Source: a virus. Taken from it: a stretch of DNA of 64,000 bases. A model generated the notes under the pieces. That model ran no database searches. It saw only the letters and a list, made by a program, of their open reading frames with translations, and was not told the origin of the DNA. How positions within the stretch are numbered: the stretch's first letter is position 1; each line of letters begins with the position of its first letter. The translations under genes were made by a program, and so were the position numbers. The DNA lies in the IMG/VR virus record IMGVR_UViG_3300045051_000720, positions 124,001 to 188,000 of that record; one strand, 5' to 3'. Positions 1 to 64,000 of the stretch are shown in pieces.

Positions 1-37
1 GCTGGAGCGGGACGCATTCAAGCTGTTGTTAGCCTAA
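1..37 (+). CDS. 3' end of a truncated upstream gene
   Basis: Only the last 11 codons (ending KLLLA, stop TAA at 35-37) fall in the window. They are open in the frame that ends ten bases before the next start, so a co-directional upstream gene is plausible. Nothing can be said about function. Confidence 0.4.
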   Translation, partial: LERDAFKLLLA

Positions 38-47
38 CCCCTACCTT

Positions 48-1448
48 ATGAGTAAGTCCCAGCCCAACCGTTACGATCAAGACACTGTCGCGCAGTTGCG
101 CACTCACCTCAAGGACTGCGAGAGCATCAGCGATGCGCTGACCGCTCTCCAAGAGCGCCTTCAGATCACGCGCGACCACGCGCAGCGCCTCAATCGCCAG
201 TACGCTTTCTGGGGCCGTGCCGAGGGGACCAAGGGTTACGACACCCCCCCACAAACCCCCAACGAAGAGCCCGAGAACGAGGCCGATCTACCCGGCGCGC
301 CGGGGACCCACGTGTCCTTCAAGGGTGACACGGGTGTCATCGATCTCGTGTCCGAGATGCCCAAGACGCTGGATGAGCTGCTCGCTGCCTGTCAAGTCGA
401 TCCTGAGATCTGGGAGGTCGAGCGGTACGTGTGCAATCAGTGGCAGATGGGCCGCAAAGACAAGCGGGTCAACCTCACGTGGAGAGAGGGCGTCGCTACG
501 GGTTTTGTCGACGACTCGGGCAAGATTGCCCGCGCGCCGCTGTGGCAGGTGAAGGCGTGGTTGCGGCGCAAGGTCGAGAAGACCACCCTCAACCTGATGC
601 TGGAGCAGTTCGCCCTAAAGGCGGCCAAACACGCGCCGCGCAAGTGGGTGTTCGAGCGACCCAAGCGCGCGAAAGGCGACTGTTGTTATGTGCTCAACGG
701 GCAGGACCTGCACCTCGCGAAGCTGGCGTGGTCACCAGAGACGGGCGGGGCGGACTGGGACATCAACATCGCGCGCAAGGTGGACGACGCTGCCGTCGAG
801 GATCTGATGGGTAAGGTGCCTATCGAGCGCATCGACGAGGTGATTGTGATCGTCGGCTCGGACCTCCTTCAGGTGGACAACGACAAGAGCACCACCACGG
901 CGGGGACGTATGTCGATTCCGACTCGCGCCTCGCCAAGGTCTACAATGTGGCCTGCGACATGCTCACGGCGCGCATCGAGCGGCTCGCCTCGCGTTTCAA
1001 GGTCAAGGCTATAGTCATCCCCGGCAACCACGATTCGACTGTGTCCTTCTTCCTCGGTCGCTATCTCGCGGCGTGGTTCCGTACCCACCCCAATGTTGAG
1101 GTGGACTCGCGTCCCCTCAGCCGCAAGTACCACGGGTTCGGCAAGACCCTTTTGACGTTTGACCACGGCGACGAGACCAAGATCAAGGACCTCCCGCTCA
1201 TCATCATGCGCGAGAATCAGGCGACTATCAGTCAGTACCGCTTCATGGAGGCCTTGACGGGCCACCTCCACCACGAGGAGAGCAACGACATCAAGGGTAT
1301 CGTGTTGCGCGTCGCGCCCGCGTTGTGCGCGGCTGACAAGTGGCACGCGCGCAAGGGTCTGGTTGGCTCGATTCGGCGTTCGCAAGGGTTGCTCTATCAG
1401 CGCGAGAACGGGCTGGAGGCCATCTACTATTCAACTCCCCTCGACTAA
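48..1448 (+). CDS. Calcineurin-like metallophosphoesterase (SbcD-like)
   Basis: A 466-residue protein with the ordered metal-binding motifs of the calcineurin-like phosphoesterase superfamily: DLH near residue 222, GSDLLQ near 269 (variant of the GD motif), PGNHDST near 323, HGDE near 380 and GHLHH near 405. The roughly 200 residues before the first motif look like a phage-specific N-terminal region with a Gly/Pro/Glu-rich linker. Phage enzymes of this type are often SbcD/Mre11-like nucleases acting in recombination or end processing. No SbcC-like ATPase is visible here, so a DNA substrate is inferred from the neighbouring methylase and helicase. The stop overlaps the next start (TAATG). No Shine-Dalgarno sequence is obvious; TACCTT sits directly before the ATG. 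Confidence 0.85.
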   Translation: MSKSQPNRYDQDTVAQLRTHLKDCESISDALTALQERLQITRDHAQRLNRQYAFWGRAEGTKGYDTPPQTPNEEPENEADLPGAPGTHVSFKGDTGVIDLVSEMPKTLDELLAACQVDPEIWEVERYVCNQWQMGRKDKRVNLTWREGVATGFVDDSGKIARAPLWQVKAWLRRKVEKTTLNLMLEQFALKAAKHAPRKWVFERPKRAKGDCCYVLNGQDLHLAKLAWSPETGGADWDINIARKVDDAAVEDLMGKVPIERIDEVIVIVGSDLLQVDNDKSTTTAGTYVDSDSRLAKVYNVACDMLTARIERLASRFKVKAIVIPGNHDSTVSFFLGRYLAAWFRTHPNVEVDSRPLSRKYHGFGKTLLTFDHGDETKIKDLPLIIMRENQATISQYRFMEALTGHLHHEESNDIKGIVLRVAPALCAADKWHARKGLVGSIRRSQGLLYQRENGLEAIYYSTPLD

Positions 1449-2044
1449 TGACCGGCGACCTCCACATGATAGAGCAACTGGCCGCGCAGCGCCGCGCGCG
1501 AGGCGAGCCTGAGACCTTTTACCAACCCGTGACCAAAGACCTATCCGTTCACTTCTCCTCCGCCTCCAACGAATGGCAGACGCCGAGTTGGCTGTTTGAC
1601 CGCCTCAACGCCGAGTTCGCGTTCGATCTTGACGCTGCCGCCAGCGACGCCAACCATCTCTGTGCGCGATACTATACCGCCGAGCAGGACGCCCTCAAGC
1701 AGGACTGGGGGAAGGATGGTACGGTGGCTTTCATAAATCCCCCCTACGGGCGCCTTGGCCCGCGCTTCCTATCATATGGACACGAGCAGACCATCGCTCA
1801 TCCTCATTTAACCGCGGTCTTCCTTGTACCCGCCCGGCCCGACACCAAGGTATGGCACGAGCACTGCGCGCGCGGCGAGGTGCGCTTCATGCGGGGGCGT
1901 ATAGGCTTCATCAATCCCGCCCTGCCGTCGTTTCGCGCGGATGGTGATTTCAAGGTCTCACCCGCGCCTTTCCCCAGCGCCATCGTGGTCTTCGGCGCGA
2001 AGGCCAAGGCCGGGGTGACGAGTTACGTGGACTACCGAGTCTAG
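1448..2044 (+). CDS. Phage DNA N-6-adenine methyltransferase (Dam-type)
   Basis: This 198-residue protein matches the phage DNA N-6-adenine methyltransferase family. It has NEWQTP near residue 42, the FDLDAAAS segment typical of the family near 60, and the catalytic NPPYG (a DPPY variant) near 97. It would methylate adenine in phage DNA, for example against host restriction or to mark replicated DNA. The ATG at 1448 overlaps the preceding TAA, which fixes the start; the frame stays open upstream but only in the overlap with the phosphoesterase. The target sequence cannot be read from the protein. Confidence 0.85.
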   Translation: MTGDLHMIEQLAAQRRARGEPETFYQPVTKDLSVHFSSASNEWQTPSWLFDRLNAEFAFDLDAAASDANHLCARYYTAEQDALKQDWGKDGTVAFINPPYGRLGPRFLSYGHEQTIAHPHLTAVFLVPARPDTKVWHEHCARGEVRFMRGRIGFINPALPSFRADGDFKVSPAPFPSAIVVFGAKAKAGVTSYVDYRV

Positions 2045-2046
2045 CG

Positions 2047-2083
2047 TTGACGGTCGGGTCTAACCCGGCTATCCTGAGCATAC
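2047..2083 (+). promoter_or_regulatory. Leaderless promoter for the helicase gene
   Basis: TTGACG at 2047, 17-bp spacer containing TCTAAC, TATCCT at 2070, then 8 bases to the ATG at 2084. Confidence 0.7.
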
Positions 2084-3583
2084 ATGGCTTCGCTATACGC
2101 ACCGGAGGTGGAGGGCAACGCGTTGGCCCTCCTGCTCCAAGACCCATCAGTCTGGGGCGATTTCTATCTCATCAACCGGGATGATTGGTCCAAAGCCCAT
2201 CAGCCCCTGTGGGATGTGATTGCCCAGCAGCTCAATCAGACCCCGCCCGGGTCTGTGACCCCGATGATGTTGGCGGAGCGGCTTCGCGGGTTTGGCGTGG
2301 TGCTTGAGGGGGGATTTGACCCGTACGAATACCTCCAAGGCCTGACGACGCGCTACGTGGAGAAAAAAGAAGCCCCGCACCTCGCGCGCGAGTTGAAGCG
2401 CCTGACCGTGCGGCGCGAGTTGGTGGGCAAGATGGACGCGGCGAGAAAGGAGCTGGTGGCAACCCCGAATGCTACATTTGAATCGATGGCTGCTCTTGTA
2501 GAGAAGGCCTTGACATCAGTCACGACAGAGTATTACCGCCCCGAGGTAACCGAGGTGCTTGGTGAACATATCATAGAAGTGGTAGAGAAGCGGGCGGAGA
2601 AACCTCTTACCGCTGAGGAGTCAGGCTATCTTGGGCCGTTCAAATCAATCAACGAGACTATTGGCCCCCTCAGCTATCGAGGAAGCTATACGGTAGTAGG
2701 TAGCAGGTCTGGCGGCGGAAAGTCCTCATTGGCATGGTTTTACCAAACCTACCTCGCAGAGAAATTTGACCTGCCTATCCTTCATTGTGATGCCGCCGAA
2801 ATGACGGTGGAAGAGCTACAATGGCGTGCGGTGTGTGCGATGTCGGAAGGGGAGATCCCTTACTGGGCGGTGTTCCGGGGTCAGTGGAAAAACAACCCTC
2901 GTTGGGCATCACTCGTGCGCGACAAGATCTGGCCGCGCGTGCGTAAGTTGCGGGTTTACTACAAGAACATGGGGGTCATGTCGCCGCAGGAGCGCATTGC
3001 GTTTATCCGGCGGTTCTATTATCAAAAGGTTGGGAGGGGATCGCACCTCTTGATTAATGACGATTACCTCAAGGCCGTGCAATCGTTCAACCGTGAAGCT
3101 AAAGAACATCAAATGTTGGGCAACTACGTCAACGATCAGAAGAGTCTCATCACGGAGGAAATCGAGGCGTCTATCTGGACGGGTCTTCAGCTCAACCAGT
3201 CCGGTATCGTGACAGGGAAAAAAGAGGCGGACCTGAACGATTCTGAGGGGGCGTTCTCTCTATCCGACCGCATTCTCCAGCAGTCCACCCATTCCCTACT
3301 GCTGCGCTACAAGGTAACCGAACAGCTCGCGCGCGAGAAAAACCTGTTCGGCAACGTCTGCGCTATCCCTCTCAAGAAACGACAGCTCCTTGGCGAGAGA
3401 TACCAAGAGATGTTGTTGCCTATCAAGATGCCGAACGGGAAGTTTGTGCAGAACGCCGTGAACCTCGAAACGAAGGGGTTTTGGTATCGGGACTGCGGGA
3501 CGACGGCGGAGATGCTGAAGGTGTTGGGGCAGGGGGTTGTAGACATGGCTACGTCGGAGCAACCACAGACTCAACCTCTTTAA
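2084..3583 (+). CDS. dnaB: Replicative DNA helicase, DnaB family
   Basis: A 499-residue replicative helicase. Residues 1-110 resemble the DnaB N-terminal domain (EVEGNALALLL; HQPLWDVI). The RecA-like core has Walker A GSRSGGGKSS at about 206-215, a DAAEM segment after the first strand (the DnaB PxEM-type region), and LLINDDYLK as the Walker B-like strand. It would unwind the fork and load with the Toprim primase encoded 1 kb downstream. Family members are usually about 450 residues; the extra length lies between Walker A and the C terminus. The 3' end overlaps the convergent HNH gene by 35 bp. It has its own leaderless promoter. Confidence 0.85.
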   Translation: MASLYAPEVEGNALALLLQDPSVWGDFYLINRDDWSKAHQPLWDVIAQQLNQTPPGSVTPMMLAERLRGFGVVLEGGFDPYEYLQGLTTRYVEKKEAPHLARELKRLTVRRELVGKMDAARKELVATPNATFESMAALVEKALTSVTTEYYRPEVTEVLGEHIIEVVEKRAEKPLTAEESGYLGPFKSINETIGPLSYRGSYTVVGSRSGGGKSSLAWFYQTYLAEKFDLPILHCDAAEMTVEELQWRAVCAMSEGEIPYWAVFRGQWKNNPRWASLVRDKIWPRVRKLRVYYKNMGVMSPQERIAFIRRFYYQKVGRGSHLLINDDYLKAVQSFNREAKEHQMLGNYVNDQKSLITEEIEASIWTGLQLNQSGIVTGKKEADLNDSEGAFSLSDRILQQSTHSLLLRYKVTEQLAREKNLFGNVCAIPLKKRQLLGERYQEMLLPIKMPNGKFVQNAVNLETKGFWYRDCGTTAEMLKVLGQGVVDMATSEQPQTQPL

Positions 3584-4421
3584 TGCCGGCCCATCGTTCA
3601 TGAAGAATAGAGCACAGCTCAATAAATCGGTCCATCGACATATCTTGCTTCATGCTGTTGACTTCCCACGTACAAAAGACCAAGTTGCCTTTGACATAGC
3701 CACGTGTGGAATCTACTCTATCAAGACTCAGTGTCGCGCTCTCATTGGGACGGAACGTCAGCTCAGTCCCGGTGTAGTAACATTTCCCATCTTGCTTATG
3801 ATAAAGTGTGCGCAGGTAGTCAAGGTCTATATTATGCTCAAAGCCATGTTTGTCGCGGCGATCCAGCGACGATACCAAGCGTTGTTTCAATGCGCGCTCA
3901 AGGCTGTATTTACCCCATCGTCGCTCGTTCTCATAGGCGATGACTTGAGGGTACCGCTTACCATGAGGGATGTGATGGGTACGACAGCGGCTCGCGATAA
4001 CATCCGGCGTACGTCTTATTTCCGCCGCAATACCATCAATGCTTATACCTTCTTGTAGCCTTTGTATCACCAGTAGACGTTCTCGTTCGGTCCATCGTCG
4101 TTTGTGGGTGCGACGTGATATACCATGCATGGTGGCTAGATGCTTGATGCGGAAGACTGGTACCTTGAGAGATTTACCTAGATCCTTGAAGGTGCGTCCT
4201 TTGATGAGGTGTTCGGCCTCAATGATGGCTACAAGTTGGTCGTCGGGTATAGGTGGGATCGGTTTGCGAATACGCGGTAGACCGAGTTTCGCCAATCGCT
4301 TATCAACCCTATCTACCCCAAGACCCATCTTATTCGCTATCTCGCTAAGGGATAGGTGTTGGGAGTGTAACTCGCGTAGTCGGGCGTCATCGCCTTCCGT
4401 CCAATGTTTGTAGCCCTTCAT
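3549..4421 (-). CDS. HNH homing-type endonuclease with repeated HTH segments
   Basis: A 290-residue protein. The N-terminal half holds two or three SANT/HTH-like DNA-binding repeats (WTEGDDARLRELH and WTERERLLVIQRLQ, each followed by an IA-helix). The C-terminal half is an HNH domain: GKCYYTG, then LSLDRVDSTRGYVKGN and NLVFCTWEVNSMK. The start chosen is ATG 4421, which overlaps the RHH gene's stop (ATGA); an ATG seven codons upstream is possible. Base composition is more AT-rich than in the flanking genes, which fits a mobile intruder. It lies antisense between helicase and primase, a usual niche for phage homing endonucleases. Confidence 0.85.
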   Translation of the reverse strand: MKGYKHWTEGDDARLRELHSQHLSLSEIANKMGLGVDRVDKRLAKLGLPRIRKPIPPIPDDQLVAIIEAEHLIKGRTFKDLGKSLKVPVFRIKHLATMHGISRRTHKRRWTERERLLVIQRLQEGISIDGIAAEIRRTPDVIASRCRTHHIPHGKRYPQVIAYENERRWGKYSLERALKQRLVSSLDRRDKHGFEHNIDLDYLRTLYHKQDGKCYYTGTELTFRPNESATLSLDRVDSTRGYVKGNLVFCTWEVNSMKQDMSMDRFIELCSILHERWAGIKEVESVVAPT

Positions 4422-4582
4422 AGTTTCTTCGTCTCCTTCCATCGCTTGTACTCAGCCCTGATGCCATGGGAGATAATGGTGACGAGTTTGAGACCGGTCG
4501 CCGAGGCCATCTCGCGCAGCATTGCGTCGATGTCGGCGGCCAGTTTGAGGTTCAGTCGCGGGGTGTTGGATGGTGTAGCCAT
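4418..4582 (-). CDS. Small ribbon-helix-helix DNA-binding protein
   Basis: A 54-residue reading frame read from 4582 down. RLNLKLAADIDAMLREMA followed by a second helix (TGLKLVTIISHGIRAEYKRW) is the layout of CopG/Arc-type ribbon-helix-helix repressors: one beta strand and two helices. AGGAG lies five bases before the ATG. The stop overlaps the HNH start by ATGA, so the two form one antisense cassette and this protein may autoregulate it. That role is inferred from family and context. Confidence 0.7.
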   Translation of the reverse strand: MATPSNTPRLNLKLAADIDAMLREMASATGLKLVTIISHGIRAEYKRWKETKKL

Positions 4583-4613
4583 GCACTCCTATACACCCAC
4601 GGCGCGCCAGTTT

Positions 4614-4688
4614 ATGACCACCCTCGGCGCGGCGCAGGTCGACATGGGAGTGGATGATCCCGCCAAGTCCAAGGCGCAGCCACTGTGA
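4614..4688 (+). CDS. Possible 24-aa leader ORF before primase
   Basis: A short frame from ATG 4614 whose TGA overlaps the primase ATG (TGATG). The coupling arrangement matches other pairs in this genome, but the peptide has no recognisable feature and no clear promoter. It could be chance. Confidence 0.3.
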   Translation: MTTLGAAQVDMGVDDPAKSKAQPL

Positions 4689-5644
4689 TGTCCTTCGACG
4701 ACCTCATTCGCGCGCGTCTAGAGAACGTCCGTACCACCTCGGACGGATGGACCGCAGCGTGTCCTGCATGTCGCGCTCAAGGCGCGGACAAACAAGGCAA
4801 CCATCTCAGGATCTGGCGTCACAGTAACGCGTTCAACTGCGCCAAGGCCGGTCCTGAGGACCGCGAGCACAACAAGGTGGTGCGCGCGATTCTATATCAG
4901 GATGCCGATCCTGACACCCTCGCCTCCCTCGATCTCCAGATCATCGATCCCGAACCCAAGCTGGAGGTCGAGAAGGTCTATCCCGACGAGTGGCTCACCC
5001 GACTGGTACCAGACCACCGCTATTGGATCAACCGGGGCATCAGCGAGGAGGTGTTGAGGAGGATGGAGGGGGGGCTTGCTCCGCCGGATGAAAAATCAAA
5101 GTTGTCAGGAAGATATGTGCTACCCATCCGCGATGAGAAGCATCGTATCGTTGGGTGGACAGGACGACTCGTCAGCGATGCGTCGTTTGGTCCCAAATGG
5201 AAACACCTATGTAAGGCGTCTAAGGTCGTCTATCCTATCCATGTGACCGGCGATGCCATCCGCGCGACGCAAAAGGTAGTGCTCGTAGAATCGCCCGGCG
5301 ACGGAATGTCTCTCGCGTCCGGGGCGGGCATGTGGAATTGGCTTATTCTCCTCGGCCTAAATCTCAATGCGCGAGTGTTGGGCCTGCTTGTTAGTGTCAA
5401 CCCCACCCACATCATCATATCGACCAATGCCGATACCGAGCGTGTCAACAAAGTCACTGGGGCTGTGACCCATCCGGGTCAAGACGCTGCGAACAAGCTG
5501 CGTGCCAAACTGATACCCTTCTTTGGCGAGGAAAGAGTGATCGTGAGGTTCCCTCCGGCGGCCATCGGGAAGGATTGGAATGAGATCTTGCTCAAAGCCC
5601 CTGACGAGTTGGCGGCGTTCAAGGCAGAGATCGATGCTTTATGA
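4688..5644 (+). CDS. DNA primase with Toprim domain (DnaG-like)
   Basis: A 318-residue primase. CPACRAQG near residue 25 and a later Cys in FNCAK form a short zinc-binding head. GRYVLPIRDE and VGWTGRL mark the DnaG-type core. The Toprim motifs are VVLVESPGDGMSLA near 195, IIISTNADT near 240 and GKDWNE near 295, carrying the acidic metal ligands. It makes RNA primers at the fork with the DnaB protein encoded upstream; the two genes are separated only by the antisense RHH-HNH cassette. An alternative GTG lies one codon upstream at 4685. Its stop overlaps the next start (ATGA). Confidence 0.85.
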   Translation: MSFDDLIRARLENVRTTSDGWTAACPACRAQGADKQGNHLRIWRHSNAFNCAKAGPEDREHNKVVRAILYQDADPDTLASLDLQIIDPEPKLEVEKVYPDEWLTRLVPDHRYWINRGISEEVLRRMEGGLAPPDEKSKLSGRYVLPIRDEKHRIVGWTGRLVSDASFGPKWKHLCKASKVVYPIHVTGDAIRATQKVVLVESPGDGMSLASGAGMWNWLILLGLNLNARVLGLLVSVNPTHIIISTNADTERVNKVTGAVTHPGQDAANKLRAKLIPFFGEERVIVRFPPAAIGKDWNEILLKAPDELAAFKAEIDAL

Positions 5645-6042
5645 AAACCCCCTATCAACGCTGGACCGAACGCACCCAAGATGGCCGCAAGATGGCGGCT
5701 GGTTGGGTCGGTGCCAAGCACACGCCCACCACCGAGTGCGAATGTGACGTGCGTGGCCATCCCAAACGCAGTATGCTTACGTGGGCGCATGGCCATTGGT
5801 GGTATATGCACACCGATAGCTGCGGCGGTATCCCTTACTGGCACTGCGAGGGAGATAAGCGTTACGCGTGGAAACGTGGTTGTTGGGGCTGTAACGCCAG
5901 CATCCATCGAGCTGACCTGTTGCTCAAAGCAGTCGTGTTGGACAGTGAGAGCGCGAAGGCTGAGCTGCGCGCCATGGGGTGGAAGGGCGACTATAACCCC
6001 TATGCCGGTCCCGGCGCGGACAGGAGTTGGCTGCATCCATGA
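5641..6042 (+). CDS. Cys/His/Trp-rich protein of unknown function
   Basis: 133 residues, coupled by ATGA to primase upstream and to the nuclease downstream. It has many Cys and His residues (ECECDVRGH, HWWYMHTDSC, YWHCEG, GCWGCNAS), suggesting one or two metal sites. I do not recognise the family. Its position between primase and nuclease suggests a DNA-replication accessory, by context only. Confidence 0.6.
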   Translation: MKTPYQRWTERTQDGRKMAAGWVGAKHTPTTECECDVRGHPKRSMLTWAHGHWWYMHTDSCGGIPYWHCEGDKRYAWKRGCWGCNASIHRADLLLKAVVLDSESAKAELRAMGWKGDYNPYAGPGADRSWLHP

Positions 6043-6971
6043 CCCACCCCATCCGTATTTCAGCGAGCCGCCTTAAGCAGCTCAAGGAGTGCACGATGGC
6101 GTTCTATCTCAAGGAGGTGGTCCGTTTACCTGACTCCTCCCATTGGAAGGCCCGACTTGGCACGTTGGCCCACCTCGTGTTTGAGTGCGTTCTCCACCCG
6201 CGCCGCGCCGCGCTGTTAGAACGCATCTTGCGCGCCGAGGCCTTCCAGATCGAGGACTATCCCGCGCTGGTGCGCCTCGTAGAATGGCAGTTCCGCCGGG
6301 AGGACATCACGCTGTCCAGTGTAGCCGAGGTGGGGGAGCTACTACAGGTGGCCTTCCATTGGGTCAAACCCTATTTCATCAACGCAGAGGGGGTGTTCAC
6401 GCCGCCGCCGCGCTATTATCGTGAGCACGAGTTCAAACTGGTGGTGGGAGATGCGGTGGTTAAGGGTTATATTGACCTGCTGATGGTATGGGAGGATCGG
6501 GCCTTGGTCGGGGATCTCAAAAGTCAACGCGAGAAATGGACGCGCGCTGACGTGCCTAACAACGTGCAGGCCGCCATCTATGCCCTAGCTACGTATCGCG
6601 AGTTTGGTCTCATCCCGGCGGTTGAGTTCATCATGCTGCGGCACCCGCCGTCTAAGCGGTGTCCTCGGAATCACATCCAGCGTGTTGAAGCCCCGTCTCC
6701 AATGGCCCTCGTCGGGCTCGAAGACTATATCGAGAGCATGTATCGGGTCGTCAACCAGTTCAGCTATGAGGACGCCTGCTCGCACCCCCATGATGACGAG
6801 GGTTTTTGCACCCGAGTTTGTCAGTTCCACAAGCCCTTTACCTATCATGCCGTGCTCAAGGACGGCGAGGTGGTGCGTACTTATTTGGAGACCCAGACTC
6901 CCGAGGTCAAGAAGGGTGAGACACTAGAGCAGAGGAGGCACGAAGGGTGCTTGCTCAGGTGGCGTGGTTAG
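6039..6971 (+). CDS. PD-(D/E)XK nuclease, RecB/Cas4-like, probable Fe-S
   Basis: A 310-residue nuclease of the PD-(D/E)XK superfamily. In order: SRLKQLKECTMAFYL at the N terminus, RLGTLAHLVFE (the GTxxHxxxE motif), GYIDLLMV, the catalytic VGDLKSQ (D-x-K), and QAAIYALATY (QxxxY). A Cys near residue 18 plus three Cys near the C terminus (C-x10-C-x3-C in the CSHPHDDEGFC region) match the split four-Cys iron-sulfur site of Cas4/AddB-type nucleases. A role in end resection or recombination is inferred. Start ATG 6039 overlaps the previous TGA. Confidence 0.82.
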   Translation: MTHPIRISASRLKQLKECTMAFYLKEVVRLPDSSHWKARLGTLAHLVFECVLHPRRAALLERILRAEAFQIEDYPALVRLVEWQFRREDITLSSVAEVGELLQVAFHWVKPYFINAEGVFTPPPRYYREHEFKLVVGDAVVKGYIDLLMVWEDRALVGDLKSQREKWTRADVPNNVQAAIYALATYREFGLIPAVEFIMLRHPPSKRCPRNHIQRVEAPSPMALVGLEDYIESMYRVVNQFSYEDACSHPHDDEGFCTRVCQFHKPFTYHAVLKDGEVVRTYLETQTPEVKKGETLEQRRHEGCLLRWRG

Positions 6972-6974
6972 GGC

Positions 6975-7009
6975 TTGACTCCACCGGTCAACGTGGGTAG
7001 AGTGCCGTC
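6975..7009 (+). promoter_or_regulatory. Leaderless promoter/operator for rtcB
   Basis: TTGACT at 6975, 17-bp spacer, TAGAGT at 6998, six bases to ATG 7010. TTGAC and GTCAA form a perfect dyad seven bases apart. Confidence 0.75.
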
Positions 7010-8506
7010 ATGCGCTCTTATCCCAATGCCGCCGCAGCCCGCGCGGCCTGTATAAATCGTGGTGACGCCCAGTGGTTGCTCCCTATCGAGGGACGCCAAC
7101 CAGTCACGCTCATCGCCAACGACGAGATTTTTGTCGGGTTCGATGACAAGGTGTTCGAGCAGATCGTGAACGCCGCCGAGATGCCGGGCGCAGAGCGGGT
7201 AGTCATTGGGGCTGACGCGCACGTTGGCTTTGGCATCTGTGTGGGTACGACCGTGGTGTCGGAGACGCATGTTTATCCTCCCGTCGTGGGACCGGATGCA
7301 TGTTGTTCCCTCGCATTCCTCCAAACCGACCTGCCTGAGGATGCTATCAAGGACAAAACCGCGCGTCGTGCGCTCATCAATGCCATCACGGCGCGTATTC
7401 CCACGGGACTCGGCAATCGTCAAGCACCCAAGGCGCGCACGCTCAACCTTGAGGTACTGGTGTCAGTGGTTTGCGGAGGAGCGAGCGGGAACAATCTCCG
7501 CCTGTTAGGTATCCCCGAGGAGTGGGCGACTAAGTGCGAGCGGGCGGTCTATGGTCCTTCATTCGCGCGCCTGTCTGACCGCTTGCACGTCATCACCTGC
7601 GAACGCCCCGAGCTGTTACCTAAGTTGTTGGCTTTGGCGAGCTTAGGGGCCGGCAACCATTTTCTCAGCGGCGACATTGTGGACCTTGGCCGCATTGCCG
7701 GTACGCAAGGTCTCCCTGACGAGTTTGGTCTGCGTCAGGGTTGCTTCGGCTCGCTGTCGCATTGCGGGTCCAGAGGGTTTGGGTTTCAGTTGATGGCCTA
7801 TCATGAGCGCAAACTCAAGGCTCATTTTGAGCGGTGGGGCATTCCGTTTACAGGCGGCGATCACCACCTCATCTGCGCGCCCGTCGACACTCCTGAGGCG
7901 CGTGACTACATGCTCGACCTCGCGCTCGCGGCCAACTTCGCAGTCGTTAACCATCTCCTCATCCAAACCTATGTGTTGGAGGCCGTGCAGGAGGTTTTCC
8001 CCGGCGCGCGGGGCGACTTAGTCTATCACATCAGCCACAACGTGGGTCAACAAGAGGTCCTTGACGGACGACTCAAGTGGGTGTTCCGCAAGGGTGCGAC
8101 GCGGGCTTTCCCGGCAAACCATCCGGGGCTCAAGGGTTCTATCTATGAACGGATCGGTCATCCCATCCTACTGCCCGGCAACGCGCGCGATGGTAGTCTC
8201 ATCATGGTGGCACGACAGGGTGCCAAGACCGCCTCGTTTTCGGTCAACCACGGGGCCGGTAGATCGTTGGGGCGCAAAGAGGCTAAGCGGCGGTTGGTTC
8301 AGAAGGAGGTCGACCAAAATCTGCTTGACTCCGACGTAATGCACAATGGGCGGACTTACCCACTCGACGAGGCCCCGGGCGCCTACAAGGACTTCGATGA
8401 GGTCACGAGAAGCGTTGTGGCAGCAGGCCTTGCTACGGCTGTTGCGCGACTGACGCCGCGATTCGTTATCAAGGACTGTGATCCGTCACCGGAGGGCGCG
8501 GCATGA
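7010..8506 (+). CDS. rtcB: RNA-splicing ligase RtcB
   Basis: A 498-residue RtcB, full length for the family. It joins RNA 3'-phosphate or 2',3'-cyclic phosphate ends to 5'-OH ends using GTP and Mn2+. Visible motifs: GADAHVG near residue 67, GPDACC with the metal-binding Cys near 98-99, GAGNHFLSGD, HCGSRGFG, YHISHNVGQQE, RKGATRAFPA, and SVNHGAGRSLGRKEAKR in which His 414 is the expected guanylylated residue. Phage RtcB homologues are thought to repair tRNAs cut by host ribonucleases; that role is inferred. It has its own leaderless promoter and is coupled by ATGA to the next small gene. Confidence 0.95.
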   Translation: MRSYPNAAAARAACINRGDAQWLLPIEGRQPVTLIANDEIFVGFDDKVFEQIVNAAEMPGAERVVIGADAHVGFGICVGTTVVSETHVYPPVVGPDACCSLAFLQTDLPEDAIKDKTARRALINAITARIPTGLGNRQAPKARTLNLEVLVSVVCGGASGNNLRLLGIPEEWATKCERAVYGPSFARLSDRLHVITCERPELLPKLLALASLGAGNHFLSGDIVDLGRIAGTQGLPDEFGLRQGCFGSLSHCGSRGFGFQLMAYHERKLKAHFERWGIPFTGGDHHLICAPVDTPEARDYMLDLALAANFAVVNHLLIQTYVLEAVQEVFPGARGDLVYHISHNVGQQEVLDGRLKWVFRKGATRAFPANHPGLKGSIYERIGHPILLPGNARDGSLIMVARQGAKTASFSVNHGAGRSLGRKEAKRRLVQKEVDQNLLDSDVMHNGRTYPLDEAPGAYKDFDEVTRSVVAAGLATAVARLTPRFVIKDCDPSPEGAA

Positions 8507-8817
8507 ACACCCTCACTAAGGACGGACTCATTGGCTCCTCGGGCCTCGGTGTTGACGGGTCTGTTTTCTTCCACATCGCCGCCAACTACGCCGCCGGGCG
8601 CGGCAAGTGCTTTGTCGAGTGGTTTGGCCGAGGCGATTCGGCGCCCGACTGGAAGCGCATGACCCTCAAACGCGCGCACAAGGAGGGGAGACACATCATC
8701 GCCTGTGCGCATTGTGACAAGCCCGCCATCTCGTTGGACCATCTCTGGCCTTATCACAGCGAGATGAACTACTGCGCGGCGCATCGCGGGGCTTATCAAG
8801 CCTCACTCAAGGCTTGA
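8503..8817 (+). CDS. Hypothetical protein with Cys/His cluster
   Basis: 104 residues. The C-terminal half has IIACAHCDKPAISLDH and YCAAH, a likely C-x2-C plus C/H metal site. Coupled to rtcB by ATGA. Family not recognised. Confidence 0.6.
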   Translation: MNTLTKDGLIGSSGLGVDGSVFFHIAANYAAGRGKCFVEWFGRGDSAPDWKRMTLKRAHKEGRHIIACAHCDKPAISLDHLWPYHSEMNYCAAHRGAYQASLKA

Positions 8818-8849
8818 CTTGACCATCCAACCCCGCTACTCTGCCCCTA
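8814..8849 (+). promoter_or_regulatory. Leaderless promoter of the 8.85-12.6 kb operon
   Basis: TTGACT at 8814, 17-bp spacer with TCCAAC, TACTCT at 8837, seven bases to ATG 8850. Confidence 0.7.
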
Positions 8850-9092
8850 ATGGACCTGACCGATCACTACACCACCCTCCTCGCTGAACTCGACAAGACC
8901 CTTTCGCTTGTCCGGTCCTTCTGGATCGAGTCGCGGGACGAGTTCGAGAAGCGGAAGAATCAGAAACGGCTGGATGAGCTACTCGATGAGCGGTTGCGCC
9001 TCATGCGTGCGCGCGACGCGGCAGAGGCCACAAAAAGACCGGTAGAGACACCCTTTGTCAAAAGCGTCAAGGTCAAGAAGGAGGCGAGATGA
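8850..9092 (+). CDS. Hypothetical charged helical protein, 80 aa
   Basis: First gene of a ten-gene overlapping chain. Rich in Arg, Lys, Glu and Leu and predicted by eye to be mostly helical (KRLDELLDERLRLMRAR), possibly a short coiled coil. Confidence 0.6.
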   Translation: MDLTDHYTTLLAELDKTLSLVRSFWIESRDEFEKRKNQKRLDELLDERLRLMRARDAAEATKRPVETPFVKSVKVKKEAR

Positions 9093-9523
9093 CCCCCTTC
9101 GCCTACCATGTGACCGTTTGCTCGTGGGGCGAGATCGATTGGGAGAAGATCACACCCACCCTGCGCGCCGCCGTCCAGCGCATCATCACTGATTGCGAAC
9201 CCGACTGGGTCAGTCGCGAGAAGATTGATTTGCGCGCTTGCTTTGCTGATGAGACCGAGGTTAAGCTGGACATGTCGCTTCTCCGCGCCAAGGTCGATCT
9301 GGACATGGATGCTATCCGCGCCGAGGCTGAGGCCGCCATTGCCGAGAATGCGCGCGAGCAGGCTAAATGGCTCAAAACCATCAAGGGCACGGTCACCGGC
9401 TCGCCGTGGCTGTGCGATATGGGGTTGGACGATGTGGTCGCGGGTATGGTAGAGCAGCGCGAGTGGCGGTGGAAGACGATGGAGGAGATGGACTGGGACG
9501 CGTTGGAGGCATCGCGAGTATGA
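9089..9523 (+). CDS. Hypothetical protein, 144 aa
   Basis: Coupled by ATGA. Acidic, with a central run of alternating helix-forming residues (DMDAIRAEAEAAIAEN) and Trp residues near both ends. Family not recognised. Confidence 0.6.
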   Translation: MTPFAYHVTVCSWGEIDWEKITPTLRAAVQRIITDCEPDWVSREKIDLRACFADETEVKLDMSLLRAKVDLDMDAIRAEAEAAIAENAREQAKWLKTIKGTVTGSPWLCDMGLDDVVAGMVEQREWRWKTMEEMDWDALEASRV

Positions 9524-9762
9524 TCACCCCCAAAACCGACGCCGATCTCCTCGCGTGCTATCGCGAGATGGTACTCAATCTGATGGGTCGGTTAGACCCC
9601 TATGGTCTGCCTCTCACGCCCGATGAGCAGGCCACTTTTATCCGCAGCGCCCTTTGGCAGGCCAAAACGATTCATGACAGCGAACCCTTCCTGCGCGGGC
9701 GGGTGGTGGAGACGCTGGACAAGGCAGTCGCTTTGAATCGACCCAAGACCAAGTCTTCATGA
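9520..9762 (+). CDS. Hypothetical protein, 80 aa
   Basis: Start ATG 9520 overlaps the previous TGA; a longer upstream extension of the frame only shadows the preceding gene. No motif seen. Confidence 0.6.
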   Translation: MITPKTDADLLACYREMVLNLMGRLDPYGLPLTPDEQATFIRSALWQAKTIHDSEPFLRGRVVETLDKAVALNRPKTKSS

Positions 9763-10097
9763 GCGAACCCCTCTCCTCCACCGATCCCCTCGTCATCGCG
9801 ACCCATGCCAAGTGGCTCGCTGCCGCCGAGAAAGGTCCGATTCCGGTCATCACCTGTGACGCAGATCTGATGGGCTATCTCGGTTTCACCGCGCGCGAGC
9901 AAGACTTGATTGCCACAGCCGCCAAGGAGCGCGGCTTATCCGTGCCCGAGTGGATGGCCCAAATCGTGGGCCGTCTCGCTAATCTGGGAGCCCCTTTTGA
10001 CTGTGGGCACCGCGGATTCCTATCCATCTACCCTCGCCCAGACGGCGGCACCCAATGCACCGCCTGCTCCAATGCTGCGCGTAATCTCGTTTCATGA
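9759..10097 (+). CDS. Hypothetical protein with C-terminal zinc-like site
   Basis: 112 residues, coupled by ATGA. The last 30 residues contain DCGHRG and CTACSNA, giving C-x-H plus C-x2-C, a plausible treble-clef zinc site. Function unknown. Confidence 0.6.
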   Translation: MSEPLSSTDPLVIATHAKWLAAAEKGPIPVITCDADLMGYLGFTAREQDLIATAAKERGLSVPEWMAQIVGRLANLGAPFDCGHRGFLSIYPRPDGGTQCTACSNAARNLVS

Positions 10098-10366
10098 CCT
10101 TCAACATCAACAACCATGTTCGTGTCCGTCTCACGGACCTCGGACGCCAGATTCACCGCGCCGACTACGACGACCTCGTCAAACTCTGTGGTCATGTGCC
10201 CTATCCCTACACACCCGTTGCCGAGGACAAGGACGGATGGTCTGAGTGGCAGGCGTGGTGTCTTATGAGCCTGTTTGGCAAGCACTTGGGCAACGGGCGT
10301 CCGTTGCCGTTTGAGACTGTCATCCGCATTGAGGCTGTAGAGGAGACTGCAACAGAGCCATCATGA
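10094..10366 (+). CDS. Hypothetical protein, 90 aa
   Basis: Coupled by ATGA. It begins like a small beta-rich domain (NNHVRVRLTDLGRQI). No known family recognised. Confidence 0.55.
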   Translation: MTFNINNHVRVRLTDLGRQIHRADYDDLVKLCGHVPYPYTPVAEDKDGWSEWQAWCLMSLFGKHLGNGRPLPFETVIRIEAVEETATEPS

Positions 10367-10629
10367 GCGAACCTAGTCAGGGTTGGGCTCCTCGCCTCGT
10401 CGCCAAGTGGTGCGACAACCGCGCCGCGCGCACCGAAGCCAAGCTGATCAAGCGGTGCCGCAGTGCCTATCGGGCTGGACCACTGGTGGAACCCGTCAAC
10501 CGCTTTGCCGATCTACTGGAGGAGCAGGTCAAGCGGAACACCGCCGAGTGGCGCAGGTTAGCCACACTGATGCGCGCGCAAGCGGACGAAGCCGCGACCG
10601 CGGGAGTGGCACCGAGCGTTCTAACATGA
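10363..10629 (+). CDS. Hypothetical basic helical protein, 88 aa
   Basis: Coupled by ATGA. Arg-rich N-terminal half (RTEAKLIKRCRSAYR) followed by an amphipathic helix. Possibly nucleic-acid binding, by composition only. Confidence 0.55.
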   Translation: MSEPSQGWAPRLVAKWCDNRAARTEAKLIKRCRSAYRAGPLVEPVNRFADLLEEQVKRNTAEWRRLATLMRAQADEAATAGVAPSVLT

Positions 10630-11318
10630 CCAAACCCTACTGCTACCACACCCCCGCGGAGGTCCGTGAGTCGGGCCTTCTCTCTGGTCGCATTGACGCC
10701 ATCGAGGCCGAGATCGAGTCCCGCATCTCCGAGCCGCGCACAGCCGATGGTAAGGTCATTACCAGTGCCAAGCTGGCGGCGTTTCCAGACGGCACGCTTC
10801 TGCTCTACCCCCGCATGGACCACGACCCTGAGGGTCGCTACATCCGGCGCGAGCTGATGGCGGCAGTGCTCACCCCCGACGAGTTAAAACTGGTCAACGA
10901 CCATTGTCTCAGCGCGCAGAGCGCGGCGCGTGATTTGGCGCGGCTGGAAAAGGCGACCAAGCTGGACCACTGGGATGGGTGGGTCACAGATGGGGATGGG
11001 TTCTGGGACTCGGTCGAGAGCTATCTCGACGAGAAGGGTGACGAGATCGAAACCGGCGCGGAGGAGGCGGTACCGCTATACCTGTGGGTCGCCGTACCCC
11101 AACAGGTTGTACCCCACCTTGACGTGGCGGGTGTGGTCGAGCATTGGATTGACGATCGGGGATGGGAAGACTGCGACCTCGGCGCGTTCGAGGGAGTCGA
11201 AACCCTCCAAGCCGCACTGGATGCCTTTGTGCAGGCCAATGCCAAGGTGGTGTCGTACAGCTCCGATTACACACGCGCCGTGATGCTCAACAGCTATCTT
11301 GCCCATGACCCTCGCTGA
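10626..11318 (+). CDS. Hypothetical acidic protein, 230 aa
   Basis: Start taken at ATG 10626 (ATGA overlap). Strongly acidic, Trp-rich middle (DHWDGWVTDGDGFWDSV). The longest unknown of this operon. No catalytic motif recognised. Confidence 0.6.
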   Translation: MTKPYCYHTPAEVRESGLLSGRIDAIEAEIESRISEPRTADGKVITSAKLAAFPDGTLLLYPRMDHDPEGRYIRRELMAAVLTPDELKLVNDHCLSAQSAARDLARLEKATKLDHWDGWVTDGDGFWDSVESYLDEKGDEIETGAEEAVPLYLWVAVPQQVVPHLDVAGVVEHWIDDRGWEDCDLGAFEGVETLQAALDAFVQANAKVVSYSSDYTRAVMLNSYLAHDPR

Positions 11319-11919
11319 ACGCTGCTTCGACCGTTCGCTCGCCGACGATGAGTTGTTTGATACCCTCCAAACCCTCCTTGGGGGATTGTCAACCGATCAG
11401 TGCCTCGAACCCGGCTTTGAGTGGCGGGTGACAGATTGCTGGGTGGACCCGTATGACGGGTCGGTGGAGATCGTCATACCGGAGGGACAGTCTGGGCTGA
11501 CGCGCGAGACCGCAGACAAGGTTCTCGCGTTGGGATTCGACATGGTCTACGAGAACCCACCCGCGCAAGAGAGAGCGATCGTATGGACCACTGGCGACGC
11601 GAGTTGGGCCGCCAACAAGTGGCGTGCGACCAGTGACAGGTGGGAGATAGCCAAGCTGCGCGCCCAACAGGAGGGGACCATCACCATCCCCACCGCCCCG
11701 CCGCGCGAACTGCTGGTCAGCATGGCGATGCGATTGTATCACGATTTCGGCATCGACCGTGACCCCGAGACTGATGGTGCCATCTACGGAGGCTGGTCTC
11801 CGGCCGAGCGCGAGGCTGTGCTTATCGAGATGGCTCAGCTCTATGAAGAGGTTGCCGGCAAGGGGTTCTATCAGTGGGATGGGGAACCCAACCAGCGTGA
11901 CGGCCTTTACAACCTATGA
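11305..11919 (+). CDS. Hypothetical protein, 204 aa
   Basis: ATG 11305 is preferred; a TTG two codons upstream is possible. It overlaps the preceding gene by 14 bp. It contains WRVTDCWVDPYDGSVEIV near residue 40, a beta-hairpin-like stretch. Family unknown. Confidence 0.6.
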   Translation: MTLAERCFDRSLADDELFDTLQTLLGGLSTDQCLEPGFEWRVTDCWVDPYDGSVEIVIPEGQSGLTRETADKVLALGFDMVYENPPAQERAIVWTTGDASWAANKWRATSDRWEIAKLRAQQEGTITIPTAPPRELLVSMAMRLYHDFGIDRDPETDGAIYGGWSPAEREAVLIEMAQLYEEVAGKGFYQWDGEPNQRDGLYNL

Positions 11920-12158
11920 GTCGCGTACCCCGATCGTTAGTAGAGTTGTTAGCCATGCCCGCGCCCCATGCGACCCATATCGTCGAGGCGTCGGCCGATG
12001 AACCGCGCTTCAGTATCAAGGCCGGCGACCGTTTCGAGGCTTATCCCTATGTCATGGACCCAACCGACAAATGGGTGTTGGTGCGTCGTGTGAGTGATGG
12101 TTATGAGCCCCACTGTACCGCCTATCGCAGTCAAGTCAAGATCGTTTCACGCTTATGA
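11916..12158 (+). CDS. Hypothetical protein, 80 aa
   Basis: Coupled by ATGA. It reads as a small SH3/OB-like beta domain (AGDRFEAYPYVMDP, KWVLVRRV), by eye only. Confidence 0.5.
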   Translation: MSRVPRSLVELLAMPAPHATHIVEASADEPRFSIKAGDRFEAYPYVMDPTDKWVLVRRVSDGYEPHCTAYRSQVKIVSRL

Positions 12159-12376
12159 CCCAACGCTATATCCTCGACATCGATCCCAACTGTTGCTATG
12201 TTCTCGTCCCGGTAGAACACCGCCGCAAATGGTTGCGGTGGGTCAGCGCGAACGATCAAAACGCCGACTACACCCTGCCCGCCTACGCGATCCCTCTGCG
12301 CGGCCGGTGTCGGGGTGATGGCTCGGCGGTGACGTTCACGGACCCGGCTGACCTCAAAGGCAATCCCCTCACATGA
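12155..12376 (+). CDS. Conserved-looking small phage protein, 73 aa
   Basis: Coupled by ATGA. CYVLVPVEHRRKW near the start and VTFTDPADL near the end resemble a recurrent small phage family of unknown role. Confidence 0.5.
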   Translation: MTQRYILDIDPNCCYVLVPVEHRRKWLRWVSANDQNADYTLPAYAIPLRGRCRGDGSAVTFTDPADLKGNPLT

Positions 12377-12588
12377 TCCCCGATACCCTCATCACCAAGC
12401 CCGGGCGGGTTGCCCGTCTCTGTCAGAACCAACGATTGCTCACCAAACTGGCCGACCAGATTGGCGAGGCCCTGATGAAGGGGGATTGGTTGGCCATTGA
12501 GGGACTGGCTGATCAGGTCGTGGTCGTGGGCAACGACCTCGGCCTCGACGCCTATGAGGTAGACAAGGTCGAGAGGGGGGCGCGGTGA
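12373..12588 (+). CDS. Hypothetical protein, 71 aa
   Basis: Last gene of the operon. Its TGA sits in GTGAGCAT, which looks like the original coupled GTG start of the polymerase gene before the GIY-YIG insertion. Confidence 0.55.
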   Translation: MIPDTLITKPGRVARLCQNQRLLTKLADQIGEALMKGDWLAIEGLADQVVVVGNDLGLDAYEVDKVERGAR

Positions 12589-12592
12589 GCAT
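12586..12592 (+). repeat. Left copy of 7-bp direct repeat TGAGCAT
   Basis: The same seven bases recur at 13680-13686, exactly where the polymerase gene now begins. The pair brackets the GIY-YIG gene and its AT-rich upstream region. Confidence 0.5.
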
Positions 12593-12710
12593 GATGCCCT
12601 GTCTTTGTCTCACATTATAGCATTACCGTAACTCGTTTGGATGGCTAGACTTATATCGTATCCATCCGCTTTGTGTATCACAATATGTTCTTGTCGGTGT
12701 ATAGCGTGAT
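12593..12710. promoter_or_regulatory. AT-rich region upstream of GIY-YIG gene
   Basis: About 120 bp with no gene. Markedly AT-richer than its surroundings, with candidate -10 boxes CATTATAG and TATCGTAT. It probably carries the endonuclease's own promoter and arrived with it. Confidence 0.4.
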
Positions 12711-13682
12711 ATGCCACGCAAACGTGAGCGTTTTATCAAATGTGTTTACCTCGTCGGGTTCAAAGGTACACACAAGGTGTACATCGGGTCTAGCACACGT
12801 TGGCCATACCGGGCACGCGAACATCGCACAAATTTGCGTTTGGGTAAGCATCATAACGTCTATCTTCAACGCGCATATGCCGTCTACGGTCCTGAGGTAT
12901 GGGTTGAGGAATTAGAGCGTTTTGACGATGTGATAGCGATGCGCTACGGCGAACAAAAATGGATGGCTTTCTACCATAGTGACGACTCGAACTACGGTTA
13001 CAATCTTGTCCCAGAGGTAGTCAAATTCGGGACCTGTGGTTATCAATATACCCAAGCACAACGCACCGCGATGAGTCAGAAAAACAAAGAGAGGATGCAA
13101 GATTCAAAGGCTCGCCAAAAGGTGGCTAGTGGAGTTGCTCGCGTGTGGCGATACCAACCAGAGGTTTATCTTCAGAATCGAGTCGCGGCCAAAGAGTATG
13201 ATCTTTACGATCCGGAGGGATGCCGCGTGCATATCTGTGATCTTGGTCGATTTTGTCGAGAGCGCGGCTTGGTTTACGAAAAAATGTATAAGGTCGCTTC
13301 GGGGGTACGGATTGAATATGAAGGGTGGAAGCTGTATCCTGACCGTAAGAACAAGGTGAAGAAACCTTATGCGCTTATTAGCCCGTGGGGCGAGCGTTTT
13401 GAGGGCGTCGGGCTGCGCGCGTTCGCACTAAAGATGGGTTTACATCCTCGTACTATCGCCCTCGTCGTTCAAAAGCGAGTTAAGACGCACAAAGGATGGC
13501 GATGCGCTGACGTATCCGCCGATTGCGCTTTGGCCCATAAGGGACGCGACTATACGCTTATTGGTCCGTCAGGTGAGGAGATTCGTATCAATAACCTCAC
13601 GGCCTATTGCCGTAAGCACGGTTTATCATATGATATTATTCGCCACGGTGGACTGTCCCGGGGGTGGAAACGTAAAGAATGA
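12711..13682 (+). CDS. GIY-YIG homing endonuclease
   Basis: 323 residues. The N terminus has the GIY-YIG signature in variant form (KCVYLVGFKG followed by KVYIGSSTRW), then Arg in RAREH and the NLRLGKH segment. NYGYNLVPE closes the catalytic domain. The C-terminal two thirds hold repeated modules (YDPEGCRVHICDLGRFCRE, LISPWGERFEGV, LIGPSGEEIRI), like NUMOD-type DNA-recognition repeats in phage homing endonucleases. Codon and base use are more AT-rich than neighbours. Its stop overlaps the start of the polymerase PHP gene, and TGAGCAT duplications flank it, so it appears to be an insertion at the 5' end of a replication gene. Confidence 0.88.
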   Translation: MPRKRERFIKCVYLVGFKGTHKVYIGSSTRWPYRAREHRTNLRLGKHHNVYLQRAYAVYGPEVWVEELERFDDVIAMRYGEQKWMAFYHSDDSNYGYNLVPEVVKFGTCGYQYTQAQRTAMSQKNKERMQDSKARQKVASGVARVWRYQPEVYLQNRVAAKEYDLYDPEGCRVHICDLGRFCRERGLVYEKMYKVASGVRIEYEGWKLYPDRKNKVKKPYALISPWGERFEGVGLRAFALKMGLHPRTIALVVQKRVKTHKGWRCADVSADCALAHKGRDYTLIGPSGEEIRINNLTAYCRKHGLSYDIIRHGGLSRGWKRKE

Positions 13683-14458
13683 GCATACTACCGATATTCA
13701 CGTCTCACTACAGTGTCGGACATTCACTTCTCACCCTAGAGGAGCCCGGCAAGGGGAAGGCTGGCGGTCCCGTTAGTGTGTTTGACCTCGCACAAAGCGT
13801 TGGGCTGAAGGAGGTTGTGCTCGTTGACGGGAGACCTGACGGCTTTGTACAGGCCTATAAGGTGTCGACCAAGATGGGGGTCAAGCTGTGCTTCGGGATC
13901 AAGATGGTCGTTTGCGCCAACGCGGAGGACAAAAGCGATGACAGTCTCAGGTCGGAGTCGAAGGCTGTTGTGTTTGCGCGCGATACGGAGGGGTACCACA
14001 AGCTGGTGTCTGTCTGGAACCGTGCCAGCACGGCGGGTTTTTACTACTCGGCCCGCACGTCGTGGGCGTGGCTCAAGGAGCAGTGGTCGGATCATCTCTT
14101 GCTCGCTCTCCCGTGGGCATCGAGCTTCATCGCGCGCAACACGCTGACCTTTAACGCGATTGTTCCCACCCTCCCGGCCGCGCCTTGGGTGTTCAAGGAG
14201 ACTGATACGGATCTGCCCTTCGCCCGCCTCATCGACGCCGCGATAGACCGGTACGTGGCCGACACACCCGGCGCGCAGGTGGTGCCGATGAAGTCAATCT
14301 ACTACGCCCGTGATGAGGACCTGAAGCCCTACGTGGTGCTCCGTGCGATCCACAACAGGGCCACCTTCGAGAGACCCAAGGTGGACCACCTCAGCTCATG
14401 CGCTTTTTCCTTCCAACGCTGGAGGACCCTATGCCAACCCACACCCTCAACGGCGTAA
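13679..14458 (+). CDS. DNA polymerase III alpha, separate PHP-domain gene
   Basis: 259 residues corresponding to the N-terminal PHP domain of bacterial DnaE. It has SHYSVGHSLLTLEEPGK, SVFDLAQSVGLKEVVLVDG, then GVKLCFGIKMVVCA and EGYHKLVSVWNRA, in DnaE order. The canonical metal-binding TDHGN is replaced by VDGRPD, so metal-dependent activity is probably lost. The frame stops near VDHLSSCAF, about where the PHP domain joins the palm in DnaE, and no intein-like Cys-led sequence follows. The polymerase core is a separate gene 1.2 kb downstream. ATG 13679 overlaps the GIY-YIG stop; the pre-insertion start was probably a GTG. Confidence 0.75.
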   Translation: MSILPIFTSHYSVGHSLLTLEEPGKGKAGGPVSVFDLAQSVGLKEVVLVDGRPDGFVQAYKVSTKMGVKLCFGIKMVVCANAEDKSDDSLRSESKAVVFARDTEGYHKLVSVWNRASTAGFYYSARTSWAWLKEQWSDHLLLALPWASSFIARNTLTFNAIVPTLPAAPWVFKETDTDLPFARLIDAAIDRYVADTPGAQVVPMKSIYYARDEDLKPYVVLRAIHNRATFERPKVDHLSSCAFSFQRWRTLCQPTPSTA

Positions 14459-14646
14459 CCTTTTCGCGCGACACCTTCATCACGTACTACGTGGCGGCGT
14501 GGCTGGCGTCGTGGTCTTCGCAAGTGAGGTTCACCGACCACCCCTATCTGAAACCGCACGCGTTCGTCCAGCCGGCAGATGAAGCCCTGCTATGCGCCGA
14601 GGCCGCGTGGGAGGCTCTGGTCGGGTTTCGGTCTGATGCGTCATGA
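14431..14646 (+). CDS. Hypothetical protein, 71 aa
   Basis: Overlaps the end of the PHP gene in another frame. An ATG at 14398 is an alternative start. Trp- and Ala-rich (YYVAAWLASWSS). Unknown; it lies between the polymerase parts. Confidence 0.5.
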   Translation: MPTHTLNGVTFSRDTFITYYVAAWLASWSSQVRFTDHPYLKPHAFVQPADEALLCAEAAWEALVGFRSDAS

Positions 14647-14924
14647 CCGATTTCACTCGTGAGCCGCGCCAGTACGAAGATCCCTCTCAGCTGGTCTTCC
14701 CGCCCGAGCTACTCGCCAAGGCGATCTCAGCCAAGCCCTGTCGTCACCCCCGCACCGCGCGCCGGGTGGGTCCACGCATCCCCGCGCGTTACGGCTCATG
14801 GGCGACCGAGATGTGTTCGCGCTGCATGAGCTGGCGGTACGATCGGGGTGGATGCAAGGGCGATCGGTTCTGGCGCGGGCTGGACGAGATGGTAAGGTTG
14901 CTCCACCGCGAGGATGAGGATTGA
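14643..14924 (+). CDS. Hypothetical protein with zinc-like site, 93 aa
   Basis: Coupled by ATGA. PCRHPRTARR and MCSRCMSW give C-x2-H plus C-x2-C spaced by about 30 residues, a possible zinc ribbon. Its TGA lies inside the TTGACA box of the next promoter. Confidence 0.55.
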   Translation: MTDFTREPRQYEDPSQLVFPPELLAKAISAKPCRHPRTARRVGPRIPARYGSWATEMCSRCMSWRYDRGGCKGDRFWRGLDEMVRLLHREDED

Positions 14925-14955
14925 CATGGGTGGTCAACGTGGCTATGATGAGGTG
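14921..14955 (+). promoter_or_regulatory. Leaderless promoter/operator of polymerase core operon
   Basis: TTGACA at 14921, 17-bp spacer, TATGAT at 14944, six bases to ATG 14956. TTGAC-N7-GTCAA is a perfect dyad. Confidence 0.75.
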
Positions 14956-14991
14956 ATGACGCCCTGTGAACAGATGGAGGAGACGCAGTGA
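14956..14991 (+). CDS. 11-aa leader peptide before the exonuclease
   Basis: The ATG six bases after the -10 box opens an 11-codon frame (MTPCEQMEETQ) whose TGA overlaps the exonuclease GTG (GTGA). The spacing matches the genome's leaderless rule, so ribosomes would start here and reinitiate on the exonuclease. Inferred, not proven. Confidence 0.5.
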   Translation: MTPCEQMEETQ

Positions 14992-15641
14992 TCGGCAGTG
15001 GTCTCACCCGCTATAGCGACGAGGTCTTTCTTTGCTGGGACACCGAGTCGTGCCATCCATCGCTTAATCTTGCTTACGCGCGCCCGTGGGAGCTGACCTA
15101 CGCTCTCGCCACGCTCAAGGGTGGGATTCAATCCATTCATACCCACCTGATCCGCTGGCCCAACATGGTGCTGACGGAGGACAATCCTTCCCTCGCCCAC
15201 TTTGATCCCGTCCGCTACGAACGCGAGGCGCGCGACCCGCGCGAGGTGTACGGAGAGTTCGGCCCGCTCCTGCGCAAGCATCGCTCGGTGTTTCACGGGG
15301 GGTTGGGGTTCGACGTGTACGTCGAGGGCGTCTGGCGGCGCGAGATCGGGCTGCGCGCCGACTATGAGTGGCTGCGCAATCCGGGGTGTCTGGACACCAA
15401 CTGCCTGTCCAAGGCGCTAAAGGGTCAGTGGACCCCCGACACCAGTTCGCCCGAGGCGTTTCTCGCGTGGCAGTATCGGGCTTATCATACCTTTCTCCCC
15501 AAAGGCACCAAGACCAAGTTGGGCGATATGTGCGTTGAGCTAGGTATCGAGTTTGATGCCAAGCAGGCGCACGGGGCCGAATATGACGTTACCCGCACGA
15601 TGGCCCTGCTCAAGGAGCTTGTGTTCAAGATCGAGGTATGA
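14988..15641 (+). CDS. DnaQ-like 3'-5' exonuclease (proofreading)
   Basis: 217 residues of the DEDDh exonuclease fold. CWDTESCHP near residue 16 gives the D-x-E of Exo I, GLGFDVYV gives the Exo II Asp, and HGAEYDVTRTMALLKEL gives the H-x4-D of Exo III. This is the epsilon-type proofreading subunit expected beside a polymerase III alpha. Start is GTG 14988, overlapping the leader peptide's TGA. Its stop is coupled to the polymerase core (ATGA), consistent with equal dosage of the two. Confidence 0.8.
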   Translation: MIGSGLTRYSDEVFLCWDTESCHPSLNLAYARPWELTYALATLKGGIQSIHTHLIRWPNMVLTEDNPSLAHFDPVRYEREARDPREVYGEFGPLLRKHRSVFHGGLGFDVYVEGVWRREIGLRADYEWLRNPGCLDTNCLSKALKGQWTPDTSSPEAFLAWQYRAYHTFLPKGTKTKLGDMCVELGIEFDAKQAHGAEYDVTRTMALLKELVFKIEV

Positions 15642-18184
15642 CCGCCTTCACTAGCCAGTTCACCCCGCTCGCGTTCCCCCATTTCGGGATGGTCAAGCTA
15701 CCATCCATCACGATCACACCTGAGCAGAAGGCCTCGGTCGGTCTTCCTGCCACCGCGACCAATCAAGCGTTCCTGCTCGCCTTGGCGCGGGCGGGGTATA
15801 CCAAACGGGAGGCGGTCATCCCTGTTCAGCGACGTAAAGAATATGGTGATCGGGTTAAACGCGAGCTGGCGACGTTCGAGGAGCTTGGGTTCACGGACTA
15901 CGTGTTGCTGGTCTGGCTGGTCATCAACAAGGCGCGCGAGCTGGGGGTGTTCATAGATTACGGAAGAGGCTCGTGCGCTGGGAGTTGCGTTTTTTGGCTG
16001 CTTGGCATCACGGGCGTCGATCCCATTGCCAAGCGCCTCCTCTTCGAGCGGTTCGTCTCGCGCGTGCGCTCCAAGAAACAGGTCATCGACGGCGAGACCT
16101 ACCTCCAAGGCGACCTGATTGCCGACGCCGACCTCAACCTCGGCACCGGTCTTGACCAGATCGTGGCGTGGCTGGAGACCCTCTACCCCGGCGCGGTGTG
16201 TAAGATCGTGACCCACGGCACCCTCAAGGGCAAGGTGCTCATCAACGACGTGTACAAGACCATGGAGGGGGCCTCGCAGGAGGAGTCGCAGCGCATCTCG
16301 GGGATGGTCGAAACCAAGTACGGGGTGGTTGAGGATGTGGCAGACGCCTACGAGAAACACCCCGACTTCAAGCAGTGGGCCGACAAGCACAAGGAGACCT
16401 ACGAGGTATGCCTGCGCCTGCGTGATCTGATCCGCCAGAGCGGTGTGCACGCCAGCGGCTACGTACTCTCCGCGCGCCCCTTCGATGGCTTTCTCCCCAT
16501 CCAGCTGAGCAAGGACAAGGAGATCATCTCGTGCTACGAGATGGAGGACGTGTGCAACTACGCCGTCAAGCTGGACCTACTCGGACTCATCACCAACAAG
16601 GTCGTCAAGGAGGTGATCGACGCGACGGGGGTGGACATCACCACGCTTAATCTCGACTCCGACCCGTTCATCTACGACCGTTTTCAAGATGGCAAGCTGC
16701 TCCCGTGGGGGCTATATCAGATCTCGGCGGACTGCGCATATGGCGTGACTGCCGCCATCAAGCCCAAGAACATATTCGAGCTGAGCGACGTGAACGCTAT
16801 AGCCCGCCCGGGAGCCCTAGCGTACCTCTCGGGCTACGTCGAGAACAAGGCGCAGTGCCCGCACCCGGTCTTCGAGACCATCCTCAAGCCGACGCGCTTT
16901 TATTGCTTATATCAGGAACAAATGATGCATATGGCTGTGGCTGTGGGGTTTACATTGGATGAGGCCGAGATCCTGCGCAAGATCGTGGGCAAGAAGCAGG
17001 TCGAGAAGGTCAAGGAGTGGAAGGACAAGATCTACGCGCGCGTGGCGCAGAGCAACCTGCCCGCCAATCTGGGCGACATCCTGTGGAAGATCCTTGAGGA
17101 CAGCGCGTCGTACTCGTTCAATCTGTCGCACTCCCTCTCCACGAGCTACCTGACCGCCCTCACGGTCTACCTCAAGTACCGCTACCCGAAGGAGTTCATG
17201 TGCGCGTGCTTGAACGCCGCCAAGGACATTGATGAGCGTCGTCAGATCGGGCAGGAGCTGGGCCAGTTGGGTATCAAGATCCTCCCCGCCGACATCATCA
17301 AGTCGCGCCCGCGCTTCACCATCGAGGGCGATGGTATCCGCTATGGGTTGGAAGCGGTGCGCGGCGTCAAGAGTTATGCCGACAAGCTGGGGTCGTTCAA
17401 CCGCGTGTTCGAGTCCAAGTTCACCATCTTCGAGGTTGCCAAGGCGGCCAAGATCAACATCTCGGTCCTGACCTCGCTCATCTACGCGGGTTGCCTCGAC
17501 TCCATCATCTATGATGGCTCATCCCGCGCCAAGCTCGCGCTGGAGGCCCAGCTTTACAACCTCTTGACACCCAACGAGAAGGTGCTCGCCAAACGGTATG
17601 CCGACGAGTACAAAGACGACCTGCTCGCGCTGGTGAGGGGTATCGGCGAGAAGAAGAACGAGAAGGGCAAACCGCTGATCCAGCCATCGCGCATGACGAC
17701 GCTACGTCGGGACTACGCCCCGTGTTGGGAGCAGTACACTGCCAACGCCAAGAACGAGCTGCTCACGAGCTACGTGATGGAGCGCCACCTGTTGGGCTTC
17801 TCTTACTCCGCCACGCTCCATGGGTGCTATGCGTCGCGCATACCAACCCTCATCCCCCTCAAGGACATCGCCCAACACAAGGGCACCAAGGAGGTCTTCA
17901 AGTGCGTGGCTATCGTTGAAGAGGGGAAGGTACACATCAGCCAAAAAGGTGCGCCCTATTATCGGGCAGACGTGTTTGACGACGACACCAGTGCGCGCAT
18001 CATGCTGCATGGAGCAGAAAGAGTCGAGTCGTGCAAGGGGTATAACGGCGACCTCCCCAAGGCCGGTGACATCATCACCCTCACGGGCCAGCTATCCGCG
18101 GATGGCAAGATGATCTTCGCCGATAACATCGTCGTGCAGCCCGCGCTCGTCAAACTCAAGAAGACCGACGCCCCCGAGATATGA
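15638..18184 (+). CDS. dnaE: DNA polymerase III alpha, catalytic core (DnaE)
   Basis: 848 residues beginning where the PHP domain would end in a normal DnaE. It has the palm motif YGRGSCAGS near residue 109, the catalytic pair in IADADLN (Asp 163 and 165) and the third Asp in VKLDLLG (313). The fingers region has VNAIARPGALAYLSGYVE and the QEQMMHMA helix; the HhH-like segment includes AASLN-type SASYSFNLSHS. The C-terminal OB fold runs from about residue 745 (EVFKCVAIVEEGK). Bacterial DnaE is about 1,160 residues; together with the 259-residue PHP protein this accounts for a split alpha. No intein or clamp-binding motif was identified with confidence. Confidence 0.9.
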   Translation: MTAFTSQFTPLAFPHFGMVKLPSITITPEQKASVGLPATATNQAFLLALARAGYTKREAVIPVQRRKEYGDRVKRELATFEELGFTDYVLLVWLVINKARELGVFIDYGRGSCAGSCVFWLLGITGVDPIAKRLLFERFVSRVRSKKQVIDGETYLQGDLIADADLNLGTGLDQIVAWLETLYPGAVCKIVTHGTLKGKVLINDVYKTMEGASQEESQRISGMVETKYGVVEDVADAYEKHPDFKQWADKHKETYEVCLRLRDLIRQSGVHASGYVLSARPFDGFLPIQLSKDKEIISCYEMEDVCNYAVKLDLLGLITNKVVKEVIDATGVDITTLNLDSDPFIYDRFQDGKLLPWGLYQISADCAYGVTAAIKPKNIFELSDVNAIARPGALAYLSGYVENKAQCPHPVFETILKPTRFYCLYQEQMMHMAVAVGFTLDEAEILRKIVGKKQVEKVKEWKDKIYARVAQSNLPANLGDILWKILEDSASYSFNLSHSLSTSYLTALTVYLKYRYPKEFMCACLNAAKDIDERRQIGQELGQLGIKILPADIIKSRPRFTIEGDGIRYGLEAVRGVKSYADKLGSFNRVFESKFTIFEVAKAAKINISVLTSLIYAGCLDSIIYDGSSRAKLALEAQLYNLLTPNEKVLAKRYADEYKDDLLALVRGIGEKKNEKGKPLIQPSRMTTLRRDYAPCWEQYTANAKNELLTSYVMERHLLGFSYSATLHGCYASRIPTLIPLKDIAQHKGTKEVFKCVAIVEEGKVHISQKGAPYYRADVFDDDTSARIMLHGAERVESCKGYNGDLPKAGDIITLTGQLSADGKMIFADNIVVQPALVKLKKTDAPEI

Positions 18185-18528
18185 CCCGTCCCACCTTCGT
18201 CACCTGTCAAGACCGCCTCACCCAACTGGTCGCCGAGGACCAGCCCGAGGACTACCTCTTTGACGAGCAACCCATTCGGGTAGGCAACGCCAAGCTGACC
18301 TCCTTCCTCGTTCACTACACCACGCGCGGCGGCGCACCCCGCGAGGCGCGGCTGGTGTTCGGCGGCGATCAGAGGCTGCTCTTCGCCTTCGTCATCGACC
18401 CCGGGATGTGTGGCCACGCGCTAGAGGAAGGCTTCGACGCGCAGAAGGCGGACGAACTGGCCACATTGCGCGTGGACGGGTTGGACGCGGTTGTGGGGTA
18501 CCTGAAGGGACTTGACACGCGCGGCTAA
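18181..18528 (+). CDS. Hypothetical protein, 115 aa
   Basis: Coupled to the polymerase core by ATGA, so probably co-expressed with it. No motif recognised; a mixed alpha/beta pattern ending in LDAVVGYLKGL. Confidence 0.6.
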   Translation: MTRPTFVTCQDRLTQLVAEDQPEDYLFDEQPIRVGNAKLTSFLVHYTTRGGAPREARLVFGGDQRLLFAFVIDPGMCGHALEEGFDAQKADELATLRVDGLDAVVGYLKGLDTRG

Positions 18529-18546
18529 CGCGGCTATGATGAGCAC
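18512..18546 (+). promoter_or_regulatory. Leaderless promoter
   Basis: TTGACA at 18512 (inside the preceding gene), 17-bp spacer with GCTAAC, TATGAT at 18535, six bases to ATG 18547. Confidence 0.75.
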
Positions 18547-18822
18547 ATGACCTTCCATCATCCCGTGATCACTCCCGACGCCGACGAGGCGGATGAAAAG
18601 CATTGGCGGCGCACGGCTGTCGGTGAGCAGATCAAATCAGCGTGGCAGGCCTATATCCTGCTTCCCCAACCTCACTGGCGCATCAGTGCCTTCTACACCT
18701 CGGACCGTGAGGTCGTATCCGGGCGTACGTCTTACAGGGCACCAAACAGCCTCAAAGCATGGTGCTCGGTTCTGCCTGAGCTAACGCGCAAGTGGGTGCG
18801 GCGATGGAGGGGGTTGGCGTGA
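18547..18822 (+). CDS. Hypothetical protein, 91 aa
   Basis: First gene after its own promoter. Contains IKSAWQAYILLP and a basic C terminus (RKWVRRWRG). Unknown. Confidence 0.6.
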   Translation: MTFHHPVITPDADEADEKHWRRTAVGEQIKSAWQAYILLPQPHWRISAFYTSDREVVSGRTSYRAPNSLKAWCSVLPELTRKWVRRWRGLA

Positions 18823-19175
18823 AAAAGCGGGACATCGACACCCTTGTGGGGTATGCCATCCATGACTGGTGGCAGGTTGGTGACTACAGTCTATGTTTAC
18901 GTACCACCGGCCCGTCTGGCGGTGAGGCACATTGGGACATCCAGTTGGACGATGATGGTGGGGGCACCGGCAACGCCAGCCACGCTTATTTTGGCGACAT
19001 TCGTCTAAACGACCTGCTCGGTCACACCATCACCGCCGCGCGCCACGAGGACGAATCGTCCTATGGTGTGCTGTTGATCCTTGAGGCCGGCGATAAACGG
19101 GGGTGTATCCCCATCGTCCACGACCACAACGGGTACTATGGCTTCAGCTATGAGGTCGTGCCTTTCGTGCCATGA
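18819..19175 (+). CDS. Hypothetical protein, 118 aa
   Basis: GTG 18819 overlaps the previous TGA (GTGA). It reads VKKRDIDTLVGYAIHDWW and is beta-rich with Gly/Asp turns. Unknown. Confidence 0.6.
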   Translation: MKKRDIDTLVGYAIHDWWQVGDYSLCLRTTGPSGGEAHWDIQLDDDGGGTGNASHAYFGDIRLNDLLGHTITAARHEDESSYGVLLILEAGDKRGCIPIVHDHNGYYGFSYEVVPFVP

Positions 19176-19342
19176 AGCAGTACTGCATTGTCTATGACCT
19201 CGACGGCGAGGCTTATGTCATACCCGCCACCAAGCGCAAGGCATGGGACACCTTCTTGGCTATTCCTGTGGACGACGAGCGCAAGGTACCCAAGTGGGCC
19301 GAGCGCATAGATAGCCCACTCTCAATCACCTTGACACGATGA
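19172..19342 (+). CDS. Hypothetical protein, 56 aa
   Basis: Bridges its neighbours with ATGA overlaps at both ends, which supports it as a real gene. Begins MKQYCIVYDLDGEAYVIPA; unknown role. Confidence 0.6.
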   Translation: MKQYCIVYDLDGEAYVIPATKRKAWDTFLAIPVDDERKVPKWAERIDSPLSITLTR

Positions 19343-19713
19343 CTACCCACGAGTTCGCCCGTTCTCTCCTCGCGCTGCCTGACCTGCCGGTCTTCCATTT
19401 TGATCCCTCCCTCGCCGGGCTGGACGAGGAGATTGATCACTCACTCACCGAGCCCGTGGCCGAGGTGTGTCGCCCTGACCGCTGGGACAAGCGATGGAAG
19501 CCCTTCGTGACCATCAGCTCGGTCGAGGACCGTACGGAAGAGGCGGATGGCATCGACGCGATGCGCGACGACCGCCAGCGGCTCGATTGGGTGTTGGCCA
19601 TCCTCGCCACGCGCGGTACGGATGGGTTGAGAGACATCATCCCGTGGGAACCACCCTGCCCACCTGACCGCGATAGTCTCGACATCGCGATGGGGCGGTG
19701 TCCGACCCCCTAA
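19339..19713 (+). CDS. Hypothetical protein, paralogue of 39899-40120
   Basis: 124 residues. The N-terminal HEFARSLLALPDLPVFHFDP closely parallels [20 protein letters not shown] in the gene at 39899, so the phage has two members of this small family. The N-terminal half probably forms one conserved domain; the last 50 residues are specific to this copy. Confidence 0.65.
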   Translation: MTTHEFARSLLALPDLPVFHFDPSLAGLDEEIDHSLTEPVAEVCRPDRWDKRWKPFVTISSVEDRTEEADGIDAMRDDRQRLDWVLAILATRGTDGLRDIIPWEPPCPPDRDSLDIAMGRCPTP

Positions 19714-19976
19714 TGGCCGTCGTCGCCGACTTCATCTGCTCGGTGTGTCAGACCAAAAGGCACGAGCTGGTCGTGTGGGGCGAGTACGGCACGGTGTGTG
19801 CGGTCTGTCGGACTGAGCAGGTCAAGGCCGAGTCCTCCGCTAAACGCATGACCCTCAAGGGGTTGACGGCGTTGACGGTTGAGGAGAGGTTGGCGAGGCT
19901 AGAGGCGGAACTGTATGACCTCCCCGCGCTGCGGCGGCGAATCGAGGGTTTGGAAGCGGGTCAGGCTCGGTACTGA
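19713..19976 (+). CDS. Zinc-ribbon protein, 87 aa
   Basis: ATG 19713 overlaps the previous TAA. ICSVCQTKRHE and CAVCRTEQVK give two C-x2-C knuckles about 19 residues apart, followed by a helical coiled-coil-like tail (VEERLARLEAELYDL). Possible nucleic-acid or protein binder. Confidence 0.6.
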   Translation: MAVVADFICSVCQTKRHELVVWGEYGTVCAVCRTEQVKAESSAKRMTLKGLTALTVEERLARLEAELYDLPALRRRIEGLEAGQARY

Positions 19977-20093
19977 CGCATCACCCCATCGTGATGCGAC
20001 GATGGGTGTATATCCTCTTGGCCACGCGCTCTAGTAGGCGGCGGTGGAGTGTTACCGAGGCGGGAGACATCGAGCTACCGCCAAGTCTACCCC

Positions 20094-20099
20094 TATAAT
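20094..20099 (+). promoter_or_regulatory. Consensus -10 box TATAAT in non-coding region
   Basis: A perfect TATAAT with no good -35 box at the usual distance. It could start a transcript of roughly 550-690 nt ending in the hairpins at 20635-20745. Confidence 0.4.
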
Positions 20100-20634
20100 C
20101 CCCGCCGCGCTGGGTGTATAGTGGACGACGGACTAACACCCGCCGCGAGACACGTGTGTGATAACGCGATACTCGCTATGCCCAATCTCGATGCCGGAAG
20201 TCCCGGAGTGTCGGGCGCAGTTCGACGATGTTCGCAGCGCATATCAATAGACTGTCGGGGTAGCTCCCCTTCACCGCTCGCGACCAGACGGCTTGCTGAA
20301 AGGCAAGTGGCGTTCCTCGGATGACCCTCGCGCGGCTCTGACACGACTGACCTGTCCAGTGATGGATGGGCGAAACGGCTGGTTCGGGCAGTCCTGACTC
20401 GCGCATGGTCTAGTAGGTCGTCCCTGAAGCACCATGCTCACCTCGTCGCCCGGTTAACGGTCACGCTTGTCTTTCGTATCGGCAGGCAGCCACCGCACCC
20501 CAGTTGGGTTTCAAGCCCCTAGAGAGAGGTCGCTGGATGGAAAGGGCGATGTTGCGCCTCACGGTGCAGATGCTGCGGTAGATGTCGGCTAAACCGTTCC
20601 CCGGTCCCGCTTTGCTACGTTGGTCTCCTAGTCT

Positions 20635-20651
20635 CACCCCTTTTGGGGGTG
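20635..20651 (+). terminator. Hairpin, possible terminator
   Basis: CACCCC-TTTTG-GGGGTG, a perfect 6-bp stem, followed by GTGTCTTTT. It may end the transcript or be part of the structured RNA. Confidence 0.4.
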
Positions 20652-20692
20652 GTGTCTTTTCCGACCCTAGGACCCAATGTAGCCATCCAGCG

Positions 20693-20745
20693 CGCCCTTA
20701 CGGGCGAGCAGGGAAGAGGGCTTCCCGTTCAGGGTCTGCCGACCC
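20693..20745 (+). other. Three tandem perfect hairpins
   Basis: CGCCC-TTAC-GGGCG (20693-20706), GGGAAG-AGGG-CTTCCC (20711-20726) and GGGTC-TGCC-GACCC (20732-20745) follow one another with almost no spacer. This is strong evidence of selected RNA (or cruciform DNA) structure. Confidence 0.55.
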
Positions 20746-20800
20746 CTACCCAGCCCCTCAAACCCCAAAGCGGGAGGGTTAAGGCTAGGTGTGTCCACAC

Positions 20801-20836
20801 TTGACTCTCTCGGTCAACCCGCCTACCCTAGGGTCT
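20801..20836 (+). promoter_or_regulatory. Leaderless promoter/operator for DUF1643 gene
   Basis: TTGACT at 20801, 17-bp spacer, TACCCT at 20824, seven bases to ATG 20837. TTGAC-N7-GTCAA dyad is perfect. Confidence 0.75.
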
Positions 20837-21430
20837 ATGGCTAAGGCTCCCGAGACAAGCGTGTGCGTGTTCAGTGACGAGAACCCGCCGCGGTACCGAT
20901 ACCTCCTAGACCACACCGTCGATGACACGGTCCCGAGCTACGCTCGAAAAACGGTCATCTTTATTCTCGCCAACCCCTCGGTCGCCAATCAGACCCAGCT
21001 AGACCGCACTCTGCGCCGCGCGCGAGGCTTCACCAAACGGTTAGGGGGTCATCATATGGCCATCCTCAACGCCTTCGCTTTCGTCAGCCAAGACCCGGCG
21101 GGAATGCTCAACGCAGATGACCCGGTCGGCCCGCTCAACGACCAGATCATCGCCAAGACCATCGCGCGCGAGGGGGTCCTTCATGTCATCTGCGGGTGGG
21201 GTCATCTGGGTACGCACCGTGGGCGCGACAAGGAGCTGATGGCGATGCTGCCGGGGCAGCTGTCCTGTTTGGGGCTGACCAAGGGTGGACAGCCTCGACA
21301 CCCCCTCTATCTCAAGGCCGACGCTCCTCTCCTGCCCTTTGGGTACGTGGTCAATCCGAGCTTGACATCACCATCCAACTCCGGTACGGTGAGCGCATGT
21401 CCTCCTCCCCCGACCTCATCCTCTGGGTGA
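20837..21430 (+). CDS. DUF1643 family protein
   Basis: 197 residues with the DUF1643 signature in order: FILANPSVAN, LDRTLRRARGFTKRLG, ILNAFAFVSQDPAGM, DDPVGPLNDQ, ICGWGHLGTHRGRD and GLTKGGQPRHPLYL. The family is common in phages and bacteria and its activity is unknown. The last 25 residues are low-complexity (Ser/Pro/Thr) and overlap the next gene's promoter, so they may be dispensable. The ATG is fixed by the promoter spacing. Confidence 0.85.
   Translation: MAKAPETSVCVFSDENPPRYRYLLDHTVDDTVPSYARKTVIFILANPSVANQTQLDRTLRRARGFTKRLGGHHMAILNAFAFVSQDPAGMLNADDPVGPLNDQIIAKTIAREGVLHVICGWGHLGTHRGRDKELMAMLPGQLSCLGLTKGGQPRHPLYLKADAPLLPFGYVVNPSLTSPSNSGTVSACPPPPTSSSG
21362..21396 (+). promoter_or_regulatory. 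Leaderless promoter of the BCS1-like operon
   Basis: TTGACA at 21362 (inside the DUF1643 gene), 17-bp spacer with TCCAAC, TACGGT at 21385, six bases to ATG 21397. Confidence 0.7.
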
Positions 21431-21492
21431 TCGTGGCGGTGGTGGTGGCGATTGTCATCTTCATCATCGACCAGATGGACCCGTTCGAATGA
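21397..21492 (+). CDS. 31-aa single-pass membrane peptide
   Basis: MSSSPDLI followed by about 20 hydrophobic residues (LWVIVAVVVAIVIFII) and the acidic end DQMDPFE: one transmembrane helix. Its promoter spacing and the ATGA overlap with the AAA+ gene support translation. It may anchor or regulate the ATPase; that is inferred. Confidence 0.65.
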   Translation: MSSSPDLILWVIVAVVVAIVIFIIDQMDPFE

Positions 21493-23000
21493 TCCCTGAT
21501 CTATCTCTCACCTCATGGGCCGGCATCGCCGCCGCTGGTGCCTTCATCGCCTCGGGATGGCGCACCATCCTTGCGGGATGCCGATGGGTATCCGACCTCA
21601 TCATCTGCCGCGTGATGCTCAAGGACGACACCGCGCGCGCGGTGATGGCGTATGCGTGGTCGAAGGGCAAGCGCAACCCGTTTGGGCTGAGGATGTTTGG
21701 CGGGTTGACTACGTTCGTCGCGCCCAAGCGAAGGGTTGAGGTTGTGGGTTACGAGAGTGTGACCAGCGAACCGGTGCTTTTCTGGATGGGTCGCGTGCCC
21801 ATGCTCATCAGTTGGGGTATGACCTGCAAGGAGCACGATCGGCTCAACGTGGGCAATCAGATCGGTGGGCCGGCGATGCCTACCACCCTGCGGTTCCTTC
21901 GCGGCACGTTGAATGTCGAGACTTTTATCGAGGCGGCCATCACCGCCTACAACCAGAAGCGACAGATGACTGACGACGCAACGCGCCGTCCCAAGCGGTT
22001 CAACGTCATCCGCATGACCGGCCCGGTGCGGGGCGAACACGAGTTGTCGATGAAAGGGTCGGGCTCTGAGAGCCCCAATAGCATCAGTGGTACCGCTTCC
22101 GATTTCCTCATTCAACTCCAGCGCGGTGAGATGCGCACGTTGACGTGGAAGCCCGAGGATTTGGTCGAACTGGGGTCGAGCGAGAAGCCCTTCACGCATC
22201 ACCCGGTCGCCCCCGACATCATGGCGGCGTTCGATGACATCGGGGGATGGCTCAAGCACGAGAACTGGTTTCGCTCGCGGGGTGTGCCGTGGAGACGGGG
22301 ATTCCTGATCCACTCGCCGCCCGGCGCGGGAAAGGACACGTTGATTCGCAACCTCGCCATCCAGCACGACCTTCCCATCTACGCCTTCGACCTGTCCACC
22401 TACGACAACCGCTCGTTCCCCGATGCGTACCGTGCGGTGATGCAGAACGCGCCCGCCATCGCGCTAATCAGTGACATCGACGCCGTGTTCAAGGGGCGCG
22501 AGAACGTCGCGGTCAAGGACAAGCAGCGCGAGGGGTTGACCTTCGACTGTTTGCTCAATACCCTCAGCGGCATCACCACGTCGGAGGGGGTCCTCCTGTT
22601 CATCACGACCAATCACATCGAGAGCCTCGATCCTGCACTCGGCCAACCGCGCAATGGGGATCATAAGTCCACTCGGCCCGGCCGCATCGACAAGGTGATT
22701 GAGATGGGCGCGATGCAGGAGCGCGAGCGGCGCTTGTTGGCCCAGCATGTGCTGAGTGACTGGCCCGACCAGATTGAGCCCACTGTCGTGGCGGGCGAGG
22801 GCGAGATGGCTGCCCAGTTCCAAGAGCGGTGCGCGCAGGTCGCGCTCAAGGCGTATTGGGAGAGGGGGCTGACCAGCGAGGTTGTACCTGTGGCGGCACG
22901 AGCGGTTGATGAATCGGCGCGACGCGAGGACGATAGTAAATGGGCAGATGAACAGGCGTTGATGCGCGCGCGACGTTTTATGCAAGCGAAATCCTTATGA
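21489..23000 (+). CDS. BCS1-like AAA+ ATPase
   Basis: 503 residues. An N-terminal hydrophobic stretch (ISGxx-like region around residues 8-45, including WAGIAAAGAFIASGW) could be a membrane segment. After a BCS1-specific-like middle region, the AAA+ module has WRRGFLIHSPPGAGKDT (Walker A at about 275-284), AIALISDIDAVF (Walker B), LLNTLSGI, the sensor ITTNHIESLDPAL and the Arg-containing RPGRIDKVIEMG. This arrangement is that of BCS1-type AAA proteins, which remodel or translocate folded proteins. The client is unknown. Coupled to the membrane peptide upstream and to a small gene downstream by ATGA. Confidence 0.85.
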   Translation: MIPDLSLTSWAGIAAAGAFIASGWRTILAGCRWVSDLIICRVMLKDDTARAVMAYAWSKGKRNPFGLRMFGGLTTFVAPKRRVEVVGYESVTSEPVLFWMGRVPMLISWGMTCKEHDRLNVGNQIGGPAMPTTLRFLRGTLNVETFIEAAITAYNQKRQMTDDATRRPKRFNVIRMTGPVRGEHELSMKGSGSESPNSISGTASDFLIQLQRGEMRTLTWKPEDLVELGSSEKPFTHHPVAPDIMAAFDDIGGWLKHENWFRSRGVPWRRGFLIHSPPGAGKDTLIRNLAIQHDLPIYAFDLSTYDNRSFPDAYRAVMQNAPAIALISDIDAVFKGRENVAVKDKQREGLTFDCLLNTLSGITTSEGVLLFITTNHIESLDPALGQPRNGDHKSTRPGRIDKVIEMGAMQERERRLLAQHVLSDWPDQIEPTVVAGEGEMAAQFQERCAQVALKAYWERGLTSEVVPVAARAVDESARREDDSKWADEQALMRARRFMQAKSL

Positions 23001-23275
23001 GCATCCACCTCACCCCCGAGGAACAGACGACCTTGACGATTGCCCTCGCCCTCGAAAATGAGGGCTTCACCTCCGCCGCGCAGTGGCTGCGCAATCAGAT
23101 TGCCGCGCTGAGGGGCATCAAATGGGATCAACCACCGCACCCGGGTGGGTGGGAGGCCGTGTTTCGCACTCATCGGGGAAGCTTACCACCAGTGGTGACC
23201 CCAACCCCAACCGCGCATCAACCGGCCATTCTGCCGGACCAGATTGTCGGCGCGCCGTTTGACGAGACCTTATGA
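22997..23275 (+). CDS. Hypothetical protein, 92 aa
   Basis: Coupled by ATGA. The N-terminal half is helical with LTPEEQTTLTIALALENEG; the C-terminal half is Pro-rich and probably disordered. Unknown. Confidence 0.6.
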   Translation: MSIHLTPEEQTTLTIALALENEGFTSAAQWLRNQIAALRGIKWDQPPHPGGWEAVFRTHRGSLPPVVTPTPTAHQPAILPDQIVGAPFDETL

Positions 23276-23748
23276 CCGTCGAGACCACAGACTACACTCC
23301 CGAGGGTAAGACCCTCTCCGATTGCTCTCCCGCCGAGTTGATGCACACTGTCCTTGCCATTCGTCAGCACGGTATGCTCCGGATGCACGCCGCCGAACGG
23401 TTGATGAACCGTATCAACGACGAGCTGGAGTCGCGCAAGCTGGGGTTATTCACCTACGAGGACAACGGCACCGATCCCGATGACAAGGGGATGGTGCACG
23501 CCATCGGGCCGCTTCAAGACACGTTACGCACCGACGACCATCATCACGTCATCCTCATCCGCAACGTGGACCGTCAGTACCGGGTCCTGACCGTCAATGG
23601 TCCGTTCTCCAAGGTGCGCGCCGAGGTGCGGGCATTTTGCGATGCGCCGTCTCGTCATCCCAAGGTCGAGCCCCTCGATTTGAGCAAAGGCCCTGTGGTC
23701 TTGCCCAGCGGGACTATCGTCGGGATGGTTGACCCATTTATTCCATGA
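23272..23748 (+). CDS. Hypothetical protein, 158 aa
   Basis: Coupled by ATGA. Helical N-terminal half (AERLMNRINDELESRKL) and beta-rich C-terminal half (RQYRVLTVNGPFSKV). Family unknown. Confidence 0.6.
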   Translation: MTVETTDYTPEGKTLSDCSPAELMHTVLAIRQHGMLRMHAAERLMNRINDELESRKLGLFTYEDNGTDPDDKGMVHAIGPLQDTLRTDDHHHVILIRNVDRQYRVLTVNGPFSKVRAEVRAFCDAPSRHPKVEPLDLSKGPVVLPSGTIVGMVDPFIP

Positions 23749-23945
23749 CCCTCACCGACCAAGACCTTGACAACCTCCTCGCCATCCTCGCTGAGCGAGA
23801 ACGACTCAAAGCGTTGACCAACCGCGCGCTGGTGTTGGAGGTGTTAGGCCACCCAGCCGCCGACGATCCAGTGGTGATCGAGCTGATGAACCGGGTGCTC
23901 CCCGGTTGGGAGCACGGCTTTACAGAGGAGGAGACTGAGTCATGA
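23745..23945 (+). CDS. Hypothetical acidic helical protein, 66 aa
   Basis: Coupled by ATGA at both ends. Leu- and Glu-rich, probably a small helical bundle. Unknown. Confidence 0.55.
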   Translation: MTLTDQDLDNLLAILAERERLKALTNRALVLEVLGHPAADDPVVIELMNRVLPGWEHGFTEEETES

Positions 23946-24343
23946 TCCCCACCACCCTAGACGAGGCCGTCGATCAGATCATCGCCTCGATGTCCGAGGC
24001 CGCCAAGGCGGGCTGGCGTGCCTCCAAAGACGGGTATGCTGCGCGTCTGCATCGCGGCTTTGGTACCGCCCTCCGCAATGACTGGGGCCTCTGGTACAAC
24101 AAGACCCCCATTGCGCGGTGGTTCCAGTCATATGGGGTGCTCCATGCGGACGACCGCTCGGGGATCATCCTCGACGCCGTACACGCGCGCCTGAAGGGCC
24201 TCCCCTTCTCCATTGACGAACAGGCGGTCTACTACAAGGCGTGGTGGGCCAAGCGGGGGATGAACGCGGATGGCAGCCCGCGGACGGCGGTGAGGCGTCT
24301 GTTTGTCAAGAAGGACGGGTCGGTTACCGAGGACCCATCATGA
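23942..24343 (+). CDS. Hypothetical protein, 133 aa
   Basis: Coupled by ATGA. Contains LRNDWGLWYNKTPIARWF and HADDRSGIILDAVHARL, the latter resembling a small phage family found near head or replication genes. Function unknown. Confidence 0.6.
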   Translation: MIPTTLDEAVDQIIASMSEAAKAGWRASKDGYAARLHRGFGTALRNDWGLWYNKTPIARWFQSYGVLHADDRSGIILDAVHARLKGLPFSIDEQAVYYKAWWAKRGMNADGSPRTAVRRLFVKKDGSVTEDPS

Positions 24344-24507
24344 CCGACCACGTGTGCCGTCAACCGCAGACCTGCACCTGCTCCATTCAGGCCTTGGAGC
24401 CCGACGAGCAGTGTCCTATCCACGGCGCGGGCGAGTGGCCGCCGAGATGTGAGATCTGCGGACGGTTGATGCCATGGCCCAAGGAGGCCGAACCCCATGA
24501 CGACTGA
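24340..24507 (+). CDS. Cys-rich zinc-binding micro-protein, 55 aa
   Basis: Coupled by ATGA. Seven or more Cys/His ligands (CRQPQTCTC, QCPIHG, CEICGRLMPW) suggest one or two zinc sites. It overlaps the next gene by 11 bp. Confidence 0.6.
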   Translation: MTDHVCRQPQTCTCSIQALEPDEQCPIHGAGEWPPRCEICGRLMPWPKEAEPHDD

Positions 24508-24637
24508 CGTATGGACCCCCTATGCCCAACAGGGCCACGGCAAGGGCCATTCTCCCGTACCTGAGGCCGGGTTCTACGGAGCGTTGCTCATAGGCACGTG
24601 CCTGCTCGCGTGGGTGTTGCGCAAGATCCGGCGATGA
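24497..24637 (+). CDS. 46-aa membrane protein with PEP-CTERM-like tail
   Basis: A soluble N-terminal half with a His/Gly stretch (QQGHGKGHS) precedes PVPEAGFY, one hydrophobic helix (GALLIGTCLLAWVL) and the basic end RKIRR. This order (VPEP-like motif, membrane helix, Arg cluster) resembles a PEP-CTERM sorting signal, although A replaces the second P. It could equally be an ordinary single-pass phage membrane protein. Coupled by ATGA to the next gene. Confidence 0.6.
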   Translation: MTTDVWTPYAQQGHGKGHSPVPEAGFYGALLIGTCLLAWVLRKIRR

Positions 24638-24966
24638 GCTTTTTACCCAATCCTGTTCCATCGAAAGGGAGGTCTCGCTACCCTCGCTGGACCCTGCGTG
24701 ACGGCACCAAGGTGAGGGTCGAAGATATGAGCGACGCTCACGTCAAACGCGCGATAGTCTACCTCGAACGCAAGGCCCAAGAGCGGTGGCCCGATTTTGT
24801 GCGCGAGTGCAACGCGGCGATTGGGTGTTGGGATGAGCAGATGGGCGGGACGACGGGTGTTGAAGACGCCCTAGAGGACGCAAACGGATGGACCGTCTGT
24901 CTCCACCCCATGCACGAGCATCTGGTCGCCGAGGCTGAGCGGCGCGGGTTGGAGGTGGAGCGATGA
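24634..24966 (+). CDS. Hypothetical protein, 110 aa
   Basis: Start ATG 24634 overlaps the previous TGA. It reads RYPRWTLRDGTKVRVEDMSD then a helical region with YLERKAQERWPDFV. Unknown. Confidence 0.6.
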   Translation: MSFLPNPVPSKGRSRYPRWTLRDGTKVRVEDMSDAHVKRAIVYLERKAQERWPDFVRECNAAIGCWDEQMGGTTGVEDALEDANGWTVCLHPMHEHLVAEAERRGLEVER

Positions 24967-25148
24967 TCCCCACTGACATCCTCCGTACTGCCGATATCCT
25001 CCGTACCATGGCGGCACGCCGTCCCGACTATCCCGTTTACACGGTATGGAACGCGCTGGTCATCTATATCCCCGAGGACCAGTGGATGAGTGCGGTGGAG
25101 CGTTATGCCGATGCGCTGGTGCCGGACTGGAGGACCCTATGCGACTAG
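24963..25148 (+). CDS. Hypothetical protein, 61 aa
   Basis: Coupled by ATGA. Its tail overlaps the next gene by 10 bp. No motif. Confidence 0.55.
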   Translation: MIPTDILRTADILRTMAARRPDYPVYTVWNALVIYIPEDQWMSAVERYADALVPDWRTLCD

Positions 25149-25516
25149 CTATCATCGGGTTGCGCACCGCGACTGACTATGCCATCCTTGATGGGGTTAT
25201 GGCACGCCATTTTACCGCCCCGATGGGCAAACAAGACGATACGGTCGAGACCATCGTGACCGAGGTGATCAGCGGCGGGGCCGCAGGAGCAGACACCCTT
25301 GGCGCTCGCTGGGCTACTGAGCGCCAGATCAAGTTGACGGTGTTCAAGCCCGACTGGAACCGCTTCGGCAAGCGTGCGGGGTTCGTGCGCAACGAGGACA
25401 TCGTCGCGGCGGCGGATGTCGTGCTGGCGATTTGGGATGGCTCGTCAAAGGGCACCCAGAACAGCCTCTCTATCGCCAAGCGTCTCAAGAAGCCCACTAT
25501 CATCATCTACTCATGA
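25139..25516 (+). CDS. SLOG-family protein (YspA/DUF2493-like)
   Basis: 125 residues forming a Rossmann-like SLOG domain. It has LAIIGLRTATD, the glycine-rich ISGGAAGADTLGARWA, FKPDWNRFGKRAGFVRNEDIV, and VLAIWDGSSKGTQNSL. This is the DUF2493/YspA group of SLOG proteins, thought to bind nucleotides or nucleotide-derived ligands. In phages the role is unknown. The start ATG 25139 excludes an upstream extension that only shadows the preceding gene. Confidence 0.85.
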   Translation: MRLAIIGLRTATDYAILDGVMARHFTAPMGKQDDTVETIVTEVISGGAAGADTLGARWATERQIKLTVFKPDWNRFGKRAGFVRNEDIVAAADVVLAIWDGSSKGTQNSLSIAKRLKKPTIIIYS

Positions 25517-25578
25517 AACTCCCTTCCCATATCCTCAAGCAGGTCAAGTGGTTCGAGCATGGCACTATCCTCATTTGA
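25513..25578 (+). pseudogene. 5' fragment of a small gene split by the tnpB element
   Basis: ATG 25513 overlaps the SLOG gene's TGA, so a coupled gene should begin here (MKLPSHILKQVKWFEHG). The frame runs into the insertion and stops after 21 codons. A remnant ending LLAQLKTQCPEQA lies beyond the element at about 26836-26917. Whether the two pieces were one frame or two adjacent minigenes depends on the exact element ends. Confidence 0.5.
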
Positions 25579-25640
25579 CGTGAGTCAAACGCTGACATTC
25601 CCGCTTCACAGGCCCCACAGTCGGGGCCTCCCCGGGCGTA
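25560..25640 (-). ncRNA. Predicted right-end omega-RNA scaffold of tnpB
   Basis: On the - strand the 3' end of tnpB carries GGCCCC-ACAGTC-GGGGCC (25611-25628), a perfect 6-bp stem. TnpB guide RNAs normally overlap the end of tnpB and finish at the right end, so the scaffold's last hairpin is expected here. The extent is approximate. Confidence 0.45.
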
Positions 25641-26835
25641 TCTTTCCGGCGTGCCTGCCGGTAGTTTTCGGCCAGCAAGCTGGTCGAAGAAGTGTCTTGC
25701 GTACGAAACGCCATAGCGCGGATATTCCGCGCGGCGTTGACATCACGGTCGTGGGTTATACCACAGACGCATGTCCAGTTTCGGTCGGCGAGAGTCAAAT
25801 CGCGCTTGATGTGACCGCATTCGGAGCACGTCTTGGACGACGGCTCGAAGCGACCTATCACGCGGACATTGACGCCATACCACCTAGCCTTGTACTCGAT
25901 CTGACGGCGCAGTTCGCGCCATCCTGCGTCCTGAATCGACCTGTTCAGGGCTCGCCCGCGACGAGATGTCGTGAGCATATCCGACACCGACAGATCCTCG
26001 ATGCACAGCGTGGTGGCGTGGCTCTTGCGCACCAGATAGCTGGACACCTTATGGAGGTTGTCGTTGCGGATGAAAGAGATACGTTCGTGGGTCAAGGCTA
26101 CACGTTGCCGCGCCTTGTTCCGATTCGCCGAGCCCTTGACCTTGCGCGACAGGCGGCGTTGTCGAATCTGAAGGCGGCGCAGGTACCGCTTCAACGCGCG
26201 CGGGTTCTCGAACCGTTGACCATCGCTCGTCACGATCAAATCCTTGAGACCAAAGTCAAGACCAAGAGCATGGTTCTCCTCGGCGAGTGGCGGCGTAGGC
26301 TCTGTCAACCCATCCTCAACCAAGATCGAGACGTAGATCTTGCCCGTTGCAACGCGCGAGACGGTGGTAGTCTTGATCTCACCGTCAAAACGGCGGTTGA
26401 AGCACCCCTTGAGGCCCTCACGGAAGCCGATCAGACTCACACGCTGAGTGCCGAAGTCAACTTTGGTCTTCTGAGGCAGCTGAAAGGAGTCATGTTGACC
26501 TTTGGCCTTGAAACGCGGGAACGAGGCTTGCCGATTGAAAAAACGCGTAAAGGCGGCATCAAGGTTGCGCAATGCCGATTGCAGAGCTGCCGCGGGTACC
26601 TCCTCCAACCACTGCGTTTCTTCTCTCTCTTTCAACTCGGGCAGATGTGCCTGAAGCTCGTAAAGCGATACACTCACCCCCGCCTCCATATATCGCGCCG
26701 TTTTCTCGGCGAGAGCCCAGTTGTAAATCCAGCGGACGCAACCAAACACCTTAGCCAGTTTAACTTGCTGGTCGGGGGTGGGGTAGATACGGTAGCGGTA
26801 TGCTTTGAGCACGCTACGCTATACACCGAGCGTAA
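25568..26835 (-). mobile_element. tnpB-only IS200/IS605-family element
   Basis: Left end marked by the hairpin TACGCT-ATACACCG-AGCGTA (26815-26834) just before the tnpB start; right end near the tnpB stop. Single-strand transposition of this family leaves no target duplication, and none is seen. Ends are estimated within about 10 bp. Confidence 0.65.
25571..26812 (-). CDS. tnpB: TnpB RNA-guided nuclease of an IS605-type element
   Basis: 413 residues, GTG start. N-terminal helix-turn-helix region (YRYRIYPTPDQQVKLAK), then a complete RuvC triad: Asp in LGLDFGLKD, Glu in CIEDLSVSD, Asp in HDRDVNAARNI. The zinc finger between them has CSECG and CVCG. It would cut DNA under an omega-RNA guide made from the element's right end. 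No TnpA transposase is present, so this is an IS1341-like, tnpB-only unit that needs help in trans. It lies opposite to the surrounding operon and interrupts a small gene. Confidence 0.93.
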   Translation of the reverse strand: MLKAYRYRIYPTPDQQVKLAKVFGCVRWIYNWALAEKTARYMEAGVSVSLYELQAHLPELKEREETQWLEEVPAAALQSALRNLDAAFTRFFNRQASFPRFKAKGQHDSFQLPQKTKVDFGTQRVSLIGFREGLKGCFNRRFDGEIKTTTVSRVATGKIYVSILVEDGLTEPTPPLAEENHALGLDFGLKDLIVTSDGQRFENPRALKRYLRRLQIRQRRLSRKVKGSANRNKARQRVALTHERISFIRNDNLHKVSSYLVRKSHATTLCIEDLSVSDMLTTSRRGRALNRSIQDAGWRELRRQIEYKARWYGVNVRVIGRFEPSSKTCSECGHIKRDLTLADRNWTCVCGITHDRDVNAARNIRAMAFRTQDTSSTSLLAENYRQARRKDTPGEAPTVGPVKRECQRLTHVK

Positions 26836-26917
26836 CAGTGGCGATGGTAAAGGGATTGTAAAACGTATTGTTGAGCTGCTCGCCCAGCTCAAGACCCAAT
26901 GCCCCGAACAGGCTTGA
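26836..26917 (+). pseudogene. 3' fragment of the gene split by the tnpB element
   Basis: An open frame ending in GIVKRIVELLAQLKTQCPEQA and TGA 26915-26917, without a start codon of its own. It appears to be the far side of the interrupted small gene beginning at 25513 (or 25559). Confidence 0.45.
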
Positions 26918-26948
26918 CAGTCCGATTCAACTCCCCTAGACTGCTCCT
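26914..26948 (+). promoter_or_regulatory. Leaderless promoter
   Basis: TTGACA at 26914, 17-bp spacer with TTCAAC, TAGACT at 26937, six bases to ATG 26949. Confidence 0.75.
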
Positions 26949-27122
26949 ATGACCAATCGCGTTTGCCGCCGCCTTCGCAAGCTTTTGAATCTCCCTAGGG
27001 TCCCGAAGACCATGGGGACGGTTGACAGGCTGGCGTATAGAAACCTCAAGGCCAGATTCAAACGGTTGCCGGCACCCGCGCGCGCCATTTTCTTAGCCAA
27101 CCTCAAAACCCTCCAAGCATGA
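26949..27122 (+). CDS. Basic small protein, 57 aa
   Basis: Starts at the promoter-defined ATG and is coupled by ATGA to the next gene. Very Arg/Lys/Leu-rich (RVCRRLRKLLNLPRV), so possibly nucleic-acid binding. Unknown. Confidence 0.6.
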   Translation: MTNRVCRRLRKLLNLPRVPKTMGTVDRLAYRNLKARFKRLPAPARAIFLANLKTLQA

Positions 27123-27319
27123 ACCCCCAACCCAACCCCGAGATCGTCGAGGCCGTCGAGCAGATCGTCTCTACCATCGACATCATCGCGCTCAATCCGC
27201 GCATGTGGTATTCACTTGCCAAGGTTTATCGTACGGCGCTAGATGCCCTCGTGGCTGAAGGCTTCGCCCGCGAAGAGGCCATCACCATCCTGAGCCGCCA
27301 AGGGGCGGTGAAAGGCTGA
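27119..27319 (+). CDS. Hypothetical protein, 66 aa
   Basis: Coupled by ATGA. Mostly helical (ALDALVAEGFAREEAITIL). Unknown. Confidence 0.55.
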   Translation: MNPQPNPEIVEAVEQIVSTIDIIALNPRMWYSLAKVYRTALDALVAEGFAREEAITILSRQGAVKG

Positions 27320-27320
27320 T

Positions 27321-27566
27321 ATGACCGTCGCCGCCCTAATCAAGGCCCTCCAGAAGCAGGACCCCAAGGCCCACGTGATCCTGTCCAGCGATCCCGAGGG
27401 TAACCACCACTCGCCTCTCTACTCCGCCACTCCCGCCGTATGGGACGGCGAAGACCTCCGTCTGCGCGAATGGACGGATGACGATGTCTGCCTTGATCCT
27501 GACACGTGGAAGGCGATGAAGAGAGACCCCAAGATGCGCGCTATCCTTCTATCCCCCGAATCATGA
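27321..27566 (+). CDS. Conserved small phage protein, 81 aa
   Basis: MTVAALIKALQKQDPKAHV then LSSDPEGNHHSPLYS is the signature of a widespread small phage family of unknown function. Begins one base after the previous stop. Confidence 0.7.
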   Translation: MTVAALIKALQKQDPKAHVILSSDPEGNHHSPLYSATPAVWDGEDLRLREWTDDDVCLDPDTWKAMKRDPKMRAILLSPES

Positions 27567-28036
27567 TCCTCGAAGACGCTATTGCCACCCTCATCGAATC
27601 TGCCCGCGAGCACGGTCTCCCTTCGGAGACCACTAATGCGTTGGTTGCTGACCTCCGCAAGGCTGCCAAGGAGGAGGCCGCATCTCGCGATAAGGTTTCC
27701 GCCCCCAAGACGCGCCTTGTGGCATTTCTGCGCTCATCTGATCCGGTCGTCATCCGCGCGGCCGAAGCCGGGGTATTTATTGCCTCGGTTCCTGACGACG
27801 CCTCTACCGCAACCTATAGCGGACAGAGTCTTCTTGGCCGCCTGCGTTCCGCCATCACCGCTCATAACGACGCACCCAAGGGCAAGCGCAAGGCCAAGGT
27901 GGTTATCCAGACGTGGCAGCAAGCCTTCGCGCATCTTCGCCCAAAGACCATCAAAGCCTCAGGCAGTGTGATCGGCATCAAGCAGAAGGGTACCCCCGCC
28001 GAGGTCGTGGTCCTGACCAAAGAGGAGGTCAAATGA
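27563..28036 (+). CDS. Hypothetical protein, 157 aa
   Basis: Start ATG 27563 (ATGA overlap). Helical N terminus; basic centre (APKGKRKAKVVIQTW). Unknown. Confidence 0.6.
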   Translation: MILEDAIATLIESAREHGLPSETTNALVADLRKAAKEEAASRDKVSAPKTRLVAFLRSSDPVVIRAAEAGVFIASVPDDASTATYSGQSLLGRLRSAITAHNDAPKGKRKAKVVIQTWQQAFAHLRPKTIKASGSVIGIKQKGTPAEVVVLTKEEVK

Positions 28037-28194
28037 GCGCGCTTGGTCGCATGTTTTTTATTCTCATCGGCACAGCATACATATCAGTGTTCGTGGGGGC
28101 TTCGTGGGTCCCAATGTGGGTTGCCGTTGTTTGGGGCACGATTCTCGGTCTTGCGGCAGAACCCCTCGCCAAATGGGTAAGGGAGGGCGCATGA
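28033..28194 (+). CDS. Small membrane protein, 53 aa
   Basis: Two hydrophobic stretches (MFFILIGTAYISVFVGA and MWVAVVWGTILGLAA) predict two membrane helices. Coupled by ATGA at both ends to neighbours, including another membrane protein. Confidence 0.65.
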   Translation: MSALGRMFFILIGTAYISVFVGASWVPMWVAVVWGTILGLAAEPLAKWVREGA

Positions 28195-28391
28195 CCCCCG
28201 AGCGTAAGGCCGCATCGCGGTTGGGTTGGTTGCCGATTCTCGGCGCGATGTGGATCATCGTGTTCGTCTGCATCGTACCACCGATCTGGTATGTGTCTCT
28301 GCCTATCGCCCTTGTTTGCGGGATGATTCTAACCCATTACGAACCGGCGCTTTACCGCTGGGTCACCGCGCCCGAACGGGAGGTCAAATGA
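28191..28391 (+). CDS. Small membrane protein, 66 aa
   Basis: Two predicted membrane helices (WLPILGAMWIIVFVCIV and YVSLPIALVCGMIL) with charged ends. It forms a pair with the preceding membrane protein; they may act together. Confidence 0.65.
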   Translation: MTPERKAASRLGWLPILGAMWIIVFVCIVPPIWYVSLPIALVCGMILTHYEPALYRWVTAPEREVK

Positions 28392-28753
28392 GCCCTACAT
28401 CTCTGGTCCCCGTTGCCAAGCAAGACGCCCTGCGCGCCGCCGAGGTGATGCTGAAAGACGTAGACAAGCGCCGTGCGGCAGAACGCACCAAAACGATCCA
28501 CGGGGTTCTTGACACACGCCGTGTGCGTACCGGCTGGTTCAAGACCCGTCCCATCACGCCCGACGAGGCTGAGCGGCTTGTTGACCAGCCCCACGACATC
28601 TTCGATGACGATTGGCGCCTTGGTCTGTGGCGTCTTGAGTACGAAGGCAACAAAACCCTTGCAGAACGCCTTCAGGCCGCCGTTCAGCTCACCTGCGACG
28701 GTACCATCTGGCTCAACCTAGAGGAGGCGGCGGTGGTGCAGTCCTTTCTATGA
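28388..28753 (+). CDS. Hypothetical protein, 121 aa
   Basis: Coupled by ATGA. Charged, helical first half (RAAEVMLKDVDKRRAAER) and a WRLGLWRLEYEGN segment. Unknown. Confidence 0.6.
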   Translation: MSPTSLVPVAKQDALRAAEVMLKDVDKRRAAERTKTIHGVLDTRRVRTGWFKTRPITPDEAERLVDQPHDIFDDDWRLGLWRLEYEGNKTLAERLQAAVQLTCDGTIWLNLEEAAVVQSFL

Positions 28754-28926
28754 ACACCTACCCGATCATCGACGTAGACTGGGTCAGCATGGTCGAACCC
28801 CTCACGCCCGGCTGGGACGTGTGGGAGGTGGATGCTGTGCTAGACACGGGCGACACCATCCATGGGACCATCATTGGCGACGGGGTCAACTCGTTCGACA
28901 TCGAGTCGTTCACGCCGGATGAGTAA
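28750..28926 (+). CDS. Acidic small protein, 58 aa
   Basis: Coupled by ATGA; ends inside the next gene (ATGAGTAA). Beta-rich and acidic, with no basic patches. Unknown. Confidence 0.6.
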   Translation: MNTYPIIDVDWVSMVEPLTPGWDVWEVDAVLDTGDTIHGTIIGDGVNSFDIESFTPDE

Positions 28927-29374
28927 CCCCTATCCTCATCTGATCCGCGAGTACGCGGTCATTGACGAGATGGAGTACGACCGCCTCGGTAAGGCAGGTG
29001 TCCGTAAGCTCATGGCGGATGTAGAGGCAAAAGCCCGCGCGGTGGCCAAGCGGGTTGGCATCAAGCGCATCAAGGTTCGCGCCAAGAGGTGGGACTTGGA
29101 TGTGCTCTGCGGATTCACCGACTACCCCATGTACCTCTGCGGACCCGATGCGCCGCGCATCGAGACCGCGGCCGATGTGTTCAAGCACGTTTGGCATCTC
29201 AACAACCCTCGCGCGCGCTATGAGTGTGTGCTGGAGGACAAGGCCCTGTTCGACCAGAAGCGGCGTGAGTGGCTTGATGGGTTGGTAGCGCAGGCGCGCG
29301 CTGAGGGTATTGACTCCCTGCGTGAAACGTGGGCTCCCAACGTGATCGCTATGGTCAAGCGAAGGATGCGATGA
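28919..29374 (+). CDS. Hypothetical protein, 151 aa
   Basis: ATG 28919 lies in the 8-bp overlap with the previous gene. Lys/Arg-rich (AVAKRVGIKRIKVRAKRW). DVFKHVWHLNNPRARYECV is a distinctive segment I cannot place. Confidence 0.6.
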   Translation: MSNPYPHLIREYAVIDEMEYDRLGKAGVRKLMADVEAKARAVAKRVGIKRIKVRAKRWDLDVLCGFTDYPMYLCGPDAPRIETAADVFKHVWHLNNPRARYECVLEDKALFDQKRREWLDGLVAQARAEGIDSLRETWAPNVIAMVKRRMR

Positions 29375-29703
29375 ACCCCCTTCTCATCTGCTACCTCCTC
29401 GCCGTCCACTGGGTGGCGGATTTCGTGCTCCAGACCGACGAGATGGCGTTGAAAAAATCGACCTCCAACCGTTGGCTCACGGACCATGTGGCGGTCTATA
29501 CCTGTGCCCTAGCCTTCCTCACGCTCTCGCCGTGGTTCGCGCTTATCAATGGGTTTCTCCACTGGGGCACCGACTACGTCACCTCGCGCTGGACGACGCG
29601 GCTGTGGAAGGCCGAGCGGCGGCATGACTTTTTCGTCGCGATCGGTGTGGACCAGTTGGTTCACACCACTACGCTTGTGTTGACTGCCTATTGGTTTCTA
29701 TGA
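29371..29703 (+). CDS. DUF3307 membrane protein
   Basis: 110 residues matching DUF3307: YLLAVHWVADFVLQTDEMAL, then ALINGFLHWGTDYVTSR, then HDFFVAIGVDQLVHTTTL. It has three or four membrane helices with conserved His/Asp in HWVADF and GVDQLVH. Widespread in bacteria and phages; function unknown. Coupled by ATGA. Confidence 0.85.
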   Translation: MNPLLICYLLAVHWVADFVLQTDEMALKKSTSNRWLTDHVAVYTCALAFLTLSPWFALINGFLHWGTDYVTSRWTTRLWKAERRHDFFVAIGVDQLVHTTTLVLTAYWFL

Positions 29704-29960
29704 CCAAGACCCTCATCCTCCACCTCTGGCCCGCCAACAACATGGCCGAGCTGCTCGACGGCAAGACCACCGTGTTTATCGGCAACACGTGGGACTGGCA
29801 TCCCGGTTGTCACGGCACGACCCTTCGCTTGCGACGCAAGCTGGTTGACATCAAGTGGCCCGATTACGTGAGGGGGCCGCACGCAGTCGCCCAGATGATC
29901 GCCGAGCAGGTCGGCGCGCGGCTCAAGGTCAAGGTGTACAAGCGGGCGTGGAGGCGATGA
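29700..29960 (+). CDS. Hypothetical protein, 86 aa
   Basis: Coupled by ATGA. Trp-rich (NTWDWHPGCHG) with a basic C terminus. Unknown. Confidence 0.6.
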   Translation: MTKTLILHLWPANNMAELLDGKTTVFIGNTWDWHPGCHGTTLRLRRKLVDIKWPDYVRGPHAVAQMIAEQVGARLKVKVYKRAWRR

Positions 29961-29968
29961 TTCGGGCC

Positions 29969-30004
29969 TTGACACGCCTGTTCAACCCTGATAAGGTGTC
30001 GTCC
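29969..30004 (+). promoter_or_regulatory. Leaderless promoter for the GHKL-like gene
   Basis: TTGACA at 29969, 17-bp spacer with TTCAAC, TAAGGT at 29992, seven bases to ATG 30005. Confidence 0.75.
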
Positions 30005-31183
30005 ATGATCGTCTCTACCAACCCCGGCGTGCTTGACATGAGGGGGCTTAGGCTGTTTGGCTTATCGGCCAAGGTCAACGAGAACCCGCGCGGGATGTTC
30101 GGGTCTGGTCTCAAACATGCCGTCGCCATTCTACTGCGCACCGGCCATACCGTCACGCTGTACCGAGGGCTGGAGCGTCACGTCTTCGGCGTCAAGCCCA
30201 TCGAGATGCGTGGCAAGGACTTCAAGGTCGTCACGCTCGATGGCGAGGAGCTAGCCTTCGGCACCGATCTCGGGCCACATTGGACCGTCCCCATGGCCTA
30301 TCGCGAGATCCACTCGAACGCGCTGGACGAGAAGGGCGAGACCACCCGGATGACCGAGTACACCCCGCGCACCGACCAGACCGCCATCGTGGTCGAAGGG
30401 GCCGAATATGAACGGGCCTACAACCAGCGCGATCTCATCTTCCTGTCCACAACCCCCATCCTGTCCACTGACAAGCTGGACATCCACGCTGGGTCGAGCC
30501 GCTATGCCTACTATCGCGGCGTGCAGGTGTACGAGCTGCCGCGCCCGTCTCTGTACACCTACAACCTGCGCCACCTGTCCTTCGGGCTGACCGAAGACCG
30601 CACCCTCAAGGACTCGTGCGACATCCATTGGCGGGTCGCCGAGGCCGTGGCGCAGATCACCGATGAGACCTTCCTGCGCACCGCGCTCTTGGCTCCCGAG
30701 AGTGCATTCGAGCACATGATCGGAGGCTCGTGGTCCGAAGAGCCAACCGATGCCTTTGTTGCGGCTTATCGCACCCTGCGCGAGGCTGGTCACGCGGCAG
30801 ATTTGACCTCGTTGGCTAACGCCACCTATCTGCGCAAGCACAAGACCCTTCCCCTGCCCCCTCCGGTCACCCTAACCCGCATCCAACAGATGCAGCTCGA
30901 CAAGGCCATTGCGTTTTGTGTGCGAGCGGGCTGGACAGTCACCGATTACCCCATCGTGGTCGTCCCCCACGCCCATGGTAACCTGCTCGCGCTGGCGGAG
31001 GACGGTAAGATCGTCCTGACGATCCGGCTGTTCGACATGGGGGTCGCGGAGGTTGTCAATGCGCTTTTCGAGGAGTACACCCACCTCACCACGGGGTACC
31101 GCGACATGACGCGCGAGATGCAGTCGCATCTGATGCGTCAGGTGGTGTGTGCCAAAGCCGAGCTAGTCGGCGAGGTTCTATGA
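30005..31183 (+). CDS. GHKL-type ATPase-like phage protein
   Basis: 392 residues. LDMRGLRLFGLSAKVNENPRGMFGSGLKHAVAILLR near the start is typical of phage proteins with a GHKL (gyrase/Hsp90/histidine-kinase) ATP-binding fold, and REIHSNALDE resembles the N-box helix. The rest is unassigned. Two starts compete: ATG 30005, seven bases after a strong -10 box, and ATG 29957, which overlaps the previous stop and would add 16 residues. Both could be used (operon read-through versus the internal promoter). Role unknown; relatives occur in many large phages. Confidence 0.65.
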   Translation: MIVSTNPGVLDMRGLRLFGLSAKVNENPRGMFGSGLKHAVAILLRTGHTVTLYRGLERHVFGVKPIEMRGKDFKVVTLDGEELAFGTDLGPHWTVPMAYREIHSNALDEKGETTRMTEYTPRTDQTAIVVEGAEYERAYNQRDLIFLSTTPILSTDKLDIHAGSSRYAYYRGVQVYELPRPSLYTYNLRHLSFGLTEDRTLKDSCDIHWRVAEAVAQITDETFLRTALLAPESAFEHMIGGSWSEEPTDAFVAAYRTLREAGHAADLTSLANATYLRKHKTLPLPPPVTLTRIQQMQLDKAIAFCVRAGWTVTDYPIVVVPHAHGNLLALAEDGKIVLTIRLFDMGVAEVVNALFEEYTHLTTGYRDMTREMQSHLMRQVVCAKAELVGEVL

Positions 31184-31623
31184 CCCTCCTCTGGCCCATG
31201 CAACCCATCGAGCGCCATTTGACTCAACAAGCGGCCCATATCCCCGAGGAGGGGGTCTACCTCAAGTCGCGTCACGTCCACGATTTCGTCGGCCACACAT
31301 GGGTGGACAAAACCGGCGCGACCAAGACCTTCTGCATCGACGGTGGGCTGGACTACCAACGCCGCGTCGGCGACCTCGATCTCATCGACGCGGGCCGGGT
31401 GGTTGACTGGTCGATTTGGTCGGATGACGAGTTCGAGGTCTACCGGGACCACCTGCTCTGGGGCACCTATGGCCCCGATGGTGACCAACCCCTCCGCTGG
31501 GTCCCGCTCAAGGACTGTACGCTTGACCATCTCAAGGCCATCCAGAGGACCCAATCGCACATCGTTGGCACGATAGCCGAGAAGGTCGTGGACTGGTGGG
31601 TTAAGGAGAAGGAGGGGCTATGA
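31180..31623 (+). CDS. Conserved-looking phage protein, 147 aa
   Basis: Start ATG 31180 (ATGA). DLIDAGRVVDWSIWSDDEFEVYRDHLLWGTY is a strongly patterned acidic/aromatic region I have seen in large-phage proteins without assigned function. Confidence 0.6.
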   Translation: MTLLWPMQPIERHLTQQAAHIPEEGVYLKSRHVHDFVGHTWVDKTGATKTFCIDGGLDYQRRVGDLDLIDAGRVVDWSIWSDDEFEVYRDHLLWGTYGPDGDQPLRWVPLKDCTLDHLKAIQRTQSHIVGTIAEKVVDWWVKEKEGL

Positions 31624-32120
31624 CCTACGACCCCCACGTCTGGCTGGTATGGAGCCGGGAACACAACGCTTGGTGGCGACCCGCCGCGGCGGGGTATTGT
31701 ACCAGCGTGCTGGACGCCGGGCGCTTCACGCTTGAAGAGGCCACCGATCACTGCAATCTGCGCTCGCGCGTGGCTGGGGAACAAGACCCCGAGGTGATGA
31801 TCCATGTGGACGATGCCCTCAAGGGACCGCACGGGCTGGATGACTATGCGCAATGCCGAGAGTGGATAGATGAACTGGACCCCCTGCTATGGGTCCCACC
31901 CACCACCAAGACACCCGCGCAGCAGTTCCGCGAGCTGAAGGAAAGCAGCGAACGGTTCCGCTGCGAGGTGATCGACCTGCGTTGTGCCCTCACCCAAGCC
32001 GAAGCTGAACTACGTGTGGGCGATAAATACTCGGTCTTGGCTGCGCTCCAGACCATCCGAGACGCTCTCGCCGCACAGGTGCCGCGCGAACCGGCCAATG
32101 GGACGGGATGGAAAAGCTAA
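31620..32120 (+). CDS. Hypothetical protein, 166 aa
   Basis: Coupled by ATGA. The C-terminal third (FRELKESSERFRCEVIDLRC onward) looks like a coiled coil. N-terminal part aromatic-rich (WLVWSREHNAWW). Unknown. Confidence 0.6.
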   Translation: MTYDPHVWLVWSREHNAWWRPAAAGYCTSVLDAGRFTLEEATDHCNLRSRVAGEQDPEVMIHVDDALKGPHGLDDYAQCREWIDELDPLLWVPPTTKTPAQQFRELKESSERFRCEVIDLRCALTQAEAELRVGDKYSVLAALQTIRDALAAQVPREPANGTGWKS

Positions 32121-32326
32121 TGGGCTTCGCACTTCCAACTTGTCAGCCTCCCACCCGCTGCTACGGCTGCCGTCATGGTGAGGTTTGGACAAACCCCGCT
32201 GGTCATGCCACCCTATGGTGCAACCGAGCCCAGCGCGCGGCGCGGGTGAAGCGCAGCAAGGCTTTGTTTACCGTAGCCCAGCTCAACTCAACCCCTCGCC
32301 CGAAGTGGTGCCCGCTTTCTTCATGA
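32120..32326 (+). CDS. Cys-containing small protein, 68 aa
   Basis: TAATG overlap with the previous gene; an ATG at 32108 is possible. TRCYGCRHGE and WCNRAQR plus a C-terminal Cys suggest a metal site. Unknown. Confidence 0.55.
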   Translation: MGFALPTCQPPTRCYGCRHGEVWTNPAGHATLWCNRAQRAARVKRSKALFTVAQLNSTPRPKWCPLSS

Positions 32327-32754
32327 CTCCTGACCAATCCGATCCTCTCCCTGACTCTGGCCAACGCGCCCAGTTCGCAACCGGCGCAGTGCGCGATCTT
32401 TCCCTTGGGAAGGGTCACTTTCACTCGATCCCTCCCATCGCTTTGCGTAAGCTGGCGAAGCGGTTCGAGGACGGCGCACGGAAGTACGCTAAAAATAATT
32501 TTGCCAAAGGTATCCCCCTCAGTCACTTCCAAGACAGCTTGACGCGTCATATCCTTGCTTGGGCAGAAGGCGACGAGACCGAAGACCACGCTGGAGCCAT
32601 CTTGTGGAACGCCGCCGTGATGATCTGGACCGACGAGGAAATCAAGGCTGGTCGACTACCCAAAGAGCTGGACGACCTTCTATACCGCAACCGATGCACG
32701 ACTACATCCGCCTCCACTCCGGCCGACGCTTCCACTTCCTCAAGCCCGCGCTGA
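32323..32754 (+). CDS. dATP/dGTP diphosphohydrolase N-terminal-domain protein
   Basis: 143 residues. FATGAVRDLSLGKGHFHSIP, IALRKLAKRFEDGARKY, GIPLSHFQDSLTRHI and EDHAGAILWNAA match the phage dATP/dGTP diphosphohydrolase N-terminal domain. Related phage enzymes help remove dATP or dGTP when DNA carries a modified base such as 2-aminoadenine, but no PurZ-like synthetase is in this window, so that link is open. The C-terminal Ser/Thr-rich 25 residues overlap the next gene by 61 bp. Coupled by ATGA. Confidence 0.75.
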   Translation: MTPDQSDPLPDSGQRAQFATGAVRDLSLGKGHFHSIPPIALRKLAKRFEDGARKYAKNNFAKGIPLSHFQDSLTRHILAWAEGDETEDHAGAILWNAAVMIWTDEEIKAGRLPKELDDLLYRNRCTTTSASTPADASTSSSPR

Positions 32755-33203
32755 ACGAGCTGTGCATCGAGGACGTAGCGCACGCCCTTGCTTACATCTG
32801 CCGATTCACTGGCCACACCCGCCAGCACTACTCGGTAGGGATGCACTCGTGTCTGGTGAGCGACATCCTCCCGCAAGACCTCAAGCTGTGCGGTCTCTTA
32901 CACGATGCAAGCGAAGCATATTGCAACGATCTCGCAGCTCCGCTTAAGGCCGTGCTGCCTCAATATGTCGAGCTGGAGAATCGCGTGCAACGCCTCATCG
33001 CGCGCAAGTGGCGGTTACCCTATCCCTTCCCTGCCGCCGTCAAGACTGCCGATATGACTCTACTGGTCAGTGAGATCCGTGATCTCGTGCCCAAGGGCCA
33101 ATGGAGAGAGTACCCCTACACGCCGCTCGATTATCGGATCAGACCTTGGACGCCTGAGCGCACGCGGCGCGAGTTCATGCGGCGGTTTCGCCGGTTGACA
33201 TGA
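32694..33203 (+). CDS. HD-domain phosphohydrolase (YfbR-like)
   Basis: 169 residues. YSVGMHSCLVSDIL supplies the first His, LCGLLHDASEAYCNDLAAPLK holds the HD pair and the following E/D, and KTADMTLLVSE holds the last Asp. This is the HD-domain layout of 5'-deoxynucleotidase YfbR and related phage hydrolases. It probably acts on (d)NMPs produced by the diphosphohydrolase encoded just upstream. The 61-bp overlap with that gene is unusually long here. Confidence 0.8.
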   Translation: MHDYIRLHSGRRFHFLKPALNELCIEDVAHALAYICRFTGHTRQHYSVGMHSCLVSDILPQDLKLCGLLHDASEAYCNDLAAPLKAVLPQYVELENRVQRLIARKWRLPYPFPAAVKTADMTLLVSEIRDLVPKGQWREYPYTPLDYRIRPWTPERTRREFMRRFRRLT

Positions 33204-33219
33204 TACGCGTTTCCACGCA

Positions 33220-33254
33220 TAGACACACCCCCTAAACCCTGCTATCCTCTCCCT
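33220..33254 (+). promoter_or_regulatory. Leaderless promoter, TAGACA class
   Basis: TAGACA at 33220, 17-bp spacer, TATCCT at 33243, six bases to ATG 33255. Confidence 0.7.
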
Positions 33255-33833
33255 ATGGACCTTCTCGCCTCTCTCATCAAGGGTCTGAAGACCCCTCCCG
33301 AAGACACATCCCTCTGGGGTCGTCTGCTCTCCCACTGGTGGGAGGTCAAGTGGTGGTGGGGGGATCATATCTGGTCACACGCGCCGCGCTGGCTGAGGCA
33401 TAGCTGGAGGTCATTCGCGCGCTGGTGGCACGAGCAGATCACTTGCCGCATCAACCCGCGCCAGCGATGGTTCACCAAGCAGATCCCGCGGACTTGGACC
33501 GAGAAGGAGGAGCTGATCGAGCTATGCCTCTACGCCGCCATCATCCACTTCGTTGAGGGCGAAGACTGCTTCAACACCACCACCATTGACGAACCCCTCG
33601 CGAGCGAGCTGCGTGCCGTATACGACTGGGCCAAAACCGGCCGCGCCGCGGCGTTGGCGGCTCAACAGGCCTCGTGGCATCCCGGTGCATGGGAGATGTG
33701 TGGAGTCACCATCGGCGAGGGCGTGGAGCGGGGGTCCACGGAGGAATATCGCCGTCTTGGCGACGAGATCGAGGCACGGGACACCAGATGGCTTCAGTGG
33801 ATCGTGGTCAACCGCGCGCACCTATGGACCTAG
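33255..33833 (+). CDS. Large-phage conserved protein, 192 aa
   Basis: N-terminal half very rich in Trp, His and Arg (HWWEVKWWWGDHIW, RSFARWWHEQITCRI). A central segment ELCLYAAIIHFVEGED resembles a family seen in many tailed phages. No function known to me. Confidence 0.65.
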   Translation: MDLLASLIKGLKTPPEDTSLWGRLLSHWWEVKWWWGDHIWSHAPRWLRHSWRSFARWWHEQITCRINPRQRWFTKQIPRTWTEKEELIELCLYAAIIHFVEGEDCFNTTTIDEPLASELRAVYDWAKTGRAAALAAQQASWHPGAWEMCGVTIGEGVERGSTEEYRRLGDEIEARDTRWLQWIVVNRAHLWT

Positions 33834-34060
33834 ACGCCTTCACCACCACCGTCCTCTTCGTCGCCGCCATTGGATGGTCGGCGCTGGGCATCGCGATGTG
33901 CCATGAGCTGTACCATCTGGCCCCAACGTGGCGATGGAAGGCGTTTCTCATCGCAGCGGGCGGCCCAGCGGTCTGGGGCGTCGCGCTGTATCGAGGATTC
34001 AAGGCCCTCCGCCATAGGGTTCTTCACCACTTCGGCGTCGACCACTTCAGCTGCTCATGA
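33824..34060 (+). CDS. Small membrane protein, 78 aa
   Basis: Two predicted membrane helices (TVLFVAAIGWSALGIAM and AFLIAAGGPAVWGVALY) with a short loop containing CHELYHL. Overlaps the previous gene by 10 bp. Confidence 0.6.
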   Translation: MDLDAFTTTVLFVAAIGWSALGIAMCHELYHLAPTWRWKAFLIAAGGPAVWGVALYRGFKALRHRVLHHFGVDHFSCS

Positions 34061-34296
34061 CCCCTCAAGCCATCGCCACTCTCGCCGCCAGTCTGGGGTT
34101 CGACATCACACTGGACGGCGAGACCGTCCGGCTGGACGAGGATGTGTGGGTCTTGGACGATGAGTCGGGGGTCGAAGCGTGGGACAGGTATGTCGAGATC
34201 TGCCGGGTGTTGCACGCCCATGGGCTTGACATGCCCTTTGGTCTCGTTACCATAGAGCACGATCACATCAGCGGTGTAATTACTGCGCCCTTATGA
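34057..34296 (+). CDS. Hypothetical acidic protein, 79 aa
   Basis: Coupled by ATGA. Acidic alpha/beta pattern. After its stop the ATGA would open a new gene, but that frame ends after four codons, which suggests the following gene was cut by the TnpB-like insertion. Confidence 0.6.
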   Translation: MTPQAIATLAASLGFDITLDGETVRLDEDVWVLDDESGVEAWDRYVEICRVLHAHGLDMPFGLVTIEHDHISGVITAPL

Positions 34297-34303
34297 ACAG
34301 AGC

Positions 34304-34339
34304 TTGACACTCTTGGTCAATCCTGCTATACTGTAACTG
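34304..34339 (+). promoter_or_regulatory. Leaderless promoter/operator for TnpB-like gene
   Basis: TTGACA at 34304, 17-bp spacer, TATACT at 34327, seven bases to TTG 34340. TTGAC-N7-GTCAA dyad is perfect. Confidence 0.75.
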
Positions 34340-36109
34340 TTGAAGACTCTCATCTACCGCTTCCGACTTGCTCCTAGCGTGCATCAATGTGCCATGATTG
34401 AGGCGAGTAACACACAACTGTGTCGGGTATGGAATGCTTTAGTAGGTGCCACCAAGCACGCCGAGCACGAATGCAAGCATGGACGCAAGACTTGCGTGGT
34501 CAAGCGATTAACTGATTTGCTGACCCAGAAGAAAGTCGTCGGGATGCGCGCGGCTGCCGTGAAAAAGCTGGCAGAATCCAAAGCAATATCATTAACGGAT
34601 GCCAACAATCTTCTCACCCGCGAGCAGGTCGCCCGTGAGAGTCGCACGATTGTGCGCAAGAATGGAACCAAAGCGCGACGGTGTTCTATTCGTAAGCTGG
34701 CGTTGGCCTATGCCATTGCTACGGTAGGTCATCAGATCAACCGCTTCGGAGTGGAATCCGCCGCGTTTTGGGGAGTGATTGAAAAATTCAAAACCTCTAC
34801 CGCCGACTATCCATTGGGCAAACGGGGTGCGCCCCGATTCAAACGAGTGGGTGATAACGTGTCCATGCAGGCTCAGACCAAGAATCAACACGTCAAGGAG
34901 GGGGTCGTTGACCTATCGCGTTTAGTCGGTTCTAGTTGTTCCTGTGTCCACATGATTCAACACCGCCCGATTCCAGACGGCGCGATTGTCAAGCAGATGG
35001 CCGTGGTTAAGCAAAATGACCGGCTGTTTGTGGCCATCTTTGTTGATGTGCCAGATGCGGCGGCGCAAAAGAGTTTAATGGCAGCTAGTGGAGCGACGGC
35101 TGGTATTGATCCCGGCCGTAAGACGGCAGTGTCGCTCAGTTCTACAGACGGAACAATCCAACAGGTTGTCTCGCCCCCACTCTTGCGGGACAAACGGTTC
35201 ATGCGTCGCACGGCGCGGTTGGCACGCAAGTTGGACAGGCAACGCCGCTTTGCCAATCCAGACCGCTACAATGAGGATGGCACCTTCAAGCGCGGAGCGC
35301 GCGGTGTGTGGGTGACAACCAAGGGAATGACTAAGACCCAAAAGCGTGCGAACGATTTGCGTCGCCGTCTTGTGGATGTACGCACAGAGCACTATCGTCT
35401 CAAAGCGCGCGAAGTGTTGAATCAGTTTGACCACGTTGGGATCGGTACATGGCGGCCCAAGGGTGCGCCGGGTGAAGGACAAGCCAAACGCGCACAGTTG
35501 CGCAAGGACGCAGATAACGCTTTGGGTCAATTCGCGGGTATCCTTCGGGACTATGCTGCGCGCAATGTGACCCCCAAGAAGATCTACGATATCAATGAGG
35601 TCAACACCACCCGTCGTTGCATCAATTGTGGCGAGATGACGGGGCCGAGTGGGTTGTCCAACCTTGGGGTGCGCGAGTGGACGTGTTCCCACTGTGGTGC
35701 CCACCATCAGAGAGACTTTGCTAGTGCGCGAGCTATCGCTCTGCGCACTCAAATCGTGGCCGATACGCATTTGGTTAACGATGGTCCAACGACCAAAATT
35801 CAGCCTGTTCGTTATGCCGCAAAGCGTAACAAACGAAGTGGGTTGGTGGCGACACCAATCAATGTGCCCGTGGAACAGGAAGCGGAGGCCGCGAGGTCCC
35901 GTCTGAGTAAAAACGGTGCTCGTGCGAGTGCCCCAGTGGTAGACCATCCGGCCGATTGCACTCGCGTGCGAAAAGCCAATGCTGACGAAGGCTCTAGCAA
36001 TATCCTCGCGTCAGAGCCAGCTACCAATGCCTGCAAAGGTAACCATCGCTCGCATAGTTGCGCCGTAGAACTTGAGTCCACGGTAGTTGTGGAGGAACAC
36101 TCACTATGA
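34340..36109 (+). CDS. Divergent TnpB/Fanzor-like protein with relocated RuvC glutamate
   Basis: 589 residues, TTG start fixed by promoter spacing. TnpB features: N-terminal KTLIYRFRLAPSVHQ, RuvC-I Asp in GIDPGRKTA (257), zinc finger CINCG and CSHCG, RuvC-III Asp in HQRDFASA (459). The RuvC-II strand reads HVGIGTWRP, with Gly or Thr where TnpB has Glu (about 369). A Glu is present 51 residues later in INEVNTTRRC (420), the place of the alternative glutamate reported for Fanzor and some TnpB clades, so the nuclease is probably active. Typical TnpB is about 400 residues; here there is an extended N-terminal part and a 120-residue tail. No TnpA. It is more AT-rich than neighbours yet carries a phage-type promoter. 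Confidence 0.75.
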   Translation: MKTLIYRFRLAPSVHQCAMIEASNTQLCRVWNALVGATKHAEHECKHGRKTCVVKRLTDLLTQKKVVGMRAAAVKKLAESKAISLTDANNLLTREQVARESRTIVRKNGTKARRCSIRKLALAYAIATVGHQINRFGVESAAFWGVIEKFKTSTADYPLGKRGAPRFKRVGDNVSMQAQTKNQHVKEGVVDLSRLVGSSCSCVHMIQHRPIPDGAIVKQMAVVKQNDRLFVAIFVDVPDAAAQKSLMAASGATAGIDPGRKTAVSLSSTDGTIQQVVSPPLLRDKRFMRRTARLARKLDRQRRFANPDRYNEDGTFKRGARGVWVTTKGMTKTQKRANDLRRRLVDVRTEHYRLKAREVLNQFDHVGIGTWRPKGAPGEGQAKRAQLRKDADNALGQFAGILRDYAARNVTPKKIYDINEVNTTRRCINCGEMTGPSGLSNLGVREWTCSHCGAHHQRDFASARAIALRTQIVADTHLVNDGPTTKIQPVRYAAKRNKRSGLVATPINVPVEQEAEAARSRLSKNGARASAPVVDHPADCTRVRKANADEGSSNILASEPATNACKGNHRSHSCAVELESTVVVEEHSL

Positions 36110-36111
36110 GT
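36097..36111 (+). repeat. Hairpin at the end of the TnpB-like gene
   Basis: CACTCA-CTA-TGAGTG, a perfect 6-bp stem spanning the stop codon. It may be the right-end or omega-RNA terminal hairpin of this unit. Confidence 0.4.
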
Positions 36112-36128
36112 GGGCGAAAGTTCGTTCA

Positions 36129-36404
36129 ATGCGGCCTCACCACATGCGCCAGACCCTCTGCTACCTTGACACCCCTCGCGCGTGTGTGGACCTCATCGAC
36201 CGGCTCAACGCCGAATATCGCCGCGAGTTCGGGCGCAGGTTGACGGTTGATATGACTCTCACTGTAGGGTCGCACCGTGATTTCCCATCGCGCCGTGATG
36301 GGACACCCCGCGATGAGTACAGCATCACCTTGCACGCGGACCCCGTAACCCAAGCCCCCGAGATCACATGGCTCATATCGAACACCCAGATCCCCGCAGC
36401 GTGA
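36129..36404 (+). CDS. Hypothetical protein, 91 aa
   Basis: Start uncertain (ATG 36129 or 36144). LCYLDTPRACVDLIDRLNAEY is followed by a beta-rich half. Probably belonged to the operon upstream before the TnpB-like insertion. Confidence 0.5.
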   Translation: MRPHHMRQTLCYLDTPRACVDLIDRLNAEYRREFGRRLTVDMTLTVGSHRDFPSRRDGTPRDEYSITLHADPVTQAPEITWLISNTQIPAA

Positions 36405-36640
36405 AATGGCTTTACAAGATCCGCACCTATATCGCGCCTCCCATTGAGGTGGGTTCGAGATGGGTGTGTCGCTCAGACAAGGGTAATCCGTTCGTCGAGT
36501 ACGCCTACGAGGTCGAGGCCGTTGAGAACGGCTTCGTGACCTATCGCTATATCCAACCCAAGACTGGGTATCGGTATAGCGAACTCAGTTCACTCAGTGT
36601 CTCGTCTTTCCGCATCTGCTACTGCCCCCTTATCACATGA
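36401..36640 (+). CDS. Hypothetical protein, 79 aa
   Basis: GTG 36401 overlaps the previous TGA (GTGA) and is preferred over ATG 36368. Small beta-rich domain (VGSRWVCRSDKGNPFVEY), SH3-like by eye. Confidence 0.55.
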   Translation: MKWLYKIRTYIAPPIEVGSRWVCRSDKGNPFVEYAYEVEAVENGFVTYRYIQPKTGYRYSELSSLSVSSFRICYCPLIT

Positions 36641-36867
36641 CCATTCCGCTTCTCGACTGGGCCTCGGCCAACCCATGGTTGGCGTTTGGGCTATCGTTCC
36701 CCACCGCCATGGTCATCGTCAGCATGGCATGGCTCGTTGCCGCGTCGTGCGAGAACGCGATGAACCTGATTTTGCGCCTCGTCAATCAGGTGGTCAACGG
36801 GGCAGTCATCCTATTTCGCGGCTACGCTCCCATGCCTGACGAGCCCGAGCCTGACGAACAGAAATGA
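36637..36867 (+). CDS. Small membrane protein, 76 aa
   Basis: Coupled by ATGA. One clear helix (FPTAMVIVSMAWLVAA), a second amphipathic one and an acidic Pro-rich tail (PMPDEPEPDEQK). Unknown. Confidence 0.6.
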   Translation: MTIPLLDWASANPWLAFGLSFPTAMVIVSMAWLVAASCENAMNLILRLVNQVVNGAVILFRGYAPMPDEPEPDEQK

Positions 36868-36926
36868 CCCTGCTGGTGGTGTTGGGGGTGTGCATCGTGT
36901 TGGCGTTTTTCAACCATGACGACTGA
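36864..36926 (+). CDS. 20-aa membrane micropeptide
   Basis: ATGA-coupled on the 5' side and overlapping the next gene. LLVVLGVCIVLAFF is a single hydrophobic helix. The overlaps at both ends argue for translation. Confidence 0.5.
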   Translation: MTLLVVLGVCIVLAFFNHDD

Positions 36927-37413
36927 TTTCTTCGGCCTCTTCAATCCGCCCGGTCGGTACGGGAAGGTCATCAACTACGGGAGGACGACCGCCGTCACGT
37001 TGACCGGCTCGCCCGAGTTCCGCGCCAAGGGGTATAATCTGTTTGCGTCCTTCGGCAGCACCGACAGCACGGACCTCCCGGTTATCCGCAAGGCCGACCG
37101 ACCTGACACCGATTGGTTTTGCCTCCCTCTCGCGCGCATCGAGAGCGCGGTGCGGCTGTACCTCTATGGTCAACTGCGACAGGCGGCGCCCAAACGGGAG
37201 ATCCGCGACGAGGAGGGCGACCTCCTTGAGATCGTCTGCGACACCGAGCCCGCGCTGTGGGAGGAGGCAAGTACACTCGCCGCGTGGTTTGTACAGGAGA
37301 TGCCAGCCGACTGGGACGCCATCCCGGCGGACGACTGGGTCACGCTCCCCCATGATGAGTACACCCTCGGCGAGGCGCGGTGCGCGACGCTGCCGGTGGG
37401 GCGAGAGGATTGA
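36916..37413 (+). CDS. Hypothetical protein, 165 aa
   Basis: NPPGRYGKVINYGRTTAV and LFASFGSTDSTDLPV near the start; acidic helical C-terminal half. Overlaps the micropeptide by 11 bp. Unknown. Confidence 0.6.
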   Translation: MTTDFFGLFNPPGRYGKVINYGRTTAVTLTGSPEFRAKGYNLFASFGSTDSTDLPVIRKADRPDTDWFCLPLARIESAVRLYLYGQLRQAAPKREIRDEEGDLLEIVCDTEPALWEEASTLAAWFVQEMPADWDAIPADDWVTLPHDEYTLGEARCATLPVGRED

Positions 37414-37425
37414 TTCGGGATTGAC

Positions 37426-37460
37426 TTGACATCGCCGTTCAACCCTGAGACACTCCCTCT
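37426..37460 (+). promoter_or_regulatory. Leaderless promoter with weak -10
   Basis: TTGACA at 37426, 17-bp spacer with TTCAAC, GACACT at 37449 (poor -10), six bases to ATG 37461. Confidence 0.6.
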
Positions 37461-37772
37461 ATGTTCGATCCCAAATACGGCCCCAACTGGGGCTTCGCCA
37501 TCCCTGACAAACGAGAACGCCCGCCCATCGACATCGACCCGCGCGAGTGGGCTCGACGCACGCAGAGCAAGAGCTACATCCGCCGCATTAAGCGGTCCGT
37601 GCAGTCCGTCGATGGCTACTTTATGCGATGCCGTGGGCGGATGAGGGGACTAACGGGTCACCAGCGCGATGCGTGTCACTATTTCGCTGCCGTCAACACC
37701 GTCGAGGACTACCGCCGTGGGCGTAGTCGGACGGACACCAACGCCGCGCCCAAGGACAGCCTCCTTTACTGA
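37461..37772 (+). CDS. Hypothetical basic protein, 103 aa
   Basis: Arg-rich (SYIRRIKRSVQS, MRCRGRMRGLTGHQRDAC). Possibly DNA or RNA binding by composition. Its TGA overlaps the next ATG (TGATG). Confidence 0.6.
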   Translation: MFDPKYGPNWGFAIPDKRERPPIDIDPREWARRTQSKSYIRRIKRSVQSVDGYFMRCRGRMRGLTGHQRDACHYFAAVNTVEDYRRGRSRTDTNAAPKDSLLY

Positions 37773-38164
37773 TGAACACTACATACCTCCTCCTCACCCT
37801 TATTGTCATTGCCATCGCCGTTGGGGGATGGATCGTGGCAATATATTCCTCCTACAACAGCACGACGGAGACGGTTGGTGTGGCGACTGGCATCATCGGC
37901 TCAATCGTCAGTCTGGCTCTCGTCCTCGCCAGCTTTGGCGGCAATGGTACCCCCACCACCGATGAAACCACCTCCTTCTCTCTCGAACGCACTCCCTACC
38001 GAGTCATCCTCAAAGCGTTTGACCGCGAGGTCACGTTCACCGATGCGTTCACGGTCGCCAATGCGGACCGCATCGAGAGGGTGCGTCGCACCACCCAGCA
38101 CAACGCGTGGGGGTTGGAGGTCGGTAACCCGACCATCGCGGCGGTGTTCAAAGAGACCAAGTGA
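37772..38164 (+). CDS. Membrane-anchored protein, 130 aa
   Basis: Two N-terminal hydrophobic helices (TYLLLTLIVIAIAVGGWIV and VATGIIGSIVSLALVLA), then a soluble beta-rich domain of about 70 residues. It sits directly before the lysozyme gene, so a lysis accessory role is conceivable. Confidence 0.6.
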   Translation: MNTTYLLLTLIVIAIAVGGWIVAIYSSYNSTTETVGVATGIIGSIVSLALVLASFGGNGTPTTDETTSFSLERTPYRVILKAFDREVTFTDAFTVANADRIERVRRTTQHNAWGLEVGNPTIAAVFKETK

Positions 38165-38177
38165 TCCCTCGGGAGGC

Positions 38178-38684
38178 ATGATCCGCCACACTCTCGTCCG
38201 CTTGGTCTCGTTCGGGGCGATCCTTTGGCTGATGGCCGGTGTTGTTCGCGCCCAGCCTACGCAAGCGGACCCCTTTCGTTCGTATCTGGTCAGCGTAGAG
38301 GGGTATCGTCAGGCCCCTTATCGCGATCAGAATCATTGGGCCGTGGGCGTGGGCCACAATTTATCTTCGCACAAACAGCCCGTTCGTACCTACTCCCGCG
38401 CCCAAATCGACTCTTTCTACCAAGACGATCTCGCGATTACCCTGCGCGCGGCGCGGGGTGGGGTAAGGGATTTCGATACGCTGCCCCTCAGTGCGCGGCA
38501 GGTGGTGGTGGGACTCATCTGGACCACCGGCCCGGCTGGATTCAGGGGGTTCACGCGCTTCCGTCAGGCCCTATCCACCCGCGACTACCACGATGCTGCG
38601 CGAGAACTTCGCGCTTCGAAATGGTGGACCCAAGTCGGCCAAGCCCGCGCGCGGCGGGCGTATGAGGCGTTGATGAGACTATGA
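38178..38684 (+). CDS. GH24-like lysozyme with signal peptide (endolysin)
   Basis: 168 residues. An N-terminal signal (RHTLVRLVSFGAILWLMAG, with AQA-like cleavage region) precedes a T4-lysozyme-type catalytic segment: SVEGYRQAPYRD gives the Glu and Asp, followed by WAVGVGHNL, and the C-terminal half has FRGFTRFRQALSTRDY. The catalytic Thr usual in GH24 before GxGH appears as Ala, so activity may be altered. GGGAGGC before the ATG is one of the few Shine-Dalgarno-like sites here. It probably degrades host peptidoglycan after Sec export. It is flanked by small membrane proteins, candidates for holin or spanin roles. Confidence 0.8.
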   Translation: MIRHTLVRLVSFGAILWLMAGVVRAQPTQADPFRSYLVSVEGYRQAPYRDQNHWAVGVGHNLSSHKQPVRTYSRAQIDSFYQDDLAITLRAARGGVRDFDTLPLSARQVVVGLIWTTGPAGFRGFTRFRQALSTRDYHDAARELRASKWWTQVGQARARRAYEALMRL

Positions 38685-39112
38685 TTGACATCACCCGACC
38701 TGTTCAGCTCAATAAGCTTCGCGAGCAACGCGAGGGGTTGCTCCCTACCGGTTATTGGTGCAAGGCATTTCTGCTGGAGGTACCGACCGTAGGACAGACG
38801 CTTCGCGCGGCCCGCTATGAACGTGCGCGCCAGCGTCCCGAGGAGCCGGAGTCGGTCAAGATCGAAGGGCTTTACGTCTCATCCCCCGTACGCACCATCA
38901 CCGAGCGCGAGGACGGGTCGTTGGTGTGCGAGACCATGAACAGCACATGGGCGATTGTTCAGCTTGACAGTGGGGTTCAACCCGCCCAAGATGACACCCA
39001 TGAAGGTCACGCACCCCCAAATCCTGCTCCTCCGCAAGGTGCGGAAGCCCCTGCCCCCGCCAACGGTAGTGATCCCCGACAAGAAGCGCGCGGCGGCGCG
39101 CAAGCGGGTTAA
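38681..39112 (+). CDS. Hypothetical protein with low-complexity tail, 143 aa
   Basis: Coupled by ATGA to the lysozyme. The first 100 residues look folded; the last 40 are Pro/Ala/Gly-rich and overlap another gene (39000-39125) in a different frame. Confidence 0.55.
   Translation: MIDITRPVQLNKLREQREGLLPTGYWCKAFLLEVPTVGQTLRAARYERARQRPEEPESVKIEGLYVSSPVRTITEREDGSLVCETMNSTWAIVQLDSGVQPAQDDTHEGHAPPNPAPPQGAEAPAPANGSDPRQEARGGAQAG
38964..38999 (+). promoter_or_regulatory. Nested leaderless promoter
   Basis: Inside the preceding gene: TTGACA at 38964, 17-bp spacer with TTCAAC, CAAGAT at 38987 (weak -10), seven bases to ATG 39000. Confidence 0.5.
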
Positions 39113-39125
39113 GGTCAAACCATGA
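39000..39125 (+). CDS. Basic micro-protein, 41 aa, overlapping gene
   Basis: Lys/Arg/Pro-rich (LLRKVRKPLPPPTVV, KRAAARKRVKVKP). Read in another frame over the low-complexity end of the 143-residue protein. Promoter spacing and the ATGA overlap with the next gene support it. Confidence 0.5.
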   Translation: MKVTHPQILLLRKVRKPLPPPTVVIPDKKRAAARKRVKVKP

Positions 39126-39277
39126 TCATCGCTCTCATCCTCTGGACGCTCATCGGTGGGTACTGGTACTACCAGACCACCTCCCTCTGGGCGGAGCGTC
39201 TGCTTTGGATCTCCATCCCACTGGGTGGCCCCGGCGTGTGGGTCATGGAGTGGGTGTTTCGGCGGGAGGACGTATGA
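39122..39277 (+). CDS. Small membrane protein, 51 aa
   Basis: Two hydrophobic segments (MIIALILWTLIGGYWYY and LLWISIPLGGPGVWVM). Coupled by ATGA at both ends. Confidence 0.6.
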   Translation: MIIALILWTLIGGYWYYQTTSLWAERLLWISIPLGGPGVWVMEWVFRREDV

Positions 39278-39510
39278 TCCAACCCAACTACCGCCGCGGC
39301 ACGCGTTACTTCTACGTGCATTCCGCCAGCCTTGCCTGTGTTCATCTCGGACTGGGTGAGTCCTTCCGCGTTTATACCAAACGCCCCAGCCCGGCTAGTG
39401 AGTTCCATCGGGTCGAACTGAATGTGGTCCGGACCAAAGCCGAGGCGCGGGCGCTGGAGCGCAAGTGGGCCAAGGTGCGGGCACAGCGTGCGAGTCAGGC
39501 TTCCTCATGA
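39274..39510 (+). CDS. Hypothetical basic protein, 78 aa
   Basis: Coupled by ATGA. Arg/Lys-rich helical C terminus (EARALERKWAKVRAQRAS). Unknown. Confidence 0.6.
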   Translation: MIQPNYRRGTRYFYVHSASLACVHLGLGESFRVYTKRPSPASEFHRVELNVVRTKAEARALERKWAKVRAQRASQASS

Positions 39511-39710
39511 ACACCCTTTTCGACGCCATCAACAACGCCTGCGCGGCCCTGCCGGACAACTGGACTGTCCATGTTCACGCTGAGAACGGCGCGGCGTGGG
39601 TTGAGCTGGAGGCACCCGATTTCGAGACCTTCGAGCCGTCGTGTCCCGATGATCCGCTCTCCACACAGATCGAACAGCTCATCGAGTTGGCACAGGCTAA
39701 GGCAAACTGA
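39507..39710 (+). CDS. Hypothetical acidic protein, 67 aa
   Basis: Coupled by ATGA. NNACAALPDNWTVHVHAENG then acidic. Unknown. Confidence 0.55.
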   Translation: MNTLFDAINNACAALPDNWTVHVHAENGAAWVELEAPDFETFEPSCPDDPLSTQIEQLIELAQAKAN

Positions 39711-39712
39711 CC

Positions 39713-39874
39713 ATGCCCACGTCACCGCTATCCGAACTGACCCCCGAGCAAATCCAATCCCTGCTTGACCGCACCGATTGGTCCTCCTACTGGTGCGACG
39801 TAGCCGAACGCGTCAACGAGGGGTGTGAGCAGTACGAGCGGGCAAGCGCGGCGACGATTGGGGCACTCCGCTAA
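39713..39874 (+). CDS. Hypothetical protein, 53 aa
   Basis: Starts two bases after the previous stop. LSELTPEQIQSLLDRTDW suggests a helix pair. No overlap with the next gene. Confidence 0.5.
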   Translation: MPTSPLSELTPEQIQSLLDRTDWSSYWCDVAERVNEGCEQYERASAATIGALR

Positions 39875-39898
39875 CGCCCGATCTGAACCCATGCCGAT

Positions 39899-40120
39899 AT
39901 GAAGACATCGCACGAACTCGCGCGGGAGTTGCTCGCGCTGCCCGAGGGTAAGATATGGCATTACGATCCCTCCTATGCGGACTCCGCCACGTGGGAGGAG
40001 GACCACACTGTCGCGGAGCCGGTGATTGAACCACATCTCATCCAGAACGACAGCCGGCGGTACTACCTCATCAAGGGAGACCGCCCTGACTGGGCCAAGG
40101 ACCGCGTGAAACCCCTTTAA
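39899..40120 (+). CDS. Paralogue of the 19339-19713 protein, 73 aa
   Basis: [20 protein letters not shown] parallels the N terminus of the 124-residue protein at 19339, and both continue with an EPV segment. This copy is short. Family function unknown. Confidence 0.6.
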
Positions 40121-40124
40121 TCCT

Positions 40125-40295
40125 ATGCTCAACTACGCCCTCGTCTTCCTCGTCATCGCGATCCTATCTGGTGTCCTCGGCTTTGGGGTGCTGGTTGGCA
40201 CCGCCGCGCTCGTCGCGAAGGTGAGCTTCGTTGCCTTTCTAGTCCTGTTCCTGTACGCCCTGTTCGGGGGCGAACTGCCATCCAATGAACCCTAA
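40125..40295 (+). CDS. DUF1328 membrane protein (YtjA-like)
   Basis: 56 residues matching DUF1328: [20 protein letters not shown], then [17 protein letters not shown]. Two membrane helices with Gly-rich turn. The family is common in bacteria, often stress-related, and unusual to see in a phage. Overlaps the next gene by 11 bp. Confidence 0.8.
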
Positions 40296-40557
40296 TCCAC
40301 TCAACCAACCCGGCGACGTAATCGCCTACCCGAAACTCGGGCGCGGGCAATGGGTCGTTGTCGCGACCTGCATGACAGGTGGCGGGACAGGTCACGGGCC
40401 GGGCGATGTGTACCCAGACGGTCACCAGCTCATCTTGCGGCGGCTCAAGGGTGATGTCGTTGACTGGACGGTGCCCGAGAAGCGGTTCTATCAATCGGGG
40501 TCTTTTGTCGACAGTGTGATGCTGCCTTACCTCAAGCCAGTCAGGAGGTTGGGATGA
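40285..40557 (+). CDS. Hypothetical protein, 90 aa
   Basis: Beta-rich, Gly/Val/Asp pattern ([18 protein letters not shown]). Possibly a small SH3-like barrel. Unknown. Confidence 0.55.
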
Positions 40558-40757
40558 TCACTCTCGAAGGGGGCAAGTACACGGTTGAACTGGCGCCTGA
40601 TGGGCGTCTTCGCGCCCTCCGCCACGGCAAGGAGTGGCGAGACCTGACGGGCGACAAGCTGGTTTTGGCGTTGGTGCACGAGGTGGAGAGGCTGCGCGGC
40701 AAACACACTGCCCGCCAATATATCGACGGCGAGGACGATCACGGGGCGGCGTGGTAG
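40554..40757 (+). CDS. Hypothetical protein, 67 aa
   Basis: Coupled by ATGA. Last gene of its operon; followed by a 400-bp sparse region. Confidence 0.55.
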   Translation: MITLEGGKYTVELAPDGRLRALRHGKEWRDLTGDKLVLALVHEVERLRGKHTARQYIDGEDDHGAAW

Positions 40758-40858
40758 AGACTACGTATTTTCCACACCCCCGCACGCGTGCAAAACCGTG
40801 CGATTTGCATTTTTAGCCTTGACCAGACGCCTTGCCTCTGGCACTATCTCTTTCCATC

Positions 40859-41086
40859 GTGACTCCCCAAACGGTCTGCTGTCCAGCTCCGCCGCCTTGC
40901 TGGACTAGCCAAGCTTCTTATTCGCGCGGTACGTTGAGGATCATTCAGGTGGTCCTCCCCTGTTCGGTGCATTATGTGCTCACTCTCAACCACATGCCCA
41001 TTGCCGACGATGACGACATCACCCCCCTTGTCCGTCTAGCCGAACACGAGTGGGCGGAGTGCTCAAGCGCGCGCCGCGCGGGATAG
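40859..41086 (+). CDS. Doubtful small ORF, 75 aa
   Basis: GTG start about 20 bases after a weak TTGACC/CACTAT promoter. Cys-rich N-terminal part without pattern; the C-terminal MPIADDDDITPLVRLAEHEW may be a separate 30-codon gene from ATG 40994. Confidence 0.3.
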   Translation: MTPQTVCCPAPPPCWTSQASYSRGTLRIIQVVLPCSVHYVLTLNHMPIADDDDITPLVRLAEHEWAECSSARRAG

Positions 41087-41140
41087 AGCACGTCACCGTG
41101 CAGGATAGCGGTCGGAGTAAGTATAGTCCCCTACCTCACG

Positions 41141-41165
41141 ATCAGCCCTTCGCTGATTGTTGTTG
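41141..41165 (+). terminator. Probable intrinsic terminator
   Basis: ATCAGC-CCTTC-GCTGAT stem-loop followed by TGTTGTTG. It would end transcription from the operon upstream before the regulator gene. Confidence 0.5.
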
Positions 41166-41192
41166 ACAACGGGGTCTGGTAGAGTAGCGTCC

Positions 41193-41273
41193 ATGCACTC
41201 ATCCAACCTCGGATCACCACTGGCAACCACCCACGACGGGCGGCCCGGTGAATGGTTCGGGACTTGGCGATGA
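41193..41273 (+). CDS. 26-aa ORF before the HTH regulator
   Basis: ATG lies seven bases after TAGAGT (41180), the genome's usual leaderless spacing, with TTGACA only 11 bp upstream of that box. Possibly a leader peptide for the regulator that begins nine bases after its stop. Confidence 0.4.
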   Translation: MHSSNLGSPLATTHDGRPGEWFGTWR

Positions 41274-41282
41274 GGATACTCA

Positions 41283-41945
41283 ATGAACGCTACATCCCCA
41301 ATCGCCACTGGCGATCTGAAGACGGACGGCAACTCGCCGCTCTCGACCGTACCCACCAACATCGATCAACGCCTCGCCGAGATCGAAACCGAACGCGCGC
41401 GGCTCGTCGCGCTTGATGAAGAAAAGAACCGTCTGCTTCGCGAGAAGGAGATCGCGCTGGCCAAGCGGCGGCAGGAGACCCTCGCCACGTTGCCCGGCCT
41501 GTTGCAGGTTGGGTCGCTCAATGAGGTGCTCGATCTGATCCGCAACAGCGGAACGGTGCGGCCCGCCGCTTCGCGCACGAGTGGCGCCCGTATCCCCGAA
41601 TCGACGCGCGCACAGGCCCGTCAGATGCTCGAAGCCGGTACGCCCGTCAACAAGGTCGCAAAGGCCTTGCGTATCGGCGAGGCCACGGTGTGGCTCTGGA
41701 AACGGAGCTGGGGTCTGACCAAGACCCGCACCGTGAAGGCCGCCAAGACCAAACCCGCCAAACGGCGCAACGCCCAGCCCGGCGCGCTGAGTGAAACCGA
41801 GCACGATCGGCTGATCGCGGAGCTGAAGGAGGGCAAGGTGCCCGTGGCGAAGCTGGCGAAGCAGTATCGCAGGTCGAGGGCGCGTATATATCAGATAGCC
41901 AACCACTTAGGCATCCCGACGCCCAGCCTGCGTCACGCCGCCTAG
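41283..41945 (+). CDS. Double helix-turn-helix DNA-binding regulator
   Basis: 220 residues. An N-terminal coiled coil (IDQRLAEIETERARLVAL through EKEIALAKRRQE) suggests dimerisation. Two HTH modules follow: RQMLEAGTPVNKVAKAL with EATVWLWKRSW near residues 115-145, and LIAELKEGKVPVAKLAKQ with RARIYQIANHLG near 180-212. A Lys/Arg-rich linker joins them. It is the clearest phage-encoded transcription factor in the window and a candidate to bind the TTGAC-N7-GTCAA operators; that link is inference. Confidence 0.7.
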   Translation: MNATSPIATGDLKTDGNSPLSTVPTNIDQRLAEIETERARLVALDEEKNRLLREKEIALAKRRQETLATLPGLLQVGSLNEVLDLIRNSGTVRPAASRTSGARIPESTRAQARQMLEAGTPVNKVAKALRIGEATVWLWKRSWGLTKTRTVKAAKTKPAKRRNAQPGALSETEHDRLIAELKEGKVPVAKLAKQYRRSRARIYQIANHLGIPTPSLRHAA

Positions 41946-41948
41946 TCG

Positions 41949-41982
41949 TTGACACTCGCCTTGAGGGTGGCTATGATAGAGG
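41949..41982 (+). promoter_or_regulatory. Leaderless promoter for HNH-AP2 gene
   Basis: TTGACA at 41949, 17-bp spacer, TATGAT at 41972, five bases to ATG 41983. Confidence 0.65.
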
Positions 41983-42519
41983 ATGCTCGATCAAGCCACC
42001 CTCAAAGAGTGGGTTCATTACGACCCCGAGACCGGCGTTTTCACGCGCCTCAAGGTAAACACCGTACGGTGGCAGTGCCTTGTCGGACAACCAGTCACCA
42101 ATCGCCGTCACGGTTATATCCGCGTCTACATTGGGAGGCGGGAGTATCCGGCCCACCGCCTAGCATGGCTCTACATGACAGGGGCATGGCCGAAGGTACA
42201 ACTGGACCATATCAACCGCGTCAAGACCGACAATCGGTGGAGCAACCTGCGCGAGGCCACCATAGTTCAAAATGCCGGCAACGTTCCGCCCCAGCATCGT
42301 AAAACACATGGCCGTATGGGCAAGCAGTCCGGTGTCCGTGGTGTCTATTGGCGGGGAGGCTCACCCGTCGACACCAAATGGGTTGCTCATCTCGACAACA
42401 AGCACCTCGGCGCGTTTGATACCATCGACGAAGCCAAGGCGGCCTACGAGGCGGCAGCAAAGGCCAAATGGGGTGAGTTCGCGCACGTCTGGGACCTGAG
42501 AGAGTCAGTCCAGTCTTGA
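41983..42519 (+). CDS. HNH endonuclease with AP2 DNA-binding domain
   Basis: 178 residues. The HNH part has RREYPAHRLAWLYMTGAWP, QLDHINRVKTDNRWSNLRE and the ATIVQNAGN end. The C-terminal SGVRGVYWRG, WVAHLDNKHLGAFDTIDEA and AYEAAAKAKWGEFAH form an AP2/ERF-like domain. This combination is typical of phage free-standing homing endonucleases. Unlike the other two homing genes it has a phage-type promoter and normal base composition, so it looks long-resident. Confidence 0.92.
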   Translation: MLDQATLKEWVHYDPETGVFTRLKVNTVRWQCLVGQPVTNRRHGYIRVYIGRREYPAHRLAWLYMTGAWPKVQLDHINRVKTDNRWSNLREATIVQNAGNVPPQHRKTHGRMGKQSGVRGVYWRGGSPVDTKWVAHLDNKHLGAFDTIDEAKAAYEAAAKAKWGEFAHVWDLRESVQS

Positions 42520-42550
42520 CAGACCAGTTCAACGCCCCTATATTGGGCGC
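42516..42550 (+). promoter_or_regulatory. Leaderless promoter, GTG start
   Basis: TTGACA at 42516, 17-bp spacer with TTCAAC, TATATT at 42539, six bases to GTG 42551. Confidence 0.75.
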
Positions 42551-42706
42551 GTGAAGAAGACACTGACATCGGGCAAGGCCCGGACCATTGGGAAGGGGCG
42601 CACTCGCCTTGACGCCGCCGAGAAACGCCGCGCCAACCGTGGCACGCGGCAAGTGCTCAAGCGCGAGACCGAGGTACTCGGCTGGCTGGGTCAACGCATC
42701 CCATGA
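42551..42706 (+). CDS. Basic small protein, 51 aa
   Basis: GTG start set by promoter spacing. Lys/Arg-rich throughout (KKTLTSGKARTIGKGRTR), probably nucleic-acid binding. Coupled by ATGA. Confidence 0.6.
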   Translation: MKKTLTSGKARTIGKGRTRLDAAEKRRANRGTRQVLKRETEVLGWLGQRIP

Positions 42707-42978
42707 TCTACCTCGTCTCTGCCCACAACGCCATCGGCACCAAAAGCCGCGCGTTTGGCTGGTTCAGTACCGACCGCGAAGCCGACGAAGCTGTGGCCAA
42801 CGACATCGGTGGCCTGCGGGAGGCTCTGTATGACTGGGTGGTCATCGAGAGCCAACCGTCCGGCATCCACGCGACCGCGCGGGTGGTGAGGTGGTATAGA
42901 TGGGGTGATGGGTGGTATAGATCACGCACCGCGCCCGAGTGGGCGAAGGGGATGTGCAATCTGGGAGGGGTCGGATGA
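42703..42978 (+). CDS. Hypothetical protein, 91 aa
   Basis: YLVSAHNAIGTKSRAFGWF and a repeated RWYRWGDGWYRS stretch. Coupled by ATGA. Unknown. Confidence 0.55.
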   Translation: MIYLVSAHNAIGTKSRAFGWFSTDREADEAVANDIGGLREALYDWVVIESQPSGIHATARVVRWYRWGDGWYRSRTAPEWAKGMCNLGGVG

Positions 42979-43163
42979 CCCGACAACGCGCTTTCCAGAT
43001 CGCCCACCGCGAGGCGGGTCTCTGCACCCAGTGTTCTGAACCCGCGGCCAAGGGTGCGACTCGTTGTGCCAAGCACCTCAAGGCGGCGCGGCTGGAGGCA
43101 CGGAAGCGGGCGGGGTGCAAGGCTTGGCGGGCTGGTGCGAGGGGTCGCCCACCCAAAGGATAG
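42975..43163 (+). CDS. Small zinc-type protein, 62 aa
   Basis: LCTQCSEPAAKGATRCAKH gives C-x2-C, C and H ligands of a short zinc finger, followed by a basic tail ending RPPKG (AT-hook-like). Likely DNA binding. Confidence 0.6.
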   Translation: MTRQRAFQIAHREAGLCTQCSEPAAKGATRCAKHLKAARLEARKRAGCKAWRAGARGRPPKG

Positions 43164-43200
43164 CGGTTTAGTACCCCGCGAGACACCGCCCCGCTTTTTT
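43164..43200 (+). terminator. Possible weak terminator
   Basis: GC-rich stretch with AGCGG and CCGCT arms followed by six T residues at 43195-43200. The long loop makes it doubtful. Confidence 0.3.
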
Positions 43201-43203
43201 CGC

Positions 43204-43238
43204 TTGACGGCGGTGGTCAACTCGGGTACCTTGGCGCC
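43204..43238 (+). promoter_or_regulatory. Leaderless promoter/operator
   Basis: TTGACG at 43204, 17-bp spacer, TACCTT at 43227, six bases to ATG 43239. Perfect TTGAC-N7-GTCAA dyad. Confidence 0.75.
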
Positions 43239-43550
43239 ATGACCCAACGCACGACCATCCGCCAGATGTGGGAATACGGAGCAAACGCCGAAGGGTCATT
43301 GGTGCTAGCAAAACCCCTTGAGGGGTGGACCTGTAAAGGTCAATCCGTGTTGGTCGTGCCCTACAATCCAACCTGCCGTCTCGCCACGATCAAACGGACG
43401 ACCAAAACCCTCTGGCCACGCGCCAAGGGCAAGCGCCGTGAGGAGATGGAGGCGCTGGTGATGTACGTGCTCGGCACCGCTTTGACCCCATCTCGGCGCC
43501 CGCGCTGGATGCCATCAAGCGTGGGGTCAACGAAGCCGGGTTGGTTCTAG
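43239..43550 (+). CDS. Hypothetical protein, 103 aa
   Basis: KGQSVLVVPYNPTCRLATI suggests a beta core; C-terminal tail Ser/Arg/Pro-rich. Unknown. Confidence 0.55.
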   Translation: MTQRTTIRQMWEYGANAEGSLVLAKPLEGWTCKGQSVLVVPYNPTCRLATIKRTTKTLWPRAKGKRREEMEALVMYVLGTALTPSRRPRWMPSSVGSTKPGWF

Positions 43551-43563
43551 GGACTTGACCCTA

Positions 43564-43597
43564 TAGACACCACCGCACGACCTGCTATCCTCCAGCC
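43564..43597 (+). promoter_or_regulatory. Leaderless promoter, TAGACA class
   Basis: TAGACA at 43564, 16-bp spacer, TATCCT at 43586, six bases to ATG 43598. Confidence 0.7.
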
Positions 43598-43780
43598 ATG
43601 CTCACCAAATCTGACACCGAACTCTGCACCATCATCCTCAACCGATGGGCGAGTCGCACTCGCCGTGCGGAGGCCCTGACCACTTTGGTCACCCGCCGCG
43701 AGGCGACCTCTTACGAGGCGGGAGTCAGATATGGCCATGCGCGAGGCAGTGCCACGGCGGACGCACGGAGGGGACAATGA
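43598..43780 (+). CDS. Hypothetical protein, 60 aa
   Basis: Arg/Thr/Ala-rich, helical. Coupled by ATGA. Unknown. Confidence 0.55.
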   Translation: MLTKSDTELCTIILNRWASRTRRAEALTTLVTRREATSYEAGVRYGHARGSATADARRGQ

Positions 43781-44043
43781 CCCTTATCGATCTGCTCACC
43801 CGCGCCGGGAGCGACCTCAAGCACCAACGGCTTGACGAATCGTTCGTGTCCATGCGACAGAGAAAAACCCATGCTGAGGTTACTTTTTCGACCGAACCGG
43901 AGGTTGCGGCGCAACTCGCGCGCAGTATGTTGACTAATCAAGCGGCCGACTACGTGGGCATTGTCGTGTGGGTGCCGGCGTCGGCCTTCACTCAACACCG
44001 CGACGACGATCTCGTGATCAGAGGTCATTCGGCAACGCCTTGA
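43777..44043 (+). CDS. Hypothetical protein, 88 aa
   Basis: Last gene before the islet; its TGA begins the first GAACGAA spacer (TGAACGAAAATG). AQLARSMLTNQAADYVGIVVW in the middle. Unknown. Confidence 0.55.
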   Translation: MTLIDLLTRAGSDLKHQRLDESFVSMRQRKTHAEVTFSTEPEVAAQLARSMLTNQAADYVGIVVWVPASAFTQHRDDDLVIRGHSATP

Positions 44044-44049
44044 ACGAAA

Positions 44050-44358
44050 ATGGCTTACAAATGCTCAGACCCCAAGTGCGGTAAGGTCCAAGTTGCCTCC
44101 ACCCGTTGCCTAGCCTGTGGCGCGATCTGCTTGCCCCACGTCCTGCCGTGCTCGCCTGCTGGTGCCGATTGCGCTTCAACCACGATGCCGATCACTTCAC
44201 TACCTACAATTTGGGAGGCGTTCTGCGACGCCAGTTACTACGATATGTGGGCCGTGCGCCGCACAACCGAGACCGGCTGGGGTGAGTGCTTCCACCTCAA
44301 CAGCAAGGCTGAGGCCGAAGGGCTGACCAAGCTGCTCAATGACCACAGTGTGCCTTGA
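44050..44358 (+). CDS. Hypothetical protein with N-terminal Cys motifs
   Basis: 102 residues. CSDPKCGKVQ and CLACGAIC form a zinc-ribbon-like head; the rest contains WEAFCDASYYDMWAVRR. An internal ATG could start a separate 57-residue protein. Preceded by GAACGAAA. Confidence 0.5.
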   Translation: MAYKCSDPKCGKVQVASTRCLACGAICLPHVLPCSPAGADCASTTMPITSLPTIWEAFCDASYYDMWAVRRTTETGWGECFHLNSKAEAEGLTKLLNDHSVP

Positions 44359-44368
44359 GGACGAAAAC

Positions 44369-44473
44369 ATGGACCTCGCTGACTACCTTCGCCGCATCGC
44401 CGCCGTTCCGCTGACCTCCGGAACCACGCGCTACGTTCCCGCGTTGTGCCGTCCTTGGCGGCGCAAACAGTGA
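44369..44473 (+). CDS. Islet minigene, 34 aa
   Basis: Follows a GGACGAAAAC spacer. DLADYLRRIAAVPLTSG then a basic end. Unknown. Confidence 0.4.
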   Translation: MDLADYLRRIAAVPLTSGTTRYVPALCRPWRRKQ

Positions 44474-44478
44474 ATGAC

Positions 44479-44550
44479 ATGACCTTCATCGTCATTAGCT
44501 GCCTCGCGGCGCTATTCGTTATGCTGTTCGCACACAACGATTGCCGGTAG
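44479..44550 (+). CDS. Islet membrane micropeptide, 23 aa
   Basis: FIVISCLAALFVMLFA is a single hydrophobic helix. Short spacer TGAATGAC before it. Confidence 0.4.
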   Translation: MTFIVISCLAALFVMLFAHNDCR

Positions 44551-44562
44551 AACGAACCTGAC

Positions 44563-44754
44563 ATGAAAAATCCATTCGACGCCAACCTAAGCAACGACGC
44601 CCTGCGCGAGATTCGCGCCATACTAGAGCGCGAGATGGCCGAACTCATGCGGGTCACTTCTCTTTGCTCTTACGCGCCCGCAATCGAAACGGGCCGCGCC
44701 AACATCGCCAAGGTTCGTAGCCTTATCGCCGCCATCGACGCCGCCCAGTCCTGA
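44563..44754 (+). CDS. Islet protein, 63 aa
   Basis: Helical: NDALREIRAILEREMAELMR then RANIAKVRSLIAAID, possibly a coiled coil. GAACGAACCTGAC precedes the ATG. Confidence 0.55.
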   Translation: MKNPFDANLSNDALREIRAILEREMAELMRVTSLCSYAPAIETGRANIAKVRSLIAAIDAAQS

Positions 44755-44760
44755 ACGACC

Positions 44761-44985
44761 ATGAGCAAAATCCCCGACGCATTAGACCTCGCTCGCGAGG
44801 CACTTGACGAAGCCGAGTCCGAGATCAACGCGGTGCTTGATAGCTCGACACCGGAATGGCGTGCGCTTCACGCGCTTCATTCCGCGCTATCCTATCTGCG
44901 GATCGCAATCCGCGAAAACCGCGATTCAACAGCCCGCGCCGCGAACGTCGCAAGCTGTCTCGCCAACGGAATCCAGCCGGACTGA
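44761..44985 (+). CDS. Islet helical protein, 74 aa
   Basis: DLAREALDEAESEINAVLD and LHALHSALSYLRIAI predict a helical hairpin. Preceded by GAACGACC. Confidence 0.55.
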   Translation: MSKIPDALDLAREALDEAESEINAVLDSSTPEWRALHALHSALSYLRIAIRENRDSTARAANVASCLANGIQPD

Positions 44986-45071
44986 CAGAACGAACCATCT
45001 TACGCCCCCTTGAGGCTTAGCCACTCTGGCACTCACCGGGGCACGCTTTAACCGAACGAGCCATCTTGACC

Positions 45072-45182
45072 ATGAGCATTATTCGAGGCCATTGCTTCAC
45101 CAACTTAGACGAGTACAAGCACGAGGAGTGGCCGGAAGCGTTTGTCGCCGTGCCGCGCGAAGGCGCTTCGCTCTATCGCTGA
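45072..45182 (+). CDS. Islet minigene, 36 aa
   Basis: GHCFTNLDEYKHEEWPEAF. An 86-bp gap precedes it that contains GAACGARCCATCTT twice. Unknown. Confidence 0.4.
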   Translation: MSIIRGHCFTNLDEYKHEEWPEAFVAVPREGASLYR

Positions 45183-45218
45183 CAACGTGGATTCCTGACC
45201 CGCGAACGAACCGAACCG

Positions 45219-45424
45219 ATGACCAACGACGAGCGAGATTTACTTGTGAAAGTGCTATGCACGCAGGACGGGCGCGGGCCTGTCGTGAAACGTAACTCGA
45301 TGCGTTGCTCATTGCTGAGCGTGTCGAGATCCAGCGCGAGAATGCCAAGCTGCGCGAGGAAATTGCCCGACGGAACCGACTCGACCAAATGCCGCACCAC
45401 CACGGCGCAACGGCCTCGGAGTGA
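45219..45424 (+). pseudogene. Frameshifted islet gene, coiled-coil C terminus
   Basis: The frame from ATG 45219 begins NDERDLLVKVLCTQDG, but from about 45297 the protein-like sequence moves to another frame (LLIAERVEIQRENAKLREEI) ending at TGA 45424. The shifted part parallels KELERKNAKLHEAL in the next gene. Either a mutation, a sequencing error or a translational frameshift. Confidence 0.5.
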
Positions 45425-45437
45425 GGCGAACGAAGCT

Positions 45438-45734
45438 ATGAACGACAACTGCACCCCATGGCAGGCAACGCCAGCAGGCGACCTGCGGAACCAGATAATG
45501 AACTCCAACATCCCGAAGAACGAGCGGGAGTGGTGGGCAGCGCGCTGCATAAAAGAACTTGAACGCAAGAACGCCAAGCTGCACGAGGCGCTGACAAAAG
45601 CGGAAGCGCACGACGAATCACTCCACGCTTTCGACGACCTGCAATGCTTTGTCGATGACCCTGACACGCGTAACGAGTATTGGCCTGAATACTGCCGCCG
45701 CTGCAACCAACGGCAGGCGCTTGGAACGTCGTGA
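45438..45734 (+). CDS. Islet protein with coiled coil, 98 aa
   Basis: Start ATG 45438 after GCGAACGAAGCT. EREWWAARCIKELERKNAKL is a WaaR-type helix leading into a coiled coil; CRRCNQRQ ends the protein. The homologous frame upstream is broken. Confidence 0.6.
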   Translation: MNDNCTPWQATPAGDLRNQIMNSNIPKNEREWWAARCIKELERKNAKLHEALTKAEAHDESLHAFDDLQCFVDDPDTRNEYWPEYCRRCNQRQALGTS

Positions 45735-45742
45735 ACGAAAAT

Positions 45743-45973
45743 ATGGACACACCACTATTCAGACCCGAAGCGGTTGCGGCATTTAACGCATTCGCCGAGG
45801 CGTTATCAGGGGCGCCGGAAATCCGTCGCCTTACCGCAGTAATCGACTCGCACCATCAGCTCGCGGCCAAATGCCGTTCGCTGCTTTACAACGGCGGAGC
45901 CGGGCCGAATGCCTCACAGCTTCAGCGGGTGGACGCCATGCTCCGCACCATCGCCGGCCTGCCGCCAACCTGA
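45743..45973 (+). CDS. Islet protein, 76 aa
   Basis: ATG 45743 follows GAACGAAAAT; a GTG at 45731 is possible. Helical (AVAAFNAFAEALSG). Unknown. Confidence 0.5.
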   Translation: MDTPLFRPEAVAAFNAFAEALSGAPEIRRLTAVIDSHHQLAAKCRSLLYNGGAGPNASQLQRVDAMLRTIAGLPPT

Positions 45974-45985
45974 CCCGAACAAACC

Positions 45986-46138
45986 ATGAGCGCCCCAACC
46001 TGTCCCCGTTGTGCCTCGCATCGCGTGTCCCGTGTGGGACTGCGCCGCTACGTGTGTGCCGCGTGCGGCAAGGCGTGGAGCGTTCGCAAACCGGCCTGCA
46101 ATTGCCGCCAGTGCCGAACCAAACGCGGATGGAAGTAG
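45986..46138 (+). CDS. Islet zinc-ribbon protein, 50 aa
   Basis: CPRCASHRVSR, CAACGKAW and CNCRQCRT give a two-knuckle zinc ribbon plus an extra C-x-C-x2-C. Basic; possible nucleic-acid binder. Confidence 0.55.
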   Translation: MSAPTCPRCASHRVSRVGLRRYVCAACGKAWSVRKPACNCRQCRTKRGWK

Positions 46139-46152
46139 GTCCATCGAACGAT

Positions 46153-46362
46153 ATGCAAATCGAACTCGTGAGCGGCCCGTACAACGGGCGACGAATCGAA
46201 GACTTGGGAACGGTCGCAATCCGCATGGAGATAGCGGAGCGTTGGCCGCAGCAGGATGGCGACAAGTGCGGTGCTGCCGTGTACGAGCCGAATGCCGAGC
46301 GCACACACGCATTCTGGCTGAACAACGTGTGGGACGGAACCCACGTCGAAACAATCGAGTAA
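46153..46362 (+). CDS. Islet protein, 69 aa
   Basis: QIELVSGPYNGRRIEDLG begins a small beta domain; CGAAVYEPNAERTHAFW follows. ATCGAACGAT precedes the ATG. Unknown. Confidence 0.55.
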   Translation: MQIELVSGPYNGRRIEDLGTVAIRMEIAERWPQQDGDKCGAAVYEPNAERTHAFWLNNVWDGTHVETIE

Positions 46363-46372
46363 CCGAACGAAC

Positions 46373-46519
46373 ATGAAACGACTCCGCACCAAGTTTACCG
46401 ACGATTTCCACTTCCGCCGCGCGCTGGAAACCGAACTCAAGCAGCGCATCGCCGACCGTGACTGGCTCAACCGGCAAATCAGACATATCCGTGCCGTCCT
46501 GCGGCTGCGTACGAACTGA
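46373..46519 (+). CDS. Islet basic helical protein, 48 aa
   Basis: CCGAACGAAC directly precedes the ATG. Arg-rich helices (ELKQRIADRDWLNRQIR). Unknown. Confidence 0.5.
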   Translation: MKRLRTKFTDDFHFRRALETELKQRIADRDWLNRQIRHIRAVLRLRTN

Positions 46520-46524
46520 ATGAC

Positions 46525-46659
46525 ATGCACTCGCTTTATTGGCTTTTCTTCCGCTCCCTCGCGTGCCGCCCCAGCATCGGGTTGCGCTGGCGTGTGTGGG
46601 CATGGATTAGCCGGCGCATTTCAGCCGCGAAGCACCGGGCGCGCGGCAACAAGTTTTAA
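46525..46659 (+). CDS. Islet basic protein, 44 aa
   Basis: Aromatic and Arg-rich (SLYWLFFRSLACRPS, WRVWAWISRRIS). May associate with membranes. Unknown. Confidence 0.4.
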   Translation: MHSLYWLFFRSLACRPSIGLRWRVWAWISRRISAAKHRARGNKF

Positions 46660-46683
46660 CCGAACGAAGGGGCTGATTTTACC

Positions 46684-47031
46684 ATGAACAAGGTCATCAC
46701 CGACGAGATGGTTGCGCAGCTTTCCAAACTCGAAAAGCTGCTGTTTTCTCTGCACCGCGACGAGTCCGACGCCGTGGCGTATAACCAACTCGGCTACGCA
46801 TGGATCAGCTTGAAGCAGGCCCGCGAAGCGATTTTAGGCGAGATGCGCGACGAGCATTTGCTGGGCGAGCAAATCGACGTGTGGAAAGTCTCGGATGGCT
46901 CGTCATCGTATTACACGACCGACGAAGCCGCCGCGAAAACCGAGGCCGAAGGCTGCGACGACATCACCATTTCGCGCGTGAGAATGGCGCGGAAGATTTA
47001 CGACAACCTGCCCGAGTTCGCGGGCTTCTGA
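46684..47031 (+). CDS. Islet protein, 115 aa
   Basis: Helical first half (EMVAQLSKLEKLLFSLHRDE), then EQIDVWKVSDGSSSYYT. Preceded by CCGAACGAAGGGG. Unknown. Confidence 0.55.
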   Translation: MNKVITDEMVAQLSKLEKLLFSLHRDESDAVAYNQLGYAWISLKQAREAILGEMRDEHLLGEQIDVWKVSDGSSSYYTTDEAAAKTEAEGCDDITISRVRMARKIYDNLPEFAGF

Positions 47032-47052
47032 GGCGAACGAACAATCACACCG

Positions 47053-47277
47053 ATGAATCTATCCGAACTGAGGGGTTACAAACGCGGGCAGCGCGAGGGT
47101 GAGAAAATGCGCGCTCAACTGTTGCGCATGGCTGACTGGCTCGCGCGAACCCGCGCTGCTGCGCTCAAAATGGAGCAGCAGAACCGCGGCCGTTTCGACT
47201 CGCTCGCCGACTCTTGCAAGGCCGATGCGGCCAACGCGGAGAAGATGGAACGCGATTGCCGGGATGCGGCGAAGTAA
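47053..47277 (+). CDS. Islet basic helical protein, 74 aa
   Basis: YKRGQREGEKMRAQLLRM begins a long charged helix with several Lys/Arg. Preceded by GCGAACGAAC. Confidence 0.5.
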   Translation: MNLSELRGYKRGQREGEKMRAQLLRMADWLARTRAAALKMEQQNRGRFDSLADSCKADAANAEKMERDCRDAAK

Positions 47278-47299
47278 ACCACCGGAACGAAAAGGAACT

Positions 47300-47671
47300 A
47301 TGACTTGGCACACTCTTTCCAGCATTTACCACGGCACCCGCCTCACTGAATTGCTCGCCGCCGCGTGTGACGATGGCATCGGCATCATCGCTCGCTGGAC
47401 CCGTCGCGAAGACGGCGCGTGGGATGTTGAGGCAATGGACACCGAAGGCACAGACGGCATGAAGCCAGTGACGGAGTTTGACGAAGGCGAGTCGGTGCCA
47501 CCGGAGCCGCCATCGGCGGAGGCGGAGCCAAAAGCAGAGGACGAGAGCGAGATTTGGCCACCATGCCCCAAGTGTGGCAGTCAGCAGAGTTACGCGGTTG
47601 TCGGCACCCAGCGACGGTGCTGTACCAACTGCCGAACTAAGTTCTGGCCGGAGACCAACGCAACCAAATGA
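47300..47671 (+). CDS. Islet protein with C-terminal zinc ribbon, 123 aa
   Basis: WHTLSSIYHGTRLTELLAAA at the start, an acidic Pro/Glu linker, then CPKCGSQQSY and CCTNCRTKFW, a complete zinc ribbon. Preceded by GGAACGAAAAGG. Coupled by ATGA to the next gene. Confidence 0.6.
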   Translation: MTWHTLSSIYHGTRLTELLAAACDDGIGIIARWTRREDGAWDVEAMDTEGTDGMKPVTEFDEGESVPPEPPSAEAEPKAEDESEIWPPCPKCGSQQSYAVVGTQRRCCTNCRTKFWPETNATK

Positions 47672-47781
47672 ACAAAGACCACAACTGGGAGGCATGGAAA
47701 TCCGGCTTCATGAGCGGAGCGTTTCTAGCGATCTGCGTCATGTGCAGCATCATCTACCTCGTGACCCACTGGACCCGTTGA
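47668..47781 (+). CDS. Islet membrane peptide, 37 aa
   Basis: WKSGFMSGAFLAICVMCSIIY: one membrane helix with short charged ends. The stop leads into TGAACGAAACGAAC. Confidence 0.5.
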   Translation: MNKDHNWEAWKSGFMSGAFLAICVMCSIIYLVTHWTR

Positions 47782-47829
47782 ACGAAACGAACGCTGCGAA
47801 ATCACGTAAGTCACTCGGCAGATCGCCCA

Positions 47830-47875
47830 TTTTCGACATCCAACGACAGGCCTTTTCGACATCCAACGACAGGCC
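47830..47875 (+). repeat. Tandem 23-bp direct repeat at islet edge
   Basis: Two perfect adjacent copies (47830-47852 and 47853-47875) of a unit with TTTTCGACATCC then AACGACAGGCC. Non-coding; a partial third copy (TTTCCTACGAC) may follow. Confidence 0.75.
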
Positions 47876-47892
47876 TTTCCTACGACTTTCCC

Positions 47893-48138
47893 ATGAACAA
47901 CGACATTGCCTCGCGCATCCTCGCTTCGATTGCCGCCCTTCCGGTGCATGAGCAAGCCGATGCGATTTCATCCCTCATCGGCTCGGCGCTCTATCAGATG
48001 CCCCTAGCTACGGTCAACGAGGTCCGCGCCGAGATCGCGGGCCAGTTCGATCCCACCATTCCAATTGTCCGCACCACACTCGATCTGATTGATGGGCATC
48101 TGGCGCTGCGCGAGATCGGCGCGATCAACGAGCCATGA
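47893..48138 (+). CDS. Hypothetical protein, 81 aa
   Basis: First gene after the islet, coupled by ATGA onward. Helical (RILASIAALPVHEQADAIS) with IVRTTLDLIDGHLAL near the end. Unknown. Confidence 0.6.
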   Translation: MNNDIASRILASIAALPVHEQADAISSLIGSALYQMPLATVNEVRAEIAGQFDPTIPIVRTTLDLIDGHLALREIGAINEP

Positions 48139-48320
48139 CCGAGGTCGCACGCCACCTTTCCAATCTGTCGTCGGTCCCGGGCTGGAACCTGACCACGGAC
48201 AAGGTCACCGCGCGGGCGTTATTGGCGCACGAGTGGGTGTTCTGTCAGGGCGACATGCGGGACATCTGCGTTCGGCATCTCGGGCTGGGCGTGTACAAGG
48301 TCTGGACGGAACCACGATGA
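48135..48320 (+). CDS. Hypothetical protein, 61 aa
   Basis: Coupled by ATGA both sides. No motif. Confidence 0.55.
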   Translation: MTEVARHLSNLSSVPGWNLTTDKVTARALLAHEWVFCQGDMRDICVRHLGLGVYKVWTEPR

Positions 48321-48526
48321 CTGGCTGGCGCACCTTCCGCTGCGCGTGCGGGCTGGCCTTTGAGGAGGCCACTCGCGACGCGCTTTCTCCTTCGCTCACT
48401 ATCTGCCCGCGCTGCAATGAGGAGTGTTTTCCTGATGCTCATCGACTTGACGATCTGGCCACCCACATGGGCAACCTGACCATGCCATGGTCGGCGCGGG
48501 TGAGGGTTTTGGGGGATTTGCCCTAG
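48317..48526 (+). CDS. Zinc-ribbon protein, 69 aa
   Basis: FRCACGLAFEE and ICPRCNEECF give C-x-C and C-x2-C knuckles of a rubredoxin-like ribbon. Coupled by ATGA. Confidence 0.6.
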   Translation: MTGWRTFRCACGLAFEEATRDALSPSLTICPRCNEECFPDAHRLDDLATHMGNLTMPWSARVRVLGDLP

Positions 48527-48559
48527 AGACAACGCCATCTGATCTGCTACCTTTTCACC
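48526..48559 (+). promoter_or_regulatory. Leaderless promoter, GAGACA variant
   Basis: GAGACA at 48526, 16-bp spacer, TACCTT at 48548, six bases to ATG 48560. Confidence 0.55.
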
Positions 48560-48934
48560 ATGTCCACCCATTTCCCTCAATCCTCCGGTGGGTCCATCTA
48601 CTTCCCCTGTTCACCCGACCAGTTCGCGGTGTTCAAGCGGGGCGATAGGGTCGTGCGCACAGCGGTCAGCGTCCCCTCTTCCTTTGAGTGGATAGAGAGC
48701 GGTGAGCCGCCGCAGAAGGACAAGGTCTATGTGGTTCGCGACTACCACTACGGCTACGCCGAGACCAACGGCGGTCGCCCCCCTGTCTATGGCCAAATCC
48801 TCAATCTGGTCGAGTGCGTGTGTCATAGGACCCCGCAAGGACTTGAATACGGCTGGTTTCACGCGGGTTTTCGTAAGGTGACCGAGGAGGAGATCGCCGC
48901 GCGAGTGGCCCAGACACAGGAGGTTTCTTTATGA
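48560..48934 (+). CDS. Hypothetical protein, 124 aa
   Basis: YFPCSPDQFAVFKRGDRVV begins a beta-rich protein; KVYVVRDYHYGYAET and LNLVECVCH continue it, resembling a small phage protein family that starts with a hydrophobic strand pair. Unknown. Confidence 0.6.
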   Translation: MSTHFPQSSGGSIYFPCSPDQFAVFKRGDRVVRTAVSVPSSFEWIESGEPPQKDKVYVVRDYHYGYAETNGGRPPVYGQILNLVECVCHRTPQGLEYGWFHAGFRKVTEEEIAARVAQTQEVSL

Positions 48935-49182
48935 CCACATCTATACCCCAATGGGTTCTCGACGCCGCCTCCGAGATCGGAGGGATCGGCGAGCATGGTG
49001 TCCAGCGCACCGCCCAGATCATCGCCAAGCACTGCCGCGCGAGTGATCGCTACCGGGCTGCTCTGGTCGCGCTGGTGGGTTCCGATGATCCCAAGACCCT
49101 GCGGGGCATCCGCGCCTATACGGTTCAGTATGCCCCCAACGAGACCGCCATTCTCAACGCCATCGATCTGTTGCTCGAATGA
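48931..49182 (+). CDS. Hypothetical protein, 83 aa
   Basis: Coupled by ATGA. Helical (TAQIIAKHCRASDRYRAAL), ending in a second helix pair. Unknown. Confidence 0.6.
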   Translation: MTTSIPQWVLDAASEIGGIGEHGVQRTAQIIAKHCRASDRYRAALVALVGSDDPKTLRGIRAYTVQYAPNETAILNAIDLLLE

Positions 49183-49559
49183 ACTGGCGCGCCATGGCCA
49201 AGGCCCCGAAGGACGGGACCCATATTCTGCTCGCCTACCCCTCGTTCAGCGACAACGGTCAGGTCTATGTGGGGATCGGGAGGTGGGTGGATTGCCCACC
49301 CCAAGCCGCGGTCGAGCGCGAATGCCGTGAGGCTTATGACCAACACCGTCCTGTTGTGCCTGTCGATCCGGGCAAACCCCACTGGGAGGTCGCCTATGTC
49401 GCGGAGCTGGAGCACGGCGGGGCCTATAACGGCCACTCCTACGAAGCGCGCTCGGCAACCATCCACCATCCGTTTGGTTGGATGCCGTTGCCCAAGACGC
49501 CCAAGCGTATGTGGCGAGCGACCGCGTCGTTGTCCTACCTGTCCTACCTGAGGGATTGA
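49179..49559 (+). CDS. DUF551-like protein, 126 aa
   Basis: MNWRAMAKAPKDGTHILLAYP at the start and HHPFGWMPLPKTP near the end match the ends of the DUF551 family, common in phages and of unknown role. The middle is longer than usual. Coupled by ATGA. Confidence 0.65.
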   Translation: MNWRAMAKAPKDGTHILLAYPSFSDNGQVYVGIGRWVDCPPQAAVERECREAYDQHRPVVPVDPGKPHWEVAYVAELEHGGAYNGHSYEARSATIHHPFGWMPLPKTPKRMWRATASLSYLSYLRD

Positions 49560-49564
49560 CCCTA

Positions 49565-49598
49565 TTGCGCGCGCCGCGCGGTGTGTTACCATCCGACC
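49565..49598 (+). promoter_or_regulatory. Leaderless promoter, TTGCGC variant
   Basis: TTGCGC at 49565, 16-bp spacer, TACCAT at 49587, six bases to ATG 49599. TTGACC at 49556 is an alternative -35. Confidence 0.5.
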
Positions 49599-50144
49599 AT
49601 GAAGACCATCACCCTTCATCGCCTCAAGACCATCCTTGAGAACCTGACCCACGCCACGCCCGTGGGTGTCATCGCTTTGACCACCGCGGACTGCCGCGCC
49701 AAGGGGCCAACCGGCCCCAACCCATGGGGCAAGGATGGCGTCAAGAAACTGACTCGGCTTAACGCTATGATCGGCACGGACCACGAGCTGTCCATCCAGC
49801 GCCAACAGGCCCGCGAGGGTCAGGAAGCCGATTTCCTCGCTGCGCCGCGCTCATGGGGCGTTCGGATCGGACCGGGGTTGGTTGAGCATAGGGGGCAGTA
49901 CTATTTGCCTCTCCAACTCAGTCCCGTCAACGCGGTGCGTCCATTATACTTGGTCCCCCGAGAACGCGGGGCCAAGACCATCCTCACCGCCGTACCCAAG
50001 GAAATCGTTGCACCGTGGTTATCACCCGCGCGGGATGAGCGTGTCTATCAGGGGGTAGTCCGACCGGTAGTTAGGCGCGATCTAAGGCTTGACAGTATCG
50101 TTAGCATCACTCTTGGCGGGGAGAAGTATCGCATTAGATCTTGA
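49599..50144 (+). CDS. Conserved-looking phage protein, 181 aa
   Basis: KTILENLTHATPVGVIALTT at the start and an internal repeat of beta hairpins resemble a phage family that begins with a short helix then a VGxI strand. RQQAREGQEADFLAAPRSWG in the middle. Function unknown. Confidence 0.6.
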   Translation: MKTITLHRLKTILENLTHATPVGVIALTTADCRAKGPTGPNPWGKDGVKKLTRLNAMIGTDHELSIQRQQAREGQEADFLAAPRSWGVRIGPGLVEHRGQYYLPLQLSPVNAVRPLYLVPRERGAKTILTAVPKEIVAPWLSPARDERVYQGVVRPVVRRDLRLDSIVSITLGGEKYRIRS

Positions 50145-50164
50145 CACTAGGCATCGTTTGGCAA

Positions 50165-50583
50165 CACTTAAAGGCGGGGCTTGGCAGGGCTGGGCACGGC
50201 GGGGCACGGTTAGGCAAGTGTAAGGCAAGGAACGCGGTTCGGTATGGCAACGCGGGGCGACGCCGGGTTTGGCCGGGCGTGGCCGGGCGCGGCGAGGTTG
50301 GGTTAGGCATGGAACATGGTGTGGTGAGGCTGGGTATGGCGGGGCATGAGTAGGGCGAGGAACATGGTAGGGCAAGGCTGGGCGCGGCTGAGCAGGGTCA
50401 GGTCCGGTACGGCTAGGCTCGGTTAGGCAAGGTCCGGGGCAGCGCGAGGTGTGGCACGGCTTGGCTGGGCAACGCACGGCCGGGTCCGGCGAGGCAAGGA
50501 ACGAGGTGAGGTGGGGCAGGGCAGCGCGCGGCGTGGTCAGGCAGGGCTTGGCAGGGCAACGCAAGGTCCGAGGCGCGACGGTC
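50165..50583 (+). repeat. Degenerate five-base-periodic G-rich repeat
   Basis: About 420 bp built from GG(C/T)NN units (GGGCT, TGGCA, CGGCG, AGGCA and so on) in almost unbroken 5-base register with a few shifts. The + strand is extremely G-rich and C-poor. Reading frames through it give low-complexity Gly/Ala/Arg/His peptides and are not genes. Possible roles: replication origin, G-quadruplex-forming block, or packaging/recombination site. It is the only strongly repetitive tract in the window. Confidence 0.8.
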
Positions 50584-50602
50584 TATCCGCGCACAATTTC
50601 TC

Positions 50603-50709
50603 TTGACAGTAGGCTCTAACATCACTACCTTCACATTATCTCCAATAGGCACCTACGCTCAGACAATCACGTCAACGAGCATCACTCGTGACCGAACGAG
50701 ACAACGCAC
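50603..50709 (+). promoter_or_regulatory. Promoter with a ~70-nt 5' leader
   Basis: TTGACA at 50603, 17-bp spacer with TCTAAC, TACCTT at 50626. Unlike the others, the start codon is 78 bases further on. The leader has the hairpin ACGAG-CATCA-CTCGT and ends with CCGAACGAGACAAC before ATG 50710. Confidence 0.6.
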
Positions 50710-51372
50710 ATGCAAAAGTATAATATCGCACTCGTTGGGGCAAATCCGCTCCTTCTTCATCACGACAACATCTCGTGGGCTGGGCTCATGAACGAATGGA
50801 ATACGGACCCCGCGAACAAAGCCAAGTCCGTCGCGGGCGACGACCGCACTCCCGCTCACCGTTGGATTGGTTGTCTATACCACGAGGGTGGTCGTCTCAT
50901 CGTCCCCAGCGATAACCTCATGACTATGCTGCGTGAGGGTGGCGCGCGATGTCCGACTGGAAAGAAAGGCGCGACGTTCAAACGTCAGACCCAATCCGGG
51001 CTGGTTGTCGACCAGAGCGGATGGTCCTTGACTGTTGATGGCAAGGAAATCCCCTATGATCCTATTGCCAAGCTTATCGACGAGCCCGACTTCACCAAGC
51101 ACGAGAAGACGGTAGCGAAGATGGGTTTTGCGCTGTTTGTTAAACGCGCCCGTGTCAACCAGACCAAACATGTCCGTGTGCGTCCTCGGTTCGACCGTTG
51201 GGAGGCGGCGGGCTCCATTACCGTGTTCGACGATACTATCACTGACCGCGTACTCGAAGACATCCTCAAGTTTGGAGGTCGTTACGCCGGTCTTGGCGAT
51301 TGGCGTCCATCATCCCCGAAATCCCCCGGACCATTCGGAACCTTCACGGTGACCGTTTCCCCCGCATCATGA
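50710..51372 (+). CDS. Conserved phage protein, 220 aa
   Basis: GANPLLLHHDNISWAGLMNEW, IVPSDNLMTMLREGG, and ILKFGGRYAGLGDWRP near the end form a distinctive family I have seen in phages and bacteria without assigned function; the C-terminal GRYxGLGDWRP is its hallmark. Codon use is less GC-biased than neighbours, consistent with strong expression from the adjacent promoter. Coupled by ATGA to the next gene. Confidence 0.65.
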   Translation: MQKYNIALVGANPLLLHHDNISWAGLMNEWNTDPANKAKSVAGDDRTPAHRWIGCLYHEGGRLIVPSDNLMTMLREGGARCPTGKKGATFKRQTQSGLVVDQSGWSLTVDGKEIPYDPIAKLIDEPDFTKHEKTVAKMGFALFVKRARVNQTKHVRVRPRFDRWEAAGSITVFDDTITDRVLEDILKFGGRYAGLGDWRPSSPKSPGPFGTFTVTVSPAS

Positions 51373-51842
51373 GCGCAACAACCAAACTCTTCGGCGGCGG
51401 CGTTCCTACTCAACCCGAGGTTGAAAGCCTGATCAAACGATTTGGTGTTCCTGCGGTAGGGACATCGATTCTCTATGTCGATATTGCGGCTACCATTGGA
51501 CATCCTGTTCGTAGCAATCGCTATCTCGCTGTAGTATCAAGGTGGCGTAAACGTCTGTTCCAGCAGCATAATCTATTGCTGGACCCTATTCATGGTGAAT
51601 CCTATACGGTCTGTAACAACAGCCAACGTATTTCCCACAGCACTGGCAAGTACAAAAGCGGCCTTCGGCATATTCGACGTGCGTCCGAAGTAGCTGCTCG
51701 GACCGACACAGAAGGATTGCTTCCCGACGAGATGCGGGCTCGCGACCATATCGTCAAGACCGGTAATGCTTTGCAGCTAGCGGCGGCCACTGCCGCACGG
51801 CAACTCAAATATGTTGCGCCGGGGCTACCTCAGTCAACGTGA
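51369..51842 (+). CDS. Hypothetical protein, 157 aa
   Basis: Coupled by ATGA to the preceding conserved protein and sharing its codon style. SNRYLAVVSRWRKRLFQQHN, then a basic middle and DEMRARDHIVKTGNALQLAA. It resembles phage proteins encoded next to that family; unknown role. Confidence 0.6.
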   Translation: MSATTKLFGGGVPTQPEVESLIKRFGVPAVGTSILYVDIAATIGHPVRSNRYLAVVSRWRKRLFQQHNLLLDPIHGESYTVCNNSQRISHSTGKYKSGLRHIRRASEVAARTDTEGLLPDEMRARDHIVKTGNALQLAAATAARQLKYVAPGLPQST

Positions 51843-51864
51843 AGATGTCACGTACCGTTTTACC

Positions 51865-52302
51865 ATGACCATCGTTGACACCTCCACCCGCCTCCCCACC
51901 ACCCCCGGACCCTACGCGGTTCTGGTCAAACCCGCACAGGGCTACCACCGCGCCATTGAGACCGGCGTGAGCTGGGATGGGTCATGGAAAGGGACCGATG
52001 ATCCCGTCGTCGCGTGGGTTGACACCGCCGCGCGCGTTGCCGTTGTGCCTTCTCCGACTCAGGCGGTTGAACCCTCATCCTATTCCCTCACCCTCGTGGG
52101 CTTCGATCCTACCAGCAAGATCGGCGTGATCAAGCTCGTGCGCGAGCTGACGGGGCTCGGGTTGGCTGAATCCAAAGCGACGGTCGAGGCCCTTGCGATC
52201 AAACCCCTCATGATCAAGGAGAATGCTTCTCGCGCCGAGGTAACCGCACTGGACACCCGTCTGCGCGCGGCGGGTGGGGTGACCAAACTGGAGGCCGTAT
52301 GA
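51865..52302 (+). CDS. Ribosomal protein bL12 C-terminal-domain protein
   Basis: 145 residues. From about residue 72, YSLTLVGFDPTSKIGVIKLVRELTGLGLAESKATVEALAIKPL and the final AAGGVTKLEAV follow the L7/L12 C-terminal domain pattern (VIKxVRExTGLGLxEAK; the domain that recruits translation GTPases). The first 70 residues are not the bL12 N-terminal dimerisation domain; they form a beta-rich module (PGPYAVLVKPAQGYHRAIE). It may hook translation factors or act as a decoy. Stop is coupled by ATGA. Confidence 0.7.
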   Translation: MTIVDTSTRLPTTPGPYAVLVKPAQGYHRAIETGVSWDGSWKGTDDPVVAWVDTAARVAVVPSPTQAVEPSSYSLTLVGFDPTSKIGVIKLVRELTGLGLAESKATVEALAIKPLMIKENASRAEVTALDTRLRAAGGVTKLEAV

Positions 52303-52517
52303 CCGACCGACTCAAAGGCTGCACTGTGATCTTCGATCACGACATCCGCGTGGATGACGCCGAGGCCCTACTCAATGCTATACGCATGATCAAAGGTGTC
52401 CAATCGGTCGAACCCTCCATCAGCACGAGCGAGGATTGGATGGCCGCGCGCAAGGCGAAGACTGATATGATCAATGCCTTCCAGACGTGGCTCAACGAGC
52501 AGTGGGACAAGCGATGA
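52299..52517 (+). CDS. Conserved small phage protein, 72 aa
   Basis: DHDIRVDDAEALLNAIRMIKG and VQSVEPSISTSEDWMAARK match a widespread small phage family that begins with this DIRxDDAE helix. Function unknown. Confidence 0.75.
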   Translation: MTDRLKGCTVIFDHDIRVDDAEALLNAIRMIKGVQSVEPSISTSEDWMAARKAKTDMINAFQTWLNEQWDKR

Positions 52518-52948
52518 ACCGTTCCACTTTTCTCCGTACCATCCTCGCCGCCCCAGCCGCGCTGTGGGCTTTGACCCGTCCCACCCACGCGGTCGATTGG
52601 CGCAAGGAGGTAGACCCCAAGCTACCCCGCGTTCGCGCGGCGGTGTGCTATCAGCGGTTCTACACCAAACTGACCGAGCGTGTCGTCCCACTGCGCGGGC
52701 CTTACAGTGTGCCGCTCCGAACCCATTGGATTGTCGGAAGTACGGCCGAGGGTGACACCGACCGCTTCCGCCAGCTCGAACGGTTCGAGCGTGGCGAGTG
52801 GGTGGTCGAAGACTGTTGGCGCGAGCAGGGAAGAAAACGCATCAGGGGTTCGCTCCAACTGAACCGATGGTCCTACGTCTCTAATCGTGCGTCGTGGGCG
52901 CGGGACATCGTTGCTATCGCGCGGTGGTCAGAGTGGGAGACGACATGA
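52514..52948 (+). CDS. Secreted protein with Tat-like signal, 144 aa
   Basis: NRSTFLRTILAAPAALWAL then THA is a signal-peptide-like N terminus; the Arg-Ser-x-Phe-Leu pattern has only one Arg, so Sec export is as likely as Tat. The mature part is Trp/Arg-rich. Coupled by ATGA. Confidence 0.6.
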   Translation: MNRSTFLRTILAAPAALWALTRPTHAVDWRKEVDPKLPRVRAAVCYQRFYTKLTERVVPLRGPYSVPLRTHWIVGSTAEGDTDRFRQLERFERGEWVVEDCWREQGRKRIRGSLQLNRWSYVSNRASWARDIVAIARWSEWETT

Positions 52949-53148
52949 CCCACCCAACAGATCTCCGCGATACCGTCAGTTCCCGCATCCGCCGCACGGT
53001 CGCGGCCAAGGCTTACAACCGCATCCATGCGTTCAACGCGGGCCGCGCCGAACCCCTCACCGATGACGAAACCCACTGCTGGGCGGCGGGCTTCATTCAA
53101 GGCTACCTGCTGCGCCGCAACGAGCAGGCCAAGAAGAAGACGCGGTGA
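52945..53148 (+). CDS. Hypothetical basic protein, 67 aa
   Basis: Arg/Lys-rich ends and HCWAAGFIQGYLLRRNEQA, a segment with the feel of a short phage family. Unknown. Confidence 0.55.
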   Translation: MTHPTDLRDTVSSRIRRTVAAKAYNRIHAFNAGRAEPLTDDETHCWAAGFIQGYLLRRNEQAKKKTR

Positions 53149-53456
53149 ACCCCGTCCGTCAGCGGGTCGTTGAGAACCCAACCCTGATCGTGGACACCAC
53201 CACCGCCGCGATGGTGGCTTGGCTTCGCGCCGCCGGCTTCGTGGATGGCGATCTCAAGGACATCTCGGACCGCCCACCCGAGGGCGTGTACCTGCGTCGG
53301 GGCACCACCTACGTGTTTATCGCGACCTACGAAGGTCGCTTCTGCGAGGCCATCATCGAGCGACTAGACCAACCCAAACAGCCCAAGCGGAGGGTGGTTG
53401 GTACTGGGACGATTGCGCGATCGATGGACGAGCTGGTGGTGGTCATAGGGTCTTGA
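53145..53456 (+). CDS. Hypothetical protein, 103 aa
   Basis: GTG 53145 overlaps the previous stop (GTGA). Beta-rich C-terminal half. Unknown. Confidence 0.55.
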   Translation: MNPVRQRVVENPTLIVDTTTAAMVAWLRAAGFVDGDLKDISDRPPEGVYLRRGTTYVFIATYEGRFCEAIIERLDQPKQPKRRVVGTGTIARSMDELVVVIGS

Positions 53457-53462
53457 CCCTAC

Positions 53463-53497
53463 TTGACAACCGCGTTCAACTCGGGTAGGGTACCACG
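53463..53497 (+). promoter_or_regulatory. Leaderless promoter
   Basis: TTGACA at 53463, 17-bp spacer with TTCAAC, TAGGGT at 53486, six bases to ATG 53498. Confidence 0.75.
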
Positions 53498-53962
53498 ATG
53501 TCATCCTGCACCTGTCAATCCTGCCAAGGAGCTTGTAAGCGCAAACCCGGCTGGTTCAAGCCCGGTGAGGTTGAAGCCGTGGCCGCGTTCATGGGGTTGA
53601 CGCTGCCCGAGCTGTTCGCCAAACACTTGGCGGCGGATTGGTGGGAGGATAGCGAACCTACCTTCGTGCTCTCTCCCGGCATCATCCGCTTTGGTGAGCC
53701 CCACGTGGGCACCGAGATGCCCGGCAACCCGCTGGGCCAGTGTGTGTTCTACAAGGATGGGCGCTGTTCCATCCATAAGGTCAAGCCTTTTGAGTGCCGG
53801 GCCTACCATCATGAGCTGACTCACGAACAGGTCAAAACCAACCATCGCGCGGCCTTCGAGGCTTGGGCCATGCCCGAGCACCAGAAGCAGATCGCGGACC
53901 TGTTGGGCCGCGAGCCGGTGGCTGAGTCGTACAGCATCTTTGACTCCTTCATGTGGCGATGA
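53498..53962 (+). CDS. YkgJ-type cysteine-cluster protein
   Basis: 154 residues. CTCQSCQGACKRKPG, then CVFYKDGRCSIHKVKPFECR, match the YkgJ / putative zinc- or iron-chelating family with its C-x2-C-x3-C and C-x5-D-x-x-C-x-I-H patterns. The exact activity is unknown. Coupled by ATGA to the next gene; it has its own leaderless promoter. Confidence 0.85.
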   Translation: MSSCTCQSCQGACKRKPGWFKPGEVEAVAAFMGLTLPELFAKHLAADWWEDSEPTFVLSPGIIRFGEPHVGTEMPGNPLGQCVFYKDGRCSIHKVKPFECRAYHHELTHEQVKTNHRAAFEAWAMPEHQKQIADLLGREPVAESYSIFDSFMWR

Positions 53963-54282
53963 AACCCGAACGCCGTCACAGTCGGTCCGAGTGCAAGAAG
54001 ATGGACCGCTTCCTCAAGGACCACGCGTGGGGTGGCTACTGGTACCGCCCGCACAAGCTGCGCAAGATCAGGTACACGGACGCCGACATCGCACTCCTGC
54101 TTGAGGCCCGCAATGCGGCGCAAGAGGCTGGTCGCCGTCGCATGGTGGCGCGCGGGTTGTGGCAGTACGCGCAAGCTGGTGAACTGACCCTCGAACAGGC
54201 CAAGCGGTGGGTGGCCGAGGGCAAGCGATTGCCTGACGAGGTGCTGAAGGAGCATGGGCTGGTCGGGCCTTCGTATTCATGA
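53959..54282 (+). CDS. Hypothetical basic protein, 107 aa
   Basis: Arg/Lys-rich; KRWVAEGKRLPDEVLKEHG near the end. Coupled by ATGA. Unknown. Confidence 0.6.
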   Translation: MKPERRHSRSECKKMDRFLKDHAWGGYWYRPHKLRKIRYTDADIALLLEARNAAQEAGRRRMVARGLWQYAQAGELTLEQAKRWVAEGKRLPDEVLKEHGLVGPSYS

Positions 54283-54512
54283 GCCTCGCCTCTCGCCAAC
54301 GTGAACTCGCCCGTCGTCTGTCCAATCCTCCGCGCAACCCTACTTCGTCCGAACGACGCCGTGGTGCTCCACCCCTCAAGCCCGAGGAGTGGGAACGGTT
54401 GCGGGCATGGCAGGTGGCCCAGCGCGCGGCTCTGTGCGGCCCATGGTTGCCGTGGCCGGATGGCGAGCTGATACCGATCCCCACACCCGATCTCTATCCC
54501 GACCCCCTATGA
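54279..54512 (+). CDS. Hypothetical protein, 77 aa
   Basis: Arg/Pro-rich N terminus (RQRELARRLSNPPRNP), Pro-rich C terminus. Coupled by ATGA. Unknown. Confidence 0.55.
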   Translation: MSLASRQRELARRLSNPPRNPTSSERRRGAPPLKPEEWERLRAWQVAQRAALCGPWLPWPDGELIPIPTPDLYPDPL

Positions 54513-54721
54513 CCACCCGTCTTCCGTGGCCAGAGGTCCAGCGCCTGTACGTGGGCCGCACCTTTCGGCGGCGCACGCCCCGGCAGGAGACTCGCTGGGT
54601 GACCGATGTCACGCTCCGCGGGGACGTGGTTTATCAGTTTGACCGGAACCGCTCATGGACCAAAATCGCGCCACAGGCTGAGTGGCTAGACTGGGTCGCC
54701 AAGGCCAAGGAGATCGCATGA
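54509..54721 (+). CDS. Hypothetical protein, 70 aa
   Basis: Coupled by ATGA. Small beta domain (RWVTDVTLRGDVVYQF). Unknown. Confidence 0.55.
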   Translation: MTTRLPWPEVQRLYVGRTFRRRTPRQETRWVTDVTLRGDVVYQFDRNRSWTKIAPQAEWLDWVAKAKEIA

Positions 54722-55020
54722 CCACACGACGCTCGTTCCTCGCTACCCTTGCCGCGCTGCCCGTGGCCGGGCTGGCTATCGCGCGAGCACTGGCCTCGCC
54801 ACTACCCCCACCTCCGGCTAGCACCATCACGCTATTCGGCTGCACCACGCGTGCGCAAGCCAAGCGGGCCGCGCTGTGGTACCGGCAGTGTGGCTGGAAG
54901 AGCAACCCGGCGTGGGTGATGTACAACCATCTGGTCGCGACACACGGCCCAGCCGCCGTGGACCACAAGTCCTTCGCCCGGCTGGCCGCGTACTGTGACG
55001 AACCCGTGAAGAAGATCTAG
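54718..55020 (+). CDS. Secreted protein with Tat signal peptide, 100 aa
   Basis: TTRRSFLATLAALPVAGLAI carries a textbook twin-arginine motif (T-R-R-S-F-L) followed by a moderately hydrophobic helix and an ALA cleavage site. The mature part, about 70 residues, has four Cys (CTTRAQAKRAALWYRQC among them) and is basic. Export of a folded, perhaps disulfide- or metal-bound, protein through the host Tat system is inferred. Coupled by ATGA. Confidence 0.75.
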   Translation: MTTRRSFLATLAALPVAGLAIARALASPLPPPPASTITLFGCTTRAQAKRAALWYRQCGWKSNPAWVMYNHLVATHGPAAVDHKSFARLAAYCDEPVKKI

Positions 55021-55036
55021 AGGAAGGACCTGTCTC

Positions 55037-55279
55037 ATGACCAATTGGACTCCCTCAACCCACTGGGACCACGCCATCCCTACCTCCATTCCCGAGGTCA
55101 TTGCGCTGCTCGAACGGCGCATCGAGGTCCATGCCAAGTGGCTGGACTGGTTTGAGAACGGTCCTAGCGCCGAAACCGCCCGCGCGACAGAGGAGGGAGT
55201 TGGATGCGCTGCGTCGCAACGCGCGTATATCGCCCAGTATCGGGGCGCTATCGCGGCGCTTAGGGACAACACCCTATAG
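55037..55279 (+). CDS. Hypothetical protein, 80 aa
   Basis: AGGAAGGA eight bases before the ATG is one of few Shine-Dalgarno-like sites. IPEVIALLERRIEVHAKWLDW is a long helix. Unknown. Confidence 0.6.
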   Translation: MTNWTPSTHWDHAIPTSIPEVIALLERRIEVHAKWLDWFENGPSAETARATEEGVGCAASQRAYIAQYRGAIAALRDNTL

Positions 55280-55311
55280 ACACCGCGCGTTCGATCCGCT
55301 ACCGTCTCGCC
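55277..55311 (+). promoter_or_regulatory. Leaderless promoter, TAGACA class
   Basis: TAGACA at 55277, 17-bp spacer, TACCGT at 55300, six bases to ATG 55312. Confidence 0.7.
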
Positions 55312-55578
55312 ATGACTCCACGCACCGACGCCCAAGTCTGCCGACTAACCAAGCCCCTGACCGGGTTTGCGTCCTATCCCGACACCACTGAGGTCGTGCC
55401 GGCAGAACTGGCTCGTGAACTGGAGCGGCGTTTGACCACCCTTGGCGGCATCCAAACCCTCTGCTCAGAAGCCGCCCGCGCGTTACGTCAGATCAAGGAC
55501 CTCGCCAATGTCAACGAGCACACGCGCCAGATGCTGGTCAGCATTGGCAACAACCTCAACGAAGCATCACGTCGATGA
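55312..55578 (+). CDS. Hypothetical protein, 88 aa
   Basis: VPAELARELERRLTTLGGIQ and a later helix with VNEHTRQMLVSIGNNL. It heads a six-gene ATGA-linked operon. Unknown. Confidence 0.6.
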   Translation: MTPRTDAQVCRLTKPLTGFASYPDTTEVVPAELARELERRLTTLGGIQTLCSEAARALRQIKDLANVNEHTRQMLVSIGNNLNEASRR

Positions 55579-55919
55579 ACCCCCTCTCCTACGACGATCT
55601 ACTCGCCGCCAACCGCGCGGCCAATGCTCTGATCTCCCAACAGGCCGATGAGATGGCCGCGCTCCAAGCTCGCCTAGACCAGATCGCCGCCGCCCTAAGC
55701 CACCCTGAGGCCACCCATGCCGAGGTGCTGGAGGACATCGCCATCCTCAGGCAGCTCATGTGCGCTGGGCGCGACCTAGAGGACACCGTAAAACGGTATC
55801 TCGAACGGCGCGACGCTGGCTACCCAAAGGTCGCTGAGGAGTACGTGCAGGGTATGCGGCGGGACGTGACCAAGTGGGAAGGGGTCAACCGCCGGGACCC
55901 AGCGTTCATCTCGTCATGA
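55575..55919 (+). CDS. Helical phage protein, 114 aa
   Basis: Coupled by ATGA. ANALISQQADEMAALQARLD looks like a coiled coil, followed by another helical stretch ending KRYLERRDAGY. Unknown. Confidence 0.6.
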   Translation: MNPLSYDDLLAANRAANALISQQADEMAALQARLDQIAAALSHPEATHAEVLEDIAILRQLMCAGRDLEDTVKRYLERRDAGYPKVAEEYVQGMRRDVTKWEGVNRRDPAFISS

Positions 55920-56209
55920 GTATCCGGCCTTCCCCTCTCGCTCTTGACATCGCGCGTCATTTGGTCGGTGAGTGGTCAATCGGCCTCGTGTGGCGTGACG
56001 ACGATAAGACCGACATTGGGTTCGCGACCGAAGAGGAGATCGCCGCCGCGATTGACACCATCCTCCTCCCCCGCCTCGCCGCGCACGCTGATGCCATCGA
56101 GGACGCCCTGAACGGGTCTGTCGATTCCCGCCCCTATCCTGACGGTCCCAATCTGGACCGCGACACCCGCGCCGCGCTGCGCAAGAGCCTTGAGGAGTTG
56201 AAACCATGA
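55916..56209 (+). CDS. Hypothetical protein, 97 aa
   Basis: Coupled by ATGA. Acidic, helical (ATEEEIAAAIDTILLPRLA). Unknown. Confidence 0.6.
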   Translation: MSIRPSPLALDIARHLVGEWSIGLVWRDDDKTDIGFATEEEIAAAIDTILLPRLAAHADAIEDALNGSVDSRPYPDGPNLDRDTRAALRKSLEELKP

Positions 56210-56439
56210 CCCGTGCCGAACGCCGCGAACGCGCGCAACGCATCGTTGCCGACCTAAACGACAGCAGTGACGAGTGCCTGATGGCCCTAGACGACCTGCT
56301 CATCCTCGATCTGGAGGACGCCCTTGCCGCGCTGGTGTGGTCCTGTACTCCCACCCGCATCCCATCCGATGTCGGGTATCCCGGCGTCAAGGCTCCCGAT
56401 AAGAGAGTGCTCGAAACCGCGCGCCGCCTTCTGCCATGA
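56206..56439 (+). CDS. Hypothetical protein, 77 aa
   Basis: Coupled by ATGA. Basic start, acidic Leu-rich middle (LMALDDLLILDLEDALAAL). Unknown. Confidence 0.55.
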   Translation: MTRAERRERAQRIVADLNDSSDECLMALDDLLILDLEDALAALVWSCTPTRIPSDVGYPGVKAPDKRVLETARRLLP

Positions 56440-56741
56440 ACACCCCCGACCTTCCCGATGACATCAGAGACGCCATCGACCGCGCCGCGCGTGCGGTTCG
56501 CCGCCGTCATCAACACCGCGCCGGCTATCTGGTTGACAAGGATGGTCCCTTCGTAGCCGAGCCTTCGCTCGACGACTTCGCCGAGGACATCGCCGACCAG
56601 CTCGTGATCCCACTGGCCCGGCGAGACGCGCAGGTTGAGGCTTTGCTCGCTGCCATCGAGGAGGCTATCTCGTTGAACGACAACGGGATGAGCGCGCTGG
56701 CGTGGGAGCGGCTGCGCAGTGCCATCACCACTTTGACATGA
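56436..56741 (+). CDS. Hypothetical acidic helical protein, 101 aa
   Basis: Coupled by ATGA. Acidic and helical (DFAEDIADQLVIPLARRDAQ). Unknown. Confidence 0.55.
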   Translation: MNTPDLPDDIRDAIDRAARAVRRRHQHRAGYLVDKDGPFVAEPSLDDFAEDIADQLVIPLARRDAQVEALLAAIEEAISLNDNGMSALAWERLRSAITTLT

Positions 56742-57040
56742 AGACCCGTTCCCGCAAAGCCCACGCACGGTTCAACGCCTCGCTGGGGATCAAGCCTCGA
56801 TTTGAAGGACTCCCGCCCGCCAAGGAGATGGGCCTCAAGCACGAGGAGTGGGTCGCGCTGATTCACATTCGCAAACTTTACGGTGAGGTCCGTGATGGGT
56901 TGAACTACCTCACCATTGACCAGTGCGAGGCCAAGCTCGCGGAGGCCGAGTCGTGTCTCAGACTCCATTTTCCTGATTGGACCAGTCAACGTCTAGTCCA
57001 GATGTCCCAAGAGGACCTTTACGAGAGCGCGGCTGGGTGA
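56738..57040 (+). CDS. Hypothetical protein, 100 aa
   Basis: Coupled by ATGA. KTRSRKAHARFNASLGIKP then helical (IHIRKLYGEVRDGLNYL). Last gene of the operon. Confidence 0.55.
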   Translation: MKTRSRKAHARFNASLGIKPRFEGLPPAKEMGLKHEEWVALIHIRKLYGEVRDGLNYLTIDQCEAKLAEAESCLRLHFPDWTSQRLVQMSQEDLYESAAG

Positions 57041-57093
57041 TATTCCCCAGCCATATGAGGGACACACCCTATGGTGTTCCACCGCCGGTCTGC

Positions 57094-57106
57094 TATACTA
57101 GACACC
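57094..57106 (+). promoter_or_regulatory. -10 box of a leaderless promoter, GTG start
   Basis: TATACT at 57094 and seven bases to GTG 57107; no good TTGACA at 17 bp, only ATGGTG. The spacing still fits the leaderless rule. Confidence 0.5.
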
Positions 57107-57403
57107 GTGAATACACCTATCCTCTCAGTTACCTTGACCGCCGCGCAGGGCCGCACCCTGCTTGCCTCTCTTCCCGAGGCCCCCGAAGGCTTGACCTACA
57201 TCTGCATCGGCCCCAACGTCTGGGGCTCCGCCAAGGTGGCGTCGAGCGCCGCGAAACGAGCGCGCGAGGAGGGTGGTGGCAAGGGACCCTACATCATCCA
57301 TCTGGTCAACGGGGGTGCCGAGGTTGACTGCGTGAGCGGCAACCTCTACTACGCCAAGAGCACGACTGGCCTTCAACTCGGCATCGCCCGATTCAAGCAA
57401 TGA
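57107..57403 (+). CDS. Hypothetical protein, 98 aa
   Basis: GTG 57107 chosen from the promoter distance; an ATG at 57071 lies upstream of the -10 box. LSVTLTAAQGRTLLASLPEA at the start. Beta-rich C terminus. Unknown. Confidence 0.55.
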   Translation: MNTPILSVTLTAAQGRTLLASLPEAPEGLTYICIGPNVWGSAKVASSAAKRAREEGGGKGPYIIHLVNGGAEVDCVSGNLYYAKSTTGLQLGIARFKQ

Positions 57404-57657
57404 ACCAACCTGTCGCCAATCCCGGCTATGACGGCACCGTCAAGGTGCTGCGCGAGGCTGGGTACCACTGCACCCGCCAGTTCCGCTGTTCCGACTCCAT
57501 GCGGAAGGGCTACATCCCCTGCGAGGAGCTGATGGAGGTCTGGCTGGGACCCAAGGGCGTCCTCATCGTGCAGAAGTGGACCAAGGGTTGCGGCGCGCAG
57601 GTCTACCTTGGCTGGGGTGCTGGTCAGACCTTTGACGAGCTGAAGGCGGCGTTATGA
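57400..57657 (+). CDS. Hypothetical protein, 85 aa
   Basis: Coupled by ATGA. Contains CTRQFRCSDSMRKGYIPCEE with three Cys, and VWLGPKGVLIVQKW. Unknown. Confidence 0.55.
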   Translation: MNQPVANPGYDGTVKVLREAGYHCTRQFRCSDSMRKGYIPCEELMEVWLGPKGVLIVQKWTKGCGAQVYLGWGAGQTFDELKAAL

Positions 57658-57884
57658 CCAAGACCGACCGATTCGCCAAGGCGCTCCTCGAAAACGGCTT
57701 TCGTGAGTACCGCCAAGACGGTAAACGTGCGTTCGAGCGTAGCGGTAACCGTCGTCACGCGAGCTTTACCCTGCTAGGCAACGGGTGGGTTCATGTGTAC
57801 ACGCGCGAGTTCCCTGCCCGGGAGGGATGGGCCATATACAACTGCCGCGTCAGTGAGGCGCGCAAACTGATTGGATGGGTATGA
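57654..57884 (+). CDS. Hypothetical protein, 76 aa
   Basis: Coupled by ATGA. Beta-rich, DNA/RNA-binding-like basic surface (HASFTLLGNGWVHVYTREF). Unknown. Confidence 0.5.
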   Translation: MTKTDRFAKALLENGFREYRQDGKRAFERSGNRRHASFTLLGNGWVHVYTREFPAREGWAIYNCRVSEARKLIGWV

Positions 57885-58138
57885 GCACCACCAAACGCCC
57901 CCGCGCCACGAAGCGTGTCCGCACGACGCTCGACGTACTCCATCGCCGTCGCTACGATCTGTTTGCCTTGACTACCGAGGAAAATGCCAAACTGCGCCAC
58001 GCCCTCCAGCTCCACATCGATTTTCTTGACTCCCTGCCTCGGGGTTGGCTGGGTCGCACGGTCGCGGACATCGGCCTCCTCAACGACGCCTACCTTGCCT
58101 CGCGTGCGGTGGGTGTGGTCAGCCGGAAGGAACGATGA
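57881..58138 (+). CDS. Hypothetical basic protein, 85 aa
   Basis: Coupled by ATGA. Arg-rich N terminus (TKRPRATKRVRTTLDVLHRR). Unknown. Confidence 0.55.
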   Translation: MSTTKRPRATKRVRTTLDVLHRRRYDLFALTTEENAKLRHALQLHIDFLDSLPRGWLGRTVADIGLLNDAYLASRAVGVVSRKER

Positions 58139-58461
58139 GCACGCTACTCAAGCGCAAGGTCACTCGCATCACGCAGTCTTCACTCGACGGCTGCTTTGGT
58201 CCCGACCGGGGTCGGCGTATCGCCATTACTCTGGTCCCCGGCACGGATGTCATCCCCGATCTCATCGTCCTCCGTCCCCACGGCACGCGCCGGCCCGAGT
58301 CAATCGCGGCCATCGATTGCTATGCGTACGCGATGAGGTGTCGCGTTTCCAAAGCCCAGCGCGACAAAGCCCTCGCCAAGGCCCAAGCAATCAAGGCCCG
58401 CAAGGACGCGGCGAAGCGCGAGCGTGAGCTGGCGCGGGCGGTACGGAGGGAGCAATCATGA
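58135..58461 (+). CDS. Hypothetical protein, 108 aa
   Basis: Coupled by ATGA. Begins with a beta-rich half; ends with a long Lys/Arg/Ala helix (AKAQAIKARKDAAKRERELA). Unknown. Confidence 0.55.
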   Translation: MSTLLKRKVTRITQSSLDGCFGPDRGRRIAITLVPGTDVIPDLIVLRPHGTRRPESIAAIDCYAYAMRCRVSKAQRDKALAKAQAIKARKDAAKRERELARAVRREQS

Positions 58462-58805
58462 ACCGCGAGCGTATCGACCTCTGCGCCGTCTGCGTCCCGG
58501 TCATCAAGGACCGCTTCATGCACGCGGCTGACCTATTCGAGCCCTTCAAGGTGCTCATCGAGGAGCCCATCCACATCTCGGGCTACATTGCCGAGGGCAA
58601 CGATACCGCGTCCTGCATCACCAAGACCCGTGCCGCGCTAGAGAAGACCGGCGACTATCGGGTCATCGCCATCTGGTGCTTGCAGCATCCAGAGGGAGCC
58701 TATCGTGACGAGACGGTCAAGGTGGTCAGCACCGGTCACGGCTGGTGTCTATTCCACGAGCTGTTGGAGCGGTATCAGTATCCGGTTGAGGTCTCTCCCC
58801 TATAG
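58458..58805 (+). CDS. Hypothetical protein, 115 aa
   Basis: Coupled by ATGA. DLCAVCVPVIKDRFMHA at the start; several Cys without a clear metal pattern. Unknown. Confidence 0.55.
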   Translation: MNRERIDLCAVCVPVIKDRFMHAADLFEPFKVLIEEPIHISGYIAEGNDTASCITKTRAALEKTGDYRVIAIWCLQHPEGAYRDETVKVVSTGHGWCLFHELLERYQYPVEVSPL

Positions 58806-58837
58806 ACATCCCCATCCAACTCGTCTATCCTCCCACC
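58803..58837 (+). promoter_or_regulatory. Leaderless promoter, TAGACA class
   Basis: TAGACA at 58803, 17-bp spacer with TCCAAC, TATCCT at 58826, six bases to ATG 58838. Confidence 0.75.
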
Positions 58838-59152
58838 ATGAACACCTTCGTCATGCTTTCCGACTGCGTGGACCCCAGCGACCCCCAAGGTCGCACCTAT
58901 CGCGAGATCAACGCCGCGAAGACACACGGCATCCCCATTGGCGCGCTTGTCGAGATCGGTCATCTCGACTATCCCTCCCCGATGGACGGCGCGCGGCTGT
59001 TTGTTGTCGCGCATAACCGTGATTGTGACGGCACTCCCCTGTATGCCCTCTGCGCGGACCCCGAGGACACAATCGTCCAGCGTAAGGGATTCGCCAACGA
59101 CAAATGGCATCATGGGTACAGCGAGGACAGTCTGACGGTTATCCGACCATGA
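58838..59152 (+). CDS. Hypothetical protein, 104 aa
   Basis: Beta-rich: GALVEIGHLDYPSPMDGARL and LFVVAHNRDCDGTPLYALC form one small domain. Unknown. Confidence 0.55.
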   Translation: MNTFVMLSDCVDPSDPQGRTYREINAAKTHGIPIGALVEIGHLDYPSPMDGARLFVVAHNRDCDGTPLYALCADPEDTIVQRKGFANDKWHHGYSEDSLTVIRP

Positions 59153-59328
59153 CCCACCCCCTCACCAACGCTCCTCTCTTCCGCGGCGAGCTGATCAACG
59201 GCGAACCCGCGCGGTTCTACGTGTGGGAGCCACTAGGCAACGCCCAAGAGGTCTGCCACCGATTCGATGACGAGTGCCTAGCCACGCAATGTGCGGTGAG
59301 ACTCGGCACGACAGTGGAGGTCGAATGA
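59149..59328 (+). CDS. Hypothetical protein, 59 aa
   Basis: Coupled by ATGA at both ends. Contains ARFYVWEPLGNAQEVCHRF. Unknown. Confidence 0.5.
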   Translation: MTHPLTNAPLFRGELINGEPARFYVWEPLGNAQEVCHRFDDECLATQCAVRLGTTVEVE

Positions 59329-59567
59329 GCCACACCCGCCGCGATCATCCTCCCGCCGCCGGCCTTCACGGCGACTCCGTGATGGACGAACCCCACAAGG
59401 GCATCTGGCACCGCCAAGACCACCACTACGGCGACCAGCGCAAGATGCGCGCCAAGGCCAAGGTGGCGATTCGGCGGCGTGACCGCAAGCGGTTGGGCAA
59501 GCCGACTGAGGAGTCGGGGGTGATCGAACCGGTGGCCAAGCGCACGCGATTCGGGTCCATCAAATGA
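59325..59567 (+). CDS. Basic protein, 80 aa
   Basis: Coupled by ATGA. His-rich start and a Lys/Arg-rich run (RKMRAKAKVAIRRRDRKR), probably nucleic-acid binding. Confidence 0.55.
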   Translation: MSHTRRDHPPAAGLHGDSVMDEPHKGIWHRQDHHYGDQRKMRAKAKVAIRRRDRKRLGKPTEESGVIEPVAKRTRFGSIK

Positions 59568-59971
59568 GCTTTATCCGTTGCCTGTCCAACCCCGAGGGTC
59601 TGTACGTTTACCATGACGTATGCGGCTTCATCTCCGTCCACGGGCCTGTCAATACCCGAATCGGGTTGCGCGACTGGGGTACCCTCAAGCGAATCTACCG
59701 CGCTAACCGCATTGCCGACATGGATGGCAAACGCCTCAAGGTCACCCACGACGTGACCGTGAACCAGCGCGGGCGAGAGGTAGACAGGAGCAAGTGGTCT
59801 CTTCGGCGCCGCGTGTCCGGCCCGCGCTGTGACCTCAAGGTCCGCATCGCCATCTTGCACAGGCGCACGTGGCACCGATTCTACCTCTGGGAGGTCACCT
59901 ATCGCTACCTGATGGACAACGCCATCGCGCAGGACGATTGGGCACGTGACAAGCGCATGGTACGCATATGA
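59564..59971 (+). CDS. Hypothetical protein, 135 aa
   Basis: Coupled by ATGA. Beta-rich first half; basic middle (RGREVDRSKWSLRRRVSG). Unknown. Confidence 0.55.
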   Translation: MSFIRCLSNPEGLYVYHDVCGFISVHGPVNTRIGLRDWGTLKRIYRANRIADMDGKRLKVTHDVTVNQRGREVDRSKWSLRRRVSGPRCDLKVRIAILHRRTWHRFYLWEVTYRYLMDNAIAQDDWARDKRMVRI

Positions 59972-60396
59972 TCCTCTCCATCAGCGCGCCGTTCTGGCAG
60001 GTCGAGAAGTGGACCCACTCATGGCGCCATCGCGTGTGCCTCATTGAAGGCTTGACCTGCATCCAAGGCCAGACCCACTACAACGGGAGCACCCCTACCG
60101 CCATTGTGGTCGATGCCACCATCGCGCCGATTGTGCTGCGCCTGAACGAGCTGGGCCACACGACCCAGTTCTCATGCAGTGGGCTGAAGGAGGATCATGA
60201 CGATCCCCGCTGGGGGCACTTCGACGGGACGCATTGGGCCTATCTGGCGTTTGACCAGTGTGATCCCACTCTCGCGCCGCGCGGGGTGGTGGTCCAAGAC
60301 ACCCACCATGTCCATTGGACCTTCAGCCGTCAACTCACCCATCTCCGCACGCAATGGGAAGAGCTGGCGGCGCGGTTGGGAGTGGAGCTGTTGTAG
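59968..60396 (+). CDS. Conserved-looking protein, 142 aa
   Basis: VLRLNELGHTTQFSCSGLKE and the following acidic/His stretch resemble a small family in phages and bacteria with a conserved TxFSCSG motif; the Cys may be functional. Coupled by ATGA. Confidence 0.6.
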   Translation: MILSISAPFWQVEKWTHSWRHRVCLIEGLTCIQGQTHYNGSTPTAIVVDATIAPIVLRLNELGHTTQFSCSGLKEDHDDPRWGHFDGTHWAYLAFDQCDPTLAPRGVVVQDTHHVHWTFSRQLTHLRTQWEELAARLGVELL

Positions 60397-60410
60397 GGTA
60401 AACACCCTGC

Positions 60411-60445
60411 TTGACGGGCCACCCATCATCGAGTAACCTACCACC
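60411..60445 (+). promoter_or_regulatory. Leaderless promoter
   Basis: TTGACG at 60411, 17-bp spacer, TAACCT at 60434, six bases to ATG 60446. Confidence 0.65.
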
Positions 60446-60604
60446 ATGCGCTATCACTATCTCCTCACTCTCTCCACCTTCTGCCTTGGCTGGGCCGCGA
60501 TCGATGTAGTCAAGGGAACCATCAAGACATCGACCCATGGGTTCACCCTCGCCGCGCTGGCGCTGGTTGTGATCTATCTGGCGATCAAGGAGGCTCGTTC
60601 ATGA
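60446..60604 (+). CDS. Small membrane protein, 52 aa
   Basis: Two hydrophobic stretches (YLLTLSTFCLGWAAI and FTLAALALVVIYLAI). Coupled by ATGA to another membrane protein. Confidence 0.6.
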   Translation: MRYHYLLTLSTFCLGWAAIDVVKGTIKTSTHGFTLAALALVVIYLAIKEARS

Positions 60605-60909
60605 AAGCCATCGGCTATATCACCGTCACCATCCTCGCCATCGTCCTCTCCACCATCTGGGGCGGCTATATCCTCTCGATCCTGTGGTCGTGGTTCATGG
60701 TCAAGGCATTCGCCCTGCCCGTACTCACCACCGGCCAAGCGATTGGCGTCTCGCTGGTTGTCGGTTACTTCCATCGGGGACTGGCTACCACCAAGACCAA
60801 GGAGGAAGACTCGTTTGGTGAAACGCTTGCCCGTTCGGCGGCGATGGGGTTCGTGTTTCCCTTGGTGTTCCTCGCGATTGGGTGGGTTGTTCATGTCTGC
60901 GTTGGTTGA
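60601..60909 (+). CDS. Membrane protein, 102 aa
   Basis: Three predicted helices (IGYITVTILAIVLSTIWGG, GQAIGVSLVVGYF, AAMGFVFPLVFLAIGWVV) with a charged loop KTKEEDS. Forms a pair with the gene upstream. Confidence 0.65.
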   Translation: MKAIGYITVTILAIVLSTIWGGYILSILWSWFMVKAFALPVLTTGQAIGVSLVVGYFHRGLATTKTKEEDSFGETLARSAAMGFVFPLVFLAIGWVVHVCVG

Positions 60910-60912
60910 CCC

Positions 60913-61194
60913 ATGACACCTACCTACCTCGTCTGGGTCAAAGGCCCTCGCGGAACCAAGCTGCTCCCCATCCAAGCGGGCGACCGCATCTCTTGCCGCC
61001 GCACCGTCAAGCCGCGCAATGTGCTCGGGACGGTGTTGGAGGTCAAGGGTGGTCTCCGCGTCGAACTGGACCCCTACGACAGCAACGAGGTCAGTCTGCC
61101 GGGTGGCGAGATGACCCTCCGCCCGCGCTGGTTGGTGGGCGCATGGCGCGATGGGATTCACCTTCACGATCTGCCCGAGAACGCCTCGCGATGA
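60913..61194 (+). CDS. Hypothetical protein, 93 aa
   Basis: Beta-rich, SH3-like by eye (VLGTVLEVKGGLRVELDP). Unknown. Confidence 0.55.
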   Translation: MTPTYLVWVKGPRGTKLLPIQAGDRISCRRTVKPRNVLGTVLEVKGGLRVELDPYDSNEVSLPGGEMTLRPRWLVGAWRDGIHLHDLPENASR

Positions 61195-61793
61195 CCGATC
61201 AACCCTCACCCCTCGCCATCAAGCTGGCCGCGCGTTTCCATCCCAAGGGACCAGACGCCGCCGCGCAGGTCCAATCCGTCCTCGACTCCCACCAGTGCGA
61301 CGAATGGGAGCGCAAGCGCGCTGAGAACGCGCGCCAACCCCGATTCGCTGACAACATCTGGGTCAAACGCGCCCGCGCGCCGTCCTATGTCGCGGAGTGG
61401 CTCACCCTCTCTCTGGCTCCCGCAGAGGACGATCACCCCTATCGGGTTCAGCTCCGGCGGTATTGCACGCCGGGCCGCATTGCGACCTACTCGTTTGACA
61501 TGCAGATTGCCGCGTGCGCGGGCGTAGGTCCGCGGTTCCGGTACTATAGCGAGCCGTGGTGCCCCATCGCCAAGGCCATCCAGATGGCGCAGGTTGATCT
61601 CGACAGGCCACAGGTGGTCGCACTGTGCGTGAAGGCGTTCGAGGTTGAGTGCATCGTCCGTGCCTACGGGCACGAGTTTATCTGGCTGCTTGACATCCTC
61701 GCGCCGAAATCGCGCACCTACCGCGCGGTCAAGCGGGTATGCGACCAGACCATGGAGGCGCGAGCGACGCGTCTCAAAACCTCGAAACCATGA
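61191..61793 (+). CDS. Hypothetical protein, 200 aa
   Basis: Start ATG 61191 (ATGA). Helical with several Cys and Trp (QIAACAGVGPRFRYYSEPWC). One of the longer unknowns of this end. Confidence 0.6.
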   Translation: MTDQPSPLAIKLAARFHPKGPDAAAQVQSVLDSHQCDEWERKRAENARQPRFADNIWVKRARAPSYVAEWLTLSLAPAEDDHPYRVQLRRYCTPGRIATYSFDMQIAACAGVGPRFRYYSEPWCPIAKAIQMAQVDLDRPQVVALCVKAFEVECIVRAYGHEFIWLLDILAPKSRTYRAVKRVCDQTMEARATRLKTSKP

Positions 61794-62143
61794 AACCCCG
61801 CCTCTACATTGCCTTCGGCTATCACCTGTCCTGCATCGCGGACGAGCACCGCTCGGCCAACGGCTCTTGTCAGGTCAGCGTGGCCGCGCTGGTGCCGACC
61901 AAGAAACGGTTCGCGGAGCTGCTGTGTGAGATGGGCCGTGGGAACGTAACCCCGCGCGACGTGAACAGCACCCTGCGTACCCTCAACACCTACTGCCTCG
62001 TACAGGTAGCGCACGAACACATGGCTGTGTACCCCACCGTGACCGCGGCGGTAGTGAAGGTCAACACCCTCTACTATAGCCCGGACGGCCACTGCATGGA
62101 GGGGTACGTAAAGGAATGGTTTGAGGTCACGTCTCGGTCATGA
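61790..62143 (+). CDS. Hypothetical protein, 117 aa
   Basis: Coupled by ATGA. Contains YIAFGYHLSCIADEHRS and a beta-rich end. Unknown. Confidence 0.55.
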   Translation: MKPRLYIAFGYHLSCIADEHRSANGSCQVSVAALVPTKKRFAELLCEMGRGNVTPRDVNSTLRTLNTYCLVQVAHEHMAVYPTVTAAVVKVNTLYYSPDGHCMEGYVKEWFEVTSRS

Positions 62144-62436
62144 ACACCGAGCCCCTATCCACTTTCCTGCGTTCCGCCATCGCATTGCTCGACAGCGTGA
62201 CCGGACAGACGCGCATCCAGCGTTTTCTCTACCTCCGTTACGACCTGCTTAACCTCCACTATCCCCATGAGCCGTTCGGCGTCGATCAGGGCACTCCTGA
62301 CGTGTTCGCCGAGATGCTGTCCTATGTCACAGGCGCGCAACCTATTCCCGAGCGCAAGCCCGGGTCGGATGCCCAAACGGACCAGACCTATTGGCGACGC
62401 TACCGTGACTGGCTGCGGCAGTATGTCGTGAGGTAG
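62140..62436 (+). CDS. Hypothetical protein, 98 aa
   Basis: Coupled by ATGA. Helical (IQRFLYLRYDLLNLHYP). Unknown. Confidence 0.55.
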   Translation: MNTEPLSTFLRSAIALLDSVTGQTRIQRFLYLRYDLLNLHYPHEPFGVDQGTPDVFAEMLSYVTGAQPIPERKPGSDAQTDQTYWRRYRDWLRQYVVR

Positions 62437-62444
62437 ATTCCCTA

Positions 62445-62482
62445 TTGCGCCCCGCCACAGACCTGCTACCATCCCCCGTGAC
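62445..62482 (+). promoter_or_regulatory. Promoter, TTGCGC variant
   Basis: TTGCGC at 62445, 16-bp spacer, TACCAT at 62467, ten bases to ATG 62483 (a GTG lies five bases after the -10 but is out of frame). Confidence 0.5.
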
Positions 62483-62734
62483 ATGAAGCGCCTGCCCTAC
62501 ATCAACCCGTGCTTCCGCAAGCACCTTGACGGGACATGGAGCTGGCGCGCGGTTGTGTTCGCCAGTACGCCCCCTAACGCATACCAACGTCGCCACGGGT
62601 TCATGCAGATGGCCCATTGCACACTCGAAATGGCCACCTCGCCTCAGCCCACTCTTGAGGAGGCCGAAGCCGATCTAAAGGCCGCGCTCAAGGTGCTTGG
62701 GCTCTCTCGCGCCAAGTCCTCGCCACGCTCATGA
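62483..62734 (+). CDS. Hypothetical protein, 83 aa
   Basis: PYINPCFRKHLDGTWSWRAVV begins a beta-rich protein; ends with a helix (TLEEAEADLKAALKVLGL). Resembles DUF-type phage proteins but not placed. Confidence 0.55.
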   Translation: MKRLPYINPCFRKHLDGTWSWRAVVFASTPPNAYQRRHGFMQMAHCTLEMATSPQPTLEEAEADLKAALKVLGLSRAKSSPRS

Positions 62735-62898
62735 ACCACCTCCTCTTCACCATCTCTGTGCCCACCCGCGCGCGCAAGCCCGAGATCATTGACCGCGAAT
62801 GGGAACGCATCAAGCGCCGGCTTGAGCGAGCAGCGACCCGATCTAAGGACCCCGAGCGGCGCGCTGTGGTGACGCCTGTGGTTCAACACCTCTCATGA
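62731..62898 (+). CDS. Basic small protein, 55 aa
   Basis: Coupled by ATGA at both ends. Arg-rich helix (REWERIKRRLERAATRS). Unknown. Confidence 0.55.
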   Translation: MNHLLFTISVPTRARKPEIIDREWERIKRRLERAATRSKDPERRAVVTPVVQHLS

Positions 62899-63410
62899 CT
62901 GACCTCACCCCCCTATCCGACGAGCTGAGCGACCTCGACACCATCGACGAGACCGCCATCCGCTGGCTCCTCGATCTCAAGGACATCGGCGAGCGCGCCT
63001 CATCGCGGCTGTTTGAGCGTTGTGCCTCTATCCTATCCGTCGCGCGGCAGTGTCGGGACACCCATCTGTACATCCCCTTCCACAAGGCTTATCATCGTAC
63101 CCATGAGGCTTTAGTCGGCACACTATTCGAGGGCCATGGTTCCATCGACACCTTCGAGGTCTATACCGAGAGGGTCACTCTCAACACCATCTCGTACGGA
63201 CGGCACGGTGACGGCGATGAACATTGGAAGCTCTCCTTTCCCATCGCGTGGCTGTGGATGTCATATGACGACGTGAAGCTGCTGTGCAACGCCGAGCTGG
63301 ATGTGTTGGCGACCAAAGAGTGCCGCAAAGAGGACGTTGTCAAGGCCATCCGCGAAGCCGCCGAGCGCGCCAAGCTGGTGGAGTTGCGTGCCAAATACCC
63401 CGACCTATGA
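62895..63410 (+). CDS. Hypothetical protein, 171 aa
   Basis: Coupled by ATGA. Alpha/beta; ends in a long Lys/Glu helix (KEDVVKAIREAAERAKLVEL). HWKLSFPIAWLWMSYDDVKL in the middle. Unknown. Confidence 0.55.
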   Translation: MTDLTPLSDELSDLDTIDETAIRWLLDLKDIGERASSRLFERCASILSVARQCRDTHLYIPFHKAYHRTHEALVGTLFEGHGSIDTFEVYTERVTLNTISYGRHGDGDEHWKLSFPIAWLWMSYDDVKLLCNAELDVLATKECRKEDVVKAIREAAERAKLVELRAKYPDL

Positions 63411-63520
63411 CCTACCGCACCGCCACCCGCCGTCTGATGAAACGGTTGCGCGATGTATGTCGGAGCATCGCATCTGGCTACCATCCCAGTTGGTGGTTGA
63501 CGTGGCGATGGCCCGACTAA
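63407..63520 (+). CDS. Basic minigene, 37 aa
   Basis: Coupled by ATGA. Arg/Trp-rich (RLMKRLRDVCRSI, WWLTWRWPD). Unknown. Confidence 0.5.
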   Translation: MTYRTATRRLMKRLRDVCRSIASGYHPSWWLTWRWPD

Positions 63521-63532
63521 ACACCTTTCTCC

Positions 63533-63664
63533 ATGACCCTTTACCTCCGCGCTCTCTGGCGGCTGCTCTTGTTCAAAACCAGCGCCCCAATGACCGATCA
63601 TCAGTACCACACCATGATGGCACAGGCTGGCGCGCGGTGCCGGCACTGCGGGCTGCATCTATGA
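63533..63664 (+). CDS. Minigene, 43 aa
   Basis: Hydrophobic start (LYLRALWRLLLF), C-terminal RCRHCGLHL with a C-x2-C plus H. ATGA-coupled to the next gene. Confidence 0.45.
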   Translation: MTLYLRALWRLLLFKTSAPMTDHQYHTMMAQAGARCRHCGLHL

Positions 63665-63924
63665 TCTCATCTCTCAAACCCGACCCCGCCATCCTCGGAC
63701 CGATTGACGAGGCCCTGACCGCCTTTTATCCTGACCCTTGGACCTATCGGCACGAGGAGGGGGTAGCGTACTGGCGATGGCTCTGTGTGGATCGAATCGT
63801 GACACCGGAAGAGCTGGGTGTCATGCTGGACACCGTGCGCGGACTCAACCCGCGCGGGTTTTTTCGAGGGACGGTACTAGGCAAGCCGCTGACGGCTATT
63901 TTCTTCTATCCCGCGTTCTCGTAG
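63661..63924 (+). CDS. Hypothetical protein, 87 aa
   Basis: Coupled by ATGA. Contains TPEELGVMLDTVRGLNPRGF. Unknown. Confidence 0.55.
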   Translation: MISSLKPDPAILGPIDEALTAFYPDPWTYRHEEGVAYWRWLCVDRIVTPEELGVMLDTVRGLNPRGFFRGTVLGKPLTAIFFYPAFS

Positions 63925-63938
63925 GGTAATCCCCCCGC

Positions 63939-63973
63939 TAGACAGACCCCAATCGATCGGCTATCCTGCTCTC
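63939..63973 (+). promoter_or_regulatory. Leaderless promoter, TAGACA class
   Basis: TAGACA at 63939, 17-bp spacer, TATCCT at 63962, six bases to ATG 63974. Confidence 0.7.
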
Positions 63974-64000
63974 ATGACCATCCAACCCGCCATTGGCGAC
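63974..64000 (+). CDS. 5' end of a truncated gene
   Basis: Nine codons (MTIQPAIGD) open at the window edge, placed by the promoter spacing. Function not visible. Confidence 0.55.

Follow-up and report, generated by a model that had tools for sequence, protein, structure and literature searches.

The question raised by the DNA analysed here is whether a phage may place its start codons at transcription start sites, so that the first genes of its operons are translated from leaderless mRNAs. The 64-kb window under study (positions 124,001 to 188,000 of the viral record IMGVR_UViG_3300045051_000720) is part of the 219-kb genome of a jumbo phage, a large bacterial virus with no earlier description. 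Stretches outside the window, for 140 kb, were also sampled, bringing the sampled sequence to 204 kb. The initial annotation had proposed that operons start, uniformly and genome-wide, from promoters located at a fixed distance from ATG, GTG or TTG codons.

Both strands of the window were scanned for TTGAC/TAGACA-N17-TANNNT under strict rules, and results were compared with shuffled sequence. Matches were 23 on the + strand and none on the - strand, against a shuffle mean of about 0.3 per spacer length; the spacer peaks at 17 bp, and every other length is near background. The elements have the makeup of sigma70-type promoters, in which a TTGACA-like -35 and a TANNNT -10 are separated by 16-18 bp; the match to a housekeeping sigma of the host is by consensus only. 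All eleven promoters cited in the initial annotation (from 6975 to 63939) were retrieved, each with a 17-bp spacer.

Most promoters are found immediately upstream of a gene on the + strand. The ATG starts 6 nt past the -10 in TTGACT-N17-TAGAGT at 6975-7012 (ATG 7010, RtcB), TTGACA-N17-TATGAT at 18512-18549 (ATG 18547), TTGACA-N17-TAGACT at 26914-26951 (ATG 26949, 57 aa), TTGACG-N17-TACCTT at 43204-43241 (ATG 43239), and in two copies of TAGACA-N17-TATCCT, at 33220-33257 (ATG 33255) and 63939-63976 (ATG 63974). Two more promoters with a 6-nt distance lead to small ORFs. TTGACA-N17-TATGAT (14921-14991) precedes ATG 14956 of an 11-codon mini-ORF, the TGA of which overlaps GTG 14988, start of the gene preceding a DnaE-like DNA polymerase; GGAGGAG is located 5 nt upstream of this GTG. 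TTGACA-N17-TACGGT (21362-21492) precedes ATG 21397 of a 31-codon ORF, which overlaps by 4 nt the next gene (ATG 21489). The distance is 7 nt in TTGACT-N17-TACTCT at 8814-8852 (ATG 8850), TTGACT-N17-TACCCT at 20801-20839 (ATG 20837, DUF1643) and TTGACA-N17-TAAGGT at 29969-30007 (ATG 30005, phrog_8203), 8 nt in TTGACG-N17-TATCCT at 2047-2086 (ATG 2084, DnaB-like helicase), and 5 nt in TTGACA-N17-TATGAT at 41949-41985 (ATG 41983). GTG 42551 is found 6 nt past TTGACA-N17-TATATT (42516-42553), and TTG 34340, start of a TnpB/Cas12f-like protein, 7 nt past TTGACA-N17-TATACT (34304-34342). A weaker -35, TAGAGA, separated by 18 bp from the extended -10 CTGCTACCTT, precedes by 6 nt ATG 48560 (48524-48562).

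Altogether, an ATG is found 5-8 nt past the -10 in 17 of the 23 strict matches (one at 5, 12 at exactly 6, three at 7, one at 8), and almost none is found at other offsets from 0 to 30. The GTG (42516) and TTG (34304) starts, which are expected to be weak if leaderless, raise to 19 the leaderless-type starts in the window, and the proposed fixed distance thus holds, with a mode of 6 and a range of 5-8. Most of these starts, and the same distance, also emerged from a coding-potential gene caller run without promoter input: TANNNT boxes end 6, 7 and 8 nt before 20, 9 and 5, respectively, of 130 starts preceded by a gap, and at each other offset from 0 to 30 only 0-3 were counted. The pattern is repeated outside the window. 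In the whole sampled sequence ATG is at 5-8 in 30/53 promoters, significantly above the background of 7.7% seen with TANNNT boxes elsewhere (P = 4e-20). Shine-Dalgarno sequences are lacking at promoter-led starts (mean match 2.0; at least 4 nt in 13%, vs 25% at control ATGs). Homology to phrog_8203 begins at residue 51 of a long ORF, which corresponds to the putative leaderless ATG 30005. Judging from this geometry, transcription from the sigma70-type promoters should begin at the start codon or within 1-2 nt, and with the predicted +1 at or near the start codon the first genes of these operons are very probably leaderless, as initially suggested. Geometry and lack of Shine-Dalgarno sequences are the features used for the purpose in PMC3160421, and leaderless transcripts are the best reading of the promoter-start arrangement.

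The rule is neither genome-wide nor uniform as had been claimed. Four of the 23 strict matches in the window (3691, 22536, 50603, 63704) do not fit it. Those at 3691, 22536 and 63704 are within coding sequences or lack a plausible start; TTGACA-N17-TACCTT at 50603-50712 (+ strand) has a predicted leader of about 73 nt, ahead of ATG 50710. Sigma70-type promoters near tRNA genes mostly have no start codon at 5-8. The rule is limited to sigma70-type promoters; late and structural genes feature a second motif, AYAAH-N14-GTGTATA, often located 25-51 nt ahead of the start. Nine occurrences were found at spacing 14, vs a shuffle mean of 0.04, among which ATAAT-N14-GTGTATA (20095-20120, + strand) and ATAAA-N14-GTGTATA (4590-4615, - strand), the latter ahead of a - strand gene. 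These late-type motifs do not follow the 6-nt rule, and serve as internal control for the sigma70-type class. They are probably read by a sigma factor of the phage, which encodes a protein matching Sigma70_r2 above cut-off (contig 15478-15687). Sigma region 4 was not detected at cut-off in this protein, and a PDB search with it gave no match. Searches for the RNA polymerase beta' model PF00623 and for bS21 in the phage, and for Rfam families in the window, were also negative.

The initial description of the promoters was correct for boxes and spacing, and missed two features, a fixed spacer element and the hairpins at the right end. AA is found at spacer positions 10-11 in 33/54 promoters (P = 8e-32), and the element AA(C) lies at about -20/-19(/-18), assuming +1 to be 7 nt past the -10. 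Promoters of this type, called class A, are found at 60-188 kb of the contig. The spacer region from -24 to -18 (or -17/-18) is contacted as Z-element by the beta' zipper of RNA polymerase (PMC4496709, PMC5101437); according to the same reviews, the sequence specificity of the contact is not known. By position, AA(C) falls in this region as a specific, fixed dinucleotide. The element may strengthen class A promoters through these contacts. Alternatively, boxes and spacer AAC could act as operators for a phage regulator and not as ordinary sigma70 promoters with a spacer contact, as the dyad TTGAC-N7-GTCAA can be read at some sites, e.g. 6975, 14921, 20801 and 43204, and the fixed AA would fit such a site. 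However, good conservation is limited to AA(C), which is preceded by TCC, GTC, TTC or TCT and not by the required dyad arm, and promoters lacking AA are equally often leaderless (11/21 vs 20/33 with AA). The dyad was set aside, and operators are distinctly unlikely.

Class B promoters, at the right end, feature TAGACA. Their spacer is either of 16 bp, with an extended -10 (CTGN), or of 17 bp, and directly upstream of right-end promoters GGG...CCC hairpins are found, fused to the -35. The hairpin probably ends the preceding transcript, and a phage factor may be required by this class. On the + strand, hairpins AGGGTCTTGACCCT, AGGGACAACACCCT and AGGGTAAACACCCT adjoin TTGACA (53463)-N17-TAGGGT (53447-53500; ATG 53498), TAGACA (55277)-N17-TACCGT (55262-55314; ATG 55312) and TTGACG (60411)-N17-TAACCT (60395-60448; ATG 60446), respectively, and a short inverted repeat with a stem of 3, AGGTCTCTCCCCT, adjoins TAGACA (58803)-N17-TATCCT (58789-58840; ATG 58838). 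The distance to the ATG is 6 nt in all. Right-end gaps of 43-50 nt exactly accommodate stop, hairpin, promoter and start, as would be expected if compact gaps simply pushed start codons against promoters, and leaderlessness were not selected as such. Leaderless packing of this kind is also seen in four unrelated viral contigs (L107, L088, L111, L282); they were fetched by the promoter pattern, hence are leads only. Yet 6-8 nt are kept at 20801, 29969 and 60411 despite larger upstream gaps or an upstream ORF, and the late class of the same genome leaves leaders of 25-51 nt, which makes a packing by-product unlikely. A transcription start slightly further upstream, giving nearly leaderless mRNAs with leaders of 2-5 nt, is very unlikely. 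Offsets 7 and 8 do exist, and right-end sites with offset 7 often have a G before the ATG that permits +1 there; nevertheless the mode is exactly 6, and the base preceding ATG is a pyrimidine in 15/19 offset-6 cases, which fits +1 on the A of ATG. Leaders of 2-5 nt could moreover not hold a Shine-Dalgarno sequence, hence the functional meaning would be the same. The chance that a loose consensus was merely matched in a gene-dense genome is negligible: TANNNT alone is common and some strict matches lead nowhere, but the excess over shuffles, the empty opposite strand, the sharp spacer and offset peaks and the held-out stretches refute it.

A leaderless early/middle programme run by the host sigma, joined to a late class run by the phage sigma, is in our opinion a highly probable explanation of the whole. 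The sequence itself shows motifs, spacings, start codons, Shine-Dalgarno statistics, the sigma gene and the lack of an RNA polymerase match; from these we infer the transcript starts, the polymerase used, the timing classes and the roles of AAC element and hairpins. Early- and middle-type operons would be transcribed by host RNA polymerase and housekeeping sigma from TTGACA/TAGACA-N16/17-TANNNT promoters. As the -10 precedes the first codon by 6 (5-8) nt, +1 would fall on the A of ATG or an adjacent base and mRNAs would be leaderless, their 5'-terminal AUGs being started by ribosomes without Shine-Dalgarno sequences. AA(C) might strengthen class A promoters through spacer contacts, class B hairpins would end the previous transcript, and structural genes would be expressed from AYAAH-N14-GTGTATA by the phage sigma, often as leadered mRNAs. 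Downstream genes would be reached via 4-nt overlaps (ATGA), helped by Shine-Dalgarno sequences. The initial annotation had them rely on ATGA coupling, which agrees with the -4 overlaps found at 109 of about 299 gene junctions; coupling is not the sole route, however, as overlapping genes are enriched for Shine-Dalgarno sequences of at least 5 nt (25% vs 6% at control ATGs), and the host ribosome probably uses these as well. A bolder version, in which class A promoters are three-part, and a sequence-specific AA(C) at -20 (Z-element or site of a phage factor) drives the leaderless early/middle programme before the phage sigma switches to leadered late mRNAs, a change in the mode of translation initiation being thereby built into the transcription programme, is tentative and rather doubtful.

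Leaderless bacterial genes led by TANNNT and leaderless phage transcripts are both already known. In the lytic Thermus phage phiYS40, middle and late mRNAs are mostly leaderless and the host RNA polymerase is used (Sevostyanova et al. 2007, as related in PMC3594737). As far as this account goes, both are large phages with no match to an RNA polymerase of their own, and one kinetic group of transcripts is mostly leaderless (by prediction, here). In the jumbo phage, however, the leaderless class is sigma70-type and presumably early/middle, and most late-type motifs precede the start by 25-51 nt. Sequence kinship between the two phages was not found, and promoters differ. TA-led bacterial genes are defined as leaderless when TANNNT precedes the start by about 12 bp and a Shine-Dalgarno sequence is lacking (Zheng et al. 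2011, PMC3160421). Starts predicted by the gene caller similarly have the box about 10-12 bp upstream, and the middle three -10 bases are free as in high-GC genomes; the phage adds a strong -35, the 17-bp spacer and the fixed AA(C). Cluster O mycobacteriophages have SigA-like promoters whose predicted +1 is the start codon's first base (PMC4351075), two or three per genome, vs 19 in the 64-kb window. In phiEco32 and 7-11 a phage sigma redirects the host core RNA polymerase to late promoters, either single-element (tAATGTAtA) or bipartite (GTAAtg-16-aCTA) (PMC8948821). AYAAH-N14-GTGTATA resembles these, and the jumbo phage likewise has a sigma factor gene and a distinct motif before late genes, but only sigma region 2 was detected in its protein.

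If the explanation is true, start codons, hence proteins, may be placed from promoter position alone, as homology confirmed for one gene, at 30005. One phage would offer about 20 natural leaderless test genes alongside late-type leadered genes, and the sharply fixed dinucleotide makes the sequence specificity of spacer contacts directly testable.

The 204 kb of sampled sequence contain 12 copies of TTGACA-N17-TANNNT-N6-ATG (59 per Mb), whereas none of 274 genomes from a single bacterial class has more than 4. The far denser unit leans to a phage strategy rather than a host habit, in a comparison with a class that may not contain the host. In genome contigs, 74 scattered matches in 257 Gb indicated no host group, besides a Cryobacterium locus that recurred and a few Cohnella matches, and a transposase-based host search on plasmids gave only matches below 60% identity. 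In viral contigs the pattern yielded mostly single matches. No close relatives of the promoter-rich region were found among viral contigs with DNA polymerase, helicase and the phrog_8203 protein as queries, nor did megablast match any phage; NrdA retrieved unrelated low-GC viruses, which served as control. The tail-tip J protein identified one relative, L128, 62% identical and covering late genes only, in which two further occurrences of AYAAH-N14-GTGTATA were found.

The plus strand of the window, which bears nearly all of its genes, contains 23 matches to TTGACN or TAGACA, a 17-bp spacer and TANNNT; none was found on the minus strand, and dinucleotide shuffles yield about 0.3 matches per spacer length. 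ATG follows the -10 box after 6 nt in 12 of these promoters, after 7 nt in three, and after 5 and 8 nt in one each. Counting a GTG and a TTG start as well, a start codon lies at 5-8 nt, the range given in the initial annotation, for 19 promoters; the misfits are the promoters at 3691, 22536, 50603 and 63704. Most of these promoter-led starts are independently placed by a gene caller using codon statistics only. When 140 kb outside the window are included, ATG is found at 5-8 nt in 30 of 53 promoters, against 7.7% where a TANNNT box has no -35 (P = 4e-20). The claimed fixed distance is upheld. The ORF at promoter 29969 has a possible GTG start far upstream; its phrog_8203 homology begins at residue 51, the ATG (30005) located 7 nt past the -10. 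Within 57077-57109, an extended -10 (CTGCTATACT) is followed after 7 nt by GTG 57107, which is probably the start of the gene, rather than the called ATG 57071.

The sigma70 holoenzyme starts transcription about 7 nt past the -10, and an offset of 6 nt therefore sets +1 on the A of ATG. In 15 of 19 offset-6 cases a pyrimidine precedes ATG, which fits the expectation for a transcription start site, and no Shine-Dalgarno (SD) signal was found at promoter-led genes. Judging from sequence, transcripts from most of the sigma70-type promoters are probably leaderless; the same TANNNT-to-start signal has been used to call leaderless genes (PMC3160421). The remaining genes had been thought to rely on ATGA coupling. 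Overlaps of -4 occur at 109 gene junctions, but coupling is not the sole route, as SD matches of at least 5 nt are found at 25% of overlapping downstream genes versus 6% of control ATGs. SD initiation is therefore probably also used, and downstream genes probably combine the two. Two promoters open very short leaderless-type ORFs, one of 11 codons at 14956 and one of 31 codons at 21397, both sharing 4 nt with the next gene. ORF 14956 includes GGAGGAG, 5 nt ahead of the GTG of the gene preceding DNA polymerase. Both look like landing ORFs for coupling.

Two features linked to the leaderless promoters, a spacer motif and upstream hairpins, add to the initial annotation. Of 54 strict promoters, 33 have AA at spacer positions 10-11, compared with 0-3 for any other position (P = 8e-32), and C usually comes next. 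With +1 about 7 nt past the -10, AA(C) corresponds to -20/-19/-18, within the Z-element region. This region is contacted by the beta' zipper, and according to reviews its sequence specificity is not known (PMC4496709, PMC5101437). In other phage promoters AA rises only broadly there. A dyad operator fits poorly, conservation being limited to AA(C), which is a candidate third promoter element.

Class A promoters (contig 60-188 kb) have a near-consensus -35 and a 17-bp spacer. Class B promoters, at the right end (contig above ~172 kb), have TAGACA or TTGAC as -35, and either a 16-bp spacer combined with an extended -10 (CTGN) or a 17-bp spacer. A GGG...CCC inverted repeat ends 0-3 nt ahead of the class B -35, with stems of at least 4 bp in 67% of cases versus 17% in shuffled sequence. 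Variable loop lengths, together with changes to both arms of one stem (AAGGT/ACCTT), speak for an RNA hairpin rather than a protein site. The hairpin probably closes the preceding transcript, a role made uncertain by the absence of a U-run downstream.

The 6-nt rule, claimed as uniform and genome-wide, is narrowed to the sigma70-type family. It is absent from the late-type class C (AYAAH-N14-GTGTATA), which often lies 25-51 nt ahead of the called start and provides a control within this one genome. Nine class C motifs at spacing 14 were found in the phage (shuffle mean 0.04), ahead of structural genes, several homing-endonuclease-type genes and others. Outside the window (L003:15442-16179, contig 15442-16179), the phage encodes a protein whose match to sigma region 2 exceeds the Pfam cut-off, in an operon whose class A promoter (L003:14870) has a ~22-nt leader; the RNAP beta' model has no match in the phage. 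Together these suggest that host sigma70 would likely act first and the phage sigma later, the same order as in phiEco32 and 7-11 (PMC8948821).

The 219,464-base source virus (IMG/VR), of which the window covers bases 124,001-188,000, has no DNA-level match to any phage record. The nearest relative found, contig L128 (21 kb), has a J protein 62% identical and two class C motifs, also at spacing 14. Best protein matches of J and phrog_8203 are to phages of Proteobacteria (e.g. Stenotrophomonas, Pseudomonas, Brevundimonas). Exact TTGACA-N17-TANNNT-N6-ATG units number 12 in 204 kb of phage and 0-4 in each of 274 genomes from the class that includes a Vreelandella assembly, a contrast overstated because phage promoters are dense. 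Four unrelated viral contigs (L107, L088, L111, L282), retrieved by the promoter pattern, each carry multiple such units, with several leaderless-type promoters besides the retrieving one. Leaderless promoter packing, this suggests, recurs among uncultivated phages. Leaderless phage messages are already known, among them middle and late phiYS40 transcripts (PMC3594737), and a few leaderless-type promoters are predicted in Cluster O mycobacteriophages (PMC4351075); the present phage varies that theme.

Genes in the window include those for a DnaE-like DNA polymerase, DnaB-like helicase, RtcB ligase, primase and nucleases; lambda-type tail tip J, tail and tape-measure proteins and ribonucleotide reductase are encoded outside. 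A TnpB/Cas12f1-like protein of 589 aa (34340-36109; PF07282, phrog_506) has its own class A promoter, and Rfam gave no associated RNA family for this gene. The window has no tRNA genes; 14 lie at L006:10578-15572, outside it, where no start codon follows several of the class A promoters at 5-8 nt. Region 51811-52302 encodes a ribosomal protein L7/L12 C-terminal domain (E 5e-14), with TACCGT 6 nt ahead of ATG 51865 and no good -35. Phage bL12 is already known (PMC6375957); that this domain is connected with leaderless translation is speculation. Directly upstream of promoter 50603, the sole clearly leadered one of its type in the window, some 440 non-coding nt (50145-50590) feature GG at 5-nt intervals (autocorrelation 56-59 at lags 5 and 10; 43 per 300 nt, the rest of the sampled genome reaching 13 at most). 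This stretch may act as an origin, or it may be a G-quadruplex-rich element.

Follow-up and report, generated by a model that had tools for sequence, protein, structure and literature searches.

A candidate noncoding transcription unit with its own phage promoter in a coding-free gap downstream of dnaE in a large uncultured phage

The coding-free gap and its neighbourhood

The window analysed here is a stretch of 64,000 bases (124001-188000) from a 219,464-base virus record (G000), and it encodes a DnaE-type polymerase, exonucleases, a DnaB-like helicase, a primase and RtcB, with a J-like tail-tip protein encoded outside it, elsewhere in the same 219-kb record. The closest large relatives in IMG/VR are G001 (205 kb), in which the AAA protein and the tail protein share 50% and 48% identity with those of this phage, and G007 (191 kb); we found no complete relative in IMG/VR that is nearer than these two. 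Within the replication module, 1.8 kb downstream of dnaE and at 144 kb of the whole genome, a gap with a GC content of 61% separates a 92-aa gene from the gene of a DUF1643 protein, in a neighbourhood that also includes an AAA protein and small proteins (Table 1). The 92-aa product has no Pfam hit, and its PHROG matches are weak only (E about 0.1). With the same gene caller applied across the genome, the gap is the longest coding-free stretch in the window, and genome-wide it is exceeded only by the tRNA island and by a stretch at 208.9-210.9 kb.

The original prediction held that this region contains no convincing gene, and our analyses bear this out. Under a codon-usage model trained on the long genes of the phage, all ORFs of the gap score about zero or below (at most 0.7), and the best frame of 150-nt slices of the gap is always negative, as against +9 to +26 for slices of dnaE. 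Six-frame translations of the gap match no Pfam domain, such that neither codon usage nor family homology places the gap among protein-coding sequences, and a decayed gene is ruled out by the same lack of a Pfam match and of a coding frame.

Two TnpB/Cas12f-like genes are also found in the window, at 25571-26812 (-) and 34340-36109 (+), the second of which is a long variant of 589 aa, with TNB as the sole domain matched and a 46% homologue in G007.

Table 1 Features of the gap, its flanking genes and the two promoter classes (window coordinates unless G000 is given)
Feature	Position	Strand	Evidence or remark
92-aa gene, last before the gap	19698..19976	+	ORF with positive codon score; no confident family
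Coding-free gap, stop of 92-aa gene to start of DUF1643 gene	19977..20836	+	860 bases; codon scores, slices, six-frame Pfam
First GGGTGTATA, promoter-core-like 9-mer	20004..20012	+	Without ATAA element at standard spacing
Class-2 phage promoter, CTATAATCC-N12-GTGTATAG	20093..20123	+	Exact spacing; held-out PWM score
Predicted noncoding transcript	20128..20686	+	Start predicted from promoter; end predicted at the junction or slightly beyond
Three-way junction, 75 nt	20612..20686	+	MFE -35.1 kcal/mol; z -5.7; 0/200 shuffles as stable
Terminator-like hairpin (20634-20652) with T-rich tail (TGTCTTTTCC)	20634..20664	+	Nested within the junction
Three consecutive short stem-loops, GCCC-TTAC-GGGC, GGGAAG-AGGG-CTTCCC, GGGTC-TGCC-GACCC	20692..20745 (about)	+	Sequence
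Class-1 promoter of DUF1643, TTGACT-N6-GGTCAAC-N5-TACCCT	20801..20829	+	Leaderless; PWM 30.1
DUF1643 protein gene, 197 aa, first after the gap	20837..21430	+	PF07799, E 1.4e-29
Class-1 promoter examples	2047, 6975, 14921, 18512, 20801, 21362, 26914, 53463	+	Consensus pattern
Class-2 sites	G000: 13785, 20400, 24570, 25066, 25783, 28721	+	Promoter pattern
Class-2 sites	G000: 47369, 62679, 77665, 121233, 128617	-	Promoter pattern

Two classes of phage promoter

Near its upstream end the gap carries a near-consensus member of a promoter class (class 2) with the consensus ATAAWCC-N12-GTGTATAG, which occurs at about 12 places in the genome, the head of the tRNA island included. The ATAA and GTGTATA elements are spaced at exactly 19 nt in 9 of 10 genomic pairs; GTGTATA is over-represented in the genome, with 39 copies where about 13 would be expected, as is GGGTGTATA, with 16 copies for an expectation of about 1.2. 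Sites of the form GGTGTATA are intergenic in 18 of 26 cases (random positions, 14%), and in 17 of the 26 a gene on the same strand starts within 120 bases downstream (random positions, 10%). When scored with a matrix that was built without it, the site in the gap reaches 30.7 bits, compared with a maximum of 16.9 among 10 simulated genomes, and it belongs, with exact spacing, to the class-2 transcription units. Three class-2 sites of identical form and spacing exist in the closest relative contig, G002. Within the genome of this phage the sites are concentrated at 13-63 kb, the region of the J-like tail-tip gene, and one precedes the tRNA island. Given this location, mainly near the tail-protein region and at the head of the tRNA island, class 2 is possibly a late promoter.

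A perfect TATAAT at 20094, to which attention had previously been drawn, is indeed present (20094-20099; one of 18 copies of this hexamer in the 219-kb genome), yet as a -10 box it was misread: the absence of a -35 element at proper spacing rules out a sigma-70 promoter, and the hexamer belongs to the upstream element of the class-2 promoter. The first copy of GGGTGTATA in the gap may represent a weaker tandem promoter.

The DUF1643 gene is served by a promoter of a different, phage-wide leaderless class (class 1), with the consensus TTGACa-N5-7-gTCAAC-N5-TANNNT, of which there are about 19 in the window, 5-7 nt ahead of the start codon, and 20 regex sites in the relative G007. The DUF1643 promoter has a PWM score of 30.1, where noise in the window does not exceed 11.8. 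Since this promoter is separate and leaderless, the gap is not the leader of DUF1643, and its interpretation as a 5' UTR of that gene is ruled out. Two class-1 promoters, at 34304 (+) and 50603 (+) of the window, lack a start codon at the distance typical of the class, the latter lying inside a 565-base coding-free gap (50145-50709) that is another candidate noncoding transcript.

Folding of the gap and its 3' three-way junction

Dense local hairpins had been described for this region, a claim that folding statistics do not bear out: sliding folding z on the + strand averages -0.2 in the gap versus -0.3 outside it, and the body of the gap (20128-20600) is less stable than its shuffles (z +2.1). 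The whole 854 nt reaches z -2.0 (20 shuffles only), and positions 20600-20760 reach z -2.75. The lowest z value comes from a three-way junction at 20612-20686, formed by a 10-bp outer stem (GCTACGTTGG/CCAATGTAGC), a 6-bp stem (TCCTAG/CTAGGA) and two inner hairpins, with helix probabilities of 0.98-0.99, for which a G-T wobble favours the + strand. In a scan of the entire window, z falls below -5 in 0.12% of 76-nt segments, so one such value is expected with roughly 5% probability among the ~45 segments of the gap; the junction is consequently notable, though picked after the fact. When 720 kb of the phage group were searched with a covariance model of the junction, the junction itself was the sole match, and ten additional records gave none.

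The terminator-like hairpin of the original prediction is present, inside this stronger junction. The three back-to-back stem-loops also exist, but their stability is ordinary, with a combined energy of z -0.97 that 32 of 200 shuffles equal. Long-range pairings of 8-10 bp were discarded as evidence of structure, being expected by chance in 860 nt. Of the large structured RNA that had been envisaged, the proposal of a noncoding transcript stands, with its own promoter and a separate promoter for DUF1643, whereas its ornate character does not: only the 3' 75-140 nt are unusually stable, which leaves a giant ornate RNA without support.

Searches for relatives of the gap

Rfam returned no match to the gap at the gathering threshold, and chance-like matches only at E<=5. 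The models for GOLLD, ROOL, HEARO and RNase P, advocated earlier as a check, were among those run, and none of them matches; additionally, no IscB of the HEARO type is encoded among the neighbours (DUF1643, AAA and small proteins). As regards RNase P RNA, Rfam also misses an RNase P-like RNA of the tRNA islands described below. Because this RNA, common to the islands of G000 and G001, goes undetected, Rfam appears insensitive to the RNAs of this phage group, and its negative result is weak here.

No homologue of the gap was found among phages (E up to 10), plasmids, viral contigs, bacterial genomes, the genome of the phage itself, G001, G007 or 13 partial relatives, in DNA similarity searches that returned short matches at most and in viral and bacterial collections scanned by exact pattern. 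A 19-mer shared with the contig G009 lies in an unrelated part of that contig and was judged to be a chance match. With flanking proteins as anchors, DUF1643, a 124-aa protein and DnaE identify no relative among viral contigs, the AAA protein identifies G001 only (50%), and the tail protein identifies G001, G007 and fragments.

Synteny with tRNA islands

In both G001 and G007 only a few genes separate dnaE from a tRNA island downstream of it, in the place where this phage has the gap; its own island is located at 71.5-77.6 kb. In G001 dnaE occupies 151.0-153.8 kb and the tRNAs begin at 156.6 kb, and in G007 dnaE lies at 55.2-58.3 kb (minus) and the tRNAs at 45.9-52.3 kb (minus). ARAGORN finds 0 tRNAs in the gap. 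We also built a covariance model (R1) from 25 tRNAs of the phage group. It recovers dozens of divergent tRNAs in three islands, where scores are 15-70 bits, but reaches at best 6.5 bits in the gap, and a decayed tRNA array is rejected on this ground. Two origins of the gap are plausible, an island-associated RNA that has been kept or a remnant left by decay; the strength of the promoter speaks for the first, and the absence of any trace in sequence or structure keeps the second in play.

The best surviving alternative to a functional transcript, which we nevertheless consider unlikely, takes up the second of these options: the ancestor had its tRNA island downstream of dnaE, and the island then moved to 71-78 kb, leaving a spacer whose surviving promoter drives nothing useful. 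This would agree with the position of the islands in G001 and G007 and with a body that folds no better than shuffles, but R1 detects no tRNA in the supposed remnant, the promoter remains near-consensus, and big useless gaps are rare in this genome.

The islands (L020:10500-17600 (-); L013:16600-20000 with L014:1-7700 (+); L115:5800-12300 (-)) contain many divergent tRNAs that ARAGORN misses, with atypical T loops (e.g. GCAGCAC) and CCA-CATTTT spacers, and G000 and G001 share one 77-nt tRNA stretch at 97% identity. The islands of these two phages also have in common a non-tRNA RNA of 305-342 nt, identified with nhmmer and missed by Rfam (L020:13146-13450 (-) in G000; L014:460-801 (+) in G001). 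Its stretches GAGGAAGTTCGC... and ...GAGAAATGAACGTC...ACAGAAGGGCGGCTATCGCG resemble the P4 core of bacterial RNase P RNA, and this island RNA is possibly a divergent phage-encoded RNase P RNA.

A proposed noncoding transcription unit

On balance, we consider that the gap is probably a noncoding transcription unit in its own right, driven by a phage promoter dedicated to it, a reading drawn from sequence statistics: the gap lacks a coding signal, its promoter belongs to class 2, the downstream gene has a separate promoter, and the 3' element is stable. The class-2 promoter would start a transcript near 20128, as the distance to start codons in other members of the class suggests, and this RNA would span 0.55-0.7 kb and code nothing, with the stable junction terminating or protecting it, and DUF1643 would be read separately from its own leaderless promoter. 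Expression would be late, alongside structural and tRNA genes, and the product may act in trans as an RNA, for example by binding host or phage RNA or protein. Given its largely unfolded body, a binding or antisense RNA would fit better than a rigid ornate particle.

Several observations run counter to a noncoding RNA, namely that the body folds worse than shuffles, that homologues were not found in the searched collections, and that a 56-aa ORF (GTG 20154 to 20324) begins 30 nt past the promoter box. The last of these raises an alternative in which the class-2 promoter drives a short-peptide gene of 48-56 aa (from GTG 20154 or ATG 20178 to 20324) with a long untranslated tail. The distance from the box would suit such a gene, most other class-2 genes starting 4-49 nt past theirs, but the codon score of the ORF is -18, where the median of small genes is positive, a longer ORF in the same frame has no family match, ORFs of such length are expected by chance at 60% GC, and 480 nt would be left unexplained; we regard a peptide gene as improbable.

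Equally improbable, in our estimation, is a replication origin or terminus at which a transcript from the promoter primes or marks replication. The gap does lie downstream of dnaE in the replication module, and around the position of the locus, at about 140-147 kb (window 16000-23000), the cumulative skews of GC and of TA each change direction with gene strand unchanged, which hints at a replication boundary. However, an AT-rich unwinding region is absent, there are no iterons, and the skew plateau is broad and could reflect gene content. A divergent GOLLD or ROOL cage-forming RNA, in spite of a suitable size, a phage location and synteny with the tRNA islands of relatives, is highly improbable given that Rfam is blank even at E<=5, that the body shows no excess folding and that no tRNAs adjoin it in this genome.

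If the proposed noncoding unit is transcribed, an orphan large noncoding RNA would join the few described from large phages, and its promoter class would tie it to the tRNA island and structural-region genes, providing a testable prediction of timing. More tentatively, it may represent a new class of large noncoding RNA, specific to this phage lineage, which would combine a dedicated promoter of the class found at the tRNA island and at genes of the structural region, a stable 3' three-way junction and a function unlike those of described phage RNAs. The promoter class also helps to annotate this uncultured phage group and to locate other RNA genes.

Comparison with known systems

Genes for GOLLD and ROOL are frequently located close to tRNA islands, and GOLLD levels increase in the course of lysis (PMC12286853). 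The gap resembles GOLLD in its length of about 800 nt, in being phage-encoded and noncoding, and in its correspondence to the tRNA-island position of relatives; it differs from GOLLD (RF01998) in having no Rfam match, no nearby tRNA, and excess folding only in the 3' 75-140 nt. GOLLD is further marked by an ornate structure with covariation support and a conserved 3' half, a comparison for which the searches yielded no homologue of the gap. Adjacency to a tRNA island, which is usual for GOLLD though not strictly defining, is not seen here, the island lying at 71.5-77.6 kb and the locus at 144 kb, although the locus is syntenic with the islands of relatives. With ROOL the gap shares the character of a large phage-encoded noncoding RNA of similar length (the transcript here being predicted from sequence), but it has neither an Rfam match nor a demonstrable elaborate structure. 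The tRNA islands of large phages (G000, G001 and G007) offer a further parallel, through the same promoter class in this phage and the position downstream of dnaE in its relatives, with the difference that the phage-group model detects no tRNA, intact or degraded, in the gap.

Phage regulatory RNAs from orphan promoters form a general kind of RNA with its own promoter, no ORF and a stable 3' hairpin. Although the predicted RNA is longer than most of these, and has no known target or relative, the gap shares all three of their features.
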